Below are positions 1-64,000 of a DNA stretch of 64,000 nt, one piece after another. The stretch covers positions 209,854-273,853 of the forward strand of contig NZ_LQMT02000020.1 in the NCBI RefSeq assembly GCF_001620365.2. The letters are read 5' to 3'. Origin of the DNA: Amycolatopsis keratiniphila subsp. keratiniphila. GTDB lineage: Bacteria; Actinomycetota; Actinomycetes; Mycobacteriales; Pseudonocardiaceae. The notes beneath the pieces are model-generated. The model was not told the origin of the DNA and searched no databases. It was given only the letters and a program-made list of their open reading frames with translations. Positions within the stretch are counted from its first letter, which is position 1. Each line of letters starts with the position of its first letter. The position numbers were made by a program, and so were the translations under genes.

Positions 1-125
1 CCGCCGCGCTGGTCGACGGCCCCGACGGCGCCGCCGGGCACGAGCACGACCGTCGTCCCGGTCGCCCAGCCGTCGCCGACCCGCTCGTGGTGCCCGACCA
101 GCACGCCGGGAACGTCGGTGATCAT
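1..125 (-). CDS. P1 family (DmpA/S58-type) peptidase, N-terminal fragment
   Basis: Only the first 41 codons lie in the window; the gene runs off the left edge. Translation from the ATG whose first base is 125 begins [18 protein letters not shown] and continues into a Gly-rich stretch (VLVPGGAVGAVDQRGG). This matches the start of DmpA-like N-terminal-nucleophile aminopeptidases (family S58). The start codon overlaps the DUF2017 stop codon (ATGA), so the gene is translationally coupled to clpS and DUF2017. The same order is known in mycobacteria (Rv1331-Rv1332-Rv1333). Substrate unknown; the catalytic part is outside the window. Confidence 0.75.
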   Translation of the reverse strand, partial: MITDVPGVLVGHHERVGDGWATGTTVVLVPGGAVGAVDQRG

Positions 126-679
126 GACGTCAGCGACTGGATGAGGGTCTCCTGAACCCAGGTCAGCCAGTGGTAGACGCCGAGATGCGGCGCGCGCGGA
201 TCGTCCTCGGGCAGTTCGTCGGGCATGTCCTCGGTGACGTCGAGCGCGGTGCCCAGCGCCAGCCGGACGTCGTTGAGCGCGCCCAGCCACGCGTCGGCCT
301 GCTCGAAGGTCAGCCGCACGTTCCCGCCGTCACGCGGCAGGGTGTCCAGCACGATCTTCGCGACGCCGACCTTCTTGTCCAGCAGCTCGGGCTCGTGGAT
401 CGACCGCATCGCGGCGGCCGAGTCGATGTCCTCGCGGGTCGGGTTGTCCGGGTCGAGCTTGTGGAAATCCGGCAGCAGCCGCGAAAGCACCGGGTCGTCC
501 GGCGATTCGGTCGGGCCGGTGCGGATGCCGGTCAGCTCCGCGAGCTCGTCCTGCGGCGCCTCCTCGGCGCGCGCGGTGAGCATGTCCTCCAGCTGGCTGA
601 CCAGGCCGCGCAGCACCGCGGCCTCCTGCTGCTCGAACCCGGCGACGATGGTCTCGCCCTTGCGGCGCCATCCGTTCAT
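122..679 (-). CDS. DUF2017 family protein
   Basis: This 185-residue protein has no signal peptide or membrane segment and is acidic in its first half. It matches the actinobacterial DUF2017 family (Rv1332 type), which is nearly always found directly after clpS. It overlaps clpS upstream and the P1 peptidase downstream by 4 nt each (ATGA), so the three are probably one coupled transcript. The biochemical role is unknown. By context it may relate to regulated proteolysis, which is inference only. Confidence 0.8.
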
Positions 680-984
680 GAAGGCTGCTCCATGGTCGCC
701 CAGAGGCCGGCCGCGTGCAGTTTCGCGACGTCGGTCTCCACCTTCTCCTTGGATCCGGAGGACACGATCGCCTTGCCCTTCTGGTGCACGTCGAGCATCA
801 GCTTCGTCGCGTGGTCCCGGCTGTAACCGAACAGCTTCTGGAACACGTACGTCACGTACGACATGAGGTTCACCGGATCGTTCCAGACGACCGTCCGCCA
901 GGGTTTGTCCTCAGAGACGATTTCTACTCCCTGTGGATCAACCTGCGTCTGCTCGGATGCGACAGGCGTGGACATGCACTCCAT
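676..984 (-). CDS. clpS: ATP-dependent Clp protease adaptor ClpS
   Basis: This 102-residue protein is the size of the ClpS family, which delivers N-degron substrates to ClpC/ClpA-ClpP. The core is clear: [20 protein letters not shown], then a [21 protein letters not shown] helix. The flexible N-terminal tail is about 25 residues. Translation could instead start at the ATG at 975 (MSTPVASEQ). The gene is divergent from pncB across about 65 nt and heads a coupled set with DUF2017 and the P1 peptidase. Confidence 0.93.
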
Positions 985-1037
985 GGTGTCACGGGCCCGA
1001 TCCGGTACGGGCTGGCAGGTCCGGCCATGTGGGTGAA

Positions 1038-1043
1038 TAGGCT
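1038..1043 (+). promoter_or_regulatory. -10 box of pncB, leaderless type
   Basis: TAGGCT ends 6 nt before the pncB ATG at 1050 and no Shine-Dalgarno sequence precedes that ATG. This TANNNT-to-start spacing is the usual sign of a leaderless transcript in actinobacteria. Inferred from sequence only. Confidence 0.55.
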
Positions 1044-1049
1044 GGTGCC

Positions 1050-2354
1050 ATGGGTTTCCCCGAGGCGGCCACTGGCGCCAGCACCGCGCTGCTCACCGAC
1101 CACTACGAGCTGACCATGCTGGCCAGCGCCCTGTCCGACGGGACGGCGGACCGGCCTTGCGTCTTCGAGGTCTTCGCACGTCGTCTGCCCGACGGCCGCC
1201 GCTACGGCGTCGTCGCGGGCACCGGCCGGGTCCTCGACGCGATCGCGGACTTCCGGTTCACCGACGCCGAGCTGAGCCAGCTGGAAGCGACGGCCGTGGT
1301 CGACGACGCCACCCTTTCGTGGCTCGCTGACTACTCCTTCTCGGGGAACGTCGACGGCTACCCCGAGGGCGAGCTGTACTTCCCCGGCTCCCCGATCATG
1401 ACCGTAACCGGTTCCTTCGGCGAGGCCGTCGTGCTGGAGACGCTGATCCTCTCGATCCTCAACCACGACAGCGCGATCGCGTCCGCGGCGGCGCGGATGT
1501 CGGGCGCCGCGCACGGCAGGCCGATCATCGAGATGGGCGGCCGCCGCACGCACGAGTACGCCGCCGTCGCCGCCGCGCGGGCCGCGTACCTCTCCGGGTT
1601 CGCCACGACGTCCAACCTCGAAGCCGGGCGCCGCTACGGCATCCCGACGCGGGGCACGGTCGCGCACGCGTTCATGTTGCTGCACGACAGCGAAGAGCAG
1701 GCGTTCCGCGCGCAGGTGGACAAGATGGGCGCCGACACCACCCTCCTGGTGGACACCTACGACATCACCAAGGGCATCGAAACGGCCGTCCGGGTGGCGG
1801 GCACCGAACTCGGCGCGATCCGCATCGACTCCGGCGACGTGGGCCCGCTGGCGCGCAAGGCCCGCGAGCAACTGGACGCCCTCGGCGCCAAGGACACCCG
1901 CATCGTGGTGTCGGGCGACCTCGACGAGCACGCGATCGCGGCGCTGCGGGCGGAACCCGTCGACGCGTACGGCGTCGGCACCTCGGTCGTCACCGGTTCC
2001 GGCGCGCCGACCGCGGGGATGGTCTACAAGCTCGTCGAGGTCGACGGCAAACCGGTCGCCAAGCGCAGCGCGCACAAGGAATCCCGCGGCGGGCGGAAAT
2101 CCGCGCTGCGGCGGCACCGCGAGACCGGCACCGCCGTCGAAGAGGTGATCTGGACGGCCGCCTCGCCGGTCCCGGAACGGGGACCGAACGACCACGAATT
2201 GCAGATTCCGCTGGTCCGGGACGGCCGGACGGTGGATGATTTGCCCACGCTGGACGACGCGCGCCAGCGGCTTCGGCGGGCGCTGGTGAGCCTTCCGTGG
2301 GAAGGCCTCAAGCTCTCGCACGGGGAGCCCGCCATCCCGACCGTATTCGTCTAA
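1050..2354 (+). CDS. pncB: nicotinate phosphoribosyltransferase
   Basis: This 434-residue cytosolic enzyme converts nicotinate and PRPP to nicotinate mononucleotide in the Preiss-Handler NAD salvage pathway. The N-terminus ([16 protein letters not shown]) is typical, and EMGGRRTHE and the RIDSGD phosphate-binding segment are present. The length matches Mycobacterium PncB1. It is followed after 19 nt by pncA, which makes its substrate, and is divergent from clpS. The ATG at 1050 is supported by the -10 box just upstream. Confidence 0.95.
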
Positions 2355-2373
2355 AGAGACTCAGGAGCAACAC

Positions 2374-2949
2374 ATGGGGACCGCCTTGATCGTGGTCGAT
2401 GTGCAGAACGACTTCTGCGAAGGCGGGTCGCTCGGCCTGCCCGGTGGCGCCGCCGCCGCCGAAGCGATCTCCAAGCAGGCCGCGGAGGGTGGCTACGCGC
2501 ACGTCGTCGCCACTCGCGACTACCACATCGACCCGGGCGACCACTTCAGCGAGACGCCGGACTTCAAGGACAGCTGGCCGCGGCACTGCGTCGCGGGCAC
2601 CTCCGGCGCGTCGTTCCACCCCGCGCTCGACGTGGTCCCGATCAGCGAGGTGTTCTCCAAGGGCGAGTACACGGCCGCGTACTCCGGCTTCGAGGGCAAC
2701 GCGCGCGACGGCAAGACACTCGACGCGTGGCTGAAGGAGCACGACGTCACCGAGGTCGACGTCGTCGGCATCGCGACCGACTTCTGCGTCCGCGCGACGG
2801 CGCTCGACGCGGCGAAGGCGGGCTTCACCGTGCGGGTGCTGCTCGACCTCACGGTCGGCGGTTCGCAGCCGACGGTCGACGCCGCGCTGAAGGACTTCGA
2901 CGAGGCGGGCGTGACCTACACCGGGAAGGCGCCGGTCCCCGCCGCATGA
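2374..2949 (+). CDS. pncA: nicotinamidase (isochorismatase superfamily)
   Basis: This 191-residue enzyme hydrolyses nicotinamide to nicotinate, feeding PncB. The expected catalytic triad is visible: D9 in IVVDVQNDF, K96 in FSKGEY, and C138 in GIATDFCVRAT. Metal ligands D50, H51 and H57 lie in DYHIDPGDHF. In mycobacteria this family also activates pyrazinamide. The gene sits in the pncB operon, and its TGA overlaps the ATG of the downstream aldolase. Confidence 0.95.
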   Translation: MGTALIVVDVQNDFCEGGSLGLPGGAAAAEAISKQAAEGGYAHVVATRDYHIDPGDHFSETPDFKDSWPRHCVAGTSGASFHPALDVVPISEVFSKGEYTAAYSGFEGNARDGKTLDAWLKEHDVTEVDVVGIATDFCVRATALDAAKAGFTVRVLLDLTVGGSQPTVDAALKDFDEAGVTYTGKAPVPAA

Positions 2950-3599
2950 TCCAGCACGACCTCCAGGACACCTTGATCGAAAACCGGCTGGTCGCGATCC
3001 TGCGGGCCGCGGACGCGAGCCGGTTCGCCGACGCCGCGACGGTGCTGCACGCGGCGGGCGTGCGGGTGCTCGAAGCGGCGTTGACCACGCCGGGCGCCAC
3101 GGACGCCATCTCGACCATCCGGAAGAAGCTCGGCGACGACGCGTACGTCGGCGCCGGGAGCGTGCGCGAGGTGTCCGATGTGGACAAAGCGGCGGACGCC
3201 GGTGCGACGTTCCTGGTCACGCCGACGGTGAACCCGCTGGTCATGGAGCGCGCGCACGAACGCGGGCTGCCGGTGATCTGCGGCGCGCTGACCCCGACCG
3301 AGATCGACCAGGCATGGCGTCTCGGCGCGGCGGCGGTGAAGGTGTTCCCGATCGCGGCCGTCGGGGGCATCGCGTACCTGCGGGCAATCCGGGCGCCGAT
3401 GCCGGACATCCCGCTCGTCCCCACGGGCGGCGTCCACCTGGCCGAAGTCGCGAAGTACCTCGAGTCGGGCTCGATCGCCGTCGCGGCCGCCACTCCGCTG
3501 GTCGGCGACGCGCTCACCTCCAGTGGCTCGCTGACCGACCTCGCGACCCGGGCGGGCGAGTTCGTCGCCGCGGCCGCGAAGTACGTCTCGCGCACCTGA
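2946..3599 (+). CDS. eda: KDPG/KHG-family aldolase
   Basis: This 217-residue protein of the 2-dehydro-3-deoxy-phosphogluconate / 4-hydroxy-2-oxoglutarate aldolase family starts MIQHDLQDTLIENRLVAILR. The Schiff-base lysine lies in AAAVKVFPI, and the phosphate-binding VPTGGV segment follows. The ATG overlaps the pncA stop (ATGA), so it is the last gene of pncB-pncA-eda. No other Entner-Doudoroff gene is nearby, so the substrate (KDPG, KHG or a related keto acid) is not settled. A long palindrome begins one base after the stop. Confidence 0.88.
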   Translation: MIQHDLQDTLIENRLVAILRAADASRFADAATVLHAAGVRVLEAALTTPGATDAISTIRKKLGDDAYVGAGSVREVSDVDKAADAGATFLVTPTVNPLVMERAHERGLPVICGALTPTEIDQAWRLGAAAVKVFPIAAVGGIAYLRAIRAPMPDIPLVPTGGVHLAEVAKYLESGSIAVAAATPLVGDALTSSGSLTDLATRAGEFVAAAAKYVSRT

Positions 3600-3600
3600 C

Positions 3601-3662
3601 GCGTTTCGTCCTCTGAATGCGGTACTTGCGTGTGCAAGGACCGCATTCAGAGGACGAAACGC
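3601..3662. repeat. Long palindrome, TTTAGTCCTCTGAATGCGG family
   Basis: Two 29-nt arms (3601-3629 and 3634-3662) pair with a single mismatch around a 4-nt loop. The outer 22 nt of each arm match elements at 14737-14854 and 51612-51633. It lies between convergent genes, 1 nt after the eda stop and 7 nt before the stop of the secreted protein. It probably acts as a bidirectional terminator. Confidence 0.8.
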
Positions 3663-3669
3663 GGGAGGG

Positions 3670-4335
3670 TCAGGGCTTCTTCTTACCGTACGGGTCGCAG
3701 CGCGCGGTCCCGAGGTAGATGTCGCCCTTCGCCGGTCCGCCGCCCTGCGGGAACAGCTTGATGTGCAGCATGTGCGTCACGAGGCTGCCGTCGGGCGGCG
3801 TCGGCGTGACGGTCTCGTTGACCGTGAGCGACGCCAGCGCCGTCCCGCCCTTGCCGCCGGCGATGGTCAGCCGGTAGTTCTGCGGGATGTTCTCCGGCAG
3901 CGTGAACCCGCTGACGTCGCCGAACTCGATGTAGCCGAGGCTGCCGTCCTGGGTGGTGCTGCATTTGGCCATGAACGTGCGGACCTTGAGCACCGGGCCG
4001 CCGAACCGCTTGAGCAGGGTGGTCTCGAAGCGCCGCCCGGCCGCCTCGCCGATCGCCGCCGCGCCGTTCCGGCCGCAGCGCGACTCACCGCCGCCGAACC
4101 GGGCGAAGTCGCCGGTGGACCCGCCCTGGGTCTTCGCGTTCAAGGGACCGTCGACGTCGCACGGCGCCAGCTCGCCGGTGACCACGTGCTCGCCGCCGAT
4201 CTCCACGTCGAGCGAACCCACCGACGCGGACGCCGTCGCGGGCACCGGATCGGCCGACGCGACCGCCGGGCCTCCGGTCACCAGCGCCCCGGTCAGCATC
4301 GTCACCGACAACAGCCTCGAAACGGGTTTCCTCAT
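3670..4335 (-). CDS. secreted protein of unknown function
   Basis: This 221-residue protein starts at the ATG at 4335 with a Sec signal peptide: MRKPVSRLL, a hydrophobic run, then cleavage near AVASA-DPVPA. The mature part is beta-rich, with Cys residues near ELAPCDVD, GESRCGRNG, MAKCSTTQ and TARCDPYG that could form two disulfides. I do not recognise the family. It is convergent with eda, and the palindrome between them likely terminates both transcripts. An upstream extension of the frame to 4431 lacks support and would bury the signal peptide. Confidence 0.65.
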   Translation of the reverse strand: MRKPVSRLLSVTMLTGALVTGGPAVASADPVPATASASVGSLDVEIGGEHVVTGELAPCDVDGPLNAKTQGGSTGDFARFGGGESRCGRNGAAAIGEAAGRRFETTLLKRFGGPVLKVRTFMAKCSTTQDGSLGYIEFGDVSGFTLPENIPQNYRLTIAGGKGGTALASLTVNETVTPTPPDGSLVTHMLHIKLFPQGGGPAKGDIYLGTARCDPYGKKKP

Positions 4336-4436
4336 GTCCGGCAGCCTCCACCAACCGCCTGCCCCGTGCAGGGTCGTGCACCCGGTCGAGTGGATCGTGA
4401 GGTGCCCGACATTCGGTCCGCGTGCCGCCATCTGAC

Positions 4437-4452
4437 GTTAACCTCGGTTCAC
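4437..4452. promoter_or_regulatory. Candidate biotin-responsive operator upstream of bioY
   Basis: GTTAACC-TC-GGTTCAC is an inverted repeat with one mismatch, centred about 33 nt before the bioY GTG. Actinobacterial biotin genes are often controlled by BioQ/BirA-like repressors at such sites. The regulator assignment is inference. Confidence 0.4.
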
Positions 4453-4477
4453 ATTCGTGTACTCATAGGAGGTCTGA

Positions 4478-5068
4478 GTGTCTTCGCTGTCCGTGACCGG
4501 CACCCGCCCGGTTCTCGCCGACCTCGTTCCCGGCGCCCTGGTCCGTGACGCGGTCCTGGTCGCCGGTGGTGCCGCCCTGACCGGCGCGGCCGCGCAGATC
4601 CTGATCCCGGTGCCCGGCTCGCCGGTGCCGATGACCGGCCAGACCTTCGCCGCCCTGCTGGTCGGCGCCGCACTCGGCTGGAAGCGCGGCGCGCTGTCGA
4701 TGGCGCTGTACCTCGCCGTCGGCGCGGCCGGGTTCGGCTGGTTCCAGAACGGTTCTTCGGGCCTGTTCGGCGCCAGCGCCGGCTACATCGTCGGCTTCGT
4801 GCTCGCGGGCGCACTGGTGGGCGCGCTCGCCGGCCGCGGCGGGGACCGCACGCCGCTGCGCACGGCGGGGACGATGGTGCTGGGCAACCTCGCCATCTAC
4901 TCGGTCGGTGTGCCGTGGCTGATGGCGTCGACCGGCATGGGCCTGTCGACCGCGCTCGAGAAGGGTGTCGTGCCGTTCCTGATCGGGGACGCGCTGAAGA
5001 TCGCCGCCGCCGCGGCGCTGCTTCCGGGCACCTGGGCGCTGGTCTCGCGCTTCCGCAAGGAGTCGTGA
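4478..5068 (+). CDS. bioY: biotin transporter BioY (ECF S component)
   Basis: This 196-residue integral membrane protein has about six hydrophobic segments. It carries the BioY signature PVPMTGQTFAALLVGAALGW and a second conserved segment FGASAGYIVGFVLAG. It takes up biotin, alone or with a shared ECF energizing module. No ecfA/ecfT genes are adjacent, so it is solitary here. The GTG start has a strong AGGAGG ribosome site at 4467-4472. A palindromic operator candidate lies just upstream. Confidence 0.93.
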   Translation: MSSLSVTGTRPVLADLVPGALVRDAVLVAGGAALTGAAAQILIPVPGSPVPMTGQTFAALLVGAALGWKRGALSMALYLAVGAAGFGWFQNGSSGLFGASAGYIVGFVLAGALVGALAGRGGDRTPLRTAGTMVLGNLAIYSVGVPWLMASTGMGLSTALEKGVVPFLIGDALKIAAAAALLPGTWALVSRFRKES

Positions 5069-5097
5069 CCGGCCCTTTCACCGCCCCACGAGCTGCC

Positions 5098-5144
5098 ATG
5101 AACGGTCCGTTCCTTGCAAATTTCGCAAGGAACGGACCGTTCAT
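5098..5144. repeat. Nested-core hairpin (GAACG-GTC-CGTTC core)
   Basis: Perfect 20-nt arms (5098-5117, 5125-5144) flank a 7-nt loop, starting 29 nt after the bioY stop. Each arm contains the sub-palindrome GAACG-GTC-CGTTC. The core is identical to the element at 7669-7723. It lies between co-directional bioY and dinG, so it is probably the bioY terminator. Confidence 0.8.
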
Positions 5145-5193
5145 TGCACGGGGCGGACGATCTTGACGGTGCCCCCGGCTATCGTCTTGTCCC

Positions 5194-7251
5194 GTGCCCT
5201 CCCGTGCTGATTTCCCCGGTGTCCTCGAACTCCTGACCCACGCGGTCGAGTCCGTGGGCGGTGCCGAGCGCGAGGGCCAGGTCAAGATGGCGGACGCCGT
5301 CGGCCGCGCCATCCGCACCGGCGAGCATCTGGCCGTCCAGGCGGGCACGGGCACCGGGAAATCGTTGGCCTACCTCGTCCCCGCGATCCGGCACGCGGTC
5401 GAGAAGGAGGCCACGGTCGTGGTCTCCACGGCCACCATCGCGCTGCAGCGCCAGCTCGTCGACCGGGATCTCCCCCGGCTGGCGAAGGCACTCAAGAAGC
5501 CCCTCGGCCGCGAGCCCACCTTCGCGATCCTCAAGGGCCGCCGTAACTACCTCTGCCTCCACCGGCTCGATTCCGGCGCCCCGGACGAGCCGGAAGACCA
5601 GCAGCTGTTCGACCCGTTCGCCGTCTCCCGGCTCGGCAAGGAGGTCACCCGGCTGCGGGAATGGTCCTCCGACACCGAAACCGGCGATCGCGACGAGCTG
5701 GTCCCCGGCGTCTCGGACCAGGCGTGGCGCCAGGTGTCCGTCACCGCCAAGGAATGCCTGGGCGCGTCTCGCTGTCCCATCGGCACGGACTGTTTCGCCG
5801 AGCGGTCCCGCGCCGAGGCGGGCAAGGCCGACGTCGTGATCACCAACCACGCGCTGCTGGCGATCGACGCGCTGCAGGGCTATCAGGTGCTCCCCGAGCA
5901 CGATCTGGTGATCATCGACGAGGCGCACGACCTGGTGGACCGCGTGACCTCGGTGGCGACCGGCGAGCTGACCAGCGGCATGGTCTCCGCCGCCGCCCGG
6001 CGCTGCGGGAAACTGGTCGACGACGAGGTCGCCGATCAGCTGCTGGAGGCGAGCGACGGGTTGGCGCTGATCCTCGACGACCTGCCCTCGGGCCGTATGG
6101 ACTCGCTGCCGCAGGCCCTCACCGGCGCGATCCCCGCGGTCCGCGACGCCGCGCATCGCTGCCTCACCTCGCTCGGTAAGGACCGCAAGGAGGACGTCGA
6201 CGAGGCCACGGCCCGCAAGCTCGCGCGATCGCTGCTCGAAGAAGTCCACGACACCGCGGTCCGCCTGCTCGAGGCCTTCGACGACGACAAGGCGCATCAG
6301 CGTGACGTCGTCTGGCTGACCGGGGACCGTTTCTCCACGAACCCGCGCCCGCCCGCGCTGAAGGTCGCTCCGCTGGGTGTCGCCGGCCTGCTGCGGGAGC
6401 GGGTTTTCAACCAGCACACGACCGTCCTCACCTCGGCGACGCTGACCTTGGGCGGCACGTTCGACACCATGGCTCGCCAATGGGGTCTCCCGCCCGGCGG
6501 GGCCAGGGTCGAGAAGGCGCCGGGCGCGGCGACGGACAAGGCCGCCCCCGCGGACAGTGACGAGGCCGACGGCCCGAAGTGGACCGGCCTCGACGTCGGT
6601 TCGCCGTTCGACCACAAACGCAACGGCATCCTTTACCTGGCCAAACACCTGCCGCCGCCGGGCAGGGACGGGTTGCAGCCTTCGACCATGGACGAGCTGG
6701 CCGAGCTCATCGAGGCCGCGGGCGGGCGCACGCTCGGCCTGTTCTCCTCGATGCGCGCGGCGAAGCAGGCGACGGAGGAGATGCGGGAGCGGCTCGACCT
6801 GCCGATCCTCTGCCAGGGCGACGACGCCACCGGCCTGCTGGTGCAGAAGTTCTCCGAGGACGCGCGCACCTGCCTGTTCGGCACGCTGTCGCTGTGGCAG
6901 GGCGTCGATGTTCCCGGGCCGTCGCTCCAGCTCGTCGTGGTCGACAGGATCCCGTTCCCCCGCCCGGACGATCCGGTCTCGTCGGCCCGGCAGCGGGCCG
7001 TGGAAGCCAGGGGCGGCAACGGGTTCCTCACCGTCGCGGCCACGCATGCCGCGCTGCTGCTCGCGCAGGGCACCGGACGGCTGCACCGTTCGGTCACCGA
7101 TCGCGGGGTCGTGGCGATCCTGGATTCGCGGCTGGCCACCGCCCGCTACGGCGGATTCCTCCGTGCCTCGCTGCCGCCGTTCTGGCCGACCATGGACCCG
7201 AAGGTCGCCCGCGACGCGCTGCGCCGCCTCGACGCGGCCGCCCCGGCCTGA
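5194..7251 (+). CDS. dinG: DinG/XPD-family ATP-dependent DNA helicase
   Basis: This 685-residue superfamily 2 helicase has Walker A GTGTGKS at 51-57 and DEAH at 242-245. Four cysteines (C121, C188, C194, C200) are spaced as in the Fe-S domain of DinG/XPD. The C-terminal motif VI region contains AQGTGRLHR. It is expected to unwind 5'-overhang DNA, R-loops or D-loops in repair. The position beside pncB/clpS matches mycobacterial Rv1329c. The GTG start at 5194 follows a TATCGT box by 8 nt. Confidence 0.92.
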   Translation: MPSRADFPGVLELLTHAVESVGGAEREGQVKMADAVGRAIRTGEHLAVQAGTGTGKSLAYLVPAIRHAVEKEATVVVSTATIALQRQLVDRDLPRLAKALKKPLGREPTFAILKGRRNYLCLHRLDSGAPDEPEDQQLFDPFAVSRLGKEVTRLREWSSDTETGDRDELVPGVSDQAWRQVSVTAKECLGASRCPIGTDCFAERSRAEAGKADVVITNHALLAIDALQGYQVLPEHDLVIIDEAHDLVDRVTSVATGELTSGMVSAAARRCGKLVDDEVADQLLEASDGLALILDDLPSGRMDSLPQALTGAIPAVRDAAHRCLTSLGKDRKEDVDEATARKLARSLLEEVHDTAVRLLEAFDDDKAHQRDVVWLTGDRFSTNPRPPALKVAPLGVAGLLRERVFNQHTTVLTSATLTLGGTFDTMARQWGLPPGGARVEKAPGAATDKAAPADSDEADGPKWTGLDVGSPFDHKRNGILYLAKHLPPPGRDGLQPSTMDELAELIEAAGGRTLGLFSSMRAAKQATEEMRERLDLPILCQGDDATGLLVQKFSEDARTCLFGTLSLWQGVDVPGPSLQLVVVDRIPFPRPDDPVSSARQRAVEARGGNGFLTVAATHAALLLAQGTGRLHRSVTDRGVVAILDSRLATARYGGFLRASLPPFWPTMDPKVARDALRRLDAAAPA

Positions 7252-7308
7252 GTGGCCTGGAACACGGCCGAGTACCGTTAACGGAACGCCGAAGACAGGG
7301 AGAACCGG

Positions 7309-7662
7309 TTGTCCCAGGAGTCGCCCAACGCACAATCCCGGACCGTCAGCGTCGATGACACCGGAGTGCGGCGCCAGCTCGCGGACGGCAGCGAAGAAGC
7401 CGTCACGTGGTCCGAGCTGTCCGCGGTGGTGGTCAGAGTGATCCCTGAAGGCCCGTGGAAGGAAGACGTCTTCTTCATGCTCGCCGGCGCCGACGGGAAG
7501 GGCACCGCGATCCCCAGCGGCGACCCGGCCGCCGACGCGCTGATCGAGCGGTTGCAGACACTGCCCGGCTTCGACAACGAGAAGTTCATCGAGGCCATGA
7601 CCACCGACGCCGACGAGGCGTACGTGGTCTGGAGCGCCGAAGGCCACGCCGCCAAACACTGA
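7309..7662 (+). CDS. conserved hypothetical protein
   Basis: This 117-residue soluble protein has no signal peptide or recognised domain. It contains an ELSAVVVRVIPEGPWKEDVFF segment and a conserved-looking LQTLPGFDNEKFIEAM helix, and ends EAYVVWSAEGHAAKH. The TTG start is chosen because AGACAGGGAGA lies just upstream and the frame has good GC3 bias. It is convergent with the OsmC gene, with a perfect 27-bp-arm hairpin 7 nt after its stop. Similar short proteins occur in actinomycetes. Function unknown. Confidence 0.6.
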   Translation: MSQESPNAQSRTVSVDDTGVRRQLADGSEEAVTWSELSAVVVRVIPEGPWKEDVFFMLAGADGKGTAIPSGDPAADALIERLQTLPGFDNEKFIEAMTTDADEAYVVWSAEGHAAKH

Positions 7663-7668
7663 GCCGAG

Positions 7669-7723
7669 TGCTATGAACGGTCCGTTCCTTGCAAATTTTG
7701 CAAGGAACGGACCGTTCATAGCA
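7669..7723. repeat. Nested-core hairpin (GAACG-GTC-CGTTC core)
   Basis: Two perfect 27-nt arms (7669-7695, 7697-7723) with one base between them form one of the longest perfect palindromes in the window. It sits between convergent genes, 7 nt after one stop and 11 nt from the other. The central 40 nt are nearly the same as at 5098-5144. Confidence 0.85.
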
Positions 7724-7734
7724 TCCGGAGGCGG

Positions 7735-8139
7735 CTACTCGACGGGGAAGCTTTCCGTGACCGGGATGCCCTTCTTCAGCGTCCGGCTCACCGTGCACAG
7801 CCGCTCGATGGCGCGATCCACCGCCGCCGCCAGAGCCTCGCGCTCCGAAGCGGGCAGCGAGGACACGTCGACATCGAAGGCCACATGGACCGCGTCGAGC
7901 TCCGAAGCGTCTTCGCGCCGATCCGCGGTCACACCGACCCGGAACTTCGAGTCCTCACCGATCCGGCGCGTGATGAGGTTCTCGGCGGTGACGGCCGAAC
8001 AGCCCGCCGCCGCGATCTGCAGCAGTTCGGCGGGTGAGAAGGCGCCCTCGGCGCCCTTGCGGCCGATCACGACCTCGGCACCGCGTTCGTTGCGGCCGAT
8101 GAAGCGATGCTCACCGTCGCGCTGGACTTCCAAAGACAC
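7735..8139 (-). CDS. OsmC family protein
   Basis: This 134-residue protein is of the OsmC/Ohr superfamily of thiol peroxidases acting on organic hydroperoxides. The typical core FSPAELLQIAAAGCSAVTAENL carries one conserved Cys. The second Cys is in RAIERLCTVSRTLKKG, as in OsmC subtype proteins. The GTG at 8139 gives the usual VSLEVQRDGEHRF start and is preceded by AAAGGGAAG. It begins 11 nt after the kinase stop on the same strand, so the two may be co-transcribed. Confidence 0.85.
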   Translation of the reverse strand: MSLEVQRDGEHRFIGRNERGAEVVIGRKGAEGAFSPAELLQIAAAGCSAVTAENLITRRIGEDSKFRVGVTADRREDASELDAVHVAFDVDVSSLPASEREALAAAVDRAIERLCTVSRTLKKGIPVTESFPVE

Positions 8140-8150
8140 GGTCTTCCCTT

Positions 8151-9902
8151 TCAGAGTGGCGGCAGCCTGGGGGCGATCTCGCCGGCGAGCCGTTCCGCGG
8201 CCGGGCACATCTCCTGCGGCGGCTTGACCTTGCTCGCGACGTAGATCTCCACCGTCTCGATCATGGCACGACCGTCGCCGGTGAAGCCCCGGTGCGGGAT
8301 CTCCGCCTGACAAGCCTTCCACTCGGAAGAGACCTCGACGAAGGCTTCCCGCGATCCGAGAGCGACGCGTCTGCCGTCGTCCTCGAACGGCGCCCGTTCC
8401 CGTTCGAACCGGATCGTCACCGCGGTCTCACGATGGTTCCAGTAGCACTCCCAGTTGCCGAAGACCGGATCCGGCGTCGCCGGGCCGCCGATGATCGCCT
8501 GCGGCAGGTTCCCGCCCAGCGCGCAGGCGTCGAGGGTCCCGAGCGAACCCGCGGGGAAAGGGGCCGGACGACGTTCGAGCGGTCCGCGGTTCAGCACCCC
8601 GGCGGCGTGCGAGGCGACCGCGTCGGCGTAGTCGCACAGGTGTGCGTGCCAGTTCTGGACATGCCGGGAGTGCACCCAGATCTGGTTGCCGTCCGGCAGT
8701 TCGATGGCCCGCTGGCACTTCTCTTCGGTGTCGCTCGGCCACTCGCGCACGCGCAGCTGCCCGGGCGGGGGCTTCTCCAGCATCGGCGACCCCGGGATGG
8801 TCAGTTCGAGCCGGACGTCGACGACGTCCTGTTCGTCCGGGGTCAGCCTCAGCAGGACACCGCAGGCGTTGAAGTTGCCGCCGGCGGTGTCGAGCCGCGG
8901 AGTCCCGAGGTGCTTCAGCGCGGACGGATCCACCAGCGCGCAGGGGTCGGCGGTGCGCGGGTCGCCGACCGAGTTCATGGGAGTGGGGCCCGCCGCGATC
9001 GACGCGGGTTCCCTCGTGGCGTAGAGCAGGCCACCCGTCAGCATCAGTACCGCCGCGACGGCCGCGATCACGACGGCACGTCTGTTCACCCGGAACCTTC
9101 GCGTCCGTACGGGAACGCTGACGTCCGCGACGTCGGACAGCAGTTCGGCGGCGCGGACGGCGTTCGGTCGCCCGCCGGGTTTGCGCCGCAGCAGTTCCGT
9201 CAGCACGGGCGCCAACGGCCCCGCCCGCCGGAGCGGCTCCAGGCTGTACGCCGTCGCCCGCCGAAGCTGCACGAACGGGCCCACGTTCGCGTCTCCCCAC
9301 ACCGAGGTGCCTTCGACGGCGGCGAACAACGTGGCGCCGAGCGAGAAGACGTCCGCCGCGGCACCCGCCTGCCGCCCTTCGGCCATCTCGGGCGCGACGT
9401 AACCGGGAGTGCCGACGTCGAGGCCGCCGCCGGTGCGGGTGACCTCCGCCCATTGCGCGATCCCCAGGTCGGTGAGTTTGGCGGTGCCGTCGTCGGCCAC
9501 CAGGACGTTGCCCGGTTTGAGGTCGCGGTGGACCATGCCCTTCTCGTGCATCGCCGCGAGCGCCGCGGCGAGCTGGACGCCGATCTTGGCCACCCTGCCG
9601 GGCGGCAGCGGCCCGTCCGAGTCGATGACGTCGGCGAGGCTGCGCGAGGGCAGGTACTCCATCACGAGCCAGCGATCGTCACCGTCGATCACGGCGTCGA
9701 AGACGGTGACCACGTTCGGATGATGCAGGCCCGCGCCGATCCGTGCCTCGCGCCGGATCTGACCGCTGTCCCCGGCCTGCGAACGCTTGAGAGCGACGAC
9801 CCGCCCGAGGTCCAGATCGGTGGCACGCCAGACCACCCCCATACCCCCGGCGCCGATCCGCTCCTCCAAGCGGTAGCGCCCGGCGATCAGCCGATCACCC
9901 AT
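8151..9902 (-). CDS. Ser/Thr protein kinase with extracellular DUF3558-like region
   Basis: The cytosolic kinase domain (about 1-255) has the Gly loop IGAGGMG (16-22), ATP lysine K39, catalytic HRDLKPGN (125-132), DLG in place of DFG (145-147), and GTPGYVAPE. One membrane helix follows (about 276-295). The external half carries DPCALVDPSALKHLG and a LDACALGGNLP segment, resembling DUF3558-type secreted domains. This is the layout of actinobacterial PknB-like sensors, but with no PASTA domains. The ATG follows a TATACT box by 6 nt, suggesting a leaderless mRNA. Confidence 0.9.
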   Translation of the reverse strand: MGDRLIAGRYRLEERIGAGGMGVVWRATDLDLGRVVALKRSQAGDSGQIRREARIGAGLHHPNVVTVFDAVIDGDDRWLVMEYLPSRSLADVIDSDGPLPPGRVAKIGVQLAAALAAMHEKGMVHRDLKPGNVLVADDGTAKLTDLGIAQWAEVTRTGGGLDVGTPGYVAPEMAEGRQAGAAADVFSLGATLFAAVEGTSVWGDANVGPFVQLRRATAYSLEPLRRAGPLAPVLTELLRRKPGGRPNAVRAAELLSDVADVSVPVRTRRFRVNRRAVVIAAVAAVLMLTGGLLYATREPASIAAGPTPMNSVGDPRTADPCALVDPSALKHLGTPRLDTAGGNFNACGVLLRLTPDEQDVVDVRLELTIPGSPMLEKPPPGQLRVREWPSDTEEKCQRAIELPDGNQIWVHSRHVQNWHAHLCDYADAVASHAAGVLNRGPLERRPAPFPAGSLGTLDACALGGNLPQAIIGGPATPDPVFGNWECYWNHRETAVTIRFERERAPFEDDGRRVALGSREAFVEVSSEWKACQAEIPHRGFTGDGRAMIETVEIYVASKVKPPQEMCPAAERLAGEIAPRLPPL

Positions 9903-9908
9903 GCGGGG

Positions 9909-9914
9909 AGTATA
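9909..9914 (-). promoter_or_regulatory. -10 box of the kinase gene, leaderless type
   Basis: On the minus strand TATACT is followed after 6 nt by the kinase ATG, with no Shine-Dalgarno sequence. It lies in the 16-nt gap after the Pth2-type gene, so the kinase probably has its own promoter. Confidence 0.55.
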
Positions 9915-9918
9915 GGAG

Positions 9919-11990
<2,072 letters not shown>

Positions 11991-13769
11991 TCACTTCTCG
12001 CTGGAGTTGTCCTCGGAGTGGTCACCCGGCATGGCCGCCTCGGTGAGCACCTGGGACGGCGCCCGGTGGGTGTTGACCTTCTGCTTCCCGAAGAAGCCGA
12101 TCTCACCCTCCTTGTGGATGCGCTCCATCATGTGCGGGTAGTGCAGCTCGAACGCCGGACGCTCGGACCGGATCCGCGGCAGCTCGGTGAAGTTGTGCCG
12201 CGGCGGCGGGCAGGACGTCGCCCATTCGAGCGAGTTGCCGTAGCCCCACGGGTCGTCCACCGTGACGATCTCGCCGTACCGGTAGCTCTTGAAGACGTTC
12301 CAGATGAACGGCAGCGTCGAGGCACCGAGGATGTACGCGCCGATCGTGGAGATCGTGTTCAGCGTCGTGAACCCGTCGGACTGCAGGTAGTCCGCGTACC
12401 GGCGCGGCATGCCTTCGGCGCCGAGCCAGTGCTGAACCAGGAACGTGGCGTGGAAGCCGATGAACGTGGTCCAGAAGTGCCACTTGCCGAGCTTCTCGTC
12501 CATCATGCGGCCGGTGATCTTCGGGAACCAGAAGTAGATCCCGGCGAACGTGGCGAACACGATCGTGCCGTAGAGCACGTAGTGGAAGTGCGCGACGACG
12601 AAGTAGCTGTCGGACACGTGGAAGTCGATCGCCGGCGCGGCCAGCATGATGCCGGTCAGACCGCCGAAGAGGAACGTGACGATGAAGCCCATCGAGAAGA
12701 TCATCGGCGTCTCGAAGGACAGCTGGCCCTTCCACATCGTGCCGATCCAGTTGAAGAACTTCACGCCGGTCGGGACCGCGATCAAGAAGGTCATGAAGGA
12801 GAAGAACGGCAGCAGCACGGCGCCGGTCGCGTACATGTGGTGCGCCCACACGGCCACCGACAGCGCGGCGATCGCCAGCGTCGCCCAGACCAGGCCCTTG
12901 TAGCCGAAGATCGGCTTGCGGCTGAAGACCGGGAAGATCTCCGACACGATCCCGAAGAACGGTAGCGCGACGATGTAGACCTCTGGATGGCCGAAGAACC
13001 AGAACAGGTGCTGCCAGAGGATCACGCCGCCGTTGGCCGGGTCGAACACGTGCGCCCCGAGATGCCGGTCCGCCAGCAGGCCCATCAGGGCCGCGGTCAG
13101 GATCGGGAACGCCAGCAGGATCAGGATGCTGGTGACCAGGATGTTCCAGGTGAAGATCGGCATCCGGTACATCGTCATACCGGGGGCGCGCAGGCAGACC
13201 ACCGTGGTGATCATGTTGACGCCACCGAGGATGGTGCCGAGACCGGACACGACCAGACCGGAGATCCACAGGTCGGCGCCGACGCCGGGCGAGTGGATGG
13301 CGTCCGACAGCGGGGTGTAGGCGAACCAGCCGAAGTCGGCGGCGCCACCCGGGGTCAGGAAGCCGGACATCACGATCAGGCCGCCGAACAGGTACAGCCA
13401 GTACGAGAACGCGTTCAGCCGGGGGAACGCGACGTCGGGCGAACCGATCTGCAGCGGCAGGATGAAGTTCGCGAAGCCGAAGAGGATCGGCGTCGCGTAC
13501 AGCAGCAGCATGATCGTGCCGTGCATGGTGAACAGCTGGTTGTACTGCTCCTGCGAAAGGAACTGCTGCCCGGGACGCGCCAGCTCGGAGCGGATCAGCA
13601 TCGCCATCGCGCCGCCCACCATGAAGAAGGCGAACGACGTGACCAGGTACATGATGCCGATTTGCTTGTGGTCCGTCGTGCGGAACAACCGCAGCAGGTA
13701 CGAACCCTTAACCGACTCGCGCGCGGGATACGGGCGCGTGGCGATCGGCTTGGGGGCTACGGCCGTCAC
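11991..13769 (-). CDS. ctaD: cytochrome c oxidase subunit I (aa3 type)
   Basis: This 592-residue, about 12-helix membrane protein is the catalytic heme-copper subunit. Visible hallmarks are the heme-ligand region [26 protein letters not shown] (CuB His and cross-linked Tyr), WAHHMYATG (two CuB His) and [11 protein letters not shown] (heme a3/a His). The GTG at 13769 is preferred because GGAGGCAGGA directly precedes it; a TTG at 13784 is an alternative. It is a single gene here, with its own terminator. Other oxidase subunits are elsewhere. Confidence 0.96.
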
Positions 13770-13904
13770 TCCTGCCTCCAACACTCAAACCTTGTGGTGG
13801 TCAATTTGCGGTCGCCGGGCGGGTTCGAGGCCCAATCCGGCGGCTAGTGGGGATCGTAGCCCTCACTACCGACAGTCGCGCGCACCGGCTGGCAAGATCG
13901 GGCC

Positions 13905-14744
13905 GTGACCGACGAACACACGCGTGCGGGAGTGGCCGCGGCGATCGCCGTCGGTGACCGGTACGGGCTGCCGACGGGCAGTCCCGATGTCCTCCATTTC
14001 AAGTCGAACGTGCTGGTGAGACTGGGTCCGGTGGTGGCACGGGTACCCGGCACGACACGGCTCGCCCGGCCCTCGCCCGAGGACTGGCTCGCGCGCGACG
14101 TCGAGCTGTCGAGGTACCTCACGGAACGTGGTGTGCTCGTCGTCTCACCGACCACGGATCCCCCGGCAGGACCGCATTTCGCCAATGGGCTACCGGTCAC
14201 TCTCTGGCACTACACACCGCACGAGCCGGGGCACACGCTGTCGCCACGCGAGGTGGCGCTTTCCCTCGCCCGGGTACACGACGCGCTCGCGGACTATCCC
14301 GGCGAACTGCCCGAACTCGGGCCCGTCAGTGAACTCCGGACGGTGCTCGACCGGCACGGTGCTCTCCTGGGCGAGGCGGCACCCCGGCTGTACGACGAAC
14401 TCGAACGGGTCACGGCGGCGCTCCCGGACTCCGAGCCGCGGCCGCTGCACGGAGACGCCCATCGGGGGAACGTCGTCGCGACCGCGGCCGGGCCGTGCTG
14501 GCTCGACTTCGAGGACACCTGGCGCGGGCCGCTCGGCTGGGACCTCGGCGTGCTCTACGCGGAGGCCGGACGCGCGACCTTGGACGCGTACCCGGCGGAC
14601 GTGGCGCCTTCGTCGTTGGAGCCGTTCATCGCGTTGCGGCGGTTGTTCGAGGTGCCGTGGCGGTTCGTGATCGCGCAGCGGTTCCCGGAGCGGCTCCCTG
14701 AGGCCGAAGCCGCCCTGGAGCGCTACTTCTCCTCCCGCGTTTAG
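13905..14744 (+). CDS. aminoglycoside phosphotransferase (APH) family protein
   Basis: This 279-residue kinase-like protein has the APH/choline-kinase catalytic motif LHGDAHRGNVV (HGDxHxxN) and the metal-binding LDFEDTWRGPLGWDLG. The substrate cannot be read from sequence; it could be an antibiotic, a sugar or a small alcohol. The GTG follows a CAAGAT box by 6 nt (leaderless type). It is convergent with a glycosyltransferase. Its TAG stop lies inside the outer arm of the palindrome that also contains the glycosyltransferase stop. Confidence 0.8.
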   Translation: MTDEHTRAGVAAAIAVGDRYGLPTGSPDVLHFKSNVLVRLGPVVARVPGTTRLARPSPEDWLARDVELSRYLTERGVLVVSPTTDPPAGPHFANGLPVTLWHYTPHEPGHTLSPREVALSLARVHDALADYPGELPELGPVSELRTVLDRHGALLGEAAPRLYDELERVTAALPDSEPRPLHGDAHRGNVVATAAGPCWLDFEDTWRGPLGWDLGVLYAEAGRATLDAYPADVAPSSLEPFIALRRLFEVPWRFVIAQRFPERLPEAEAALERYFSSRV

Positions 14745-14854
14745 TCCTCTGGATGCGGCGATGTCGTCCAAGGGGTCTCGTGAGTGGCGATTCGGGTTAG
14801 AACCCGAATCGCCACTCACGACCCACCCCAGCCCGCATCCAGAGGACTAAACGC
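14737..14854. repeat. Hairpin within a hairpin; TTTAGTCCTCTG-family palindrome
   Basis: Outer arms (14737-14758 and 14833-14854, 22 nt, perfect) enclose a second perfect hairpin (14779-14798 with 14801-14820, 20-nt arms, 2-nt loop). The outer arms are the same family as 3601-3662. Each outer arm contains the TAG stop of one convergent gene, both read as GCGTTTAG. Confidence 0.85.
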
Positions 14855-16055
14855 CGGACATCAGGAGCTCGGCCGCCACGTCGACGCCGTCCGTCCGCAC
14901 CTCACCGCCGACCTGCCCGGCCCGCGAGGCGACTTCAGGACGCAGCACCTCGCCCAGGGCGAGCGTCAGCGCTTCGGCGGAGGGCTCCCCCGTGATCGAC
15001 GTCCCCACCCCGAGTTCCCGGACCCGCTGCGCGAAGTAGGGCTGGTCGAACATCTGCGGCACCAGCACCTGCGGCACCCCGGCCCGGGTCGCCGCCGTGG
15101 TCGTGCCGGCGCCGCCGTGATGCACGACGGCCGCGACCCGCGGGAACAGCGCCTGCTGGTTGACGTCCCCGATCGCGATGCAGTCGGGTTCGTCGTCGAT
15201 CAGCGCCAGTTCGGTCCAGCCGCGGAACACGATCGCCCGCCGCCCGTGCGCCCTCGCCGCCTCGATCATCGCCTTCGCGATCTCCTCCGGGGCGCGGATG
15301 CTGCCGAATCCGAAGTAGACCGGCGGTTCCCCGTCGTCGAGGAACGCCTCGAGTTCCGGCGACAGCGGGCTGTGGTCCGGCAGGAGCCAGGCACCGGTCT
15401 GGTGGACGTCCAGCGCCGACGGACCCCGCCACGGCGCCAGCACCGGATCGGCGGCCAGCCACGGGCGCTCGGTGAAGATATGCCCGCGCACGTCGTCGAC
15501 CGGTGCCAGGCCCAGCAGTTTCCGCTGCGCGTCGAGCACGGCGCCCCATTGCTCGTTCCACCGTTCCGCGTCGTCGGCCCACAAAGCCGGGATGTCGGCG
15601 TCGGGATTCTTCGGCGCCCACCCCGGGAAAACGGGCGGACGATGGTGCAGCGAAGGCAGCGTTATCGGGCAGTAGGCGGTGAAGAAATAAGGAATCCCCT
15701 TTCGCTCGGCCACCGAATGGGCGGCGATGTTCAAGGCCATTCCCGCGACGACGGCGTCGCAGCCCTCGGCCACGTCCGGCATCGTCTCGAACTGGTTCAC
15801 CACCATGGCCTCGGCCATCGCGCGCCGCCCTTCCGGCGTGGCCATCGCCTTGGTCATCGCGGAATCCGGTTTCGCCGTCGACCGCAGTTCCGGCCCCAAC
15901 GGCGCGAAGGAGATCCCGAGACCTTCGGCCCACGCACGGAAATCCGGCGGCGCGCAAAGCCGCACCTCCTGGCCGAGTTCCCGCAATCGCACCGCCAGCG
16001 CCACCAGCGGCTGTACCTCACCCCTCGTCCCGATAGTGGACAGGAGTACACGCAT
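14847..16055 (-). CDS. glycosyltransferase, GtfA/GtfE-like (GT1)
   Basis: This 402-residue enzyme starts MRVLLSTIGTRGEVQPLVAL, very like glycopeptide and macrolide glycosyltransferases of Amycolatopsis. The C-terminal nucleotide-sugar site VHHGGAGTTTAATRAGVPQV and MFDQPYFAQRV are intact. The family moves a sugar from an NDP-sugar to a natural-product aglycone. No biosynthetic cluster surrounds it, so it may act in detoxification or on an unknown acceptor (inference). The ATG at 16055 restores the family N-terminus. Confidence 0.85.
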   Translation of the reverse strand: MRVLLSTIGTRGEVQPLVALAVRLRELGQEVRLCAPPDFRAWAEGLGISFAPLGPELRSTAKPDSAMTKAMATPEGRRAMAEAMVVNQFETMPDVAEGCDAVVAGMALNIAAHSVAERKGIPYFFTAYCPITLPSLHHRPPVFPGWAPKNPDADIPALWADDAERWNEQWGAVLDAQRKLLGLAPVDDVRGHIFTERPWLAADPVLAPWRGPSALDVHQTGAWLLPDHSPLSPELEAFLDDGEPPVYFGFGSIRAPEEIAKAMIEAARAHGRRAIVFRGWTELALIDDEPDCIAIGDVNQQALFPRVAAVVHHGGAGTTTAATRAGVPQVLVPQMFDQPYFAQRVRELGVGTSITGEPSAEALTLALGEVLRPEVASRAGQVGGEVRTDGVDVAAELLMSGV

Positions 16056-16107
16056 GGGAATCCCCCTTCGGCAAAAACGTGAAGGCACGAATTGTGGACC
16101 GGGAATG

Positions 16108-16126
16108 GGGGCTTGCCGCAAGCCCC
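16108..16126 (-). terminator. Hairpin after the alpha/beta hydrolase gene
   Basis: GGGGCTTG-CCG-CAAGCCCC is a perfect 8-bp stem 42 nt beyond the hydrolase stop on the minus strand and 53 nt before the glycosyltransferase start. No T-tract follows. It could be a terminator or part of the glycosyltransferase leader. Confidence 0.4.
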
Positions 16127-16167
16127 GGGGTCGGCTATACCTTTAAAGGGGCGAGGGGAACCTTTTC

Positions 16168-16905
16168 TTACGCGGGATACCAGCCCAAGATCGCTTCGAC
16201 GACTCCGGCCGGATCCTCCAGCGGCGTCAGATGTCCCGCCTCCGGCAGCACCACCAATGTCGCGTCCGGCAGCGTTTCCACCAGGGTGTTCGCCGCTTCC
16301 AACGGGGTCAGGCCGTCCTCTTCGCCGACCACGACCAGCGCCGGAATATCCGCCGAGCGCAGTGTTTCGAGCGAATCGGGCCGGGCCGCCATCGCGCGCG
16401 CCGCCCACGCGATCCCGGACGGCGGCTGCGTCGTGATCAGTTCGCGAAGCCGTTCGGCCACTTCCGGGCGCGCCTTCTCGGCGATCAAACCGGGCGTGAC
16501 GGCCTCGGGCATCCAGCCGGCGCCTTCCGCTTCGACCCGGGCCGCGACGTCGTGCCGGGCCTGCGCGGCCTCGGGGGTGTCGGCGGTCGCCTTCGTGTCG
16601 ATGAACACGAGCCCGCCCACGCGTTCCGGCGCGAGGCGCAGCACGGCCATCGTCAGGTAGCCGCCCATCGAGCAGCCGCCGAGGACGACCTTGTCGAGTT
16701 CCAGCCGGTCGAGCAGCGCGACCACGTCGCGGGCGGCGTCGTCCAGGTCCGGCTCCCGGTCGGTTTCCGGCAGCGGGCTGCGGCCGAGACCTCGCTGGTC
16801 GGGGGTGATCAGCCGCAGACGTTCCGAGAGCGGCGCGCGGACCGCGTCCCACATGCGGGCGTCGACGGGGAAGGCGTGCAGCAATACCAGCGGGAGATCC
16901 TTCAT
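16168..16905 (-). CDS. alpha/beta hydrolase
   Basis: This 245-residue alpha/beta-hydrolase-fold protein has LLHAFPVDARMW near the N-terminus (oxyanion region), nucleophile elbow GGCSMGG, a DG acid region (VVVGEEDGLTPLE) and the catalytic His in PEAGHLTPLEDP. The family includes esterases, lactonases and C-C hydrolases such as 3-oxoadipate enol-lactonase (PcaD-like). There is no pathway context to choose. It is divergent from a GNAT acetyltransferase across 40 nt. The ATG at 16905 fits the family; the upstream extension is antisense to the GNAT gene. Confidence 0.82.
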   Translation of the reverse strand: MKDLPLVLLHAFPVDARMWDAVRAPLSERLRLITPDQRGLGRSPLPETDREPDLDDAARDVVALLDRLELDKVVLGGCSMGGYLTMAVLRLAPERVGGLVFIDTKATADTPEAAQARHDVAARVEAEGAGWMPEAVTPGLIAEKARPEVAERLRELITTQPPSGIAWAARAMAARPDSLETLRSADIPALVVVGEEDGLTPLEAANTLVETLPDATLVVLPEAGHLTPLEDPAGVVEAILGWYPA

Positions 16906-16932
16906 GGCGATAATTCTGTCGCACCCCGGCGC

Positions 16933-16938
16933 TACCGT
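16933..16938 (+). promoter_or_regulatory. -10 box of the GNAT gene, leaderless type
   Basis: TACCGT is followed after 7 nt by the GTG start at 16946, with no ribosome-binding site between. This box decides the start choice. Confidence 0.5.
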
Positions 16939-16945
16939 CAGAACC

Positions 16946-17446
16946 GTGCTGACAGAGATCAAGACGGAGAGGCTGCTGCTGCGGAGGCTGCGCGAGGCGG
17001 ATCGCGAGAACATCGTCGCGCTGCAGGCCGATCCGGAGACGAACAAGTTCAACGTCGTGCCGCACACCGTCGAGGGTGCGCGGGAGCTGTACGACGCCTG
17101 GATGAAGCAGTGGGCCGAGCACGGATTCGGCTATCTCACGGTGTCCGCTTCGGACGATCCCGAGGTGATCATCGGGTTCGGCGGCGTCCGGTATCACGAA
17201 TGGAACGGCGAGCGCGTGCTGAACCTCGCGTACCGCTTCTGGCCGTTCGCCTGGGGCAAGGGCTACGCGACGGAGATGGCGGCCGCGGTCGTCGACTGGG
17301 CCGAGCGGGAGATCCCCGACGTCCCGGTGATCGCCAACATCATGGCGTCCAACGATCCGTCCATCCGGGTCGCCGAGCGGCTCGGCTTCAAGGTCCACAC
17401 GGAGGAGGAGTTCGAGGGAGCGCCCTCGCTGCACATGCGGCGCTGA
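16946..17446 (+). CDS. GNAT family N-acetyltransferase (RimJ/RimL-like)
   Basis: This 166-residue protein begins VLTEIKTERLLLRRLREAD, the standard opening of RimJ/RimL-type acetyltransferases. It has an acetyl-CoA-binding segment at FAWGKGYATEMAAAVVDWA and the terminal NDPSIRVAERLGFKVH motif. It acetylates an amino group on an unknown protein or small molecule. The GTG start is supported by the -10 box 7 nt upstream. It is convergent with the small zinc-binding protein gene, with one base between the stops. Confidence 0.85.
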   Translation: MLTEIKTERLLLRRLREADRENIVALQADPETNKFNVVPHTVEGARELYDAWMKQWAEHGFGYLTVSASDDPEVIIGFGGVRYHEWNGERVLNLAYRFWPFAWGKGYATEMAAAVVDWAEREIPDVPVIANIMASNDPSIRVAERLGFKVHTEEEFEGAPSLHMRR

Positions 17447-17447
17447 G

Positions 17448-17735
17448 TCACCAGCGGCCCGGACGGCGGCGGGACCGCGCGCCCCAGCACGCCTTGTGCC
17501 AATGACGGCGGTCGGCGACCCCGCCGGTGTCGTCGGCGGGCCAGGCGACCACATGCGGCGTCCCCTGCCTGATCTCGTGATCGCAACCGGGACAGCGGTA
17601 GTCCTTGGTGGCCTGCGCGCCGGGCACGGTACGCACCAGCCATTCGCCGTCGGAGGCGGATTCGGAGCGCGCCCAGCCGGTCGACGCGCCGAGGTCGGGG
17701 CGCCCACCGCGTTCGGGCCGGTTACGTCGTGGCAC
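17448..17735 (-). CDS. small zinc-binding-like protein, conserved in actinobacteria
   Basis: This 95-residue basic protein has an RCPGCDHEIRQGTPHVVAWP segment and a later HWHKACW. The CxxC plus H/C pattern suggests one structural zinc site. Homologues are often labelled 'ATP/GTP-binding protein' without a nucleotide motif; I see none here. It is convergent with the GNAT gene. A 21-bp tandem array begins 72 nt upstream of its start. Function unknown. Confidence 0.65.
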   Translation of the reverse strand: MPRRNRPERGGRPDLGASTGWARSESASDGEWLVRTVPGAQATKDYRCPGCDHEIRQGTPHVVAWPADDTGGVADRRHWHKACWGARSRRRPGRW

Positions 17736-17807
17736 GCCCGAAACGGTATACGGCGGGCCCGGTCAGCAGCCGACGTAGGCGCGCGGCGTCACATGAGATC
17801 CGCTTCA

Positions 17808-17933
17808 ATCACGGGTGTCGTCCGTCTGATCACGCGTGTCGTCCACCGGATCACCTGTGATGGAAGGCCGATCATGCGTGACTGAAGCCGGATCATGCGT
17901 GATCGAAGGCGGAACACGCGAGGTCAACCGCCG
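17808..17933. repeat. 21-bp tandem repeat array, five copies plus a degenerate sixth
   Basis: Units start at 17808, 17829, 17850, 17871, 17892 and 17913, each exactly 21 bp. They share the frame ATCAYGCGTG followed by a variable 11 bp such as ATCGAAGGCGG. The array fills most of the gap between the small zinc-binding protein gene and the AraC gene, ending inside the AraC 3' end. A related phrase (CGCGTGATTGAAGGCG) occurs alone near 52895. Confidence 0.8.
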
Positions 17934-18676
17934 AAGTAGGCGCCCGGCGTCACACCGACCGCGCGGCGGAAGGCGGCGACGAAAGCGCTCGGCGAGGAAT
18001 AACCGATCCGGCGGGAGACCGCGGTCAGCGGCATGCCCTCGGCCAGCAACGGCAGGGACGCGCGCAGACGGGCCTGAACCCGCCACGCGCCGAAGGTCGT
18101 GCGGCACTCGGTGAGGAACAGCCGCGCGAGGGTGCGTTCGCTCGCGCCCGCGTGGTGGACGAAATCGGCGAGGGCGCGGCGGTCCGAAGGATCGGCGATC
18201 ACCGCCCTCGCGACGGCCAGCGCCCGTTCGTCGGACGGCATCGGCACGGTGATCGGCACGACGTCCACCGGTTCGAGCAGGTCGAAGGCGACGGCCTCGG
18301 CCCGGCGGCGCGCGTCGTCGCCGAGGTCGGCCGCGCCGAGATGCTCCAGCAGTTCGCGCAGCAGCGGGCGGACGGCGACGAGCGTCGGCCCGGGCCAGCG
18401 CACCGGACATCGGTGCCGGGCGGCGTAGATCCCCCGCAGCACGGTTTGCGCGGTGGCACCGGTCCGGTGGACGACCCCGGCCGGGATCCAGAGCGCCCGC
18501 GTCGGCGGCAGCACCCAGTACCGCTCGCCGACGTTCACGCTCAGGATCCCCCGCGCCGCCCAGGCGAGCTGGTGACCGTCGTGTTCGTGCCACGGGAGCC
18601 AGGTGCCCGCCGGCAGGTCCATCTCACCGAGCACCATCGCCGTGGACATCGGCGGCAGGAGTCCGATATTCGACAT
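17924..18676 (-). CDS. AraC family transcriptional regulator with cupin domain
   Basis: This 250-residue protein has an N-terminal cupin-like sensor (about 1-110; LPWHEHDGHQLAWAARG, IPAGVVHR) and a C-terminal AraC double helix-turn-helix (about 150-245). The second helix-turn-helix is recognisable in MPLTAVSRRIGYSSPSAFVAAFRRAVGVTP. It is divergent from a methyltransferase gene across 45 nt, which it may control. A TAGGCT box at 18685-18690 lies 8 nt before its ATG. Confidence 0.87.
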   Translation of the reverse strand: MSNIGLLPPMSTAMVLGEMDLPAGTWLPWHEHDGHQLAWAARGILSVNVGERYWVLPPTRALWIPAGVVHRTGATAQTVLRGIYAARHRCPVRWPGPTLVAVRPLLRELLEHLGAADLGDDARRRAEAVAFDLLEPVDVVPITVPMPSDERALAVARAVIADPSDRRALADFVHHAGASERTLARLFLTECRTTFGAWRVQARLRASLPLLAEGMPLTAVSRRIGYSSPSAFVAAFRRAVGVTPGAYFGG

Positions 18677-18684
18677 CGTTTGGC

Positions 18685-18714
18685 AGCCTATCGCCTACCG
18701 GTCACCGTTAGCTT
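18685..18714. promoter_or_regulatory. Back-to-back leaderless promoters of AraC and methyltransferase genes
   Basis: On the minus strand TAGGCT (18685-18690) precedes the AraC ATG by 8 nt. On the plus strand TAGCTT (18709-18714) precedes the methyltransferase ATG by 7 nt. The two -10 boxes are only 18 nt apart, so their polymerase sites must overlap and compete. Confidence 0.5.
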
Positions 18715-18721
18715 CGGATTC

Positions 18722-19291
18722 ATGCCGATGAACCTGGTGCACCGCAAACTCTGCAGTTCCGCGCTGTGGGCGAAGGCCGTCGCCGCCGAGATGCCGGGCA
18801 ACGTCGCCGGCTTCGACCTCGGCGACTCCGTCCTGGAGATCGGGCCCGGCTTCGGGGCGACCACGCGCGCGCTCGCCGGGCTCGTCCCCCGGCTCACCGC
18901 CGTCGAGATCGACGAGGCGTCGGCGGATCTCCTCAAGCGTGAGTTCGACGGCCGGGTGCGGATCGTGCAGGGCGACGGAGCGGCGATGCCCTTCGACGAC
19001 GGCGAGTTCTCCGCGGTCGTCTGCTTCACGATGCTGCACCACGTGCCGACGACGTCGTCGCAGGACTCGATCTTCGCCGAGGCGTTCCGCGTGCTCCGCC
19101 CCGGCGGTGTCCTGCGTGCGATCGACAGCCTGGCGAACGTGCCGTTCCGGCTCCTCCACCTCGGCGACACGATGAACGCGCTCGACCCGGTCTCCCTCTG
19201 GCCCCGGCTCACCGAGGCCGGATTCACCGACATCAAGGTCGATCACGTGCCGAAGCGGAGCGTGAAGTTCTCGGCCCGGAAGCCCTCCTAA
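18722..19291 (+). CDS. class I SAM-dependent methyltransferase
   Basis: This 189-residue protein has the class I Rossmann motif I VLEIGPGFGATTRAL, motif II AVEIDEASADLL, an acidic GDGAAMPFDDGEFSAVV segment and post-motif FRVLRPGGVLRAID. This is the UbiE/COQ5-like Methyltransf_11 type acting on a small molecule or lipid. The N-terminus MPMNLVHRKLCSSALWAK is typical of an actinobacterial subfamily. The divergent AraC gene may regulate it. A second ATG two codons later is possible. Confidence 0.85.
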   Translation: MPMNLVHRKLCSSALWAKAVAAEMPGNVAGFDLGDSVLEIGPGFGATTRALAGLVPRLTAVEIDEASADLLKREFDGRVRIVQGDGAAMPFDDGEFSAVVCFTMLHHVPTTSSQDSIFAEAFRVLRPGGVLRAIDSLANVPFRLLHLGDTMNALDPVSLWPRLTEAGFTDIKVDHVPKRSVKFSARKPS

Positions 19292-19338
19292 CCGGCTAAG
19301 AGGGGTTTATAGGGGCTGTCCCGACGCCGGGCGCCTCC

Positions 19339-19344
19339 TAGCGT
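19339..19344 (+). promoter_or_regulatory. -10 box of the serine hydrolase gene, leaderless type
   Basis: TAGCGT lies 7 nt before the ATG at 19352. GGGAG between them is too close to the start to be a good ribosome site. Confidence 0.45.
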
Positions 19345-19351
19345 CGGGAGC

Positions 19352-20476
19352 ATGAATCGTCTGTTTCGCGGTATGGCGGCGATCGTCGCCGTCACCGTGT
19401 TGTTCTCCGGAACACTCGCCACCGGTCAGGCCGTCGCCGCCCCCACCAGGGAAGGCCTGCAAAAGGCGCTGGACGACGCCGTCGCCGCCGGTGCCCCCGG
19501 CGCGTACGCCGCGGTGCTCGACCAGGACGGCGGCTGGTACGGCCGGAGCGGCGTCGGCGACGTCACGACGGGCGGCGCGCCGGACCCCCGCGGCCGGTTC
19601 CGGGCGGGCAGCATCACCAAGAGCGTGGTCGCCACCGCCGTGCTGCAACTGGCCGGTGAGGGCAAGGTCGGCCTCGACGACCGCGTCCAGGACCGCCTTC
19701 CCGGGCTGCTGCCGTACACCGAGCCGATCACCGTTCGCCAGCTGCTGCAGCACACCAGCGGGATCCCGGCGACCGACCGGTGGAACAGCCTCCCGGAGAT
19801 CGACACGACCCGCTGGCACCACCAGTCACCGGACGAGACGATCCGGAAGGGGACCGAGGGCAAGCCGCTGGCCTTCCCGCCCGGCCAGGGCATGGTGTAC
19901 TCCAACACCAATTACGCCGTGCTCGGGAAACTCGTCGAAAAGCTCACCGGTGACGAGCTGAATTCCGTGCTGCAGCGACGGGTTCTCGACAGGGCGGGAA
20001 TGCGGGACAGCTCCCTCCCGTACCGCTATCCCTACGTCCACCACGCGGCCGCCCGTGGTTACGAACGGCTGTACGGTCCCAGCGCGCCACTGACCGACGT
20101 CACCGACTACGAGATGTCGCGGTTCTGGGGTTCCGGGAACCTGATCTCCACCGCCGACGACCTGAACCGGTTCTACGGCGCCCTGTTCACCGGACGGCTC
20201 TTCCCCGCCGCGCAGCTCGCCGAGATGCGCAAGACCGTGCCCAGCGGCGTTCCCGCGGTGGACTCGGGCCTCGGCGTCATGCGGCTCCGGCTCCCGCAAG
20301 GATGCGCCGCACCGGAGGCTTGGGGCTTCAACGGTTCGGTGCCCGGCTACAACACCTGGAGCATGCGGACTTCCGACGGCACCAGGCAGATCACGGTCGG
20401 CGTCACCACGAACCTGACCTCCGAAACCGCTCGCTCGGCCGTGTTGCGCGCGATGTTCGCCGAGTTCTGCGGCTAG
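19352..20476 (+). CDS. secreted serine hydrolase (class C beta-lactamase / D-Ala-D-Ala carboxypeptidase family)
   Basis: This 374-residue exported enzyme has a Sec signal peptide of about 30 residues ending AVAA. Active-site motifs are SITK (S87, K90) and YSN (Y183-N185), followed late by a GFNGSVPGY segment in place of KTG/HTG. The family includes penicillin-binding DD-peptidases, esterases and Streptomyces R61-like carboxypeptidases. It probably trims peptidoglycan peptides or hydrolyses esters outside the cell. Its TAG shares the CTAG palindrome with the stop of the convergent gene. Confidence 0.88.
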   Translation: MNRLFRGMAAIVAVTVLFSGTLATGQAVAAPTREGLQKALDDAVAAGAPGAYAAVLDQDGGWYGRSGVGDVTTGGAPDPRGRFRAGSITKSVVATAVLQLAGEGKVGLDDRVQDRLPGLLPYTEPITVRQLLQHTSGIPATDRWNSLPEIDTTRWHHQSPDETIRKGTEGKPLAFPPGQGMVYSNTNYAVLGKLVEKLTGDELNSVLQRRVLDRAGMRDSSLPYRYPYVHHAAARGYERLYGPSAPLTDVTDYEMSRFWGSGNLISTADDLNRFYGALFTGRLFPAAQLAEMRKTVPSGVPAVDSGLGVMRLRLPQGCAAPEAWGFNGSVPGYNTWSMRTSDGTRQITVGVTTNLTSETARSAVLRAMFAEFCG

Positions 20477-21597
20477 CCGCGCGCGAGGACCAACGGGACG
20501 AGTTGCTCGGCCGGGGTGAGCGAACCGTGCTGCCCGACCAGGGAGGACTCGACGGCCTCCGCCAGTTCCCGCACGAGCCCGAAACGCCCCTTCGCCGCCG
20601 CGACCACGTCGCCGATACGCGGGCGGACCCGATCGGAGACCGGCCCGAACCAGCCCGCCTCGACGGCCTCGTCGCGCGGGAGGATCCACGCCCGGTCTCC
20701 GATCACCTCGCGCCACGCCGCCAGGACGTCGGCCTCCGCGCCCGCTTCGCTGTAGACGTGCCGCGCCCGGACCTCGCCCCCGATGGCCCGGACGCCGCCG
20801 AGCAGCGCGGGTGTCTCGTCGATGTCGAGCGCGCCCTCGACGGTCACCATGCCGTGGTCGGCCACGACGGCGAGGAGCGCGCCCGGCGGCAGACCGTCCA
20901 CAAGGGACTCGACCAGCCGGTCGACCTGCCGCAGCTGCATCCGCCACGGCGCCGAACCCGGGCCGTAGATGTGGCCCATCATGTCGAGTTCGCTGTGATA
21001 GCCCCAGCAGAACGCGGGCCGCGCTTCGAGGCAGTGCAGGACGCAGGCGGCGAGGTCGCCGAGCGCGTGGACGCCCACATAGCGCGCGCCGGACTGGGTC
21101 GCCCGGGTGAGCGCGGTGTCGGCGAACTTCGCCGAAGACACCACGCTGGTCGTGATCCCGGCGGCGGCCGCGCGTTCGAACGTCGTCGGCAGCGGCTGCA
21201 CCTCGCGCGGCGGCAGGGCCCCGCGGAGATCGCCGCCGTCCACGTGGCTGCTCCAGCGCAGCGCGTTCAGGACGCCGGTGCCCGGCACCTCGAAGCTGTA
21301 CCCGACCAGGCCGTGCTCCCCCGACGCCAGCCCCGTGCCGATCGCGCCGAGACCGGCCGCCGTCGTCGCCGGGAAACCGACCCGGAGCGGCGACTTCGCC
21401 AGCTGGGTGAGCACGGGGGCGTCGGCGGCGTGCTCGGCCAGCAGCTCCCAGCCGAGACCGTCGATGAGCAGGACGCAGGCGCTCGACGCCTCCGCCAGGC
21501 TCAGCGAATTGGCGAACTCCTCGGCGCCGAGGGCGGAGAGCACGGACGGGACGACTTGGCCGAGATGCGGCACATGCGCCGCGACAGGCAGTTCCAC
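20473..21597 (-). CDS. alkaline phosphatase superfamily (nucleotide pyrophosphatase/phosphodiesterase-like) protein
   Basis: This 374-residue protein has the NPP/alkaline-phosphatase metal motifs: LLIDGLGWELL (first metal Asp), FPATTAAGLGAIGTG (Thr nucleophile region), WGYHSELDMMGHIYGP (Asp/His) and VVADHGMVTV (Asp-His). It probably hydrolyses phosphodiester or pyrophosphate bonds. No signal peptide is seen, so it acts in the cytosol. The GTG at 21597 opens at VELPVAAHVPHLGQVVPSVL; the frame upstream is low-complexity Arg-rich and antisense to fmdB. Confidence 0.85.
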   Translation of the reverse strand: MELPVAAHVPHLGQVVPSVLSALGAEEFANSLSLAEASSACVLLIDGLGWELLAEHAADAPVLTQLAKSPLRVGFPATTAAGLGAIGTGLASGEHGLVGYSFEVPGTGVLNALRWSSHVDGGDLRGALPPREVQPLPTTFERAAAAGITTSVVSSAKFADTALTRATQSGARYVGVHALGDLAACVLHCLEARPAFCWGYHSELDMMGHIYGPGSAPWRMQLRQVDRLVESLVDGLPPGALLAVVADHGMVTVEGALDIDETPALLGGVRAIGGEVRARHVYSEAGAEADVLAAWREVIGDRAWILPRDEAVEAGWFGPVSDRVRPRIGDVVAAAKGRFGLVRELAEAVESSLVGQHGSLTPAEQLVPLVLARG

Positions 21598-21647
21598 CCG
21601 GCCAGCTTGCCATCCCGGAGCCCGGTTGGAGATGGGATAATGGCGAA

Positions 21648-21860
21648 ATGCCGACCTACGCCTACCGCTGCCGCGAATGCGCCGGAACCTTCGAACTGCT
21701 GCGGCCGATGAGCGAGTCCGGAGCACCCGCGGCGTGCCCCGAGGGCCACCAGGACACCGTCAAGCTGCTGACGACCGTCGCGCTGACCGGGTCCGCTTCC
21801 GGCCCGGCCCCTGTCCCCGCAGGTGGAGGCGGTTGTTGCGGCGGAGGCTGCTGCGGCTGA
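21648..21860 (+). CDS. FmdB family zinc-ribbon protein
   Basis: This 70-residue protein starts MPTYAYRCRECAGTFELLRP, the FmdB/CxxC regulatory-protein signature, with a paired CPEGH knuckle. The tail GGGGCCGGGCCG has two further CC pairs, common in actinobacterial members. FmdB-like proteins are putative regulators or metal-handling proteins; the target is unknown. It is upstream of a mechanosensitive channel on the same strand with 98 nt between, and is divergent from the phosphodiesterase gene. Confidence 0.88.
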   Translation: MPTYAYRCRECAGTFELLRPMSESGAPAACPEGHQDTVKLLTTVALTGSASGPAPVPAGGGGCCGGGCCG

Positions 21861-21909
21861 CCCACCCGTTCGGGTGGCGCAACGTGTGATCGCCCGAATG
21901 GCGGGTACC

Positions 21910-21948
21910 CCCTTCCCACCAGTCTGGAAGCTCCAGTGGTGGGAAGGG
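21910..21948 (+). promoter_or_regulatory. Leader hairpin covering the channel ribosome-binding site
   Basis: A 12-bp stem (21910-21921 with 21937-21948), a 2-nt bulge and a 5-bp inner stem (21924-21928 with 21932-21936) form a hairpin. Its right arm contains the GGGAAGGG part of the only Shine-Dalgarno sequence before the GTG at 21959. It could limit translation, or terminate fmdB. Confidence 0.5.
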
Positions 21949-21958
21949 AGAAAGTCCA

Positions 21959-22879
21959 GTGGCCACATCAGCACTGGCGGCCGTCGACTTCGGTCAAGGC
22001 GTGTCGAGCGCCTGGAGTTCGGTCGCCACCTTCGTCCCGAAACTGCTCGCGTTCCTGGTCATCCTGTTCATCGGCTGGCTGATCGCCAAGGCGCTCTCGA
22101 AGGCCGTGAGCATGGTGCTCGAGAAGGTCGGGTTCAACCGGCTGCTCGAACGCGGGGGCTTCAAACAGATGCTCGCGCGCAGCCAGTTCGACGCGTCGGG
22201 CATCATCAGCAAGATCGTCTACTACGCGATCCTGCTGATCGCCCTGCAGTTCGCGTTCGGCGTGTTCGGCCCGAACCCGGTGAGCGCGCTGCTCAACGAC
22301 ATCGTCGCGTGGCTGCCGCGCGCCATCGTCGCGATCGTCATCGTGGTGATCGCCGGTGCGGTCGCCAAGGCGGTCAAGGACCTGATCGGGAACGCCCTCG
22401 GCGGTGTCTCCTACGGCAAGGTGCTCGCCACCATCGCCTCGGTGTTCATCTGGGGCCTCGGCGCGATCGCCGCGCTGAACCAGATCGGCGTTGCCACCGC
22501 GGTCACGATGCCGGTGCTGATCGCCGTGCTCGCCACGGTCGGCGGTATCGCCGTCGTCGGTGTCGGCGGTGGTCTCATCAAGCCGATGCAGCAGCGCTGG
22601 GAGACCTGGCTCGGCCGGGCCGAGGCGGAGATCCCCGCCGCGAAGGCGCAGGCCGAGGCCTACCAGCGCGGTCGCGAGGACGCGGGCCGCTCGGGTGAGG
22701 TGCCGACGGAGCGGACCGCGGTCCACCAGCCGGTGTCCGCCGGACATCACGCCGCGAACCCGAACGCGCCGACCCAGCACCAGCAGTTTCCGCCCAGCCA
22801 GGGTCAGGTGCCGCAGCACCAGGATCCCGGCCAGCGGCCCCCCGGTGGAAACATGCCCCCTCCGCCGGAGTACCGCTGA
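21959..22879 (+). CDS. mechanosensitive channel-like membrane protein (MscS TM-helix / CmpX-like)
   Basis: This 306-residue protein has four to five membrane helices at about 20-50, 83-105, 118-140, 155-180 and 185-210, including LLAFLVILFIGWLIAKAL. These are the conserved TM repeats of CmpX/MscS-related proteins. The cytosolic MscS beta domain is missing. The C-terminal 80 residues are Gln/Pro/His-rich and disordered (QHQQFPPSQGQVPQHQDPGQ). It probably senses membrane stress or osmotic change. The GTG start has a strong ribosome site that can be paired in a hairpin. Confidence 0.78.
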   Translation: MATSALAAVDFGQGVSSAWSSVATFVPKLLAFLVILFIGWLIAKALSKAVSMVLEKVGFNRLLERGGFKQMLARSQFDASGIISKIVYYAILLIALQFAFGVFGPNPVSALLNDIVAWLPRAIVAIVIVVIAGAVAKAVKDLIGNALGGVSYGKVLATIASVFIWGLGAIAALNQIGVATAVTMPVLIAVLATVGGIAVVGVGGGLIKPMQQRWETWLGRAEAEIPAAKAQAEAYQRGREDAGRSGEVPTERTAVHQPVSAGHHAANPNAPTQHQQFPPSQGQVPQHQDPGQRPPGGNMPPPPEYR

Positions 22880-22892
22880 CCTTCCACGGGAG

Positions 22893-22920
22893 CGGGTGGG
22901 GCGTCCGGCCGCCCTACCCG
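22893..22920. terminator. Hairpin between convergent genes
   Basis: An 11-bp GC-rich stem with one G-T pair (22893-22903 with 22910-22920) spans the 34-nt gap between the channel stop and the convergent hypothetical gene. It probably acts as a bidirectional terminator. Confidence 0.45.
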
Positions 22921-23297
22921 TTCCCGGTCGGCTGGGTCCGCCGGTCGTCCATCGAGGCGGCCAGCGAACAGACGCCGACCAGCCGCGCGGTCAACCAGTC
23001 GCTGGTGGTCCACGCGGTCAGATCGGCCGGAGCACGGAACGTCCAGCCCTTGGCCTTCGCCTCGTCGAGCAACCCGCGCGTGTAGCCGGCGAGCAGGACG
23101 ACTCCGGCCACCGCCGCCGAGCCTTCGACCCCGACCGCGAGGATGTCGCGCACCGCGGCGGAGTGCTGATCGAAGACGGCCGACAGCCCGGGCACGGCCG
23201 CCGCCGCGGCGAGCCCGGCCACACCGATCTGCTGGTGCAGCCGGGAAAGCGTGCTACGAGCCGAAGATTCCACCCAGGACGAGACCAGATCTTTCAC
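22914..23297 (-). CDS. conserved actinobacterial protein, possibly DUF6401-like
   Basis: This 127-residue protein has an Ala-rich helical region (GVAGLAAAAAVPGLSAVFDQH) and a hydrophobic SAAVAGVVLLAGYTRGLL helix. It ends in a WTTSDWLTARLVGVCSLAASM segment. The pattern resembles short proteins found beside biosynthetic genes in actinomycetes; the family name is from memory and uncertain. It lies convergent to the channel gene. Function unknown. Confidence 0.55.
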   Translation of the reverse strand: MKDLVSSWVESSARSTLSRLHQQIGVAGLAAAAAVPGLSAVFDQHSAAVRDILAVGVEGSAAVAGVVLLAGYTRGLLDEAKAKGWTFRAPADLTAWTTSDWLTARLVGVCSLAASMDDRRTQPTGNG

Positions 23298-23357
23298 CCG
23301 ACCAGGTTAGCCAGGCCGGACGATTTGTCGACATCTCGGTGATGACGATCGCAGAAC

Positions 23358-24476
23358 TCAGCACGTCTTGAGTGCCTGATCCAGGTCGTGCCACAGGTCC
23401 TCGACGTCCTCCAGCCCCACCGACATGCGGATGAGCCGGTCGGTGACCCCCGCGCCGCGCCGGTCGTCCTCGGCGACGATCCGGTGGCTGATCGAGGCGG
23501 GATGCTGGATGAGCGAGTCCACACTGCCGAGGCTGACGGCCGGGGTGATCAGGCGGACCGCGCCGATCAACGCGTGCGGATCGCCTTCGACCTCGAACGC
23601 GATCAGTGGACCACCGACGGCCGGGTAGTGCACGGCGCTCACGTTCGCGTGGCCGCGAAGCCGCTCGACGAGTTCGGCGGCCGTCGCGGACGCGGCGTTG
23701 ACGCGCAGCGGAAGGGTCGAGAGACCGCGAAGCAGCATGTACCCGGCAAGCGGGTGCAGCACGCCTCCGGTGGCGAAGCGGATCTGCCGCAGCATTCCCG
23801 CGTCTTCGGCGCTGCAAGCCACCACGCCACCCATGACGTCGCCGTGCCCGCCCAGGAACTTGGTCGCGCTGTGCAGGACGAAGCGGGCACCGTGCCGCCC
23901 CGGCCGCTGGAGCACAGGAGTCGCGAAGGTGTTGTCGACCAGCACCGGAACCTCGCCCGCGGCACGCACGATCTCGGCGATGTCGACCTCCCGCAGGGTC
24001 GGGTTCGCGGGGGTTTCGAGCAGCACCAGCCCGGTGTCGGGGCGCAGCGCCGAGGCGACATCCGCCGGATCGGCCCAGGTCACCTCGGTGCCGAGCAGCC
24101 CGGACGTGAGCATGTGGTCGGTGCAGCCGTAGACCGGCCGGACGGCGACGACGTGCCGCTTGCCCTGCGCCACCGCGGCGAGCAGCGAGGCCGAAACCGC
24201 GGCCATGCCGGTGGCGAACGCGACGGCGTCTTCGAACCCTTCGAGTTCGGCCAGCGCCTTCTCGAAACGCTCGACGGTCGGGTTGCTCAGGCGCCCGTAG
24301 ACCGGGAGCCCGGACAGCGAGCCCGTGGCGGCGAATTCGTCGATGCGGCCCGCCTCCTCGAAGCTGTCCCGCGACGGGTAGGTCGTGGACAGGTCGAGCG
24401 GAGCGGCGTGGACGCCGAGGTCCGTGAGATCGTCACGGCCGGCGTGGACGGCTCGGGTGCGCAGCGTTGCGGTCAT
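23358..24476 (-). CDS. PLP-dependent trans-sulfuration enzyme (Cys/Met metabolism family)
   Basis: This 372-residue protein is of the cystathionine gamma-synthase / gamma-lyase / methionine gamma-lyase family. It starts MTATLRTRAVHAGRDDL and has the PLP lysine in HSATKFLGGHGDVMGG. SGLPVYGRLSNPTVERFEKAL and ATGMAAVSASLLA are also typical. It acts on a sulfur amino acid; synthase versus lyase is not resolved. It is divergent from an AsnC/Lrp regulator, the usual arrangement for a lyase induced by its amino acid. Confidence 0.87.
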   Translation of the reverse strand: MTATLRTRAVHAGRDDLTDLGVHAAPLDLSTTYPSRDSFEEAGRIDEFAATGSLSGLPVYGRLSNPTVERFEKALAELEGFEDAVAFATGMAAVSASLLAAVAQGKRHVVAVRPVYGCTDHMLTSGLLGTEVTWADPADVASALRPDTGLVLLETPANPTLREVDIAEIVRAAGEVPVLVDNTFATPVLQRPGRHGARFVLHSATKFLGGHGDVMGGVVACSAEDAGMLRQIRFATGGVLHPLAGYMLLRGLSTLPLRVNAASATAAELVERLRGHANVSAVHYPAVGGPLIAFEVEGDPHALIGAVRLITPAVSLGSVDSLIQHPASISHRIVAEDDRRGAGVTDRLIRMSVGLEDVEDLWHDLDQALKTC

Positions 24477-24512
24477 ACTCCAGATGGTGCGATTTTCTCC
24501 GGAACGGACGCA

Positions 24513-24529
24513 ATATCCTCGGATATCAT
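24513..24529. promoter_or_regulatory. Palindromic operator overlapping the asnC-type gene -10 box
   Basis: ATATCC-TC-GGATAT (24513-24526) is a perfect AT-rich palindrome. It overlaps the TATCAT -10 box (24524-24529) of the AsnC-type gene, 6 nt before its ATG. This suits autoregulation, and perhaps control of the divergent PLP gene. Confidence 0.5.
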
Positions 24530-24535
24530 TCGCCG

Positions 24536-25009
24536 ATGTCGGATTCCGTCGAACTGAGTACGGTTGATCTTCGAATTCTGCGGCTCTTGCAGAACGACGC
24601 CCGGATCTCGAACAAGGATCTGGCGGCCGAAGTCGGCGTCGCGCCCTCGACCTGTCTCGATCGCGTCAACCGGCTGCGCGAGCTCGGGGTGATCATCGGC
24701 CAGCGCGCCGAGGTCGACGCGGCCAAGCTCGGCCGCCCGCTCGAAGCGCTCCTGTTCGTGCAGGTCCGCCCGCACCGGCGCGCGTTGGTCGATTCGTTCG
24801 TCGAGCATCTGCTGGCACTGCCCGAGGTCCGTGCCGTCTACCACCTGACCGGCCCGGACGACTTCCTCGCGCATGTCGCCACCGCTTCGGCGACCGAGCT
24901 GCAACGGCTGGTCCTCGACGAACTGACCGCCCGCGACGAGGTCGCCCGGGTGCACACGAACCTCGTCTTCCAGCACTGGATCGGGGGACCTTTGCTACCA
25001 CCCGGCTGA
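24536..25009 (+). CDS. Lrp/AsnC family transcriptional regulator
   Basis: This 157-residue protein has an N-terminal winged helix-turn-helix (VDLRILRLLQNDARISNKDLAAEVGVAPSTCLDRVNRL region) and a C-terminal RAM ligand domain with the GPDDFLAHV motif. Such proteins sense amino acids. It is divergent from the PLP sulfur enzyme across 59 nt containing a palindrome, so it probably regulates that gene (inference). The ATG at 24536 is set by the -10 box 6 nt upstream. It abuts the next convergent gene with no gap. Confidence 0.9.
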   Translation: MSDSVELSTVDLRILRLLQNDARISNKDLAAEVGVAPSTCLDRVNRLRELGVIIGQRAEVDAAKLGRPLEALLFVQVRPHRRALVDSFVEHLLALPEVRAVYHLTGPDDFLAHVATASATELQRLVLDELTARDEVARVHTNLVFQHWIGGPLLPPG

Positions 25010-25843
25010 TCAGGCGATGCGGACCTTGAACGGATGCCGCGGATCGGTCGGGCAGGTGAAGATGTTCAGCACTCCCCGGTCGCCGAAAGCCCAGCCAGCC
25101 GGTTCTTCCTCGTCGACCCCGCAACCGCAGCCGACCTCGTGTTCCTCCGTGGCCAGCGCGAGCGTCTGTCTCAGTTCGGCACCGCATTCCCGGCAGCCCA
25201 GGTCGACGCGATCGGCCGCGTGCCAGGCCGTCCAGCCGCCGATCTTCGCGTAGTGGTCCAGCTCGGGCCAGCCCTCCGGGTCTTCGCTCGCGCCTTCGGG
25301 AACGCCGAGCGCGGCGCGGGTCTCCGGCGGGAAGTCGCAGAGCCGGGGCAGCTCGTCGATCGAGCACGGTTCGAAGACGCAGGGTTCCGGCAGGTAGGCG
25401 GCTTCGGCGTCCTCGGGAGCCGGCGGCGGCTCCGCGATGTCCCCCACCTCGCCGGAATCACGCCACACCAGCCGGACGGCGGGGCCGCGGTGGTACGGGT
25501 TGTCGTGCTCCAGCGGGCAGAACAGGATCTGCAGGACGTCGGTGCCCTCCGGGAAGGGCAGCTCCGGGAAGTCGTCGCGGAAGAACTGCGCCGCGCCGAC
25601 CATCGACGGCACCGGCTCGTCGAGCGGATGCCCGCCCGGCCACGCGTCGTCGGACGCGTCGGGGTCCGGCGGCCAGGTCACCGGGCACTCCGGCCATGGC
25701 TCGTCCGACGGCCAGAGCAGCGGGCCGCCGAAGTGGCTTTCGTCCGGACGGGGCAGGCCCGGCGCGGGGTGCAGCCGGATGGCCGTCCGGACCAGGTCGT
25801 TCAGACCGGGGATGGGCACCCCGTCGTAGGTGAGCTGACGCAC
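25010..25843 (-). CDS. DUF1963/YwqG-like protein
   Basis: This 277-residue soluble acidic protein has the DUF1963 pattern: SHFGGPLLWPSDEPWPECP, then VGAAQFFRDDFPELPFPEGTD. It closes with a Cys-rich patch (LGCRECGAELRQ and VGCGCG) that may bind zinc, and TCPTDPRHPF. Its function is unknown; relatives include cell-contact or polymorphic-toxin immunity-like proteins. The GTG start follows TAAGCT by 7 nt. That box overlaps the stop of the upstream PH-like gene. Confidence 0.7.
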   Translation of the reverse strand: MRQLTYDGVPIPGLNDLVRTAIRLHPAPGLPRPDESHFGGPLLWPSDEPWPECPVTWPPDPDASDDAWPGGHPLDEPVPSMVGAAQFFRDDFPELPFPEGTDVLQILFCPLEHDNPYHRGPAVRLVWRDSGEVGDIAEPPPAPEDAEAAYLPEPCVFEPCSIDELPRLCDFPPETRAALGVPEGASEDPEGWPELDHYAKIGGWTAWHAADRVDLGCRECGAELRQTLALATEEHEVGCGCGVDEEEPAGWAFGDRGVLNIFTCPTDPRHPFKVRIA

Positions 25844-25853
25844 TCCCGGGAGC

Positions 25854-26213
25854 TTAGAGGTCCGGCAGCGGATCTTCAGGTTTTGCCCGCATGATCTCGG
25901 CGTCGGCGGCGTGCACGACGGCGATGTACTCGTCGTCGATCTCGTAGTCGACGCCGTTGAACTTGAACCACGGCACGGTCGAGGTGTCGACCGGCCCGAT
26001 CCGGTGATTCCGCAACGTCGTCGCGACGACGCGTTTCGGCATCTTCCGGCTCAGGTACCCGGTGCTCAGGATCGTGATCGTCTTGCGGGTCACCGCGAAG
26101 AACACTCCGGGGTTGGTGCTGCCGAAGACGTCGGCTGGGAACACGTAGTGGATCTCGTCGTCCGGATCGAGAAGTTCCTTGATCCGTTTCCTGACCCCCG
26201 CGGAAACCGGCAT
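25854..26213 (-). CDS. PH-like domain protein
   Basis: This 119-residue protein appears to be a single bacterial PH-like domain. It has an N-terminal RIKELLDPDDEIHYVFPAD, beta-rich core with FFAVTRKTITILSTGYLS, and a closing helix DAEIMRAKPE. Such domains are small scaffolds of unknown partner. The ATG follows a TAATTT box by 7 nt. That box overlaps the stop of the upstream dehydrogenase gene, so it seems to have its own leaderless promoter. Confidence 0.65.
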   Translation of the reverse strand: MPVSAGVRKRIKELLDPDDEIHYVFPADVFGSTNPGVFFAVTRKTITILSTGYLSRKMPKRVVATTLRNHRIGPVDTSTVPWFKFNGVDYEIDDEYIAVVHAADAEIMRAKPEDPLPDL

Positions 26214-26223
26214 GGCCCCAAAA

Positions 26224-28047
26224 TTACCGCGTCGAGTAGTCCTTGAAACCCTTTCCGGTCTTCCGGCCGAGCCGTCCGGCGGTCACGAGGTGCTCCAGCA
26301 GCGGCGCGGGCGCGAAGCCCTCTTCGCGGAACTCGTTGTACAGGGTCCGCTGGATCGCCAGCGAAACGTCCAGCCCGACGACGTCGAGCAGTTCGAACGG
26401 ACCCATCGGCAGCCCGCAGCCCACCTTCATCGCGGTGTCGATGTCGTCGGCCTCCGCGTAGTGCGCTTCGAGCATCTTCACCGCGTCGTTCAGGTACGGG
26501 AACAGCAGCGCGTTGACGATGAATCCGGCCCGGTCGCCGCAGTGCACGGGGTGCTTGCCCACGGCCGCGCAGACGGCGTCGACGGTGGCGATCACGCCGG
26601 GAGCGGTCGCGATCGTGGAGACGACCTCGACGAGTTTCATCACCGGCGCCGGGTTGAAGAAGTGCACGCCGACCACGTCGGACGGCCGCGAGGTGGCAGC
26701 CGCGCATTCGATGACCGGCAGCGAGGACGTGGTGGTCGCCAGGACCGCGCCCGGCTTCACGACGTCGTCGAGCGCGGCGAAAACCGCCTGCTTGACGGCC
26801 AGGTCTTCGGCCACCGCCTCGACGACGAGGTCGACGTCGGCCAGTTCCTCGAACTCCACCGCCGGCGAGATCCGGCCGAGCGCGGCGGCGGCGTCCTCCT
26901 CGGACAGCTTGCCCTTGACGACGGCCTTGTCCAGCGACTTCTTCACCCGCGCGACCGACGCCGCGGCCTTCTCCGCGCTCCGCGCCCGCAGGACGACCTC
27001 GTAGCCGCGTTTCGCGAACACCTCGACGATGCCCGTCGCCATGGTCCCGGTCCCGACGACGCCGACCTTGCGCACCTCACGGGGCGCCGCGGTGTCCACT
27101 GTGGACTTCGCTACCGCGTCCGTCACCGTCGGCGAATCGGGCTCGTCGTAGGTGTAGAAACCCCGGCCCGTCTTCCGGCCGAGCAGCCCGGCGGTGATCA
27201 TCTGCTTCAGCAGCGGGGCGGGCGCGTGCAGCCGGTTGCGCGACTGGTGGTACATCGTGTCGAGGATCTCGTACGCGGTGTCCAGCCCGATGAGGTCGAG
27301 CAAAGCCAAGGGCCCCATGGGATATCCGCAGCCGAACCGCATCGCCGCGTCGAGGTCCTCACGGGTGGCGTAGCGCTGCTCGTACATCCGCACGGCGTGG
27401 TTGAGATACCCGAAGAGCAGGGCGTTGGCGATGAACCCGGCGCGGTCGCCGATCACCACCGGGGTCTTGCCGAGCCGTTCGGCGAACGCGACCACGTCGG
27501 TGACCACGTCGGGCTCGGTGACGACGGTGCGCACGACCTCGACCAGCTTGAGGATCGGCGCCGGATTGAAGAAGTGCATCCCGACGACCTTGCCCGGCCG
27601 CGCGGTGTGCACGCCGATCTCGGTGATCGACAGCGAGGAGGTGTTCGAGACGAAGATCGTGTCCGGGCCGGTGATCTTGTCCAGCTGCGCGAACACGTCG
27701 GACTTCGCTTCGAGGTTCTCCGGGATCGCCTCGATCACCAGGTCCACATCGGACAATTCCGCCAACGACGTGGTGTACCGGATCCGGTCAAGGAGCGCGG
27801 TCCGGCCGTCGGCGTCGAGCTTGCCGCCGGACACCGCCCGTTCGGTCGAATGCTCCAGATGACCCCGGCCGCGGTGGACGCCGTCGTCGTCGATCTCCAC
27901 CGCGACGACCGATACGCCGCTCCGCGCGAGCACCTCGGCGATCCCGGCGCCCATGGTGCCGAGACCGATGACTCCCACACTCGAGATTTCCCGCGCCACA
28001 ACCGGCCTCCGGAGGTTACTCGCTGGTAGTTTCTCCGATCGTGCCAT
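26224..28047 (-). CDS. 3-hydroxyacyl-CoA dehydrogenase, internally duplicated
   Basis: This 607-residue protein consists of two complete 3-hydroxybutyryl-CoA dehydrogenase units in tandem. Unit 1 (about 20-305) has NAD motif GVIGLGTMGAGIAEVLAR and catalytic GMHFFNPAPILK. Unit 2 (about 325-605) has GVVGTGTMATGIVEVFAKRG and GVHFFNPAPVMK. Both end in a LLGRKTGRGFY or RLGRKTGKGFK motif. It oxidises 3-hydroxyacyl-CoA to 3-ketoacyl-CoA in fatty acid or butyrate/PHB metabolism. Single-unit HBDs are about 285 residues, so this is a fusion by duplication, also known in other actinomycetes. Confidence 0.92.
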   Translation of the reverse strand: MARSEKLPASNLRRPVVAREISSVGVIGLGTMGAGIAEVLARSGVSVVAVEIDDDGVHRGRGHLEHSTERAVSGGKLDADGRTALLDRIRYTTSLAELSDVDLVIEAIPENLEAKSDVFAQLDKITGPDTIFVSNTSSLSITEIGVHTARPGKVVGMHFFNPAPILKLVEVVRTVVTEPDVVTDVVAFAERLGKTPVVIGDRAGFIANALLFGYLNHAVRMYEQRYATREDLDAAMRFGCGYPMGPLALLDLIGLDTAYEILDTMYHQSRNRLHAPAPLLKQMITAGLLGRKTGRGFYTYDEPDSPTVTDAVAKSTVDTAAPREVRKVGVVGTGTMATGIVEVFAKRGYEVVLRARSAEKAAASVARVKKSLDKAVVKGKLSEEDAAAALGRISPAVEFEELADVDLVVEAVAEDLAVKQAVFAALDDVVKPGAVLATTTSSLPVIECAAATSRPSDVVGVHFFNPAPVMKLVEVVSTIATAPGVIATVDAVCAAVGKHPVHCGDRAGFIVNALLFPYLNDAVKMLEAHYAEADDIDTAMKVGCGLPMGPFELLDVVGLDVSLAIQRTLYNEFREEGFAPAPLLEHLVTAGRLGRKTGKGFKDYSTR

Positions 28048-28139
28048 GCCGGGGCGCGGAAAGCAGCGGCTGTCACCCTCCGAATCGAGTAAGTGTCACT
28101 CACGGACGAGGGCACGCGGCGCTACCCCGTTCCTCCGGA

Positions 28140-28194
28140 TGCAATGAAAGTGTCTTTCCTTGCAAATTTTGCAAGGAAAGACACTTTCATTGCA
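28140..28194. repeat. Nested-core hairpin (GAAAG-TGT-CTTTC core)
   Basis: Perfect 27-nt arms (28140-28166, 28168-28194) with one central base end 34 nt from the dhaM stop. Outer and inner parts (TGCAATGAA, CCTTGCAAA) match 7669-7723. The core differs by compensated changes, GAACG/CGTTC becoming GAAAG/CTTTC. It probably terminates dhaKLM. Confidence 0.85.
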
Positions 28195-28228
28195 CGGGCA
28201 GGCGGGGTCGGGGAGGGCCGGCCCCGGC

Positions 28229-28903
28229 TCACTCGCCGAAGTTCTGGTCCACCAGATCCTTGACCTTGGTGAGCGCTTCCTCGGCCTGCGCCCCCTTCGC
28301 GCGGACCTCGATCCGGTCGCCCTGGCGCGCGCCGAGCGCCATCAGCGCGAGCACGCTGTTGGCGTCCGCGGTCTCGTCGCCCAGCCGCACGGTGACCTGC
28401 GCGTCCAGCCCCGCGATGCTGCGGACCAGCACCGCGGCCGGCCGCGCGTGCAGCCCGACGTCGTTCCGCAGCGTGAGTTCGACACTGCTCTCGCCGTCCT
28501 GCGCGCCATCGTCGAACGTGAGGTCCGGGGGTGCTCCCGCCGAGGCGGCCGCTTCGGCGACGGCCTTGCGGTCCGCGCCGCCCTGTGCCGCGACGGCGGC
28601 GGCGATCGCGCCTTCGACCAGCGGCGCGTCCACCACGACCGCGGCCGACGGGTCGGCGAGCGATTCGACCGCCAGTTCCGCGGTCATCTGCGCGCTGCCC
28701 AGGTCGTACAGCAGGACGACGCCCGATCCCGAATCGGCACGCTGCGTCGCGGCGACGACCTCGTCGTAGTCCGTTCCGATCCCGCCGTCGGCCAGGCCGC
28801 CCGCCGCCGCGATGGTGACGTCCGGCGCCATCTGCGCGGCGAGTTCCGCGAGCCCTTCGGCGAGTTTGGCGCTGTGGGAGACGAGCACGATTCCGACGCT
28901 CAC
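28229..28903 (-). CDS. dhaM: dihydroxyacetone kinase phosphotransfer subunit DhaM (EIIA-HPr fusion)
   Basis: This 224-residue protein has two phosphotransfer modules. Residues 1-125 are a mannose-type EIIA with phospho-His H10 in VLVSHSAKL. Residues about 138-224 form an HPr domain with H152 in GLHARPAAV. It relays phosphate from the PTS to DhaL-bound ADP, so dihydroxyacetone is phosphorylated at the cost of PEP. The start overlaps the dhaL stop by 4 nt. The E. coli DhaM third (EI-like) domain is absent, as in other short DhaM proteins. Confidence 0.93.
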   Translation of the reverse strand: MSVGIVLVSHSAKLAEGLAELAAQMAPDVTIAAAGGLADGGIGTDYDEVVAATQRADSGSGVVLLYDLGSAQMTAELAVESLADPSAAVVVDAPLVEGAIAAAVAAQGGADRKAVAEAAASAGAPPDLTFDDGAQDGESSVELTLRNDVGLHARPAAVLVRSIAGLDAQVTVRLGDETADANSVLALMALGARQGDRIEVRAKGAQAEEALTKVKDLVDQNFGE

Positions 28904-29523
28904 TTGGCGGCCTCCGCGAAGGCGCGCAGCAGCAATGCCGTCGAACGGGCGCCAGGATCCATATGCCCCTTCGCCCGCTCTCCGAGGTACGACGCCCGGC
29001 CCTTGCGCGGCACCAGGTCCACAGTGGACTCGGCGCCCTTGTCCGCGGCGTCGGCGGCCGCGGCCAGGATCGCCGCGACGCCGTCACCGGAGACCCCTTC
29101 CGCGGCGGAGACGGCGGGGATCAGGGCGTCGACCATGGTCGCGTCTCCTCCGACGGCCTTGCCGCGTGCCTGCACTCCTTCGAGCGCCGCGCGCAGGGCT
29201 TCGACCAGCAGCGGACCGTCCACTTCGGCCGCGTCGCCCAGTTTGACCGACGCACGCAGGAAAGCCGTGCCGTACAACGGCCCCGCCGCCCCGCCGACCT
29301 TCGAGATCAGCGTGGTGGCGGCGAGCTTCGCGACCGCGGCGGGGGTTTCGGGCGTCGCGGAGTCCAAAGCGGACACGATGGCGGCGAAACCACGGTCCAT
29401 GTTCTCGCCGTGGTCGGCGTCGCCGATCGCGCGGTCGAGGTCGACCAGTTCGGCTCGGTGCTCGGCGATCACGGCGGCCGCCGCCCGCAAGGCGGCGGCG
29501 AGCGTCTCGGCGGTGCAGGCCAT
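28900..29523 (-). CDS. dhaL: dihydroxyacetone kinase ADP-binding subunit DhaL
   Basis: This 207-residue protein has DhaL hallmarks: LDRAIGDADHGENMDRGF (Asp/His Mg-ADP ligands), GGAAGPLYGTAFLRA and ARGKAVGGDATMVDAL. DhaL carries tightly bound ADP that is re-phosphorylated by DhaM and donates phosphate to the DhaK substrate. The start overlaps the dhaK stop by one base (TGATG). Confidence 0.94.
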   Translation of the reverse strand: MACTAETLAAALRAAAAVIAEHRAELVDLDRAIGDADHGENMDRGFAAIVSALDSATPETPAAVAKLAATTLISKVGGAAGPLYGTAFLRASVKLGDAAEVDGPLLVEALRAALEGVQARGKAVGGDATMVDALIPAVSAAEGVSGDGVAAILAAAADAADKGAESTVDLVPRKGRASYLGERAKGHMDPGARSTALLLRAFAEAAK

Positions 29524-30524
29524 CAGACTCCCCACCTCAGGGCCGGGGTGTTCACCGGCGCGTCCCACAACTCGGTCAGCTCGTCGTCCAGTTTCAGCAA
29601 CGTCAGGCTCATCCCCTGCATCTCGAGGCTGGTGATGTACGGCCCCACCAGCCGCCGTTCGACCACGATCCCACGCTCGGCCAGCAGCCGCTCGGCGATC
29701 CCGTGGGCGAGGTACAGCTCGACCAGCGGGGTCCCGCCCATCGAGTTCGTGAACAGCAGGACCTTGTCGCCCTCGGCGAAGGGCAGGTCCGTGACCACCG
29801 CTTCGACCATGCGCGCGACGAGTTCGTCGGCCGTCGTCACGGCGGTCCGCTCGATCCCGGGCTCGCCGTGGATGCCGATGCCGAACTCGATCTCGTCGTC
29901 GGCGAGGTCGAAACTCGGCTCGCCCGCGTGCGGCACGGTCGGCGCGGTGAGCGCGACGCCGATCGACCGCACCTGGCCGATCACCTTGCGGGCCAACGCC
30001 TCCACCGCGTCGAGCGTGTCGCCCCGTTCGGCGGCGGCTCCGGTGATCTTCTCCAGCAGCACCGTGCCGCCGACACCGCGACGGCCGGCGGTGTAGGTGG
30101 AGTCCTTGACCGCGACGTCGTCGTCGATGACGACGCTGCGCACGTCCAGCCCTTCGGCGGCGGCGAGTTCCCCGGCGGTCTCGAAGTTGAGCACGTCGCC
30201 GGTGTAGTTCTTCACGATCAGCAGCGCGCCCGCGTCCCCGGTGGTGGCCTTGACCGCGGCTTCCACGGCGTCCGGCGTCGGCGAGGTGAACACCGCGCCC
30301 GGGACGGCGGCGGCGAGCATGCCCTGCCCGACGAAGCCGCCGTGCAGTGGTTCGTGCCCCGAGCCGCCGCCGGAGATCACCGCGACCTTGCCCGCCAGAG
30401 GCGCGCCCACGCGTACAACGATCGCCGGGTCGTCCTCCACGCGCAGGACGTCCGCATGCGCCGCGGCGAGTCCGCGCAACGATTCCGCGACCACCGTCTT
30501 CGGGTCGTTGATGATCTTCTTCAA
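29523..30524 (-). CDS. dhaK: dihydroxyacetone kinase substrate-binding subunit DhaK
   Basis: This 333-residue protein starts MKKIINDPKTVVAESLRGLA. It carries the substrate-binding ISGGGSGHEPLHGGFVG region and NYTGDVLNFE, which are typical of DhaK, where a His binds dihydroxyacetone as a hemiaminal. With DhaL and DhaM it produces dihydroxyacetone phosphate for glycolysis, from glycerol or dihydroxyacetone. First gene of the operon. No DhaR/DhaS regulator or glycerol dehydrogenase is adjacent. Confidence 0.95.
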   Translation of the reverse strand: MKKIINDPKTVVAESLRGLAAAHADVLRVEDDPAIVVRVGAPLAGKVAVISGGGSGHEPLHGGFVGQGMLAAAVPGAVFTSPTPDAVEAAVKATTGDAGALLIVKNYTGDVLNFETAGELAAAEGLDVRSVVIDDDVAVKDSTYTAGRRGVGGTVLLEKITGAAAERGDTLDAVEALARKVIGQVRSIGVALTAPTVPHAGEPSFDLADDEIEFGIGIHGEPGIERTAVTTADELVARMVEAVVTDLPFAEGDKVLLFTNSMGGTPLVELYLAHGIAERLLAERGIVVERRLVGPYITSLEMQGMSLTLLKLDDELTELWDAPVNTPALRWGV

Positions 30525-30593
30525 GGGTGGCCTCCGGCACGTCGGCGGGTGGGGTGTCCCCTTCCTACCTCTCCCGGCCGGATGCCGCCAGCG

Positions 30594-31595
30594 TCAGGGC
30601 TTCGGCAGCTTGGAGATCACCGATTTGGCGATCTTCGCCGTCTTCCCGCACGACGCCGCTTCGTCGGACTTCTCGTCGTAGTTCTTGTAGATCACGCTGA
30701 CGATTTCGACGTCCTCGTCGGCCCACGGCTTGTGCTGCCACTCCATCTTGCACTCGGCGTCGCCGCCGCTGCCGACCTTCTGGTACACGGCGACACCGTC
30801 GATGTCGACCTTCTTGGTCCCGTCGCGTTCCTCCGGCGGGAGGCCCTTGCGGAAGCCGATCGAGATCCTCGGGTTGGAGCCCGGTGTCCAGTCGCAGGAG
30901 TGGAAGGAGGTGAGGGTGGTCGCGCCGTGCGGCACCACCTCGTTGAGGACCGCGGTGTCGGCGGCGGTGCACGGGTCGACAGCGGTGAGCGTGCCCGCGG
31001 TCGCCGGGTACTTCGCCGGCGACGCGTGCAGGGACTTCACGGCCTTCGCGGCCACCGCACGCCCCGTCGCGCACGGGTCGCCGCCGTCGTAGGTGACCGA
31101 GAAGTTGATCCCTCGCTCGGGCTTGCGCAGGGTCATGATGCCGACGTCGCAGCTCTTCCCGTCCTTGTCCTTCCGCTCGATCTGCGGCAGCCCGTCGACC
31201 GCCGAAACGGTGACGCCGTTGATCGAAGAGAAGGTCGACGCGCCGATTTCGACCCTGACCGTGAGGGCCTTGCCTCCGGCGTCGACGGCCTTCGCCCGGC
31301 AAGTGCCGAACGCGGAGAGATTCGCCGTCGGGTCCTCCGGCGTGCCGAGGCCGCTCATCACTTCCTTGTTCACCAGCCCGCACGGGTCGATCGTGCGCAG
31401 CACCGCGGGGGTGACCGCCGGATCGTTGATGTCCCCGTCGGGCACCGAGCCGGAACCGGAGCCGGGTTCGGCGGCGACGGTGGTGCGGGCGAAGTTGGAC
31501 TTGCCGAGGTTCTGACCGCAGGCCGAGAGCACGCCCAGTGCGGCGACCAGGGCCAGCACGGACGCGATCCGGCGACGTCGAGCGTTGAGCAGCAC
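30594..31595 (-). CDS. DUF3558-like lipoprotein
   Basis: This 333-residue exported lipoprotein has an N-terminal RRRRIASVLALVAALGVLSAC with lipobox LSAC. A Ser/Gly linker leads to two similar halves opening TIDPCGLVNKEVMSGLG and AVDPCTAADTAVLNEVV. This is the DPC-L pattern of DUF3558 domains and is also seen in the kinase ectodomain at 8151-9902. Start choice: ACGGTA at 31603-31608 (TACCGT on the coding strand) lies 7 nt before the GTG at 31595; a GTG at 31604 is possible. The role is unknown, perhaps ligand binding at the cell surface. Confidence 0.75.
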   Translation of the reverse strand: MLLNARRRRIASVLALVAALGVLSACGQNLGKSNFARTTVAAEPGSGSGSVPDGDINDPAVTPAVLRTIDPCGLVNKEVMSGLGTPEDPTANLSAFGTCRAKAVDAGGKALTVRVEIGASTFSSINGVTVSAVDGLPQIERKDKDGKSCDVGIMTLRKPERGINFSVTYDGGDPCATGRAVAAKAVKSLHASPAKYPATAGTLTAVDPCTAADTAVLNEVVPHGATTLTSFHSCDWTPGSNPRISIGFRKGLPPEERDGTKKVDIDGVAVYQKVGSGGDAECKMEWQHKPWADEDVEIVSVIYKNYDEKSDEAASCGKTAKIAKSVISKLPKP

Positions 31596-31642
31596 GAGAT
31601 GCACGGTAGCCGGAGCCCCTCGGCGCTGTCCGGACAACCCGG

Positions 31643-31906
31643 CTATTCGCCGCTCTCGCCGTCGGTGCTCGGCGGGACCACGATGGGCCGCAGCTTCGCC
31701 CACAGCACGAACAACCCCGCGAACACCAGCATGCCGATGCCCGCCCACAGGTTGATGTTGACGTCGGCGGCCTTGGCCAGCTCCTCCTCGGTGGTGAAGC
31801 CGATGCCCATGATCGTGAGCACCAGCCCGTAACCGCCGATGAGCAGGGCGATGATCAGCCGGATGTCGAAGACGCCGGCCTTCTTGGGAGCTTGCGAAGC
31901 AGCCAT
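31643..31906 (-). CDS. small two-helix membrane protein linked to symporter
   Basis: This 87-residue protein has two hydrophobic helices (LIIALLIGGYGLVLTIMGIG and LWAGIGMLVFAGLFVLW) and charged ends. It starts 10 nt after the symporter stop, so it is the second gene of that operon. The pairing resembles DUF485-ActP pairs, although it is a different family. It may be an accessory subunit (inference). Confidence 0.7.
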   Translation of the reverse strand: MAASQAPKKAGVFDIRLIIALLIGGYGLVLTIMGIGFTTEEELAKAADVNINLWAGIGMLVFAGLFVLWAKLRPIVVPPSTDGESGE

Positions 31907-31916
31907 CTCCGGCCTC

Positions 31917-33614
31917 CTAGAAGATGATGTTGAGCACGATGGTCAGGATCAGCACGATGCCCGCGAGCAGACCCGGCTTGCGGTACCAGCCCGCGTCGTC
32001 GCCGGTCTCGTCGTGCTTCAGCGACTCCTTCGGGGTGAGGGAGTAGACGAGGCCGACCAGCTGCGCCTCCGGCTTCGGCGCGGTGGCGAGCGAGACCCCG
32101 ACGCTGACCGCGATGTCGACGACGAACGCCGTACCGGCGGCCACGAAGCTGATGCCCTGCCCGGTGAGCCCGAGGACCCCGGCCTGCGACAGCAGCCACA
32201 CGGTGATCGCCGAGGCGGTACCGGACACCAGGCCGACCCAGCCGGCCGTCGGCGTCATCCGCTTCCAGAACATGCCGAGGATGAAGGTGGCGAACAGCGG
32301 CGCGTTGAAGAAGGAGAACAGGTCCTGCAGGTAGGTCAGGATGTTCCCGGAGTTCGACGCGATGAACGCGGTGCCGATGGCGAGCACGGTGCCGATGGCG
32401 GTGACCAGGCGACCGAGCCGGAGGTAGTAGCCGTCCGACTCGTTCTTCTTCACGTACGACTGCCAGATGTCGTAGGTGAACACGGTGTTGAACGAGCTCA
32501 GGTTCGCGGCCATCCCGGCCATGAACGAGGCGAGCAGACCGGCGAGCGCCACGCCGAGCATGCCGTTGGGCAGCAGGTCGCGCATCAGCAGCAGGATCGC
32601 GTTGTTCGCGGTCACGCCGCTCGGCGCGTCACCGCCGTCGAGCAGGACCTGCTTGTCCTGGACGTACTCGGAAACGGTGACCGCGGCGATCATGCCGGGG
32701 ATGATCACGATGAACGGGACCAGCATCTTCGGGAAGGCGCCGATGATCGGCGTCCGCCGCGCGGCCGACATGCTCTTCGACGCCATCGCGCGCTGGACCT
32801 CGACGAAGTTCGTGGTCCAGTAGCCGAAGGACAGCACGAAACCGAGGCCGAAGACGAGACCGAGGATCGACAGGAAGCTGTTGCCGAAGCCGGTGAGGTT
32901 GTCACCCGGCCACGAGTGCAGCTGCGCTTCGCCGCCGGGGCTCGCGGTGACCTTGTCGACCAGGCCCTGCCAGCCGCCGACCTTCACCAGGCCGACGATG
33001 GTCAGCGGCAGCAGCGCCGCGACGATCACGAAGAACTGCAGGACCTCGTTGTAGATCGCGGCGGAGAGGCCGCCGAGCGCGGTGTAGGAGAGCACCACCG
33101 CGGCCGCGACGATGATCGACACCCACAACGGCCAGCCGAGCAGGAGGTTCACCACGCTGGCGAGCAGGAACAGGTTCGCGCCCGCGATGAGGATCTGCGC
33201 GCTCGCGAAGCTGATGCCGTTGACCAGGTGGGCGGGTTTGCCGAACCGGCGGAGCATGAACTCGGGGACGCTGCGGACCTTCGAGCCGTAGTAGAACGGC
33301 ATCATCACGATGCCGAGGAACAGCATCGCCGGGATCGCGCCGATCCAGAAGTAGTGGACGGTCGGCAGGCCGTAGAGCACGCCGTTGGCCGACATGCCCA
33401 TGATCTCGACCGCGCCGAGGTTCGCCGAAATGAAGGCGAGACCGGTGACCCAGGCGGGCAGCGACCGGCCCGAGAGGAAGAAGTCGAGGCTGCTCGAGAC
33501 CGACCTGCGCGCCATGTACCCGATGCCGAGCACCAGCGCGAAATAGAAGGCGAGCAGGACGTAGTCGATCGGACTTGCGTCGAGCCGCAGGTTCGCATCG
33601 GCCAGCACGTGCAA
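31917..33614 (-). CDS. sodium:solute symporter (SSS family)
   Basis: This 565-residue protein has about 13-14 membrane helices. SSS landmarks are YVLLAFYFALVLGIGYMARR, SSSLDFFLSGRSLPAWVTG (SLDFFLGGR-type motif) and GMAANLSSFNTVFTYDIWQ. It uses the sodium gradient to import a sugar, organic acid or similar solute; the substrate is not determined. The TTG at 33614 is preferred because GGAGGTGGG directly precedes it; the frame extends to 33662. It is followed by a small membrane protein. Confidence 0.87.
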   Translation of the reverse strand: MHVLADANLRLDASPIDYVLLAFYFALVLGIGYMARRSVSSSLDFFLSGRSLPAWVTGLAFISANLGAVEIMGMSANGVLYGLPTVHYFWIGAIPAMLFLGIVMMPFYYGSKVRSVPEFMLRRFGKPAHLVNGISFASAQILIAGANLFLLASVVNLLLGWPLWVSIIVAAAVVLSYTALGGLSAAIYNEVLQFFVIVAALLPLTIVGLVKVGGWQGLVDKVTASPGGEAQLHSWPGDNLTGFGNSFLSILGLVFGLGFVLSFGYWTTNFVEVQRAMASKSMSAARRTPIIGAFPKMLVPFIVIIPGMIAAVTVSEYVQDKQVLLDGGDAPSGVTANNAILLLMRDLLPNGMLGVALAGLLASFMAGMAANLSSFNTVFTYDIWQSYVKKNESDGYYLRLGRLVTAIGTVLAIGTAFIASNSGNILTYLQDLFSFFNAPLFATFILGMFWKRMTPTAGWVGLVSGTASAITVWLLSQAGVLGLTGQGISFVAAGTAFVVDIAVSVGVSLATAPKPEAQLVGLVYSLTPKESLKHDETGDDAGWYRKPGLLAGIVLILTIVLNIIF

Positions 33615-33881
33615 CCGACCCACCTCCATAGTGAAAATGTCCACGAGAAACGCCTGGATCACGTCAATCGCGGACCATACTGCATGGATTCAGGAACGGC
33701 AGTGCGGGTGGGTGGTCACTGCCTGAGAGTGTCTGTTTTTTGACAATTCCTGTCCGGTCGGCGGCGATTCAAGGCGCCCACGGCAGCCGTATCGCTTCGA
33801 TTTCGGTGTCGCTCGGCAACGCTTCGATCAGGGCGACCTTGGTGCCCTCGGTGCCCGGACATTCCGTGATGATCCCCGAAA

Positions 33882-33909
33882 AGGGCCGCTCCGTCGCCGG
33901 AGCGGCCCT
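33882..33909 (-). terminator. Terminator of the papain-like gene
   Basis: An 11-bp perfect stem (33882-33892 with 33899-33909) with a 6-nt loop lies 20 nt beyond the minus-strand stop, followed by TTTT on that strand. The rest of 33615-33929 holds no convincing gene. It should contain the symporter promoter, for which I see no clear -35/-10 pair. Confidence 0.75.
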
Positions 33910-33929
33910 CTCCCGTGACCGGCGGGGGT

Positions 33930-34706
33930 TTACCGGTCCGTGGGCAGGCCCACTTCGCCGTCCTCCTTGATCAACCGGGCGAGGACGTCGTCCGGCATGT
34001 ACGTGCGGTGCGGGTAACCCGAACCCCACGAGTTGAGGAACGGCACGGCGCCGAGTTCGTCGGCACGCGGGTTGCCGAGGACCTCGTGCACCTCGTCGAC
34101 CGACGTCGCCCAGCGATAGGCCTGGATACCGTTCTTGACGTCGGGCGTGTAGGCGGCCCGCTTGACGTGGTCGTCGTCGGCGTAGGTCTCCGACCACGGG
34201 ACGTGGCCCAGTTCGAGCAGGACCTCGGCGGCGGCACGGCACGAGGTGCCGTTGTTGTCACCGGGGTTGGTCTCGTCCCATTCGTCACGCATCTTGGACT
34301 GGTCCCACAGCCACCGCGCGGCGTACAGGTCGCCGTTGAACATCGACATGCAGCGCGACCAGCCGAAGCCGACACACGCGCCTTCCCGGCCCTGGTCGTA
34401 GAAGGCGTACTGCTTCTCGCCATCGGTCGACTCGCCGGGTTCGAGGCAGACGCAGTGCCCGCCGCGGATCCTGGTGAGCGATTTCGCGCCGCCCTTCGCG
34501 ACGAAGAATTCGCCGGACTTCTCGTCCTTCTCGGGTACGTCGAATTCCTTGTACCAGTTGACGCCGATGACGACCGGCGACCGGGTGGGCCGGTCTTCGG
34601 TGGCCAGCGCGGTCAGCGGATAGCGCTCGACGTGGCGCCAGTCGTCCGGGACGAACCGGCCGAGCCTGCCGTCCGCCGGGTCACTACCGATCGGGCGATA
34701 ACGCAT
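33930..34706 (-). CDS. papain-like cysteine peptidase homologue with displaced His motif
   Basis: This 258-residue protein has papain-type motifs in unusual order. The GGH motif (RIRGGHCVCL, H84), with the IGVNWY strand before it, comes first. DQGREGACVGFG follows (Q105, C111), and LNSWGSGYP (N225) is near the C-terminus. Canonical C1 peptidases run Gln-Cys, His, Asn. No signal peptide, so it is cytosolic. It has a strong AGGAGG site before the ATG. It is a homologue of uncharacterised actinobacterial or phage C1-like proteins; activity is unproven. Confidence 0.65.
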   Translation of the reverse strand: MRYRPIGSDPADGRLGRFVPDDWRHVERYPLTALATEDRPTRSPVVIGVNWYKEFDVPEKDEKSGEFFVAKGGAKSLTRIRGGHCVCLEPGESTDGEKQYAFYDQGREGACVGFGWSRCMSMFNGDLYAARWLWDQSKMRDEWDETNPGDNNGTSCRAAAEVLLELGHVPWSETYADDDHVKRAAYTPDVKNGIQAYRWATSVDEVHEVLGNPRADELGAVPFLNSWGSGYPHRTYMPDDVLARLIKEDGEVGLPTDR

Positions 34707-34750
34707 GGGATCCTCCTATCCCTCATCCCACCGGAATACCGCCGGCGAGT

Positions 34751-35713
34751 TCACTGCTGCACGATCTTTTCCAGAAACCGCCGCGCGGCCTCCCGTCCGC
34801 TTTCGAAGAGGCGCTTCTTCTCCTCTTCACCGAGCCCGAAGTCGACGGCGGAAATCCCGGTCGTGTCGACGTACACCGTCCGCCGGTTCACACCCTCCTC
34901 GTGCAACCGGTAACGATTCCAGTCCGACAGCAGGGTTTCGAGCGAACCGATGGCGATCCGCAACGCGCTCTTCACCGGTTTGTCCCTGCCGCCCACCGGT
35001 TCGCCGGAAAGCTTCACGCCCCAGGTGGGCCATCGCGGCTTCTTCGTGTCGGTGCGGTCGAAGACGGTGATCGGGAAGTTCGACAGCAGCCCGCCGTCGA
35101 CCCAGGTGACGGTGCCCTCGGGACGGACGTCGAACTGCACCGGCCGGAAGTACAGCGGGATCGACATGGACGCGCGGACCGCGTCGACGATCTTCTCCGC
35201 ACCGGGATCGCGGCCGTACTGGCAATAATCCCAAGGCAGCCGGACGAGTACGCGGCGCGTCAGGTCGCTGACGTGGACGACGAGGGAATACCGTTGGTAC
35301 GGAAGCAAAGTACTTTCCGGATCCTCGATGGCGAGATCGGCGAAAGTGCGTACGCCGACCTCCTCCAGCAACGGCGTGAGCCATTCCACGAGATAGTCGC
35401 CGGAGTGCATCCCGTCGTGCAGGAGCAGATCCACGCCGTCACCGAGCGGGCCGGTGACCCTGTCGAACAGGGACTGATCCTGGAAACGGCGGCAGTCCAG
35501 GTCGTTCATCACCGCTTCCAGACCGCCGAGATCCTTCCCCGCCTTCTGATAAGCGGCGACCAATGCCGCCACGATCGCACCGGCGCTCGTCCCGGCGATC
35601 CGGGGAAACGAATAACCGGCCTCGTGCAACTCCAGCACCGCGCCCAGCAACCCGATGCCTTTGACGCCGCCGCCTTCCAGCACCAGATCGACACACTTCG
35701 AAGAATCAGCCAT
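34751..35713 (-). CDS. patatin-like phospholipase
   Basis: This 320-residue lipid acyl hydrolase has the patatin catalytic dyad. The oxyanion motif is EGGGVKGIG (13-21), nucleophile S43 is in GTSAG, and D206 is in WVDGGLL. No signal peptide, so it is cytosolic or injected. It may release fatty acids from phospholipids. AGGTGAAG precedes the ATG. It is upstream of, and co-directional with, the papain-like gene (44 nt gap), so the two may be co-transcribed. Confidence 0.88.
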   Translation of the reverse strand: MADSSKCVDLVLEGGGVKGIGLLGAVLELHEAGYSFPRIAGTSAGAIVAALVAAYQKAGKDLGGLEAVMNDLDCRRFQDQSLFDRVTGPLGDGVDLLLHDGMHSGDYLVEWLTPLLEEVGVRTFADLAIEDPESTLLPYQRYSLVVHVSDLTRRVLVRLPWDYCQYGRDPGAEKIVDAVRASMSIPLYFRPVQFDVRPEGTVTWVDGGLLSNFPITVFDRTDTKKPRWPTWGVKLSGEPVGGRDKPVKSALRIAIGSLETLLSDWNRYRLHEEGVNRRTVYVDTTGISAVDFGLGEEEKKRLFESGREAARRFLEKIVQQ

Positions 35714-36181
35714 GGCACTTCACCTCTGCACCCGCGACCGCCGTATGTCGGCGGTACCCCTCGCGGAAATCGAGTGTGACACAGCGCGAGACCGAGGAAT
35801 CCGGCGTTCACCCGAATGGCCCGGAAACAGCTGGTTCTTTTGCGAATGAACGCGAGTTCGTTAATTTCCCGCCGCCCTTTAGGGCATTCTGTGGCGCGAG
35901 AAAGAATGCAGATACACAGGCGAGGACTCGATTCGGTATCGGCCGTTCAGCGCTCTAAGGGGCGGCAAGCCTGCGTAACGGGGGATGCGCGGAGAGCCCC
36001 GCCGCCTCAACGGTGACCACAAGTTCGCCGTCGTCGTCGACGACCTCTACGGCACCGACCCAGCCGGCCGGCCCGAGCAAGAGTTCGCCGAGTCCGACGA
36101 CATCGACCTCGACGAGCGAGTATCCGAAGTTCGTGCCGAAGTCCAAGGTCGACAAGCGGTACACGCATCGCCGAGCCCCTG
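35714..36181. other. Intergenic region, relatively AT-rich at its left end
   Basis: This region lies upstream of the patatin gene. It includes an imperfect inverted repeat GAAC-GCGA-GTTC (35848-35859) with flanking AA/TT, which could be an operator. The right half contains only a weak 69-codon minus-strand frame, listed separately. No RNA gene is recognised. Confidence 0.4.
35955..36164 (-). CDS. possible small hypothetical protein
   Basis: This 69-codon frame starts GTG, MYRLSTLDFGTNFGYSLVEV, and is rich in Val/Gly/Leu/Asp. GC3 is fairly high and composition is protein-like, but there is no clear ribosome site or -10 box. I recognise no family. It may be a real small gene or a decayed one, downstream of nucS on the same strand and separated from it by a hairpin. 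Confidence 0.3.
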   Translation of the reverse strand: MYRLSTLDFGTNFGYSLVEVDVVGLGELLLGPAGWVGAVEVVDDDGELVVTVEAAGLSAHPPLRRLAAP

Positions 36182-36240
36182 AAGTACGTGAAGGCCCCCT
36201 TCATTGCGCCTAGCGCAGTGAAGGGGGCCTTCACGTACTT
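36182..36240. repeat. Nested-core hairpin (TGAAGG-CCC-CCTTCA core)
   Basis: Arms of 28 nt (36182-36209, 36213-36240) pair with a single G-T wobble, with a 3-nt loop. It begins 11 nt after the nucS stop. Each arm carries the sub-palindrome TGAAGG-CCC-CCTTCA. It is the probable nucS terminator. Confidence 0.82.
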
Positions 36241-36251
36241 GCGAGCAGGGC

Positions 36252-36911
36252 TCAGAACAGGCGGAACTCGTCCGACTCGATGCCGCGCAGCGCGTCGTAG
36301 TCCAGCGTGAGGCACCGGATCCCCCGGTCCTCGGCCAGCACCCGCGCCTGCGGTTTGATGACCTGCGCCGCGAACACGCCCTGCACCGGCGCCAGCAGCG
36401 GGTCGCGGTTGAGCAGTTCGAGGTACCGCGTCAGCTGCTCGACACCGTCGATCTCGCCACGCCGTTTGATCTCGACGGCGACGCTGGCCCCGTCGGCGTC
36501 GCGGGCCATGATGTCGACCGGGCCGATCGCGGTCGGGAACTCCCGCCGCACCAGGGTGTAGCCGTCACCGAGGGTCTTGATGTGCTCGGCGAGCAGTTCC
36601 TGCAGGTGCGCCTCGACGCCGTCCTTCTGCAGGCCCGGCTCGGCGCCGAGTTCCTGGGCGTGGTCGTGGAAGATCTCGTCGATCGTGATGACGAGCTTCT
36701 CCCCCTGCTTGTTCTCGACGATCCACAGCTTGCCGTCCTCGATCAGCCAGCACGGCGGGCTCATCCAGTTCAGCGGCTTGTAGGCGCGGTCGTCCGAGTG
36801 CACGGACACCGAGCCGTCGGCCTTCACGAGCAGCAGCCGGGTGGCCATCGGCAGATGGGCGGTCAGACGGCCGGCGTAGTCGACCTGGCAGCGAGCGATC
36901 ACAAGGCGCAC
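36252..36911 (-). CDS. nucS: mismatch-specific endonuclease NucS/EndoMS
   Basis: This 219-residue protein is the actinobacterial mismatch-repair endonuclease, which replaces MutS/MutL. It starts [20 protein letters not shown], with [20 protein letters not shown] (N-terminal DNA-binding dimer domain). The C-terminal RecB-like nuclease has [20 protein letters not shown] (Asp and ExK) and QLTRYLELL. The C-terminal [12 protein letters not shown] lies where the sliding-clamp interaction occurs in this family. The GTG follows a TACCCT box by 6 nt. It is divergent from a NUDIX gene. Confidence 0.95.
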
Positions 36912-36917
36912 CCCGCG

Positions 36918-36944
36918 AGGGTAGGACAAGCACGGCGATACTGT
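36918..36944. promoter_or_regulatory. Divergent leaderless promoters of nucS and NUDIX genes
   Basis: On the minus strand TACCCT (36918-36923) lies 6 nt before the nucS GTG. On the plus strand GATACTGT (36937-36944) lies just before the NUDIX ATG. Only 37 nt separate the two start codons, so the promoters overlap. Confidence 0.45.
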
Positions 36945-36948
36945 GCGC

Positions 36949-37491
36949 ATGGACCCCGTTCAGCGTGTCAGCTCGCGTGAGGTGTACCGGAACAACTGGA
37001 TGACCGTGCGCGAGGACGACGTCCGGCGGCTCGATGGTTCCGCGGGGATCTACGCCGTCGTCGACAAACCGGTCTGCGCCGTGGTGATCCCGTCCGACGG
37101 CGCCCGGTTTCACCTCGTGGAACAGTTCCGCTATCCGCTCGGGCTGCGGCGCTGGGAGTTCCCCATGGGCACCGCGCCCGAGCTGGCCGACGTCCCGCCG
37201 CTCGAACTCGCCGCCCGCGAACTGCGGGAGGAGACCGGGCTGATCGCGGGCACGATGACCGACCTCGGCAGGACCGACGTCGCGCCCGGGTTCTCGAGTC
37301 AGCGCGGGCACGTGTTCCTCGCCACGGATCTCACGCAGGGTGAAGCCCAGCGCGAGGCCGAGGAGCAGGACATGCGGACGGCGTGGTTCGAGCGCGGCGA
37401 ATTCGAGAAGATGATCGCTTCGGGAGACATCACCGATTCCCAGACGCTGGCCGCCTACACGCTTCTGCTCATGCGCGAGCGCGTTCTCTGA
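36949..37491 (+). CDS. NUDIX hydrolase (ADP-ribose pyrophosphatase-like)
   Basis: This 180-residue protein has the catalytic half of the Nudix box, [11 protein letters not shown]. The upstream GE pair is not conserved, with Val at the usual Glu position. [19 protein letters not shown] and [14 protein letters not shown] are typical of ADP-ribose/ADP-sugar pyrophosphatases. It cleaves a nucleoside diphosphate linked to another group; the substrate is unproven. The ATG at 36949 is chosen, with GTG at 36943 as alternative. Confidence 0.87.
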
Positions 37492-37493
37492 AC

Positions 37494-38267
37494 TCAGTCG
37501 GGCCAGACCGGCGAACGCTTCTCCAGGAAGGCCGCCATCCCCTCCCGGGCACCGGGCAACTGCGACGCCGAAGCCATCACCTCCAGCGCGAGCGCATAGG
37601 CGTCGGCCTCGGGCCGGTCCAGCTGTGCGTAGAGGGTCTGCTTGCCCATCGCCTTGCTGGCCCGGCTCCCTCGCGTCGCGCGTCCGAGCAGCGAAGCCAC
37701 GGCTTCGTCCAGTGAGTCGTCCGGGACGACGCGGTTCACCAGGCCCCAGTCCAGTGCGGTCGCGGCGTCGACGACGTCGCCGGTGAGCGCCAGCTCCATC
37801 AGCCGTTTCCGTCCGATCGCGCGGGCGACCGGCACCGCGGGCGTGTGGCAGAACCAGCCGCCCTTGCCGCCAGGCAGGGCGAACCCGGCGGATTCCGCGG
37901 CGACGGCGAGGTCGCACGACGCCACCAGCTGGCAGCCCGCCGCGGTCGCGAGCCCGTGCACCCGCGCGACGACCACCTGCGGCACGGACTGCATCGTGCC
38001 CATCAGGTCCGTGCACAGCCGCAGCAGCTCACGTACGCCCATCAGGTCACGGGCGGCGACGTCGCCGAAGTCGTGTCCCGCCGAGAACACCGGCCCGGCG
38101 CCCGCCAGGACGATCCCGGTGGCGTCGGTGTCCCCTGCCTCGCGGAACGCCGCGAGCAGCTCGGCGAGGTGGTCGGCGGACAGCGAGTTCCGCCGCGCGG
38201 CGCGGTTCATGGTGATCGTGACGGTGTCGCCGTCCCGCTTCACGAGGATGTGCTCGTACTCGGCCAT
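37494..38267 (-). CDS. enoyl-CoA hydratase/isomerase family protein
   Basis: This 257-residue crotonase-fold protein has oxyanion-hole segments FSAGHDFGDV and HGLATAAGCQLVASCDLAVA. It starts MAEYEHILVKRDGDTVTITM and ends FLEKRSPVWPD. The two acidic catalytic positions of true hydratases are not obvious: the second region reads GGKGGWFCHTPAVPVAR. The family includes hydratases, isomerases and hydrolases, so the reaction is open (ECHDC3-like proteins share this look). It overlaps the 3' end of the GlxA gene by 28 nt, suggesting one transcript. Confidence 0.85.
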   Translation of the reverse strand: MAEYEHILVKRDGDTVTITMNRAARRNSLSADHLAELLAAFREAGDTDATGIVLAGAGPVFSAGHDFGDVAARDLMGVRELLRLCTDLMGTMQSVPQVVVARVHGLATAAGCQLVASCDLAVAAESAGFALPGGKGGWFCHTPAVPVARAIGRKRLMELALTGDVVDAATALDWGLVNRVVPDDSLDEAVASLLGRATRGSRASKAMGKQTLYAQLDRPEADAYALALEVMASASQLPGAREGMAAFLEKRSPVWPD

Positions 38268-39226
38268 GCTTCGACGGTAACCGACCGGAACGTCCGGCGA
38301 TACGAATCGGGCCCGACACCGACGTCGGCCCGGAGCCGTCGTCGCAGGTTGGCGGCGGTGCCGAGGCCGGACCGCTGCGCGACCCACTCGACCGGGAGCT
38401 CGGTGGTCTCCAGCAGCCGCCGCGCGAGCCGCACCCGCTGCGCGCGCAGCCAGCGTCCCGGCGTGACCCCGGTGGCCGCCGCGAACTCGCGATGGAAGGT
38501 CCGCTCGCTGAGCCCGGCGTGCCCGACGAGGTCGTCGACGCCGATGTCGTCGGCGATGCGCTCCAGCGCCCAGTCCATTGTGGACGAAACACTCGGCCGC
38601 GACGGCTTGGGCGGCAACGGATTGTCGACGTACTGTCGCTGGCCACCTTCCCGCGCCGGCGGCATCACGAGCCGACGGGCGAGGGCGGCCGCGACCTCGG
38701 CGCCGTGGTCGCGACGCACCAGATGCAGACACAGATCCAGCCCGCCGACCACCCCGGCGGAGGTCAGGACGTCACCCTCGTCGGTGAACAGGACGTCCCG
38801 CTGGACGACCGCGTCGCGAGCGGCGGTTTCGAGATCGTCCAGCAGCCGCCAGTGCGTGGTGACGGACCGGCCGTCGAGCAGCCCGGCCGCCGCGAGGGTG
38901 AAGGCACCGGAGCACAGCGAGGCCACGGTGATCCCGGCCCGGTGCGCCTTGCGCAGCGCGGCGACGGCCGGCGCGGGCACCTCGGCGTGCGGATCGACCC
39001 GGCCGGGCACGAGGACGAGATCGCAGCCAGCCAGCCCGCTCAGCCCATGGGTCGCCTCGACCTGGCCGAACGGGTGGATGGCGACCCGGCCGCGGCCGGA
39101 CGCGCAGAGCCGGACCTCGAAGGGGCCGATGGCACTGTCGGTCCGGTCCACGCCCCAGACCTCACCGATCACGCCCAGGTCGAAGGACCGGCTGCCGGGC
39201 AGGAGGAGTACACCGACGGTTCGCAT
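38240..39226 (-). CDS. GlxA family transcriptional regulator (DJ-1/PfpI plus AraC)
   Basis: This 328-residue protein has an N-terminal DJ-1/PfpI amidotransferase-like domain (about 1-170; VASLCSGAFTLAAAGLLDGR) and a C-terminal AraC helix-turn-helix (about 215-310; VGHAGLSERTFHREFAAATG). The ATG at 39226 (MRTVGVLLLPGSRS) is supported by a TACTTT box 6 nt upstream. It is divergent from an isochorismatase-like hydrolase, a common pairing, and probably controls it. Confidence 0.9.
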   Translation of the reverse strand: MRTVGVLLLPGSRSFDLGVIGEVWGVDRTDSAIGPFEVRLCASGRGRVAIHPFGQVEATHGLSGLAGCDLVLVPGRVDPHAEVPAPAVAALRKAHRAGITVASLCSGAFTLAAAGLLDGRSVTTHWRLLDDLETAARDAVVQRDVLFTDEGDVLTSAGVVGGLDLCLHLVRRDHGAEVAAALARRLVMPPAREGGQRQYVDNPLPPKPSRPSVSSTMDWALERIADDIGVDDLVGHAGLSERTFHREFAAATGVTPGRWLRAQRVRLARRLLETTELPVEWVAQRSGLGTAANLRRRLRADVGVGPDSYRRTFRSVTVEAWPSTSTSS

Positions 39227-39232
39227 GGCAGA

Positions 39233-39238
39233 AAAGTA
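39233..39238 (-). promoter_or_regulatory. -10 box of the GlxA-type gene
   Basis: On the minus strand TACTTT ends 6 nt before the ATG at 39226. It excludes the longer start at 39244. Confidence 0.5.
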
Positions 39239-39297
39239 CCGCATCGCGCCTCTTCTGCCACTCCCCTCCAGGAACGATGCGCGTGAGACTCGATGCC

Positions 39298-39861
39298 ATG
39301 ACCACTGAAACCAAGGCCTTGATCGTGATCGACGTCCAGCGCGGCTTCGACAAACCCGTCTGGGGTCCGCGCAACAACCCCGGCGCGGAGGCCAACATCA
39401 AGGCGCTCGTCGACGCCTGGCAGGAGCGCGGGCTGCCGATCGTGCTGGTGCACCACGACTCCGTGAAACCCGGCTCGTCGCTGCGGCCCGGCCAGGAGGG
39501 CAACCACTTCAAGCCGGAACTCGACGGCGTGCGCGCGGATCTGGTGTTCGGCAAGAAGGTCAACTCGGCCTTCCACGGCGACATCGATCTCGACGGCTGG
39601 CTGAAGACGCGGGGCATCACGTCGTTCGTGCTCGCCGGGATCCAGACGAACTTCTGCTGCGAGACGACCGCGCGCGTCGGCGGGAACCTCGGCTACGGCG
39701 TGACTTTCGCGCTCGACGCCACCTTCACCTTCGACCTCGCCGGGCCGGACGGCGGCGTCCTGACCGCGGACGAGCTGTACCGGGCGACCGCGACGAATCT
39801 GCACGGAGGCGGATTCGCCACGGTCACCTCGACGAAGGAGGTCTTGAGCGCGCTCCAGTGA
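39298..39861 (+). CDS. isochorismatase-like cysteine hydrolase
   Basis: This 187-residue protein has catalytic Asp in LIVIDVQRGFD, Lys in FGKKVNSAF and Cys in GIQTNFCCETT. The cis-peptide region AGIQT is also typical. Substrates in this superfamily are amides such as nicotinamide, ureidoacrylate or N-carbamoyl compounds; this one is unknown. The ATG at 39298 (MTTETKALIVID) is preferred over 39277. It is divergent from the GlxA-like regulator. Confidence 0.85.
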   Translation: MTTETKALIVIDVQRGFDKPVWGPRNNPGAEANIKALVDAWQERGLPIVLVHHDSVKPGSSLRPGQEGNHFKPELDGVRADLVFGKKVNSAFHGDIDLDGWLKTRGITSFVLAGIQTNFCCETTARVGGNLGYGVTFALDATFTFDLAGPDGGVLTADELYRATATNLHGGGFATVTSTKEVLSALQ

Positions 39862-39884
39862 GCGCCAGCCACTCGCCCACCGAC

Positions 39885-39937
39885 GTTGTGAAAGCCACTT
39901 TCGCAACGTTGAAGGTTGCGAAAGTGGCTTTCACAAC
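39885..39937. repeat. Nested-core hairpin (GAAAG-CCA-CTTTC core)
   Basis: Perfect 23-nt arms (39885-39907, 39915-39937) with a 7-nt loop sit between convergent genes, 23 nt after one stop and 24 nt from the other. Each arm is itself almost a full palindrome: GTTG-n-GAAAG-nnn-CTTTC-n-CAAC. Confidence 0.85.
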
Positions 39938-39961
39938 ATGATCACCAAGCGGCCACCGGCC

Positions 39962-40750
39962 TCACGCCCGGTCGATCACGGCCTTGAGGAACCGCCGCGT
40001 CCGGTCGTGCTCCGGATCGTTGAACAGCTTGTCCGGCGCCGCGTCCTCCAGCACCCGCCCCTGATCGAACATCATCACCCGATCCGAAACGTCCCGCGCG
40101 AACTGCATTTCGTGCGTGACACAGAGGATCGTGATGTCGGTGGACGTCGCGATCTCGCGCAGCACACGCAGCACGTCGGCGACCAGTTCCGGGTCGAGCG
40201 CCGAAGTCACCTCGTCCAGCAGCAGCACGTCCGGCCGCATCGCGAGCGCGCGGGCGATCGCGACGCGCTGCTGCTGGCCACCGGAAAGCCGGGTGGGGTG
40301 CGCGTCCTTCTTGTCGGCGAGCCCCACCATCTCCAGCAGTTCGACGGCCCGCGCCTCGGCCTCGTCCCGCGAGACGCCGAGCGAGTGGACCGGCGCCTCG
40401 GTGATGTTGCGCAGCACGTTCATGTTCGGGAACAGGTTGAACTGCTGGAACACCATGCCGATCCGCTTGCGCGCTTCCCGCAGGTACTTCTCGTCCGCGG
40501 GCACCAGCTTCTCGCCGCGCTTCATATGGCTCAGGTGGTCACCGCAGACCTCGATGGTGCCGGCGTCGACCTTCTCCAGCGTCATCAACAACCGCAGGAT
40601 CGTCGTCTTCCCGGAGCCGCTCGGCCCGATCAGCGAGACGAACTCCCCCGGCGCGACGGTGAAATCGAGGTCCTGCAACACGACGTGGTCCCCGAAGGAC
40701 TTGACCACCTGCGAGAACCGGATCATCGGGGAATCAACTGTGGGCGGCAC
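39962..40750 (-). CDS. ehuA: ectoine/polar amino acid ABC transporter ATPase EhuA
   Basis: This 262-residue ATPase has Walker A GPSGSGKTT, signature RLSGGQQQRVAIARALA, Walker B VLLLDEVTSALD and the switch His in CVTHEM. It is assigned to ectoine/hydroxyectoine uptake from the adjacent EhuB. The GTG at 40750 overlaps ehuD by 17 nt and has GGAG upstream; an ATG at 40726 (MIRFSQVVKSFG) is an alternative start. Confidence 0.88.
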   Translation of the reverse strand: MPPTVDSPMIRFSQVVKSFGDHVVLQDLDFTVAPGEFVSLIGPSGSGKTTILRLLMTLEKVDAGTIEVCGDHLSHMKRGEKLVPADEKYLREARKRIGMVFQQFNLFPNMNVLRNITEAPVHSLGVSRDEAEARAVELLEMVGLADKKDAHPTRLSGGQQQRVAIARALAMRPDVLLLDEVTSALDPELVADVLRVLREIATSTDITILCVTHEMQFARDVSDRVMMFDQGRVLEDAAPDKLFNDPEHDRTRRFLKAVIDRA

Positions 40751-41393
40751 GACGCTCCAACCTTCTCACCAGAATCGAAGCCGGCAGGCTCACCAGCAGG
40801 AACAGCACCCCGGCCAGGGTGTACGGCTCGGTGACGCGGAACGTGTCGGCGCCGACCTCCTTCGCCCTCGCCAGGACGTCGACGACGCCGATCGCCAGCA
40901 GCAGCGGGGTTTCCTTGAACATCGAGATCGTGTAGTTGCCGAGCGCGGGCAGCACCCGCGGCACCGCTTGCGGCAGGACGACCGCGGTCCACACCCGCGA
41001 CCTCGGCAGGTTCAGCGCGGTCGTGGCCTCCCACTGTCCTTTCGGGACGGCTTCGATCCCGGCACGGTAGACCTCGGCGGCGTAGGTCGCGTAGTGCACG
41101 CCGAGCGCGATGACACCGGTGGTGAACGGGGACAACGTCATCCCGCCCACCGGCTGGATCACGTAGTAGAGCACGAACACCTGGATCAGCAAGGGCGTGC
41201 TGCGCACGAACTCGATGAACAGCAGAACCGCCTGGGACAGCACGGGAATCCCTGTCCGGCGGATCAGCGCGAACACCAGGCCGAGCGCGTACGCGACCAC
41301 CGAGGCCAGCAGGGTGATCTCGACGGTGACGAGAAGCCCTTCCAGCAGAAGGGGAACCGATTTCGCGGCGGATTCCCAGCTCCAGTCCATCAC
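40734..41393 (-). CDS. ehuD: ectoine/hydroxyectoine ABC transporter permease EhuD
   Basis: This 219-residue permease of the His/Glu/Gln/Arg family has about five helices. The EAA loop is EAVPKGQWEATTALNLPRSRVW, with VLPQAVPRVLPALGN after it. It starts MMDWSWESAAKSVPLLLEGL. It overlaps ehuC by 4 nt and ehuA by 17 nt, so translation is coupled. It forms a heteromeric channel with EhuC. Confidence 0.88.
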   Translation of the reverse strand: MMDWSWESAAKSVPLLLEGLLVTVEITLLASVVAYALGLVFALIRRTGIPVLSQAVLLFIEFVRSTPLLIQVFVLYYVIQPVGGMTLSPFTTGVIALGVHYATYAAEVYRAGIEAVPKGQWEATTALNLPRSRVWTAVVLPQAVPRVLPALGNYTISMFKETPLLLAIGVVDVLARAKEVGADTFRVTEPYTLAGVLFLLVSLPASILVRRLERRAAHS

Positions 41394-42085
41394 ACACCTC
41401 CCGCGGTGGCCGTCATCTTGGCCGGCGCCCGGCCGAGGCGCCGCGCGGCGATCCGTTCCAGCAGCCGCATCCCGCTGGTGATCAGCAACGCGAGCAGGAG
41501 GTAGAGCACGAGTTCGGTGCCGTAGATCCAGCCGAGTTCGGCGCCGAACACCGGCCGCAGCAGTTCACCTTGACGCGCCATCTCCGGGACGGCGATGAAC
41601 GAAAGCAGCGCGGTGCTCTTCAGCAACTGGATGAAGAGATTGTTGAACGGTGGCAGCATTTCCGCGAACGCCTGCGGCAGGATCACCCGCCGCATCCGCT
41701 GGGCGGGCGTCAGGTTGAGCGCGACGGCGCCTTCGAACTGCGCGCGAGGCACCGAATTCACCGCGCCGCGGACGATCTCCGCGCCGTAGGCCCCGTGGTT
41801 GAGGCCCAGCACCAGGATCCCGGCGAACATCGGCACCAGCTGGAAGCCGACCAGCACCGGGAGCACGAAATACAGCCAGAACAGCTGGACGACTTCCGAG
41901 GTACCACGGAAGATCTCGACGTAGACACGGGAAATCCCCCGCACCGTCCGTGACGGCGAGCCCAGCGCGAGCCCGGCGATCAGGGAGAGCACCACGGTGA
42001 GCGCGATCCCGCCGACGGCGGCGGTGACGGTCGCGGTCAGTCCACTGAGGACGGTCGTGATGATATGCGACACCGACGACGACAT
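41390..42085 (-). CDS. ehuC: ectoine/hydroxyectoine ABC transporter permease EhuC
   Basis: This 231-residue permease has about five helices. The EAA loop GAVNSVPRAQFEGAVALNL precedes RVILPQAFAEMLPPFNNLFI. The ATG at 42085 (MSSSVSHIITTVL) is 15 nt after the ehuB stop. It pairs with EhuD, carrying solute delivered by the lipoprotein EhuB across the membrane. Confidence 0.88.
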   Translation of the reverse strand: MSSSVSHIITTVLSGLTATVTAAVGGIALTVVLSLIAGLALGSPSRTVRGISRVYVEIFRGTSEVVQLFWLYFVLPVLVGFQLVPMFAGILVLGLNHGAYGAEIVRGAVNSVPRAQFEGAVALNLTPAQRMRRVILPQAFAEMLPPFNNLFIQLLKSTALLSFIAVPEMARQGELLRPVFGAELGWIYGTELVLYLLLALLITSGMRLLERIAARRLGRAPAKMTATAGGV

Positions 42086-42099
42086 GACGTCAGCCCCAC

Positions 42100-42993
42100 C
42101 TACACCGCGCAGAGTTTCTCGGTGGTGACGTCGGCCTTCGGCAGGTTGTCCGCCGAGAAGCCGAACGGCGTCACGATCCTGGTCCATTCACCGCTGTCCT
42201 GCAGCTTCTTGAGCTCGACGTTGAAGGCCTCGCGCAACGGGTTGTCGTCCTTGCGGAAGACGAACGCGCCGGCGGAGACGACCGGCTTGCCGTCCTTGAT
42301 CGGATCGAAGCCCGGCGTCACCTCCGCCGCGGCACCCGGGCTCTTCGCCAGCACGTCCTTGAGCGAGATGTCGGTGAGCGCGGCGCAGTAGACCCGGCCG
42401 TCGGTGACCGCACGGAGCATGTTGTCCTGCGAGTCGAGGGTGACGATCTGGTCCTCGGCGACACCGGAGTCGGTGGCGTATCCCTTCTCCACGGCCGCGG
42501 AGAGCACGGCGACCTTGACCTTCTTCGCCGCGATGTCCTCGAACTTCAGCACCTGCTGCGGGTTTCCCTTGGGGACCAGCAAAGCGGTCAGCGCCGAGTA
42601 GTCGGGGATCGAGAAGGCCGCCGCGTCACACCGTTCCTTCTTGATGTTCATCCCGGCCGCGACGATGTCGTACTTCCTGGCGTTGAGCGCGGGGATCAGC
42701 TGGTCGAAGGAGACCGCTTCGGCTTCCACGTTGTCGATGCCCATGGCCTTGAAGACGGCGCGCGCGACCTCGGGCGCCTCGCCGGTGACCTTGCCGGATT
42801 GGTCGGTGAAACCGTACGGCGCTTCGTTCGCGATCCCGATCTTGATCTTCTTCGCGTCCTTGGCGGCCTGCAGGGCGTCACCGGAAGACGTCGACGTGCA
42901 CGCGGACAACAGCACCGGGCCGCCGATCGTCACCGCTCCCAGTACCGCCGACCGCCGGAAGAACTCTCGCCTCGACCATTCGCCGTGCGCCAT
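42100..42993 (-). CDS. ehuB: ectoine/hydroxyectoine-binding lipoprotein EhuB
   Basis: This 297-residue solute-binding protein has a twin-arginine plus lipobox signal (SRREFFRRSAVL ... LLSACTSTS), so it is probably a Tat-exported lipoprotein. The mature domain opens IGIANEAPYGFTDQSGKVTG and has LNARKYDIVAAGMNIKKERC, both close to characterised EhuB. First gene of ehuBCDA. It brings compatible solutes into the cell for osmoprotection or as carbon and nitrogen. A perfect inverted repeat lies 13 nt upstream. Confidence 0.92.
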   Translation of the reverse strand: MAHGEWSRREFFRRSAVLGAVTIGGPVLLSACTSTSSGDALQAAKDAKKIKIGIANEAPYGFTDQSGKVTGEAPEVARAVFKAMGIDNVEAEAVSFDQLIPALNARKYDIVAAGMNIKKERCDAAAFSIPDYSALTALLVPKGNPQQVLKFEDIAAKKVKVAVLSAAVEKGYATDSGVAEDQIVTLDSQDNMLRAVTDGRVYCAALTDISLKDVLAKSPGAAAEVTPGFDPIKDGKPVVSAGAFVFRKDDNPLREAFNVELKKLQDSGEWTRIVTPFGFSADNLPKADVTTEKLCAV

Positions 42994-43005
42994 CGCGGCA
43001 CCTCT

Positions 43006-43030
43006 TTTCGATTAATCGGTTTAATCGAAA
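43006..43030. promoter_or_regulatory. Operator candidate of the ehu operon
   Basis: TTTCGATTAA and TTAATCGAAA are perfect 10-nt inverted half-sites separated by TCGGT, 13 nt before the ehuB ATG. The site is sharply AT-rich for this genome. No regulator gene is adjacent, so the repressor must act in trans (inference). Confidence 0.7.
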
Positions 43031-43110
43031 CGTAGGTGGGTACCCACAGGCGAGCAGTGTGAGCGGGTGACGAACCACCCGCTGTTACGGTACCGAGATT
43101 TACGGTGACT

Positions 43111-45132
43111 TTAGGTGCTCAGGCCGTGGCGCTCCCGTACCAATCCGACAATCCCGTCCATGATGTCGGTGAGTTCGTAGTCCTTCGGCGTGAACACCCG
43201 CGCGATTCCCCGCTCCAGAAGGAGCTTCTCGTCGTCGGGCGGGATGATGCCGCCGACGATGACCGGGATGTCGCCCGCGCCCGCGGCCCGCAAGCCGTCC
43301 ACGACCTGCGGCACGACCTCGAGATGCGAGCCGGAGAGCACCGAAAGCCCGACCACGTGCACGCCCTCCTGGACGGCGGCCGCGACGATCTGCTCCGGCG
43401 TGAGCCGGATGCCCTGGTACACCACCTCGAAGCCGACGTCACGCGCCCGCACGGCCACCTGCTCGGCGCCGTTGGAATGCCCGTCGAGACCGGGTTTGCC
43501 GACCAGGATCCGCAGCCGCTCGCCGATTTCGGTGTTCGTCGCCTTGATCCGGTCGCGGACGCGGCGGATCTCCTCGTTGCCCTCGCCCGCGGCCGCCGAC
43601 GCGGAAACCCCGGTGGGAGCACGGTATTCGCCGAACACCTCGCGCAACGCACCCGACCATTCGCCGGTGGTGACCCCGGCGCGAGCACACTCGATGGTGG
43701 CCTCGAACAGGTTCTGCGACGTCTTCGCGACGGACTTCAGCTTCTCCAGCGCAGACTCGACGGCCGCGTTGTCGCGGTGCGTTCGCCATTCCTCGATCGC
43801 GGTCACCGCATGCTTCTCGACGGCCGGGTCGATCGTTTCGATCGCCTTCGCGCCTTCGGCCTGCAACGGAGAGGGCTCGGTGGTCTCGAATTTGTTGACC
43901 CCGACCAGGATCCGCTCGCCGTTCTCCATGCCGCGCCGGTACTCCGCGAGCGACGCGACGAGCTGCGACTTCATGTAGCCGCTCTCGACCGCCGCGACGG
44001 CACCGCCGACATCCTGCACGCGCGCGATCTCCTCGCGCGCGCCCGTCATGATCTCGTCGACCTTGGCCTGGATGACGTGCGAGCCGTCGAAGATGTCCTC
44101 GTACTCCAGGAGATCGGTCTCGAACGCCAGCACCTGCTGCATTCGCAGCGCCCACTGCTGATCCCACGGCCGGGGCAGGCCGAGCGCCTCGTTCCACGCG
44201 GGCAGCTGGATCGCGCGGGCCCTGGCACCGCGGGAAAGGGAGACCGCGAGCATCTCCAGCACGATGCGCTGGACGTTGTTCTCCGGCTGCGCCTCGGTCA
44301 GGCCCAGCGAGTTGACCTGAACGCCGTAGCGCAGCCGCCGCGCCTTGGGATCCGTGACGCCGTAACGATCCCGGGTGATCTCGTCCCAGAGCGCGGTGAA
44401 CGCGCGCATCTTCGACATCTCTTCGACGAACCGCACCCCGGCGTTGACGAAGAACGAGATCCGCGCGACGACCTTGGCCATGTCGGCCTGCTCGACCTGG
44501 CCGGAATCGCGGACCGCGTCGAGCACGGCGATCGCGGTGCACAACGCGTACGCGACCTCTTGCGTCGGCGTCGCGCCGGCTTCCTGCAGGTGGTAGCTGC
44601 AGATGTTGATCGGGTTCCACTTCGGCACGTGGTGCACCGTCCACGCGATCATGTCGGTGATCAGGCGGAGGCTCGGGCCCGGCGGGAAGATGTAGGTGCC
44701 GCGGGAGAGGTATTCCTTGATGATGTCGTTCTGCGTGGTGCCGGTGAGCTTCGCCAGCACCTCGTCCACGTCGCGGCCCTCGGCCTCGGCCTGCTCACGC
44801 GCCACGGAGACGTAGAGCGCCAGCAGCCACATGGCGGGCGCGTTGATCGTCATCGACGTGTTGGCCTCGGCGAGCGGGATGCCGTCGAACAGGCGCCGCA
44901 TGTCGCCGATATGCGAGACCGGGACGCCGACCTTGCCGACCTCGCCCTTGGACAGCTGGTGATCCGGGTCGTAACCGGTCTGCGTCGGCAGATCGAAGGC
45001 GACCGAGAGGCCGGTCTGCCCCTTCGCGAGGTTACGGCGGTACAGCTCGTTGGACGCGGCCGCGGACGAGTGACCCGCGTAGGTCCGCATCACCCAGGGG
45101 CGGTCCCGTTCACGGTCCGTGGGATAGGGCAC
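43111..45132 (-). CDS. meaA: coenzyme B12-dependent ethylmalonyl-CoA mutase (MeaA)
   Basis: This 673-residue enzyme is a single chain: the acyl-CoA mutase barrel (about 1-520; RPWVMRTYAGHSSAAASNEL, SLSRGARARA) is joined to a C-terminal B12-binding domain. The B12 domain has GKPGLDGHSNGAEQ (base-off His), VVGLSVLSGSH and VIVGGIIPPDD. It rearranges ethylmalonyl-CoA to methylsuccinyl-CoA in the ethylmalonyl-CoA pathway, which also supplies polyketide precursors. Length matches Streptomyces MeaA. A TACACT box lies about 28 nt upstream and GGAGG precedes the ATG. Other pathway genes are not nearby. Confidence 0.92.
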   Translation of the reverse strand: MPYPTDRERDRPWVMRTYAGHSSAAASNELYRRNLAKGQTGLSVAFDLPTQTGYDPDHQLSKGEVGKVGVPVSHIGDMRRLFDGIPLAEANTSMTINAPAMWLLALYVSVAREQAEAEGRDVDEVLAKLTGTTQNDIIKEYLSRGTYIFPPGPSLRLITDMIAWTVHHVPKWNPINICSYHLQEAGATPTQEVAYALCTAIAVLDAVRDSGQVEQADMAKVVARISFFVNAGVRFVEEMSKMRAFTALWDEITRDRYGVTDPKARRLRYGVQVNSLGLTEAQPENNVQRIVLEMLAVSLSRGARARAIQLPAWNEALGLPRPWDQQWALRMQQVLAFETDLLEYEDIFDGSHVIQAKVDEIMTGAREEIARVQDVGGAVAAVESGYMKSQLVASLAEYRRGMENGERILVGVNKFETTEPSPLQAEGAKAIETIDPAVEKHAVTAIEEWRTHRDNAAVESALEKLKSVAKTSQNLFEATIECARAGVTTGEWSGALREVFGEYRAPTGVSASAAAGEGNEEIRRVRDRIKATNTEIGERLRILVGKPGLDGHSNGAEQVAVRARDVGFEVVYQGIRLTPEQIVAAAVQEGVHVVGLSVLSGSHLEVVPQVVDGLRAAGAGDIPVIVGGIIPPDDEKLLLERGIARVFTPKDYELTDIMDGIVGLVRERHGLST

Positions 45133-45213
45133 GGCATACCTCCGGCGCTGGACGACCGCCTGAGTGTACCGGCCGGTAACATCAGGCGTGCAGTTGAATC
45201 GAACACAGTCGGG

Positions 45214-45780
45214 TCATTCTTCGGGCCGCTGGAGATTCCGTTCGCGCGCCTCTTCGACGGCTTTCGCGAGCTTCTCGCGCACCTTCGCCACGTCGCTGAC
45301 ACCCACCAGGATGATCGGCGGCTTGCGGTCCTTCCCGGTACCGGCGCCGAAATTCGCCGACGCCCACGCCAGCACGCCGAGCCTGCCGAAGGTGATCGTC
45401 CCGGTCTTGCCCGGCCCCGAGGTGACGACGGGGTCCGCCAACCCGGCCAGCGCCGCGGACTCCTCCTTGCGGCGGACGAGCGAACTGGTCGCGATGACCC
45501 GGCCGTCCGTCACCGCGTACGTGGTCGAGGCGAGCCTGAGGTAGCGGATCAGCGGCCTGCCGGCGAGATGCAGAACGCCCGCGACGGTGAGCACGACCCA
45601 CGCGCCCGTGTGGAACGCCGTGTCGTGGTTGCCCGCGAAGAACACCGTGACCGCGCCGAGCCAGAGCAGGCCGACGGGGACGTTGAAGTAGTCGCCGGGA
45701 TTGAAGAGAGGCCTGCGCACCGGCTGCCCGGCCCAGATGACCCGTTCGCCTGGAAGGAGGTCGATCTGCCCCTCGTGCAT
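45214..45780 (-). CDS. membrane-anchored PH-like domain protein
   Basis: This 188-residue protein starts MHEGQIDLLPGERVIWAGQP, has two helices (GLLWLGAVTVFFAG, WVVLTVAGVLHLAG), then a PH-like domain opening YLRLASTTYAVTDGRVIATS. It is a paralogue of the next gene: LLPGER.IW.G.P and RYL.L.ST.YAVTD.RV are shared. The tail has a charged helix (VREKLAKAVEEARERN). An ACACTA box (TAGTGT on the coding strand) lies 8 nt before the ATG. Function unknown. Confidence 0.68.
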   Translation of the reverse strand: MHEGQIDLLPGERVIWAGQPVRRPLFNPGDYFNVPVGLLWLGAVTVFFAGNHDTAFHTGAWVVLTVAGVLHLAGRPLIRYLRLASTTYAVTDGRVIATSSLVRRKEESAALAGLADPVVTSGPGKTGTITFGRLGVLAWASANFGAGTGKDRKPPIILVGVSDVAKVREKLAKAVEEARERNLQRPEE

Positions 45781-45854
45781 GCCACGGCACACTACCCGTC
45801 CGGGGGACGGTCGAGGAGTGTCCGTTCGTCGGTCGTCCAGCGGGCCGAACGGAC

Positions 45855-46361
45855 CTAGCGCGCCTTCTGCTGGGCGGTCGCGATGAGGTCGCGGACGCGC
45901 CTTGCGTCCTCGATCCCGCTCAGCTCGGGCATCGCGTCGTCGGCGTTCTGGAACAGGCCGACGACGAAGCCCACGCCCTTGCCGAAGGTGACCGTCCCGG
46001 TCCCGTCACCGTTCTCCGCCACCTGCGGCGGCCCCAACATCTCCAGATAGCCCGACGTGCTCTCCTTGCCCTTGACCCAGACCACCACCCGCTGGTCGGT
46101 CACGGCGTACGAAGTGGACTTCAGCTTCAAGTAGCGCTGGACCGGCTGCCAGATCCAGCCCATCAGGACGAAGGCCGCCACGAGATACAAGATCACGGGG
46201 AATTCGTCCCCGTCTCGCGTGAAGAAGTAGAACCACGCGCCGAAGAACAGCAGACCAGGCACGATCATCAGATCGCTCTTCGCGAGCATCGAGATTCGCT
46301 TCGGCGCGCCTTCCCAGATCATGCGCTCTCCGGGCAGCAACCCCGTGTCCCCCAGGTACAT
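45855..46361 (-). CDS. membrane-anchored PH-like domain protein, paralogue
   Basis: This 168-residue protein starts MYLGDTGLLPGERMIWEGAP, has two membrane helices (LMIVPGLLFFGAWFYFF and VILYLVAAFVLMGWIW) and a PH-like domain (KSTSYAVTDQRVVVWVKG). It appears to be a tandem duplicate of the gene at 45214 with strong divergence. A TATCGT box at 46368-46373 lies 6 nt before its ATG, so each copy has its own leaderless promoter. Role unknown. Confidence 0.68.
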   Translation of the reverse strand: MYLGDTGLLPGERMIWEGAPKRISMLAKSDLMIVPGLLFFGAWFYFFTRDGDEFPVILYLVAAFVLMGWIWQPVQRYLKLKSTSYAVTDQRVVVWVKGKESTSGYLEMLGPPQVAENGDGTGTVTFGKGVGFVVGLFQNADDAMPELSGIEDARRVRDLIATAQQKAR

Positions 46362-46463
46362 ACGCGGACGATAAGCCCGCTTCGTCCCGCTGACCAGGGC
46401 TTTGCCGGAATCGTGACCGGCCGGTGTGACCGAAATCCGCGAGACTCGCCCGCTCCCGGCGTC

Positions 46464-46469
46464 TAGCGT
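46464..46469 (+). promoter_or_regulatory. -10 box of the first LysE-type gene
   Basis: TAGCGT lies 8 nt before the GTG at 46478 and only 2 nt before the GTG at 46472. The usual spacing favours 46478 as the start. Confidence 0.45.
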
Positions 46470-46477
46470 GGGTGACC

Positions 46478-47104
46478 GTGACGTGGAGTTCGTACAGCAG
46501 CTATCTGGTCATCGTCGTCCTGATCGTCCTCGCGCCGGGGCCGGACACGATGGTGATGCTCAAGAACTCGCTGTCCGGCGGCACCCGCGGCGGTTTCCTC
46601 ACCACGGCGGGGATCTTCGTGGCCAACGCCGTACAGGGCACCGCCGCCGCGCTCGGCCTCGGTGTCGTGATCGCGCAGTCGCAGCCGGTGTTCGTGACGC
46701 TCAAATGGGTCGGTGCCGCGTACCTGGTCTTCCTCGGTTTCCAGGCGTTGCGCGGCGCGTGGCGGGGTGACTACTCCGGTGTCACGGCGGTGAAGCAGCA
46801 ACGGTCGACCGGGTTCCGCCGCTTCCGTGAGGGCTTCCTTTCCAACATCACCAACCCGAAGGTGCTCGTGCTCTATCTGTCGGTGCTGCCGCAGTTCCTC
46901 GATCCGGTGACGACGTCGGCTTGGCACGCGCTGCTGCTCGCGTACACGGTCGCCGTGCTCGGTGCGATCTGGCTGCTGACACTGCTGTTCTTCGTGCACC
47001 GCGTGCGGGCCTGGCTCGAACGCCGCAAGGTGCGCCGTGCGCTCGACGGCGTCACCGGCACCGCGCTGGTCGGCTTCGGCGCGGCTCTGGTGTTCGAGTC
47101 ATGA
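46478..47104 (+). CDS. LysE/RhtB family amino acid exporter (copy 1)
   Basis: This 208-residue protein has about six membrane helices. The LysE signature VLIVLAPGPDTMVMLKNSLS is near the N-terminus, followed by GTAAALGLG. It exports amino acids or related metabolites; the substrate is unknown. Its stop overlaps the ATG of a second LysE gene (ATGA). The two proteins are almost identical over the last 33 residues and over EGFLSN-TNPKVLVLYLSVLPQFL, but diverge elsewhere. Confidence 0.87.
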   Translation: MTWSSYSSYLVIVVLIVLAPGPDTMVMLKNSLSGGTRGGFLTTAGIFVANAVQGTAAALGLGVVIAQSQPVFVTLKWVGAAYLVFLGFQALRGAWRGDYSGVTAVKQQRSTGFRRFREGFLSNITNPKVLVLYLSVLPQFLDPVTTSAWHALLLAYTVAVLGAIWLLTLLFFVHRVRAWLERRKVRRALDGVTGTALVGFGAALVFES

Positions 47105-47724
47105 CCTGGGGTGTGTACAGCGGTTTCGCGCTGATGATGCTGGCGCTCGCGCTCGTCCCCGGCCCGGACAACATGGTGGTGCTGAAGAACGCGCTCTCCG
47201 GCGGAGTCCGCGGTGGAGGTTGGGCCTGCTTCGGCGTCGGCGCCGCGAACCTCGCGCAGGCGACCGCGGCAGCGCTCGGGCTCGGCGCGGTCATCATGAA
47301 CTCGCGGCCGGTGTTCGAGGCCGTGAAATGGGCGGGCGCGGCCTACCTCTGCTACCTCGGTGTCCGGGCCCTGATCGGCGCCTTCCGCGGCGACTACGAC
47401 GGGCTCACCGAGACCGCCGCCGCCCGGCGGAGCGGATTCCGCCGCTGGCGCGAGGGCTTCCTTTCCAACGTCACCAACCCGAAGGTCCTCGTGCTGTACC
47501 TGTCGGTGCTGCCGCAGTTCCTGACCCCGGGCGTCACCGGCACCGGGGACGCGCTGCTGCTGGCGTACACGATCGCGGCCGCGGGCACGGTCGCCCAGCT
47601 CCTGCTGCTGTTCTTCGTGCACCGCGTGCGGACCTGGCTCGAACGCCGCAAGGTGCGCCGCGCGCTCGACGGTGTCACCGGCACCGCGCTGGTCGGTTTC
47701 GGCGCCGCGCTCGTGCTGGAGTAA
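47101..47724 (+). CDS. LysE/RhtB family amino acid exporter (copy 2)
   Basis: This 207-residue protein has about six membrane helices, with LALVPGPDNMVVLKNALSGG at the LysE signature position. It is a tandem duplicate of the upstream gene, with the same C-terminus (WLERRKVRRALDGVTGTAL). Translation is coupled through the ATGA overlap. The two products could form a heteromer or serve different substrates. Confidence 0.87.
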   Translation: MTWGVYSGFALMMLALALVPGPDNMVVLKNALSGGVRGGGWACFGVGAANLAQATAAALGLGAVIMNSRPVFEAVKWAGAAYLCYLGVRALIGAFRGDYDGLTETAAARRSGFRRWREGFLSNVTNPKVLVLYLSVLPQFLTPGVTGTGDALLLAYTIAAAGTVAQLLLLFFVHRVRTWLERRKVRRALDGVTGTALVGFGAALVLE

Positions 47725-47786
47725 CCCCTTCGGTCGTTCACGCGATACTCCGGATGTCGCAATGGCGCGACCTCAAGGAGGCTTCG

Positions 47787-48440
47787 ATGAACAAGAAGAC
47801 CTACGGCGTTCTCGCCGGAGCCGCCTTCTCCCTCATTCTTCTCGGCGCGGGGCCCGCGGACGCCGGCGAGCGCGGCAACTCCGGTAACCCGCCCGGACAC
47901 GCGAAGGACACCACCAAACCGCAGCCACCGTCCAAAGCGGACTTCTCCGGGCACGGCGCGAACAAGCACGGGCCGTACGACTCCACCCGGGACGGTTCGC
48001 CGTCGGCCAACGGCAACGGCGGTGGCGAAGCCGCGGGCAAGCCCTGCGCCGGTTGCGTCGGCAAGGCCGACAACAAGAACCCACCCGGGCATCTGCCCGG
48101 CGGCTCCGACGCGAACGCCGGCTACGAATGCGACCGCAACCACGGCGTCGGGCGCGGCAACCCCGCGCACACCGCCTGCGTGCCGGACCGGACGCCGCCC
48201 GCCACGAAACCGCCGGTCGAGACTCCCCCGCCCGGGGGACCACGGGCCGGGGCCGTTCCTGCCGCGGTCGTGCCGGTGGTGGCCGTCGCCGCGGCCGGCG
48301 CCGACGTCGCGGTCGCGAGCTCGCCGTCACTGGCCAAGACCGGTTTCGATCTCGAACCGGTGCTGCTGGCCGGGCTGGGCTCGCTGGCCGCGGGCGGTGC
48401 CGCGGTCTACGCGGGAACGCGGCGGCGCAGGGACGCCTGA
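47787..48440 (+). CDS. LAxTG cell-wall-anchored surface protein
   Basis: This 217-residue protein has a Sec signal peptide (MNKKTYGVLAGAAFSLILLG, cleavage near ADA), then Gly/Asn/Pro-rich segments including NPPGHAKDTTKP, GKPCAGCVGKADNKNPPGH and DANAGYECDRNHGVG. A Pro-rich spacer precedes the sorting signal LAKTG (182-186), a hydrophobic helix and RRRR. Class E sortases of actinobacteria recognise LAxTG, so it is probably attached to peptidoglycan. The sortase is not in the window. AAGGAGG precedes the ATG. Confidence 0.82.
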   Translation: MNKKTYGVLAGAAFSLILLGAGPADAGERGNSGNPPGHAKDTTKPQPPSKADFSGHGANKHGPYDSTRDGSPSANGNGGGEAAGKPCAGCVGKADNKNPPGHLPGGSDANAGYECDRNHGVGRGNPAHTACVPDRTPPATKPPVETPPPGGPRAGAVPAAVVPVVAVAAAGADVAVASSPSLAKTGFDLEPVLLAGLGSLAAGGAAVYAGTRRRRDA

Positions 48441-48518
48441 CTACTTTCGGCGGGTGACTTTCCGGCGTCCACCACGTTGAATCCCGTCTCCAGAAGCACC
48501 TAGCCGAGGAGGCCGTTC

Positions 48519-49391
48519 GTGAGGTTCACCCCCGCCGCCACCGTCACGGCGATGGCCGCCGCCCTGCTGCTGGGCGGGGCCACCGCCGCGACCGCGATCA
48601 ACTCCTACAACGCCACCCCGGCGCCCGAGCGCACAGAGGTCGGCGCGCTCGTCGCCACCTGGGACGACGACGGCGACCCGGCCACGCCCGACCGGGTCGA
48701 CTGGGTGTGCTCCGGCACCATGGTCGACGCCGACACCTTCCTCACCGCCGCGCACTGCACCACCGGCTGGCCCGCCAACGTGCGGTTCTTCGTCTCGCTC
48801 GACCAGGACGTGCAAGCGGGTCTCGACGCGGCCGCGAAGAAGTACCCCGGCGACCCGGCGGCGGTCGCCAAGGCCGTCGCCGTGGAGGGCGTCGCGCACA
48901 ACGAACCCGGCTATCCCGGCAACTCCGCCGACTCGCACGACATCGCCGTCGTCGAGGTGCCCGCGAAGCAGGTCGCCGCACGCTGGAGCTTCACCCCCGC
49001 GAAGCTGCCCAGTGCCGGTCAGCTCGACAAGCTCGGCCCGCAGGGACTGAACTCGACGCCGTTCGTGGTCGCCGGCTACGGCACGCAGGAAGCCGTGAAC
49101 GGGCCGGGCGGGCACACGCATCCGGGCGGCGGAGTCCGGATGAAGGCGCCCGTCACCTTCAACGCGCTGAACGACACGTGGGTGCGGCTCGCGATGACGG
49201 CGCCCCAGGGCAACGGCGGCGCCTGCTACGGCGACTCCGGCGGGCCGAACTTCGCCACGATCGACGGCAAGCGTGTCCTCGTGTCGACGACCATCACCGG
49301 CGACGGGCCCTGCTACGCCACCAATGTCACCTACCGGCTGGACTCGCCGACGTCGCGTGACTTCCTCGCGCCGTTCGTCGCCCTGCCCTGA
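48519..49391 (+). CDS. secreted trypsin-like serine protease
   Basis: This 290-residue exported protease has a signal peptide of about 26 residues. The catalytic triad is H79 (LTAAHC), D141 (SHDIAVVEV) and S240 (YGDSGGP). Likely disulfides are C64-C80 and C236 with the Cys in GDGPCYA. It is a chymotrypsin-fold S1 peptidase without an obvious pro-domain. A palindrome starts 2 nt after its stop and separates it from murA. Confidence 0.9.
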   Translation: MRFTPAATVTAMAAALLLGGATAATAINSYNATPAPERTEVGALVATWDDDGDPATPDRVDWVCSGTMVDADTFLTAAHCTTGWPANVRFFVSLDQDVQAGLDAAAKKYPGDPAAVAKAVAVEGVAHNEPGYPGNSADSHDIAVVEVPAKQVAARWSFTPAKLPSAGQLDKLGPQGLNSTPFVVAGYGTQEAVNGPGGHTHPGGGVRMKAPVTFNALNDTWVRLAMTAPQGNGGACYGDSGGPNFATIDGKRVLVSTTITGDGPCYATNVTYRLDSPTSRDFLAPFVALP

Positions 49392-49393
49392 TC

Positions 49394-49448
49394 GCGCGTG
49401 AAGGCCCCCTTTCCTCGGCTAAGCCGAGGAAAGGGGGCCTTCACGCGC
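49394..49448. repeat. Nested-core hairpin (GAAGG-CCC-CCTTTC core)
   Basis: Perfect 27-nt arms (49394-49420, 49422-49448) meet at a single base. It lies 2 nt after the protease stop and 6 nt from the murA stop. The same sequence with compensating changes recurs at 63434-63484. Confidence 0.85.
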
Positions 49449-49454
49449 AATCCG

Positions 49455-50729
49455 TCAAGCCCGCTCGGGTTCGCCCGCGACACGCTCGATGCGGGCACCG
49501 AGCCGGTTCAGGTTCTCCACGAAATGCGGGTAACCGCGGTCGATGTGGAAGACGTCCCAGACCTCGGTGACGCCGTCCGCGCACAGCCCGGCCAGCACCA
49601 GCCCGGCGCCGGCGCGGATGTCCGCGGCCCATACCGGGGCGCTCGAAAGCTTCTCCACACCACGGACGACGGCGTGGTGCCCGTCGGTGCGCGCGTCGCC
49701 GGAAAGCCGCATCATCTCTTCGATGAACCGGAACCGGGCCTCGTAGATGTTCTCCGTGATCATCGAGGTGCCCTCGGAGACCGCGGACAGCGCCACCGCG
49801 AACGGCTGCAGGTCGGTCGCGAAACCGGGGTACGGCAGCGTCACCCAGTCGACGGCCTTCGGGCGCTCGTTCTGGACGATGCGGAAGCCCTTGTCGTCGA
49901 ACGTCTCGACCTCGGCACCCGCCAGGCGGAGCTTGTCGAGGACCAGGTCGAGGTAGTGCGGGTTGACGCCGCGGACGGTCAGGTCGCCCCGGGTCATCGC
50001 GGCGGCGAACGCCCAGGTCGCGCCGACGATCCGGTCGCCGATCACGCGGTGCTCGGTCGGGTGCAGCTTCTCGACGCCCTCGACGGTGAGGGTCGAGGTG
50101 CCCGCGCCTTCGACCTTCGCGCCCATTTCGGTCAGCATCGTGCAGATGTCGACGATCTCGGGCTCGCGCGCCGCGTTGTCGATGACCGTGGTGCCCTCGG
50201 CGAGCACGGCGGCCATCAGGATGTTCTCGGTGGCGCCGACGCTCGGGAAGTCCAGCCAGATCTGCGCGCCGCGCAGCCCGTCGGCCTTCGCCACGACGCA
50301 GCCGTGCTCGATGGTGCTGGTGGCGCCCAGCTTGCGCAGGCCGTTCTGGTGCATGTCCAGCGGCCGCGAACCGATGGCGTCACCGCCCGGCAGCGCCACG
50401 ACGGCCTGCTTGAGCCGTCCGACCAGCGGACCCAGCACGCACACCGACGCGCGCAGCTTGCCCATCGCGGCCGAATCGGCCCGGTGCGACAGCTCGGCCG
50501 GGGTGGTGATCTTGGCGGTGTCGCCGTCGATGACGACGTCGCAGCCGACACTGCGCAAGACGTCGCCCATCAGGGGGACGTCCAGGATCTGGGGGCAGTT
50601 CGTGATGGTCGTCGTACCCTCGGCCAGCAGGGCCGCGGCCATCAGTTTCAGCACGCTGTTCTTGGCGCCGACCACGTCGACCTCGCCGACCAGCCGTGCT
50701 CCGCCGTGCACGTCGAAGTGCTCGCTCAT
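49455..50729 (-). CDS. murA: UDP-N-acetylglucosamine 1-carboxyvinyltransferase MurA
   Basis: This 424-residue enzyme catalyses the first committed step of peptidoglycan synthesis, transferring enolpyruvate to UDP-GlcNAc. [20 protein letters not shown] and [20 protein letters not shown] identify it. The loop residue that is catalytic Cys115 in E. coli is Asp117 here, as in M. tuberculosis, where it causes intrinsic fosfomycin resistance. The ATG at 50729 follows a CATGAT box by 8 nt. It is divergent from the adenosyltransferase gene, as in mycobacteria (Rv1314c/Rv1315). Confidence 0.96.
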
Positions 50730-50777
50730 GGGCGCCAATCATGCCCTCTCGCCCGGATTTGCCTTACGCCGGGCCGG

Positions 50778-50783
50778 TAGAGT
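50778..50783 (+). promoter_or_regulatory. -10 box of the adenosyltransferase gene, leaderless type
   Basis: TAGAGT lies 7 nt before the ATG at 50791, with no ribosome site between. It marks the true start of a frame that extends far upstream antisense to murA. Confidence 0.5.
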
Positions 50784-50790
50784 CGGCTTC

Positions 50791-51363
50791 ATGGTCGTTC
50801 GCATCAACCGCGTGTACACGAAGGTCGGCGACAACGGCACCACGGCGCTCGGCGACGGCTCCCGCGTGCCGAAGACCTCGCCCCGGCTGGCCGCGTACGC
50901 CGACGTCGACGAAGCCAACTCCGTCATCGGGCTCGCGCTCGCGATGGGCGGGCTTTCCGAGGAGATCACGCAGGTCCTGCGTGCGGTGCAGAACGATCTC
51001 TTCGACGTCGGTGCGGATCTGTGCGCGCCGATCGTGGAGAACCCGCCGTACGAGCCGCTGCGCATCACCGAGCGGTACATCGAGCGGCTGGAAGGCTGGT
51101 GCGACGAGTTCAACGAGCGCGTGCCGAAGCTGACGTCGTTCATCCTGCCGGGTGGCACCCCGGGGGCGGCTTTCCTGCATCAGGCCCGCACGGTCGCGCG
51201 GCGGGCCGAGCGGTCCGGCTGGGCGCTGTTCGAGGCCGAGCAGGCCGCGACGAACCAGCTGGCGATCAAGTATCTGAACCGGCTCTCGGATCTGCTGTTC
51301 ATCCTGTCGCGGCTGGCGAATCCGGACGGCGACATCCTGTGGCAGCCCGGCGGAGCGGGCTGA
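50791..51363 (+). CDS. cob(I)alamin adenosyltransferase, PduO type
   Basis: This 190-residue enzyme transfers adenosyl from ATP to cob(I)alamin, making the coenzyme used by MeaA. The N-terminal ATP-binding segment is RVYTKVGDNGTTALGDGSRV, with DVDEANSVIGLAL, FILPGGTPGAAFLHQARTVARRAER and YLNRLSDLLFILSR following. These are PduO/EutT-like signatures. The gene order with murA and the atp operon is conserved in mycobacteria. A short hairpin overlaps its stop. Confidence 0.94.
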   Translation: MVVRINRVYTKVGDNGTTALGDGSRVPKTSPRLAAYADVDEANSVIGLALAMGGLSEEITQVLRAVQNDLFDVGADLCAPIVENPPYEPLRITERYIERLEGWCDEFNERVPKLTSFILPGGTPGAAFLHQARTVARRAERSGWALFEAEQAATNQLAIKYLNRLSDLLFILSRLANPDGDILWQPGGAG

Positions 51364-51404
51364 AGGACGCTTTCACCGCATCCGATGCGACGAAAGCGTC
51401 CTTC
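51362..51404. repeat. Nested-core hairpin (GAAGG-ACG-CTTTC core), imperfect
   Basis: 13-nt arms (51362-51374, 51391-51403) and an inner GCATC-C-GATGC stem form a hairpin that begins at the adenosyltransferase stop and faces a convergent small gene. The short arms match the GAAnG-NNN-CnTTC core of the larger elements. Confidence 0.65.
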
Positions 51405-51407
51405 GGC

Positions 51408-51566
51408 TCACAATCGGCCCTGCTCCTGTGCTGCCCAATAACGCTCGAGGTCGACGTCGGGCGTGCCGTCCTTGCCCGGGTCGATCGCCTTCATCGTGAT
51501 CGTGTCCTCCAGGGACACGGGCTCGGGAAGGTGGCTCCAGCGGTTCGTGTCCTCGCTCTGAGTCAT
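51408..51566 (-). CDS. small conserved hypothetical protein
   Basis: This 52-residue protein starts MTQSEDTNRWSHLPEPVSLE and ends DLERYWAAQEQGRL, with ITMKAIDPGKDGTPDVDLER between. It is hydrophilic, with no signal or membrane segment. I believe similar short proteins occur in related actinomycetes, and codon use is native. It lies between aroA and the adenosyltransferase gene. Function unknown. Confidence 0.55.
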   Translation of the reverse strand: MTQSEDTNRWSHLPEPVSLEDTITMKAIDPGKDGTPDVDLERYWAAQEQGRL

Positions 51567-51611
51567 GGACCGAGAATAGACGCGGATCACGTCCGAAGCC
51601 CGGTAGAAATG

Positions 51612-51633
51612 CCGCATTCAGAGGACTAAATGC
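51612..51633. repeat. Solo half-element of the TTTAGTCCTCTGAATGCGG family
   Basis: One arm, 22 nt, differs by only one or two bases from the arms at 3601-3662 and 14737-14854, but no partner arm is present. The aroA TAG stop (51626-51628) lies inside it, as in the 14.7-kb copy. Confidence 0.7.
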
Positions 51634-52861
51634 CCCAGGAGGTCCGGAGCGAAGCGAGCGCGTCGTGGAAGCCCGGGAAGGTCTTCTTCACGCAACCGGG
51701 GTCGTCCAGCGTGATCCCCGGCGTCCGCAAGCCCGTGACGCTGAACGCCATCGCGATCCGGTGGTCCCGGCGGCACTTCACGAGCGCCCCGGACGGCGTG
51801 CCCGGCCGGATTTCGATCCAGTCCCGCCCTGTCTCCACCGAAACGCCCATCGCGCGCAGATTCTCTTCGCACGCCGCCAGCCGGTCGCATTCCTTGATTC
51901 GCGTGTTGTAGACGTCCTCGATCCGCACCGGCCCGTCCGCGAACGGCGCGATGGCCGCGAGCGTCGGCACGGTGTCGGAGATGTCGCGCATGTTCACCGT
52001 GACACCGCGCAGGCCGCCCGTCCCGGTCACGGTCACGGCGTCCGGACCGACCTCGACGTCCGCGCCCATCTGCCGCAGGACCTCGACGAAGGCCAGATCC
52101 CCTTGCAGGGCGCCCTCGCCGAGCCCCGGCACGGTGACCGAGCGACCGGTCAGCGCGGCCGCCGCGAAGAAGTAGCTGGACGTCGAGGCGTCGGGCTCGA
52201 TCTCGTAGCGACAGGCCTGATACGGCGTCGGCGGCACGACGAACGTGTCACCGTCACGGACGACCTCGACGCCGAAGCGCCGCATCATCGCGATGGTGAT
52301 CTCGACGTAGGGCACCGAAACGAGGTCCGTGACGGTGATCCGCAGTCCCTCGGCGGTCAGGGGGCCGACCAGCAGCAACGCGGTCAGGAACTGCGAGGAC
52401 AGTCCCGCGTCCAGGGTCAGTTCGCCGCCCTTGATCCCGGCGGCCCGCACGACCAGCGGATGGTGGCCCGGCGTGCCTTCGAAGGTCAGGTCGACGCCCA
52501 GTTCCAGCAACGCGTCGGTGAGCGGCCCCAGCGGCCGCGCGCGCATCTGCTCGGAGGCGTCGAAGCGGAAGGTGCCGTGCCCGGCGGCGGCCAGTGCCGG
52601 CAGGAACCGCGCGGTGGTGGCGCCGTCACGGCAGAAGATATCGGCGCTGTCGACGGCGGGGCCCTCGGGCCTGCCCTCGATCGTCCACTCGCCGGGAGCG
52701 CGGGAGACCTGATAGCCGAGCTTGAGGAGGCCCTCGGCGAAGCCCTCGGAGTCGTCCGAACGCAGCGGCCTGCTCAGCACGGTCGTCCCGTGGGCGGCGG
52801 CCGCGAGGAACAGGCCTCGGGCGGTGATCGACTTCGAACCGGGGATGTCGACGATGGTCAC
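51626..52861 (-). CDS. aroA: EPSP synthase family protein (3-phosphoshikimate 1-carboxyvinyltransferase)
   Basis: This 411-residue protein has the two-domain EPSP synthase fold. PGSKSITARGLFLAAA (Lys/Ser/Arg ligands present, but Asn of the usual TNR is Ala), SSQFLTALLLVGPL, DLVSVPYVEITIAMMRRFGV and DRLAA are family motifs. The usual NAGTAxR loop reads DGATTARFLPAL. It joins shikimate-3-phosphate and PEP toward aromatic amino acids, if it is the housekeeping enzyme; a second AroA may exist elsewhere. The GTG follows a TATGCT box by 6 nt. Confidence 0.82.
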   Translation of the reverse strand: MTIVDIPGSKSITARGLFLAAAAHGTTVLSRPLRSDDSEGFAEGLLKLGYQVSRAPGEWTIEGRPEGPAVDSADIFCRDGATTARFLPALAAAGHGTFRFDASEQMRARPLGPLTDALLELGVDLTFEGTPGHHPLVVRAAGIKGGELTLDAGLSSQFLTALLLVGPLTAEGLRITVTDLVSVPYVEITIAMMRRFGVEVVRDGDTFVVPPTPYQACRYEIEPDASTSSYFFAAAALTGRSVTVPGLGEGALQGDLAFVEVLRQMGADVEVGPDAVTVTGTGGLRGVTVNMRDISDTVPTLAAIAPFADGPVRIEDVYNTRIKECDRLAACEENLRAMGVSVETGRDWIEIRPGTPSGALVKCRRDHRIAMAFSVTGLRTPGITLDDPGCVKKTFPGFHDALASLRTSWGI

Positions 52862-52867
52862 AGCGTG

Positions 52868-52873
52868 AGCATA
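52868..52873 (-). promoter_or_regulatory. -10 box of aroA, leaderless type
   Basis: On the minus strand TATGCT ends 6 nt before the GTG at 52861, with no ribosome site. aroA is therefore probably transcribed separately from the atp/DUF2550 operon. Confidence 0.5.
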
Positions 52874-52915
52874 CGGCGTGCCCGAACGGCGAACTCGCGT
52901 GATTGAAGGCGTAAC

Positions 52916-53350
52916 TCAGGAAGCGCGCGGGAGGCGGCGGCCCGGCGGGGCCGACTCCAGCCAGGACAGGAAGCCGGTGAGGGCACCGGGACCCATCGCG
53001 ATCTCGATCGCCTCCTGTTTGGCGGACTCGCACCGCAGGACGATCGAACCGTCGGGGACGGCGTACGCCTCCGTGCCGGAGGGGTCACGCCGGTCCGCGA
53101 TCTCCATGCTTTCGCGCTCGAAGACGCGATCCGGGCCCGTCCGCAGGCTCCACACGCGGAACCAGACGAACTTCTCGCCCTCGTAGCGGCCCAGCCCCAG
53201 ATGCCAGCTGGACCGCGCCTCGTCCGGACGCCACCGCAGGGCGACGCTCACCCCGCCACCGCGGCGCATCCGGACCCACCGCAACGAATACCAGGCCGCG
53301 AGTACGGCCAGGACGGTCAGGGCCCCGAGAACACCCACGGCGATTTCCAC
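52916..53350 (-). CDS. DUF2550 family membrane protein
   Basis: This 144-residue protein has one N-terminal membrane helix (AVGVLGALTVLAVLAAWYSL) and an exterior or cytosolic beta-rich domain. It matches DUF2550, the Rv1312-type protein always next to atpC in actinobacteria. It begins 25 nt after the atpC stop, with AAGGACAGGGG upstream, and is probably the last gene of the atp operon. Function unknown. Confidence 0.85.
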   Translation of the reverse strand: MEIAVGVLGALTVLAVLAAWYSLRWVRMRRGGGVSVALRWRPDEARSSWHLGLGRYEGEKFVWFRVWSLRTGPDRVFERESMEIADRRDPSGTEAYAVPDGSIVLRCESAKQEAIEIAMGPGALTGFLSWLESAPPGRRLPRAS

Positions 53351-53375
53351 GGCCCGGCCCCTGTCCTTCGCCCGG

Positions 53376-53741
53376 TCAGACCGACTGACCGGCCGCGCGA
53401 AGCTGGGCGGTCGCCCTAGCCCGCTCTTGCTCGTCTTCGCCGCTCAGCGCCTTCTTGGCCGCGTCGACGTCGATCTCGTCCGAGAGCTCGGCGCTCTCGG
53501 CGAGGATGCTCACGCCGGTCGCGGTGACCGACAGGAACCCGCCGTGCACCGCGGCGGTCACGGTCTCGCCGTCCGTGGTCGTCACCTTCACGACACCACC
53601 CTCGACGAGCTGGCCGAGAACCGGCTCGTGACCGGCCATGATGCCGATCTCGCCCTCGGTGGTCTGCGCCACCACGAACGTGGCGGTACCGGACCAGAGA
53701 CGGCGCTCGACGGCTACCAGCTCGACAGAAATCTCAGCCAC
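53376..53741 (-). CDS. atpC: F1 ATP synthase epsilon subunit
   Basis: This 121-residue protein is the same length as the mycobacterial subunit. [18 protein letters not shown] opens the beta-sandwich; [20 protein letters not shown] is the family core. A C-terminal helix ([15 protein letters not shown]) completes the inhibitory subunit. The GTG at 53741 follows GGGAAG; the frame extends to 53771 without support. Confidence 0.95.
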
Positions 53742-53855
53742 GTAGCTTCCCTTCACCTCAGGTGCTGGCACCGAGTGTAATAGTCAACGATCCCGGTATG
53801 CGAACGACGGGACCAGCGTCCACAGTAGACACTGATCCCGCCGCTCATCGGAACA

Positions 53856-56218
<2,363 letters not shown>

Positions 56219-56229
56219 GAGCTATCAGC

Positions 56230-57867
56230 TCACTTCTTCGGGGCGGGCTTGTTGACCTTGACGGTCTCCTGCCCGACCTTCTCGGCGTCCATCGCGTCGG
56301 AGACCTCGACCAGGCTCTTGCCCTCGGAGGTGGTGAACTCCTTCTTGAACTCGTTCACCGCGTCGACCAGCCCGGCGGCGGTCTCCTTGGAGAACTTGCC
56401 CGACTCGCGGATGTCCTTGAGGAGCTCGCCGTTCTTGCGGCGCGCGGAATCGACGAACTCGTCACGGAAGCGGCGCACGTCCTCGGTCGGGACCGTGTCG
56501 AAGTGGCCGTTGGTACCGAGGTACACGGTGACGACCTGCTCCTCGACCGGAAGCGGCGAGTACTGCGGCTGCTTGAGCACCTCGTACAGGCGGGCACCAC
56601 GCTCGAGCTGCGCCTTCGACGCGTCGTCGAGGTCCGAGGCGAAGGCCGCGAAGGCCTCCAGCTCGCGGTACTGCGACAGGTCGATACGGAGCGAACCCGA
56701 AACGTCCTTCATCGCCTTGACCTGCGCGGCACCACCCACACGGGAGACCGAGATACCCACGTCGATGGCCGGGCGCTGACCGGCGTTGAAGAGGTCCGAC
56801 TGGAAGAAGCACTGACCGTCGGTGATCGAGATGACGTTGGTCGGGATGTAGGCCGACACGTCGTTCGCCTTGGTCTCGATGATCGGGAGACCGGTCAGCG
56901 AGCCCGCGCCCAGCTCGTCCGAGAGCTTCGCGCAACGCTCGAGGAGACGGGAGTGCAAGTAGAAGACGTCGCCGGGGAAGGCTTCACGGCCCGGCGGGCG
57001 ACGCAGCAGCAGCGAGATCGCGCGGTAGGCGTCGGCCTGCTTGGTCAGGTCGTCGAACACGATGAGGACGTGCTTGCCCTCGTACATCCAGTGCTGGCCG
57101 ATGGCCGAACCGGTGTACGGCGCGATCCACTTGAAGCCGGCGGAGTCCGACGCGGGGGCCGCGACGATGGTGGTGTACTCCATCGCGCCGGCGTCCTCGA
57201 GGGACTTCTTCACCGCGGCGATCGTGGAGCCCTTCTGGCCGACCGCGACGTAGATGCAGCGAACCTGCTTCTTCGGGTCGCCGGACTCCCAGTTGGCCTT
57301 CTGGTTGATGATCGTGTCCACCGCGACGGCCGTCTTACCGGTCTTGCGGTCACCGATGATCAGCTGGCGCTGGCCACGGCCGATCGGGGTCATCGCGTCG
57401 ATGGCGGTGATACCGGTCTGCAGCGGCTCGGACACCGGCTGGCGCTCGACCACCGAAGCGGCCTTGACCTCCAGCGGGCGACGCTCGGTGGTCTCGATCT
57501 CGCCGAGGCCGTCGATCGGGGCGCCCAGCGGGTTCACGACGCGGCCGAGGTAGCCCTCGCCGACCGGAACCGAGAGGACCTGACCGGTCCGCTTGACTTC
57601 CTGACCTTCGACGACGGTCTCGAAGTCACCGAGGATCGCGGCACCGATGGAGCGCGCGTCCAGGTTCAGCGCCACGCCGAGGACCCCGCCGGGGAACTCG
57701 AGCAGCTCGTTGGCCATCGCCGAGGGAAGACCCTCGATGTGGGCGATACCGTCACCGGCGTCGATGACGACGCCAACTTCTTCCCGGCTCACGTCCGGGG
57801 CGTAACTCGAGACGTAGTTCTCGATCGCGCTACGGATCTCATCCGAGGAGATCGTCAGCTCCGCCAT
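56230..57867 (-). CDS. atpA: F1 ATP synthase alpha subunit
   Basis: This 545-residue protein has the nucleotide-binding [15 protein letters not shown], the [13 protein letters not shown] motif and a C-terminal extension of about 35 residues ([20 protein letters not shown]). Such extensions are known in mycobacterial alpha subunits, where they suppress ATP hydrolysis. Confidence 0.98.
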
Positions 57868-57921
57868 TTCAATCCCGCTCTCGCTTCGTTCGTGCCAGTG
57901 TGCAAAGTCGTTGTTGTGGGT

Positions 57922-58743
57922 TCAGCCGGCCAGCCGGCGACGCAGGGCGTCGATGCGCCCTGCGGTGCTGCCGTCGATGACCTCGTCGCCGACGCGGACC
58001 ACCAGTCCGCCGCCGAGTGACGGGTCGACCTCGACGTGCAGCGCGAGCTGCCGCCCGTACAGGGCGTTGAGCTTCTCGCTCAGCCGAGCGTGCTGCTCTT
58101 CGGACAGCGCGCTGGCGCTGGTCACCTGGGCGACCGAGCGCTGACGGCGTTCCGCGGCCAGCTGGACCAGCCGCTCGAGGGCGTTGGCGACCCCGCGGCC
58201 CTTGGCGCGCAGGACGACCTGCTCGACGAGGGTCTTGGTGACCACGTCCACCTTGTCGGCGAACAGGGTGCGGACGAGGGTCCGCTTCGCCTCGGCGGGA
58301 GCGGTCAGGTCGGACAAGGCCTGTTCGAGCTCCGGCGCACCCGCAACGATACGAGTGACCCGGAACAGCTGGTCTTCGACAGCGTCGATGTTCCCGGACT
58401 TCTCCGCACTGGTGAGCAGCGCCGAGCGGCCGAGGGCCTCGAGCCCGTCGGTCAGTTCGCGCGGGCTCGACCAGCGGCTGCCCGCCACGGAGTCGAGCAC
58501 CTGCAGGGCCGGTTCGGAAACCTTGCCCGCGAGGACCCCGCGGGCGAGGCCGATCCGGGCTTCGGACGAGGCCGAACCGTCGGCGACGGCCCGGCGCAGG
58601 CCGATCTCCCGGTCCAGCAGGGCGACGACCGAAAGCAGCTCGTCGCCGACCGTCGCCGGGTCCGTACCCGCGGCGGCCAGAACCTCGCCGAGACGCTTCT
58701 CGGCGAGGTCGAGCGCTTCACGGCTCGCAGCATGCAGCGTCAT
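57922..58743 (-). CDS. atpH: F1Fo ATP synthase delta subunit
   Basis: This 273-residue protein is longer than the usual ~180 residues, with an actinobacterial N-terminal extension. The C-terminal conserved region LHVEVDPSLGGGLVVRVGDEVIDGS is clear. In mycobacteria the delta subunit is fused to b; here b and delta are separate genes 6 nt apart. It links the peripheral stalk to F1. Confidence 0.95.
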   Translation of the reverse strand: MTLHAASREALDLAEKRLGEVLAAAGTDPATVGDELLSVVALLDREIGLRRAVADGSASSEARIGLARGVLAGKVSEPALQVLDSVAGSRWSSPRELTDGLEALGRSALLTSAEKSGNIDAVEDQLFRVTRIVAGAPELEQALSDLTAPAEAKRTLVRTLFADKVDVVTKTLVEQVVLRAKGRGVANALERLVQLAAERRQRSVAQVTSASALSEEQHARLSEKLNALYGRQLALHVEVDPSLGGGLVVRVGDEVIDGSTAGRIDALRRRLAG

Positions 58744-58749
58744 TCTGGT

Positions 58750-59307
58750 CTACTTCCCCGCTCCGTTGGAGGCACCAGCGGTCTCCAGCTCGGCAAGGAA
58801 CCGGTCCACGGTGCCGTGGCGGCGCGCGTCGTCCGCGAGCGACTCGCCGACGATGCGGCTGGCCAGCTCGACGGAGTTACGGCCGAGTTCGGCGCGCAGC
58901 TCGGCGATGATCTGCGCCTTCTGGGCCTGCAGCTGAGCCTGCCCCTGGGCGACGATGCGCTGGGACTCGGCTTCGGCCTCGGCCCGCAGCTCCGCCTTGA
59001 TCTGCTCGGCTTCGAGCCGGGCGTCGTCGCGGATCTTCGCGGCCTCGGAACGGGCTTCCGCCAGCTGCGCCTTGTACTGCGCAAGGTTTTCTTCGGCTTC
59101 GGCCTGAGCCTTTTCGGCCCGCTCGATGCCACCCTCGATCAGCTTGGTCCGCTCTTCGTAGGTCGCCTCGAAACGAGGGACCACGTACTTCTTCAGAACG
59201 AACAGCAGCAGAAGGAAGGCGATGAACCCGAGGATGAGCTCGGGAACGTGCGGCACGATCGGGTTGGGCGCCTCCTCGGCGGCCAACACCAATTCGGTCT
59301 TCAGCAC
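58750..59307 (-). CDS. atpF: Fo ATP synthase subunit b
   Basis: This 185-residue protein has one N-terminal membrane helix (ELILGFIAFLLLLFVLKKYV) and a long Ala/Glu-rich coiled coil (KAQAEAEENLAQYKAQLAEA). There is no second b' gene, so a homodimeric peripheral stalk is expected. It lies between atpE and atpH. Confidence 0.96.
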   Translation of the reverse strand: MLKTELVLAAEEAPNPIVPHVPELILGFIAFLLLLFVLKKYVVPRFEATYEERTKLIEGGIERAEKAQAEAEENLAQYKAQLAEARSEAAKIRDDARLEAEQIKAELRAEAEAESQRIVAQGQAQLQAQKAQIIAELRAELGRNSVELASRIVGESLADDARRHGTVDRFLAELETAGASNGAGK

Positions 59308-59340
59308 AACGTCTCCTTAAGCGATGAGCGGAACTCAGCC

Positions 59341-59595
59341 CTAGGCGGAGGCGAGGAAGTAGATGACGATACCGATCAGCGCGAGCACCTCGGTCAGCAC
59401 GAAGGTCGAGAAGGCGATGCCCTGCAGCTTGCCCTGGGCCTCCGGCTGACGGGCGGTGCCGTTGATGACCGCGGCGAAGATGAGACCCACACCGATACCG
59501 GGGCCGATCGCGCCGAGGCCGTAACCGATGGCGGCAAGACCCTTGTTGATGCTGACGGCCTCGGTGGCGGCCTGCGCAAGAACGATGTTGCTCAC
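59341..59595 (-). CDS. atpE: Fo ATP synthase subunit c
   Basis: This 84-residue, two-helix proteolipid has the RQPEAQGKL loop and proton-carrying E69 in [10 protein letters not shown]. Helix 1 has [10 protein letters not shown]; the Asp found there in the mycobacterial bedaquiline site (GIGDG) is Val here. Several copies form the rotor ring. Confidence 0.97.
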
Positions 59596-59656
59596 GTGCG
59601 TTTCCCTTCAAACTCGGTCCGCGCGACTCACGCGGATCGGGGGCTTTTGGTGTTTC

Positions 59657-60454
59657 TCAGTGCTCCGACGCCAGTGCGGCGCCGATGTACCCTGCGGACA
59701 GCAGTGCGAAAATGTACGCCTGCAGGATCTGGATGAATGCCTCCAGGAAGGTCATCGCGATGGCGAAGAGGAATGCCACCGGTGACGCGACCTTCACGAG
59801 TCCTTCGCCCTCGGTCAGCAGGAAACTCCCGCCGAGCGTGAAGACCATGATGATGAGGTGCCCGGCGAACATCGCCGCGAAGACTCGGATGGCCAGGGTG
59901 GCCGGCGCGATGAAGAACTTCTGCGCGAACTCGATGGTGGAGTACAGCGGCAGAACGAATCCGGGAATACCCGCCGGAGCCAGTTCCTTCTTGAGGTAAC
60001 CCTTGAAACCGTGGCGCTTGAACCCGACGTAGTGGTACACCGGGTAAACGACAAGGAACGCGAGGGCGACCGGGAAACCGATCCGCGCCATGGTCGGGAA
60101 CTGGAAGAACGGGATGATCCCGAAGAGGTTGTTCACCAGCACGAAGCTGAACAGCCCCAGGATCAGCGGAATGAACGGCTTGAAGTCGGCCGAACCGATC
60201 TGCTCACGCGCGATGTTGTTGCGGCCGAAGTTGTAAATCGACTCGGCGATGAACTGTCCCTTGCCGGGGACGACCTTGAGCCGGCGCGACGTCACCATGA
60301 AGTAGGTGATGATGATGATCAGGGAGATGACCACCAGCAGCATCGGCTTGGTGAAGCTCAACCAATAGCCGGAACCGAACAACGGCGGCAGGTTGAAGTC
60401 TTTGACACCAGGCGGCGCGAACTCCGCACCCTCGGCTAGTACCAGCGCGCCCAC
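59657..60454 (-). CDS. atpB: Fo ATP synthase subunit a
   Basis: This 265-residue protein has six or so membrane helices. The essential Arg lies in LAIRVFAAMFAGHLI, and the last helix has FIQILQAYIFALLSAGYIGAAL. It forms the proton half-channels. First gene of atpBEFHAGDC; 379 nt separate it from the AtpI-like gene upstream. Confidence 0.96.
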   Translation of the reverse strand: MGALVLAEGAEFAPPGVKDFNLPPLFGSGYWLSFTKPMLLVVISLIIIITYFMVTSRRLKVVPGKGQFIAESIYNFGRNNIAREQIGSADFKPFIPLILGLFSFVLVNNLFGIIPFFQFPTMARIGFPVALAFLVVYPVYHYVGFKRHGFKGYLKKELAPAGIPGFVLPLYSTIEFAQKFFIAPATLAIRVFAAMFAGHLIIMVFTLGGSFLLTEGEGLVKVASPVAFLFAIAMTFLEAFIQILQAYIFALLSAGYIGAALASEH

Positions 60455-60833
60455 TGGGCTCCTTCCGGTTCTCCCGGCCGGCGTTCACTCCGCCGGGGGA
60501 ATCGTCACGATCTGGACTTAACGTACCCGACACGTATCGGGCCGTCGGAGGCGGCCACCCCACGATGTGCTGAACACGGTTTCACGTTCCGCACACGAGG
60601 ATTCTCGATGCAGTGCTCCCGGGAGACAGACGCCTACCAGCGGGTAATGAGGGACGATTCAACGCCGTCGCCACACTGCTGTTCGGGGTTCGTCATCAGG
60701 AGCCGGCAGCCGAGGCCGCCGCCCATACGCGGACCATATCAGCAGGTTCCGACGGGCCGTACAGGCGTACTACATTGCCCCTGATCGGCCGAGGACCTAG
60801 GTCCCGTCCCAGGTCAGGACCTGGGTCCCGAAA
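60455..60833. other. Upstream region of the atp operon
   Basis: There is no convincing gene in this 379-nt gap. It should hold the atp operon promoter on the minus strand. I see TACGTT and TATGGT as possible -10 boxes but no clear -35 partner. Its right end carries paired palindromes, listed separately. Confidence 0.45.
60793..60825 (-). terminator. Paired palindromes after the AtpI-like gene
   Basis: GGACCTAGGTCC (60793-60804) and CCCAGGTC-AG-GACCTGGG (60808-60825) lie 8 nt beyond the AtpI-like stop. They share AGGTC/GACCT blocks and could pair in alternative ways. They may act as a terminator or attenuator between the AtpI-like gene and atpB. Confidence 0.45.
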
Positions 60834-61289
60834 TCAGCGGGAAGCCGGGATGATCGTCGGGATCTTGGTCTTGCGGAAGGCCGCGAACTCCACCGCGGCG
60901 GCCACCAGGATGGCGACGATCATGGTGACGCCCAAGGCCATCGGGTGGATCGAGCTCACCCCGCGGAGCAGGGTCAGCGCCCCGAACAGGAGGACGATCT
61001 TGAGCACGTAACCACCGAGAGCGATCACCATCACGAACATCGGGTCCATGCCCGCGCTGAAGCGCATCAGGCCCAGCGTCGCGAGGGCGGACACGATGGC
61101 GAGCACGCCACCGACGACCGAGCCGAGCAGGCCCGGGAGTCCATTGAGGATGGTGAAGACCACGATGCAGATCAGCACCGCGGGCGGAACCAGCTTCAGG
61201 GAAGCCTTCGTCATCGCGTTGGCCGCCTGCAGAACCACCTTGGCGTGGGGGTTCTCCTCCGCCTCGACGGTCTTCTCGGTCTCGCTCAC
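60834..61289 (-). CDS. AtpI-like membrane protein
   Basis: This 151-residue protein has four membrane helices (LVPPAVLICIVVFTILNG, LLGSVVGGVLAIVSALA, MFVMVIALGGYVLKIVLLFG, MALGVTMIVAILVAAAV). It occupies the Rv1303/AtpI position upstream of atpB. AtpI-type proteins assist c-ring assembly or Mg uptake. The GTG at 61289 (VSETEKTVEAEE) has GGGAG upstream; the frame continues upstream without support. Confidence 0.82.
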   Translation of the reverse strand: MSETEKTVEAEENPHAKVVLQAANAMTKASLKLVPPAVLICIVVFTILNGLPGLLGSVVGGVLAIVSALATLGLMRFSAGMDPMFVMVIALGGYVLKIVLLFGALTLLRGVSSIHPMALGVTMIVAILVAAAVEFAAFRKTKIPTIIPASR

Positions 61290-61345
61290 AGAAAACTCCC
61301 TGGTCGTCTCAGCCCGCCAGTGTAGGCCCGTGCCGATACGGGCCT

Positions 61346-62497
61346 TCAGGCAGTCCGGTTCCGCGACCGCAGTCTCGGCACGATCGACACCAGCGTCGCC
61401 AGCAGGAAGCCGAATCCGACAATCCAGAAAACCGCGACACTGTCGAAGAGTGTCACCGAAACGGCGCCGAACGCGAGCAGCCCCGCCCACAAGTAGATGA
61501 GCAGCACCGCGCGGCGCTGGGAGTGGCCGATCTCCAGCAGGCGGTGATGCAGGTGCATCTTGTCCGCCGCGAACGGGCTCTCGCCGCGTCGGGTGCGGCG
61601 GATGACCGCCATGATCAGGTCGAGCAACGGCACGAACAGCACCGCGGCGACCACCACGAGCGGCGAGAGCAGCGCGAGCGCGTCCTTGCCGCTGAACTGC
61701 GGGTACGGCACGCGGCCCGACGCGGACGTCGTCGCACCGGCCAGCATGAGCCCGATCATCATCGAACCCGAATCGCCCATGAAGATCTTCGCGGGCTGGA
61801 AGTTGTACGGCAGGAAGCCGAGACAGGCCCCCGCGAGCGTGGCGGCGATGAGGGCGGGCGGGTACGCGCCGACGTCGCCGCCCGAGGAGTCGAGCAGGCC
61901 GAGCGAGAAGGAACAGGTCGCCGCGGCGGCGATGAAGCCGAGGCCGCCGGCGAGACCGTCGAGGCCGTCGACGAAGTTCATCGCGTTGACCATGACGACC
62001 ACCAGCACGACGGTCAGCAGCGCGCCCTGGTTCTTGTCCAGTACCAGGACCTGGCCGAAGGAGTCGCCACCGCCGCCCCACGGCACCCAGAACGACACCC
62101 ACTGCACACCGAAGATCACCAGGATCCCGGCGCACATGACCTGGCCCGCGAGCTTCGTCCAGGCGTCCAGCTCGAATCGGTCGTCGAGCGCGCCGATCAG
62201 GGAGATCACCCCCGCGGCGAGCAGGACACCCAGCGAGTCGAAGGAGAAGTCGAAGCCCCGGCTCAGCGCGGGCAGCTGGTGCGCGAGCCCCATCGCGGCG
62301 GCGACACCGAGGAAGATGCCGATGCCGCCCATCCGCGGGATCGGGGTGACGTGGACGTCGCGGGCCCGCGGGTTGGCGATCGCGCCGATCCGGATGGCGA
62401 CCCGGCGCACGACACCGGTGAGCAGGAAGGTCACGGCCGCCGCGGTGAGGGCGACGAGGATGTACTCCCGGATCGGGAGGCCTTGCGTAGGAGGCAT
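61346..62497 (-). CDS. wecA: undecaprenyl/decaprenyl-phosphate GlcNAc-1-phosphate transferase (WecA/Rfe-like)
   Basis: This 383-residue protein has about eleven membrane helices. The MraY/WecA motifs are ALDDRFELDAWTKL (DD Mg site), NFVDGLDGLAGG and FMGDSGSMMIG, with MHLHHRL near the end. It transfers GlcNAc-1-phosphate to polyprenyl phosphate, starting arabinogalactan linker or related glycan synthesis. It matches Rv1302 in position. Confidence 0.93.
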   Translation of the reverse strand: MPPTQGLPIREYILVALTAAAVTFLLTGVVRRVAIRIGAIANPRARDVHVTPIPRMGGIGIFLGVAAAMGLAHQLPALSRGFDFSFDSLGVLLAAGVISLIGALDDRFELDAWTKLAGQVMCAGILVIFGVQWVSFWVPWGGGGDSFGQVLVLDKNQGALLTVVLVVVMVNAMNFVDGLDGLAGGLGFIAAAATCSFSLGLLDSSGGDVGAYPPALIAATLAGACLGFLPYNFQPAKIFMGDSGSMMIGLMLAGATTSASGRVPYPQFSGKDALALLSPLVVVAAVLFVPLLDLIMAVIRRTRRGESPFAADKMHLHHRLLEIGHSQRRAVLLIYLWAGLLAFGAVSVTLFDSVAVFWIVGFGFLLATLVSIVPRLRSRNRTA

Positions 62498-62570
62498 GGT
62501 GCGTTACGCCGCCGAGGTCCAAGTCACTCGAACACGCTACCGCGTCAGGGGGATACGACGGCCGACGGTC

Positions 62571-63221
62571 CTAGGCCAGTGACTCCGCGGGCACACCCAG
62601 TACTTCCGCGACGGCGGCGCGGCTGACCGCGCCCTCCCGCAGGATGACCGGGTCGTCGCCGGTGAGATCGACCATCGTGGACGGAACGGGCTCGCCGGAC
62701 GAGCCGCCGTCGAGGTATACCGCCACGCTGTCCCCGAGCTGGTCGACCGCTTCCTGCGCGGTGGTCGCGGGCGGACGGCCGGACACGTTCGCGCTCGAGA
62801 CCGCCATCGGGCCGACGTCGCGCAGCAGTTCCAGCGCGACCGGGTGCAGCGGCATCCGGAGCATCACCGTTCCGCGCGACTGGCCGAGATCCCACTGCAG
62901 GCTCGGGGCGTGCGGGAGGATGATCGAGAGGTCGCCGGGCCAGAAGGCCTCGATGAGCGCGCGGGCCTGCGGCGGCGTACCGAGCACGAGTCCGTCCACA
63001 GTGGACCAGGAACCGACCAGGACGCCGACCGGCATGTCGGGGCCGCGGTGCTTGGCCCGCAGGAGGGACTGGACGGCGCCGCCGTCGAAGGCGTCCGCGC
63101 CGATGCCGTAGACCGTGTCGGTCGGGAGGACGACCAGACGGCTGGAGCGCACCGCGCTCGCCGCCGCGGCGAGCCCGTCGGCCCGGGATTCGTGCTTGCT
63201 GCAGTCGTACACCGCGCTCAT
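62571..63221 (-). CDS. L-threonylcarbamoyladenylate synthase (Sua5/YrdC)
   Basis: This 216-residue enzyme makes threonylcarbamoyl-AMP for the t6A37 modification of ANN-decoding tRNAs. VVLPTDTVYGIGADAFDGGAV is the substrate-binding core and PLHPVALELLRDVGPMAVSSANVSG the second motif. It starts MSAVYDCSKHESRADGL, 8 nt after a TACGCT box. In mycobacteria prmC and prfA lie upstream; here hairpins and an unrelated gene are found instead. Confidence 0.94.
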   Translation of the reverse strand: MSAVYDCSKHESRADGLAAAASAVRSSRLVVLPTDTVYGIGADAFDGGAVQSLLRAKHRGPDMPVGVLVGSWSTVDGLVLGTPPQARALIEAFWPGDLSIILPHAPSLQWDLGQSRGTVMLRMPLHPVALELLRDVGPMAVSSANVSGRPPATTAQEAVDQLGDSVAVYLDGGSSGEPVPSTMVDLTGDDPVILREGAVSRAAVAEVLGVPAESLA

Positions 63222-63325
63222 GGGCAGTGAGCGTAGCGCCGCGGTGTGGCGGGGCTCGCCAAGGTGCCCGTCTCGGTGCGTTTTTCTCGGCCGGGCGGTC
63301 GTGAATGTCGATTCGGGGCAGGTCC

Positions 63326-63384
63326 GTGAAGGCCTCCTTGCCTACCTTGAAGGTAGTGAAGGAGGCCTTCACTACCTTCAAGGT
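63326..63384. repeat. Overlapping arms able to form two exclusive hairpins
   Basis: Hairpin 1: 63326-63339 pairs with 63359-63372, with an inner CTACCTT-G-AAGGTAG stem. Hairpin 2: 63344-63362 pairs perfectly with 63366-63384 (19-nt arms, 3-nt loop). They use the same central bases, so only one can form at a time. The core GAAGG-CCT-CCTT matches the nested-core family. Confidence 0.75.
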
Positions 63385-63433
63385 CACCACTTGCGGCGCA
63401 CCTGCGACAGCAGCCCCAGCAGTCACAGTGACT

Positions 63434-63484
63434 GCGCGTGAAGGCCCCCTTCCCTCGGCTCAGCCGAGGGAACTCGACCTTCAC
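63434..63484. repeat. Partly decayed copy of the 49.4-kb hairpin
   Basis: The left arm and tip match 49394-49430 closely, including compensating T-A to C-G changes in the upper stem. The lower right arm reads CTCGAC where GGGGG is expected, so the base of the stem is lost. Confidence 0.7.
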
Positions 63485-63543
63485 ACCTTCCCCGGGTACA
63501 TGAAAGCCTCAGATGCGCGCGCCGTGGTACCGAGCCGGGCCAG

Positions 63544-63598
63544 TGTCATGAAAGGGTCGTTCAGGACGTTTTTCGTCCTGAACGACCCTTTCATGACA
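63544..63598. repeat. Nested-core hairpin (GAAAG-GGT-CGTTC core)
   Basis: Perfect 25-nt arms (63544-63568, 63574-63598) with a TTTTT loop begin 13 nt after the stop of the truncated secreted-protein gene. Probable terminator of that gene. Confidence 0.82.
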
Positions 63599-63611
63599 TC
63601 CGGAGCGAGCG

Positions 63612-64000
63612 TCAGAAGGCGAAAGCGGTACAGAACGAAGTCGCCGACTTCGCCGGGTCCGCGATCGACGTCGCGGTCAGCTTGATGTGCGCGACGTGGT
63701 CACCGCCCGCGGCCCGTTTGGCGTGCGCGGTCGCCGAAGACCGTCCGCCGAACGGGACGGTGGACAGCTCGTTCGGCAGCCGCACCTCCCAGCCCTTCGC
63801 GCTGGTGGACGCGCTCAGGCGATAGGTGTCGGTGTTGTACGGCGCCACCGCGCCCTTCGCGTTGCCCGTGTTGAGCACCGGGAACGAGCAGCTCGCGAGC
63901 CCCTGCTTGGCGAACGCCGGGGCCGACGGCCACAGCGAAACGCCCCTGGCCTGCGAGCCCGCTCCGTCGAGCGAAGCCACCGTGACGACGTAGGACAGCA
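63612..64000 (-). CDS. C-terminal part of a secreted protein with a NEW3/Ig-like domain
   Basis: The open frame has no start inside the window and continues beyond 64000, so this is the last ~128 residues of a larger protein. It reads LSYVVTVASLDGAGSQARGV, then SCSFPVLNTGNAKGAV, TYRLSASTSAKGWEVRLPNE and IADPAKSATSFCTAFAF at the end. The pattern resembles Ig-like C-terminal domains of secreted actinobacterial peptidases and glycosidases. The catalytic part is not visible. A perfect hairpin follows the stop. Confidence 0.6.
   Translation of the reverse strand, partial: LSYVVTVASLDGAGSQARGVSLWPSAPAFAKQGLASCSFPVLNTGNAKGAVAPYNTDTYRLSASTSAKGWEVRLPNELSTVPFGGRSSATAHAKRAAGGDHVAHIKLTATSIADPAKSATSFCTAFAF

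Follow-up and report, generated by a model that had tools for sequence, protein, structure and literature searches.

A dispersed family of palindromic doublet hairpins with a 30-nt ruler at gene 3' ends in Amycolatopsis

Ten doublet hairpins in the window

The window, a 64-kb stretch of the Amycolatopsis keratiniphila subsp. keratiniphila genome, contains ten hairpins, all of which fold at the coordinates that a preliminary description gave (10/10). Each consists of two palindromic arms of 13 nt (GAAnG-NNN-CnTTC) in inverted orientation, which start 30 nt apart and together span about 45 nt; no strand is assigned to any of the ten. Element 1, a GAACGGTCCGTTC doublet (5094..5148, core 5100-5142), lies in the co-directional gap from a BioY gene to a helicase gene, a gap that holds an element in 17/17 near relatives, with different core letters in 15 of them. 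Another GAACGGTCCGTTC doublet, element 2 (7669..7723, core 7675-7717), takes up a 72-bp convergent gap with an OsmC gene opposite, and its site is without a hairpin in G018 and G013. Elements 3 (GAAAGTGTCTTTC doublet, 28140..28194, core 28146-28188) and 4 (GAAGGCCCCCTTC doublet, 36182..36240, core 36190-36232) both lie in co-directional gaps, and relatives carry different hairpins or none at the site of element 3. Element 5 (GAAAGCCACTTTC doublet, 39885..39937, core 39890-39932) occupies a convergent gap in which several relatives carry hairpins of other families. The 63-bp convergent gap filled by element 6 (GAAGGCCCCCTTT doublet, 49390..49452, core 49400-49442) is represented in G018, G072 and G013 by two abutting stop codons (TGA/TCA). 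Element 7, a GAAGGACGCTTTC / GAAAGCGTCCTTC doublet (51362..51404), has its nearest called stop 222 nt away. The remaining three are element 8 (GAAGGCCTCCTTG doublet, 63326..63372, core 63328-63370), which is overlapped by an alternative hairpin at 63344-63384, element 9 (63434..63484, core 63440-63482), a degraded doublet with its right arm altered in the centre, and element 10 (GAAAGGGTCGTTC doublet, 63544..63598, core 63550-63592), the third in a 390-bp gap and 20 nt from a called stop.

A de novo scan of the window found 14 hairpins with arms of at least 12 nt and none in three Markov shuffles. Nine of the ten noted sites overlapped one of these hairpins; the site at 63434, with one arm degraded, was missed. 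The core GAANGNNNCNTTC occurred 17 times in the window compared to 1.06 expected and a peak of 4 in 100 shuffles, and 16 of the 17 fell within the noted elements. The two core starts were 30 nt apart in every element, a spacing absent from the preliminary description, which had also drawn the ends of two elements too short (5098, now 5094-5148, and 49394, now 49390-49452). Its placement of nearly all elements 0-35 nt after a stop codon was too strong: the distance from stop to core is at most 41 nt in seven of the ten, and the remaining three have distances of 222, 242 and 131 nt. Rfam gave no match at curated score in the window.

A fixed 30-nt spacing at gene ends

Genome-wide, 286 strict copies were found in the Amycolatopsis genome and none in the control, and the inter-arm distance was exactly 17 nt in 276 of them. 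Within 2.007 Mb, 147 neighbouring core pairs were spaced at exactly 30 nt, with at most two pairs at each other spacing below 100 nt; six scrambled motifs, serving as a control for this spacing, gave 0-2 pairs. A partner at exactly 30 nt was present for 288 of 415 cores. Single cores, considered as possible transposon ends, numbered 95 in 2 Mb, 59 of them without a degraded partner within 70 nt, and one Markov shuffle yielded 30 cores. The ruler also appeared in a letter-blind scan for identical half-sites, which returned 86 pairs at 30 nt and at most three at any other spacing (78 GAAnG, 4 CAATG and 4 TCGAA, the latter four being one shared stretch inside a called gene in the window). A second letter set, CCAATG-NNN-CATTGG, follows the same 30-nt ruler in 28/79 genomes and is 45 nt long in 74/75 plus-strand places among the matches listed, and in genome G033 six arms follow one another in tandem at steps of 30 nt.

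Compensated changes across the arms had been described earlier. This held, with the NNN arm centres pairing in 479/543 cells. Within an arm, n and n' form a pair in 107 of the 181 distinct elements, and another 30 have G/T; pairing thus fails in 74, or in 44 if G/T is counted as a pair, which weakens a strict arm-hairpin model.

The elements are strongly restricted to gene 3' ends. With this restriction and the enrichment over the control, the refuting test set out in the preliminary description did not refute its observation, and the earlier proposal of a sequence-specific family at such positions is supported. Based on gene calls from our own GC3-based caller, not a published one, 57 model hits in 464 kb divided into 31 in co-directional, 24 in convergent and 1 in divergent gaps and 1 in a called gene, with divergent gaps avoided (p = 5.5e-7) and convergent gaps, which the elements often fill, in excess (p = 1.6e-7). 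In a looser, wider scan of 228 elements, divergent gaps contained 7 and called genes 11. As expected of intrinsic terminators, a stable hairpin lies shortly after the stop, with a called stop within 58 nt of the core in 42/57. The U-tract of such terminators was missing, with only 0-3 T in the 8 nt after the hairpin in 43/45 elements. On the sense strand, G-U outnumbered A-C 37 to 17 among the 103 distinct elements of co-directional gaps (p 0.009); the counts in convergent gaps were 12 and 17. The bias comes mostly from relatives (4 versus 3 in G000 alone), and orthologous rows are not independent of one another. The convergent excess, the avoidance of divergent gaps and this RNA-level pairing bias in co-directional gaps accord with a gene-end family that is plausibly bidirectional, as suggested earlier.

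Copy number and concerted evolution between species

Besides the ruler, two results lay beyond the reach of the preliminary description: copy number is switched on and off across species, and the elements evolve in concert at orthologous sites. Across the genus, copy number has two peaks, with 40 of 80 genomes at 40 copies or more and 40 at 18 or fewer. A 59-genome tree requires ten switches of its state, six of them forced, and well-supported sisters differ (121 copies in G026, 2 in G037; support 99/98). The pairs G066/G004 and G046/G067 are further on/off sisters with weaker support. Such natural on/off sister species would make a putative factor findable. Outside these counts, G175 holds 35 copies, and the single match in G168 and the two in G224 may be due to chance or convergence.

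At orthologous sites the stem letters are unlike between species and alike among the copies of one genome. Among AAATTTT-centred copies, the arm is CGGTCCG in 30/39 in G000 and AGGTCCT in 63/69 in its sister G072. Compared in place, with counts based on gene-anchored gaps, six of six CGGTCCG/CGGGCCG sites differ in G072, five of them as AGGTCCT. Across 12 genomes, the distance between same-genome paralogues was 1.92 of 18 versus 4.01 when permuted, and none of 20,000 permutations was as low. Short tracts were replaced in place between shared flanks, and the spacer was homogenised together with the arms, which points to copying. This pattern is concerted evolution, strongest in one subfamily, and it represents a bacterial case of such evolution in place at sites of about 45 nt. 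Homogenisation had exceptions. In G072 the arms are retained at two CGGTCCT sites and at three of six AGGGTCG sites; the remaining three AGGGTCG sites comprise two without an element there and one with another subfamily. At C2:353638 the same element is present in G072. Control hairpins nearly kept their letters, the one at 11932 in the nine relatives where the scan lists it, those at C2:126684 and 142217 in three relatives and that at 349311 in one.

Gaps with a hairpin in G072 only are overstated in number, since in three of six (83188, 90809, 221619) the G000 hairpin is broken by assembly Ns. Several hairpin-free sites retain a stub of the stem and are therefore deletions, not pre-insertion sites. 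Empty sites were thus ruled out as proof of insertion, and no target duplication is claimed.

Relation to REPINs and candidate explanations

The nearest known kind, which the preliminary description did not name in its otherwise partly supported interpretation, are REPINs, REP doublets that form hairpins (Bertels and Rainey 2011, PMC3116915). In the sections of that paper considered here, REPINs consist of two inverted palindromic units and a spacer folding into one hairpin, are extragenic, fall into several letter classes and show compensatory changes. The Amycolatopsis elements have the same architecture and are likewise multi-copy and extragenic (286 copies; 1/57 in a called gene, 11/228 in the looser scan). 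They differ in their strong gene 3'-end placement and their in-place homogenisation, and they are shorter, with dyads 30 nt apart here compared to 71 bp between the starts of the invariant 16-mers in the GI REPIN (PMC3116915). Short palindromic repeats of high copy number are also shared with REPs as defined in PMC3686654 and the GTAG/CGTC-tagged REPs of PMC3733652, although such tags are rare in Amycolatopsis; none of four actinobacterial terms looked for was present in the main text of PMC3733652. Among the matches listed in a search of the open-access literature, none described a comparable family from Amycolatopsis or other Pseudonocardiaceae.

We consider it probable that the elements are a REPIN-like non-autonomous repeat population without a RAYT, handled by a putative factor and tolerated or used as gene-end RNA hairpins; the suggestion of a non-autonomous element in the preliminary description is likewise probable. 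The factor would recognise the two arm palindromes at their fixed 30-nt distance, and these might then be single-stranded or extruded as a "clover", an alternative fold proposed for REPINs too (PMC3116915). It might copy the 43-55-nt unit both into further gene ends and onto older members of the same subfamily. Copies would persist where a hairpin after the stop is harmless or useful, possibly by ending transcription in both directions or protecting the 3' end, like the U-poor hairpins that have been mapped in Streptomyces. If so, Amycolatopsis, an antibiotic-producing genus, would have a REPIN-like system that lacks the transposase taken to define this class, which suggests that a spreading repeat can supply gene-end hairpins.

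Alternatively, the doublets could be paired sites for a double-stranded DNA-binding protein, e.g. a nucleoid or roadblock factor, with dimers 30 bp apart on one helix face and the hairpin as a by-product. The fixed dyad spacing of about three helical turns, the six-arm array of G033 and the fixed GAA-G/C-TTC letters with partly free n and n' would suit such sites. Nevertheless this is unlikely, since such a factor does not need the NNN centres to pair across arms, most cores occur in doublets, and homogenisation extends to the spacer as well as the arms.

It is also rather improbable that these are ordinary intrinsic terminators, whose long GC-rich hairpins would be under selection for ending transcription alone and alike by descent, and we disfavour this as the whole story. 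The 3'-end position, the convergent excess and the G-U bias agree with it, and Streptomyces terminators mapped by Term-seq are likewise long, stable hairpins after genes with few U's (PMC12207403), although the parts of that study considered do not present them as a dispersed family sharing conserved letters and a fixed ruler. Conserved letters and a 30-nt ruler are superfluous for a terminator, control hairpins nearly keep their letters where the elements change in concert, and copy number flips between sister species. A dispersed motif inverted at gene ends is known from Neisseria and Haemophilus, where pairs of DNA uptake sequences act as terminators; their arms, unlike those of the Amycolatopsis elements, are not known to be palindromes themselves.

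An autonomous partner was sought as PF01797 and PF00078 only. True REPINs moved by a RAYT, which the shared doublet anatomy, extragenic position, high copy number and species-specific letters might suggest, are very improbable: Y1_Tnp (PF01797) had no match in 79 genus genomes with a positive E. coli control, nor in 9 of 11 element-bearing genomes examined afterwards (two of them in the genus already covered), and G175, with 35 copies, lacks it too. It was found only in G084 and G086, which belong to the same family and have 6 and 10 copies, and tags next to the palindrome were few in 51 elements (GTAG 5 and CGTC 8, within 14 nt, GTGG 4 and GGAG 3). Copying by a reverse transcriptase, with retron-like single-stranded DNA replacing homologous hairpins, fits the in-place tracts and a domain match that 15/18 near genomes carry within an open frame some 390 codons long, but is most improbable and largely refuted at Pfam sensitivity, as copy number is uncorrelated (rho 0.03) and 10 of 27 genomes without a match have at least 100 copies, among them G015 (262) and G021 (202).

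Returning to the REPIN-like population without a RAYT, we tentatively propose a more specific version, which is possible rather than probable. A non-Y1 actinobacterial machinery might gauge 30 nt between arm dyads regardless of their letters and copy the hairpin to new gene ends and over residents, so that the 3'-end hairpins of a species are rewritten as whole sets and can rise or vanish between sisters. If true, a copying element population would supply gene-end signals. As to a mover gene near dense arrays, the genes between two G175 copies and around the six-arm array of G033 were ordinary by eye, and this candidate location was rejected. As regards target-site duplications of the MITE type, some sites show short direct repeats, such as TGATC in G031, but stubs mark deletions at others.

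A fixed 30-nt distance between palindromic arms

The ten inverted doublet hairpins of the GAAnG family (arms GAAnG-NNN-CnTTC) reported for the window in the preliminary description all folded where they had been placed. A motif-free scan found 14 window hairpins with arms of at least 12, against 0 in three Markov shuffles, and the core GAANGNNNCNTTC occurred 17 times with 1.06 expected. Aligned window copies revealed a rule missed in that description: the start of the second core always lies 30 nt after the start of the first. The element thus consists of two 13-nt arms separated by 17 free nt (43 nt); in the aligned copies it is usually preceded by T and followed by A. Its outer stem varies, as does the stretch of 17 nt in the middle. 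None of the Rfam families reached its score in the window.

The own genome (G000) and 13 relatives, over 2.007 Mb, contained 147 pairs of adjacent cores exactly 30 nt apart, with at most two pairs at every other spacing below 100 nt and 0-2 pairs at 30 nt for six scrambled motifs. A search for pairs of 13-nt palindromes that share a half-site, whatever its letters, gave 86 pairs at 30 nt and no more than three at any other distance. The half-sites of these 86 were GAAnG (78), CAATG (four) and TCGAA (four, all one shared stretch, within a called gene at 24232 in the window). The CAATG pairs pointed to a second letter set, CCAATG-NNN-CATTGG, present in 28 of 79 genomes of the genus (controls 0); with 3-33 nt permitted between arms, 74 of 75 plus-strand places among the matches listed were 45 nt long with dyads 30 nt apart. 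In genome G033 six arms of this set follow each other in 30-nt steps: L235:3927-4091 holds five direct copies of the 30-nt unit CCAATGCCACATTGGGTGCRTCACAAGCAC, the fifth ending CCC, and the sixth arm has the inverted centre; the period of this array is likewise 30 nt. The distance is therefore kept while the letters change. By eye, a gene near this array resembles ileS.

Elsewhere in the own genome, GTGAAGGCCTCCTTGAGGGACCCTGGGTCCCTCAAGGAGGCCTTCAC hairpins (C2:369234, 376262 and 398327, on L034 and L035) share the 43-nt geometry with an arm end of TTG instead of TTC, and are therefore probably a variant of the GAAnG family.

Abundance and placement at gene ends

The strict pattern TGAANGNNNCNTTC-N{3,33}-GAANGNNNCNTTCA matched 286 sites in the own genome (9.09 Mb, 72 contigs), 276 of them with exactly 17 nt between arms; read backwards, it matched none. 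A covariance model built from eight window copies gave 113 strand-wise matches, merging into 57 sites in 464 kb, a density that extrapolates to roughly a thousand copies genome-wide, many imperfect. Assembly Ns fall inside the hairpins at L020:3216-3267, L027:1620-1680, L020:11032-11079 and L017:2939-2983 of this genome; draft genomes therefore undercount and truncate the family.

Among the 57 sites, 31 were in co-directional gaps, 24 in convergent gaps, one in a divergent gap (with the TTG-type arm end) and one inside a called gene. Divergent gaps account for 27% of intergenic bases (gaps of at least 50 bp), and elements were depleted there (p = 5.5e-7) and in excess in convergent gaps (p = 1.6e-7). 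A wider, looser scan of 14 genomes placed 228 elements in co-directional (131), convergent (79) and divergent (7) gaps and inside called genes (11). Cores lay no more than 58 nt from a called stop at 42 of the 57 sites, and several convergent gaps of 43-76 bp hold scarcely more than the element itself.

Imperfect pairs on the sense strand of 103 distinct co-directional elements were G-U in 37 cases versus A-C in 17 (p = 0.009), with 60 other mismatches; these counts pool several related genomes that are not fully independent, the own genome alone giving 4 versus 3. Convergent gaps are transcribed on both strands; elements there showed 12 G-U versus 17 A-C. The co-directional excess favours a hairpin in RNA, and the elements at gene ends probably also work as such. 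Termination, which had been suggested together with a second role, is what we infer. The 8 nt after the element contained 0-3 T in 43 of 45 elements. Mapped Streptomyces terminators, in the portion of the account drawn on here, are long, stable and U-poor (PMC12207403); the elements resemble them in having few U's, and the missing U-tract is therefore compatible with termination.

Concerted change and turnover

The host is an Amycolatopsis: one protein of the window has its nearest named relatives in A. decaplanina, A. oliviviridis, A. orientalis, A. azurea and others. For site 5094-5148, the gap is occupied by an element in every one of the 17 near relatives (DNA identity 91-96%); core letters differ from those of the own genome in 15 of them. 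Among the 16 relatives with a given gap length, 11 have 125 bp and a further two have 124 or 126 bp. A conventional-looking terminator used as control (11932-11978, GGCGCGTGCCTTGCC...GGCAAGGCACGCGCC, A/T at both ends) had almost unchanged letters in the nine relatives where the scan lists it. Within genomes, sites 5094-5148 and 7669, 2.6 kb apart, agree with a mean distance of 1.92 over 18 nt (in the 12 genomes that have both elements; six of 18 were dropped for lacking one), versus 4.01 with genomes permuted (0 of 20,000 permutations as low) and orthologue distances of 4.30 and 4.17 over 18 nt.

Counted by eye, AAATTTT-centred copies carried the arm GAACGGTCCGTTC in 30 of 39 cases in G000, GAAAGGTCCTTTC in 63 of 69 in its sister G072, GAACGGACCTTTC in 14 of 16 in G042, and GAAGGGGCCTTTC or its partner arm in 12 of 17 among the matches listed (of 86) in G014. 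All six CGGTCCG/CGGGCCG sites compared in place differed in G072, five as AGGTCCT, two of the six G000 copies holding assembly Ns. In the 11 gaps that have a single element per genome and similar length, G000 and G072 differed at 47 of 473 positions within the 43 nt versus 68 of 1404 outside it, with a very uneven spread. That change runs along subfamilies and takes in the spacer would point more to copying among similar copies than to selection imposed by an altered binding protein. Homogenisation was seen in one subfamily. Two CGGTCCT sites are identical in G000 and G072, and of six AGGGTCG sites three have the same arms in G072, two are element-free there and one has another subfamily, which counts against homogenisation as a general rule.

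Across 182 orthologous gaps (400 kb of G000), the element was present in both genomes in 21, in G000 only in seven and in G072 only in six, three of these six having a G000 hairpin broken by assembly Ns. Some hairpin-free sites retain a stub of the stem and therefore represent deletions. The stop codons at site 49394 directly adjoin each other (TGA|TCA) in three relatives, and 63 bp are found in G000 and G031. In G014 a 34-bp hairpin of another family lies between CTACCG repeats, with none there in nine relatives; from the sequences, this looks like a gain. In the G072 orthologue of C2:67947 an element begins and ~1.6 kb of different DNA comes next; the hairpin may have received an insertion.

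Distribution, mover candidates and other repeats

The strict pattern was present in 79 of 150 genomes, own included (backwards control at most one per genome): 73 of the 80 of the genus, five from other genera of the family and one from another family. Class-wide, four of 197 genomes matched, own included; one of these four, G175 from another family, has 35 copies. Ten of the 35 were examined: nine sit between co-directional or convergent genes, and one is at the end of a contig, which leaves its gap type indeterminable. Within the genus, 40 genomes held at least 40 copies, 33 held 1-18 and seven none, with nothing between. On a tree of one helicase gene (59 of 79 genomes), 10 changes between many and few copies are needed, six forced by well-supported branches; "off" means that the GAAnG letter set is rare, nothing more. 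The well-supported sisters G026 and G037 (99/98) have 121 versus two copies, and the weaker-supported G066 and G004 (87/56) 134 versus 17. G025 has one strict GAAnG copy, yet the CCAATG set is present.

We consider the elements a REPIN-like population with a putative mover, resident at gene ends. Their anatomy matches that of REPINs, hairpin-forming REP doublets, as far as the cited portion of PMC3116915 describes them; that portion also gives an alternative clover fold, which answers the earlier idea of a four-armed fold. They differ from REPINs in the associated RAYT enzyme and tag. The enzyme's family, Y1_Tnp, gave no match in any of the 79 genomes of the genus that were searched (E. coli as positive control) and was absent from nine of 11 further-tested genomes with elements (two of the 11 already among the 79), and REP tags beside arms were rare. 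Reverse transcriptase was rejected as mover, its presence not tracking copy number; the domain match at G000:C18:73466-74104 lies in an open frame roughly 390 codons long, and 14 of 17 near relatives have counterparts of 390-397 codons.

A second dispersed hairpin family, CGTGAGTGGCGATTCGGGTTAGAACCCGAATCGCCACTCACG, occurs at window 14778-14821, at C2:53209, 99549 and 390310 (L018, L020, L035) and in relatives. A third, of about 64 nt (CGCGTTTCGTCCTCTGAATGCGG...), occurs at window 3600-3663 and C2:336461 (L032), and in relatives at gene ends where other genomes retain just a stub. Dispersed short CACGCGTGATC-type units, with letters unrelated to the hairpins, lie intergenically at C2:271290-271396 and 382564-382670 (L029, L035).
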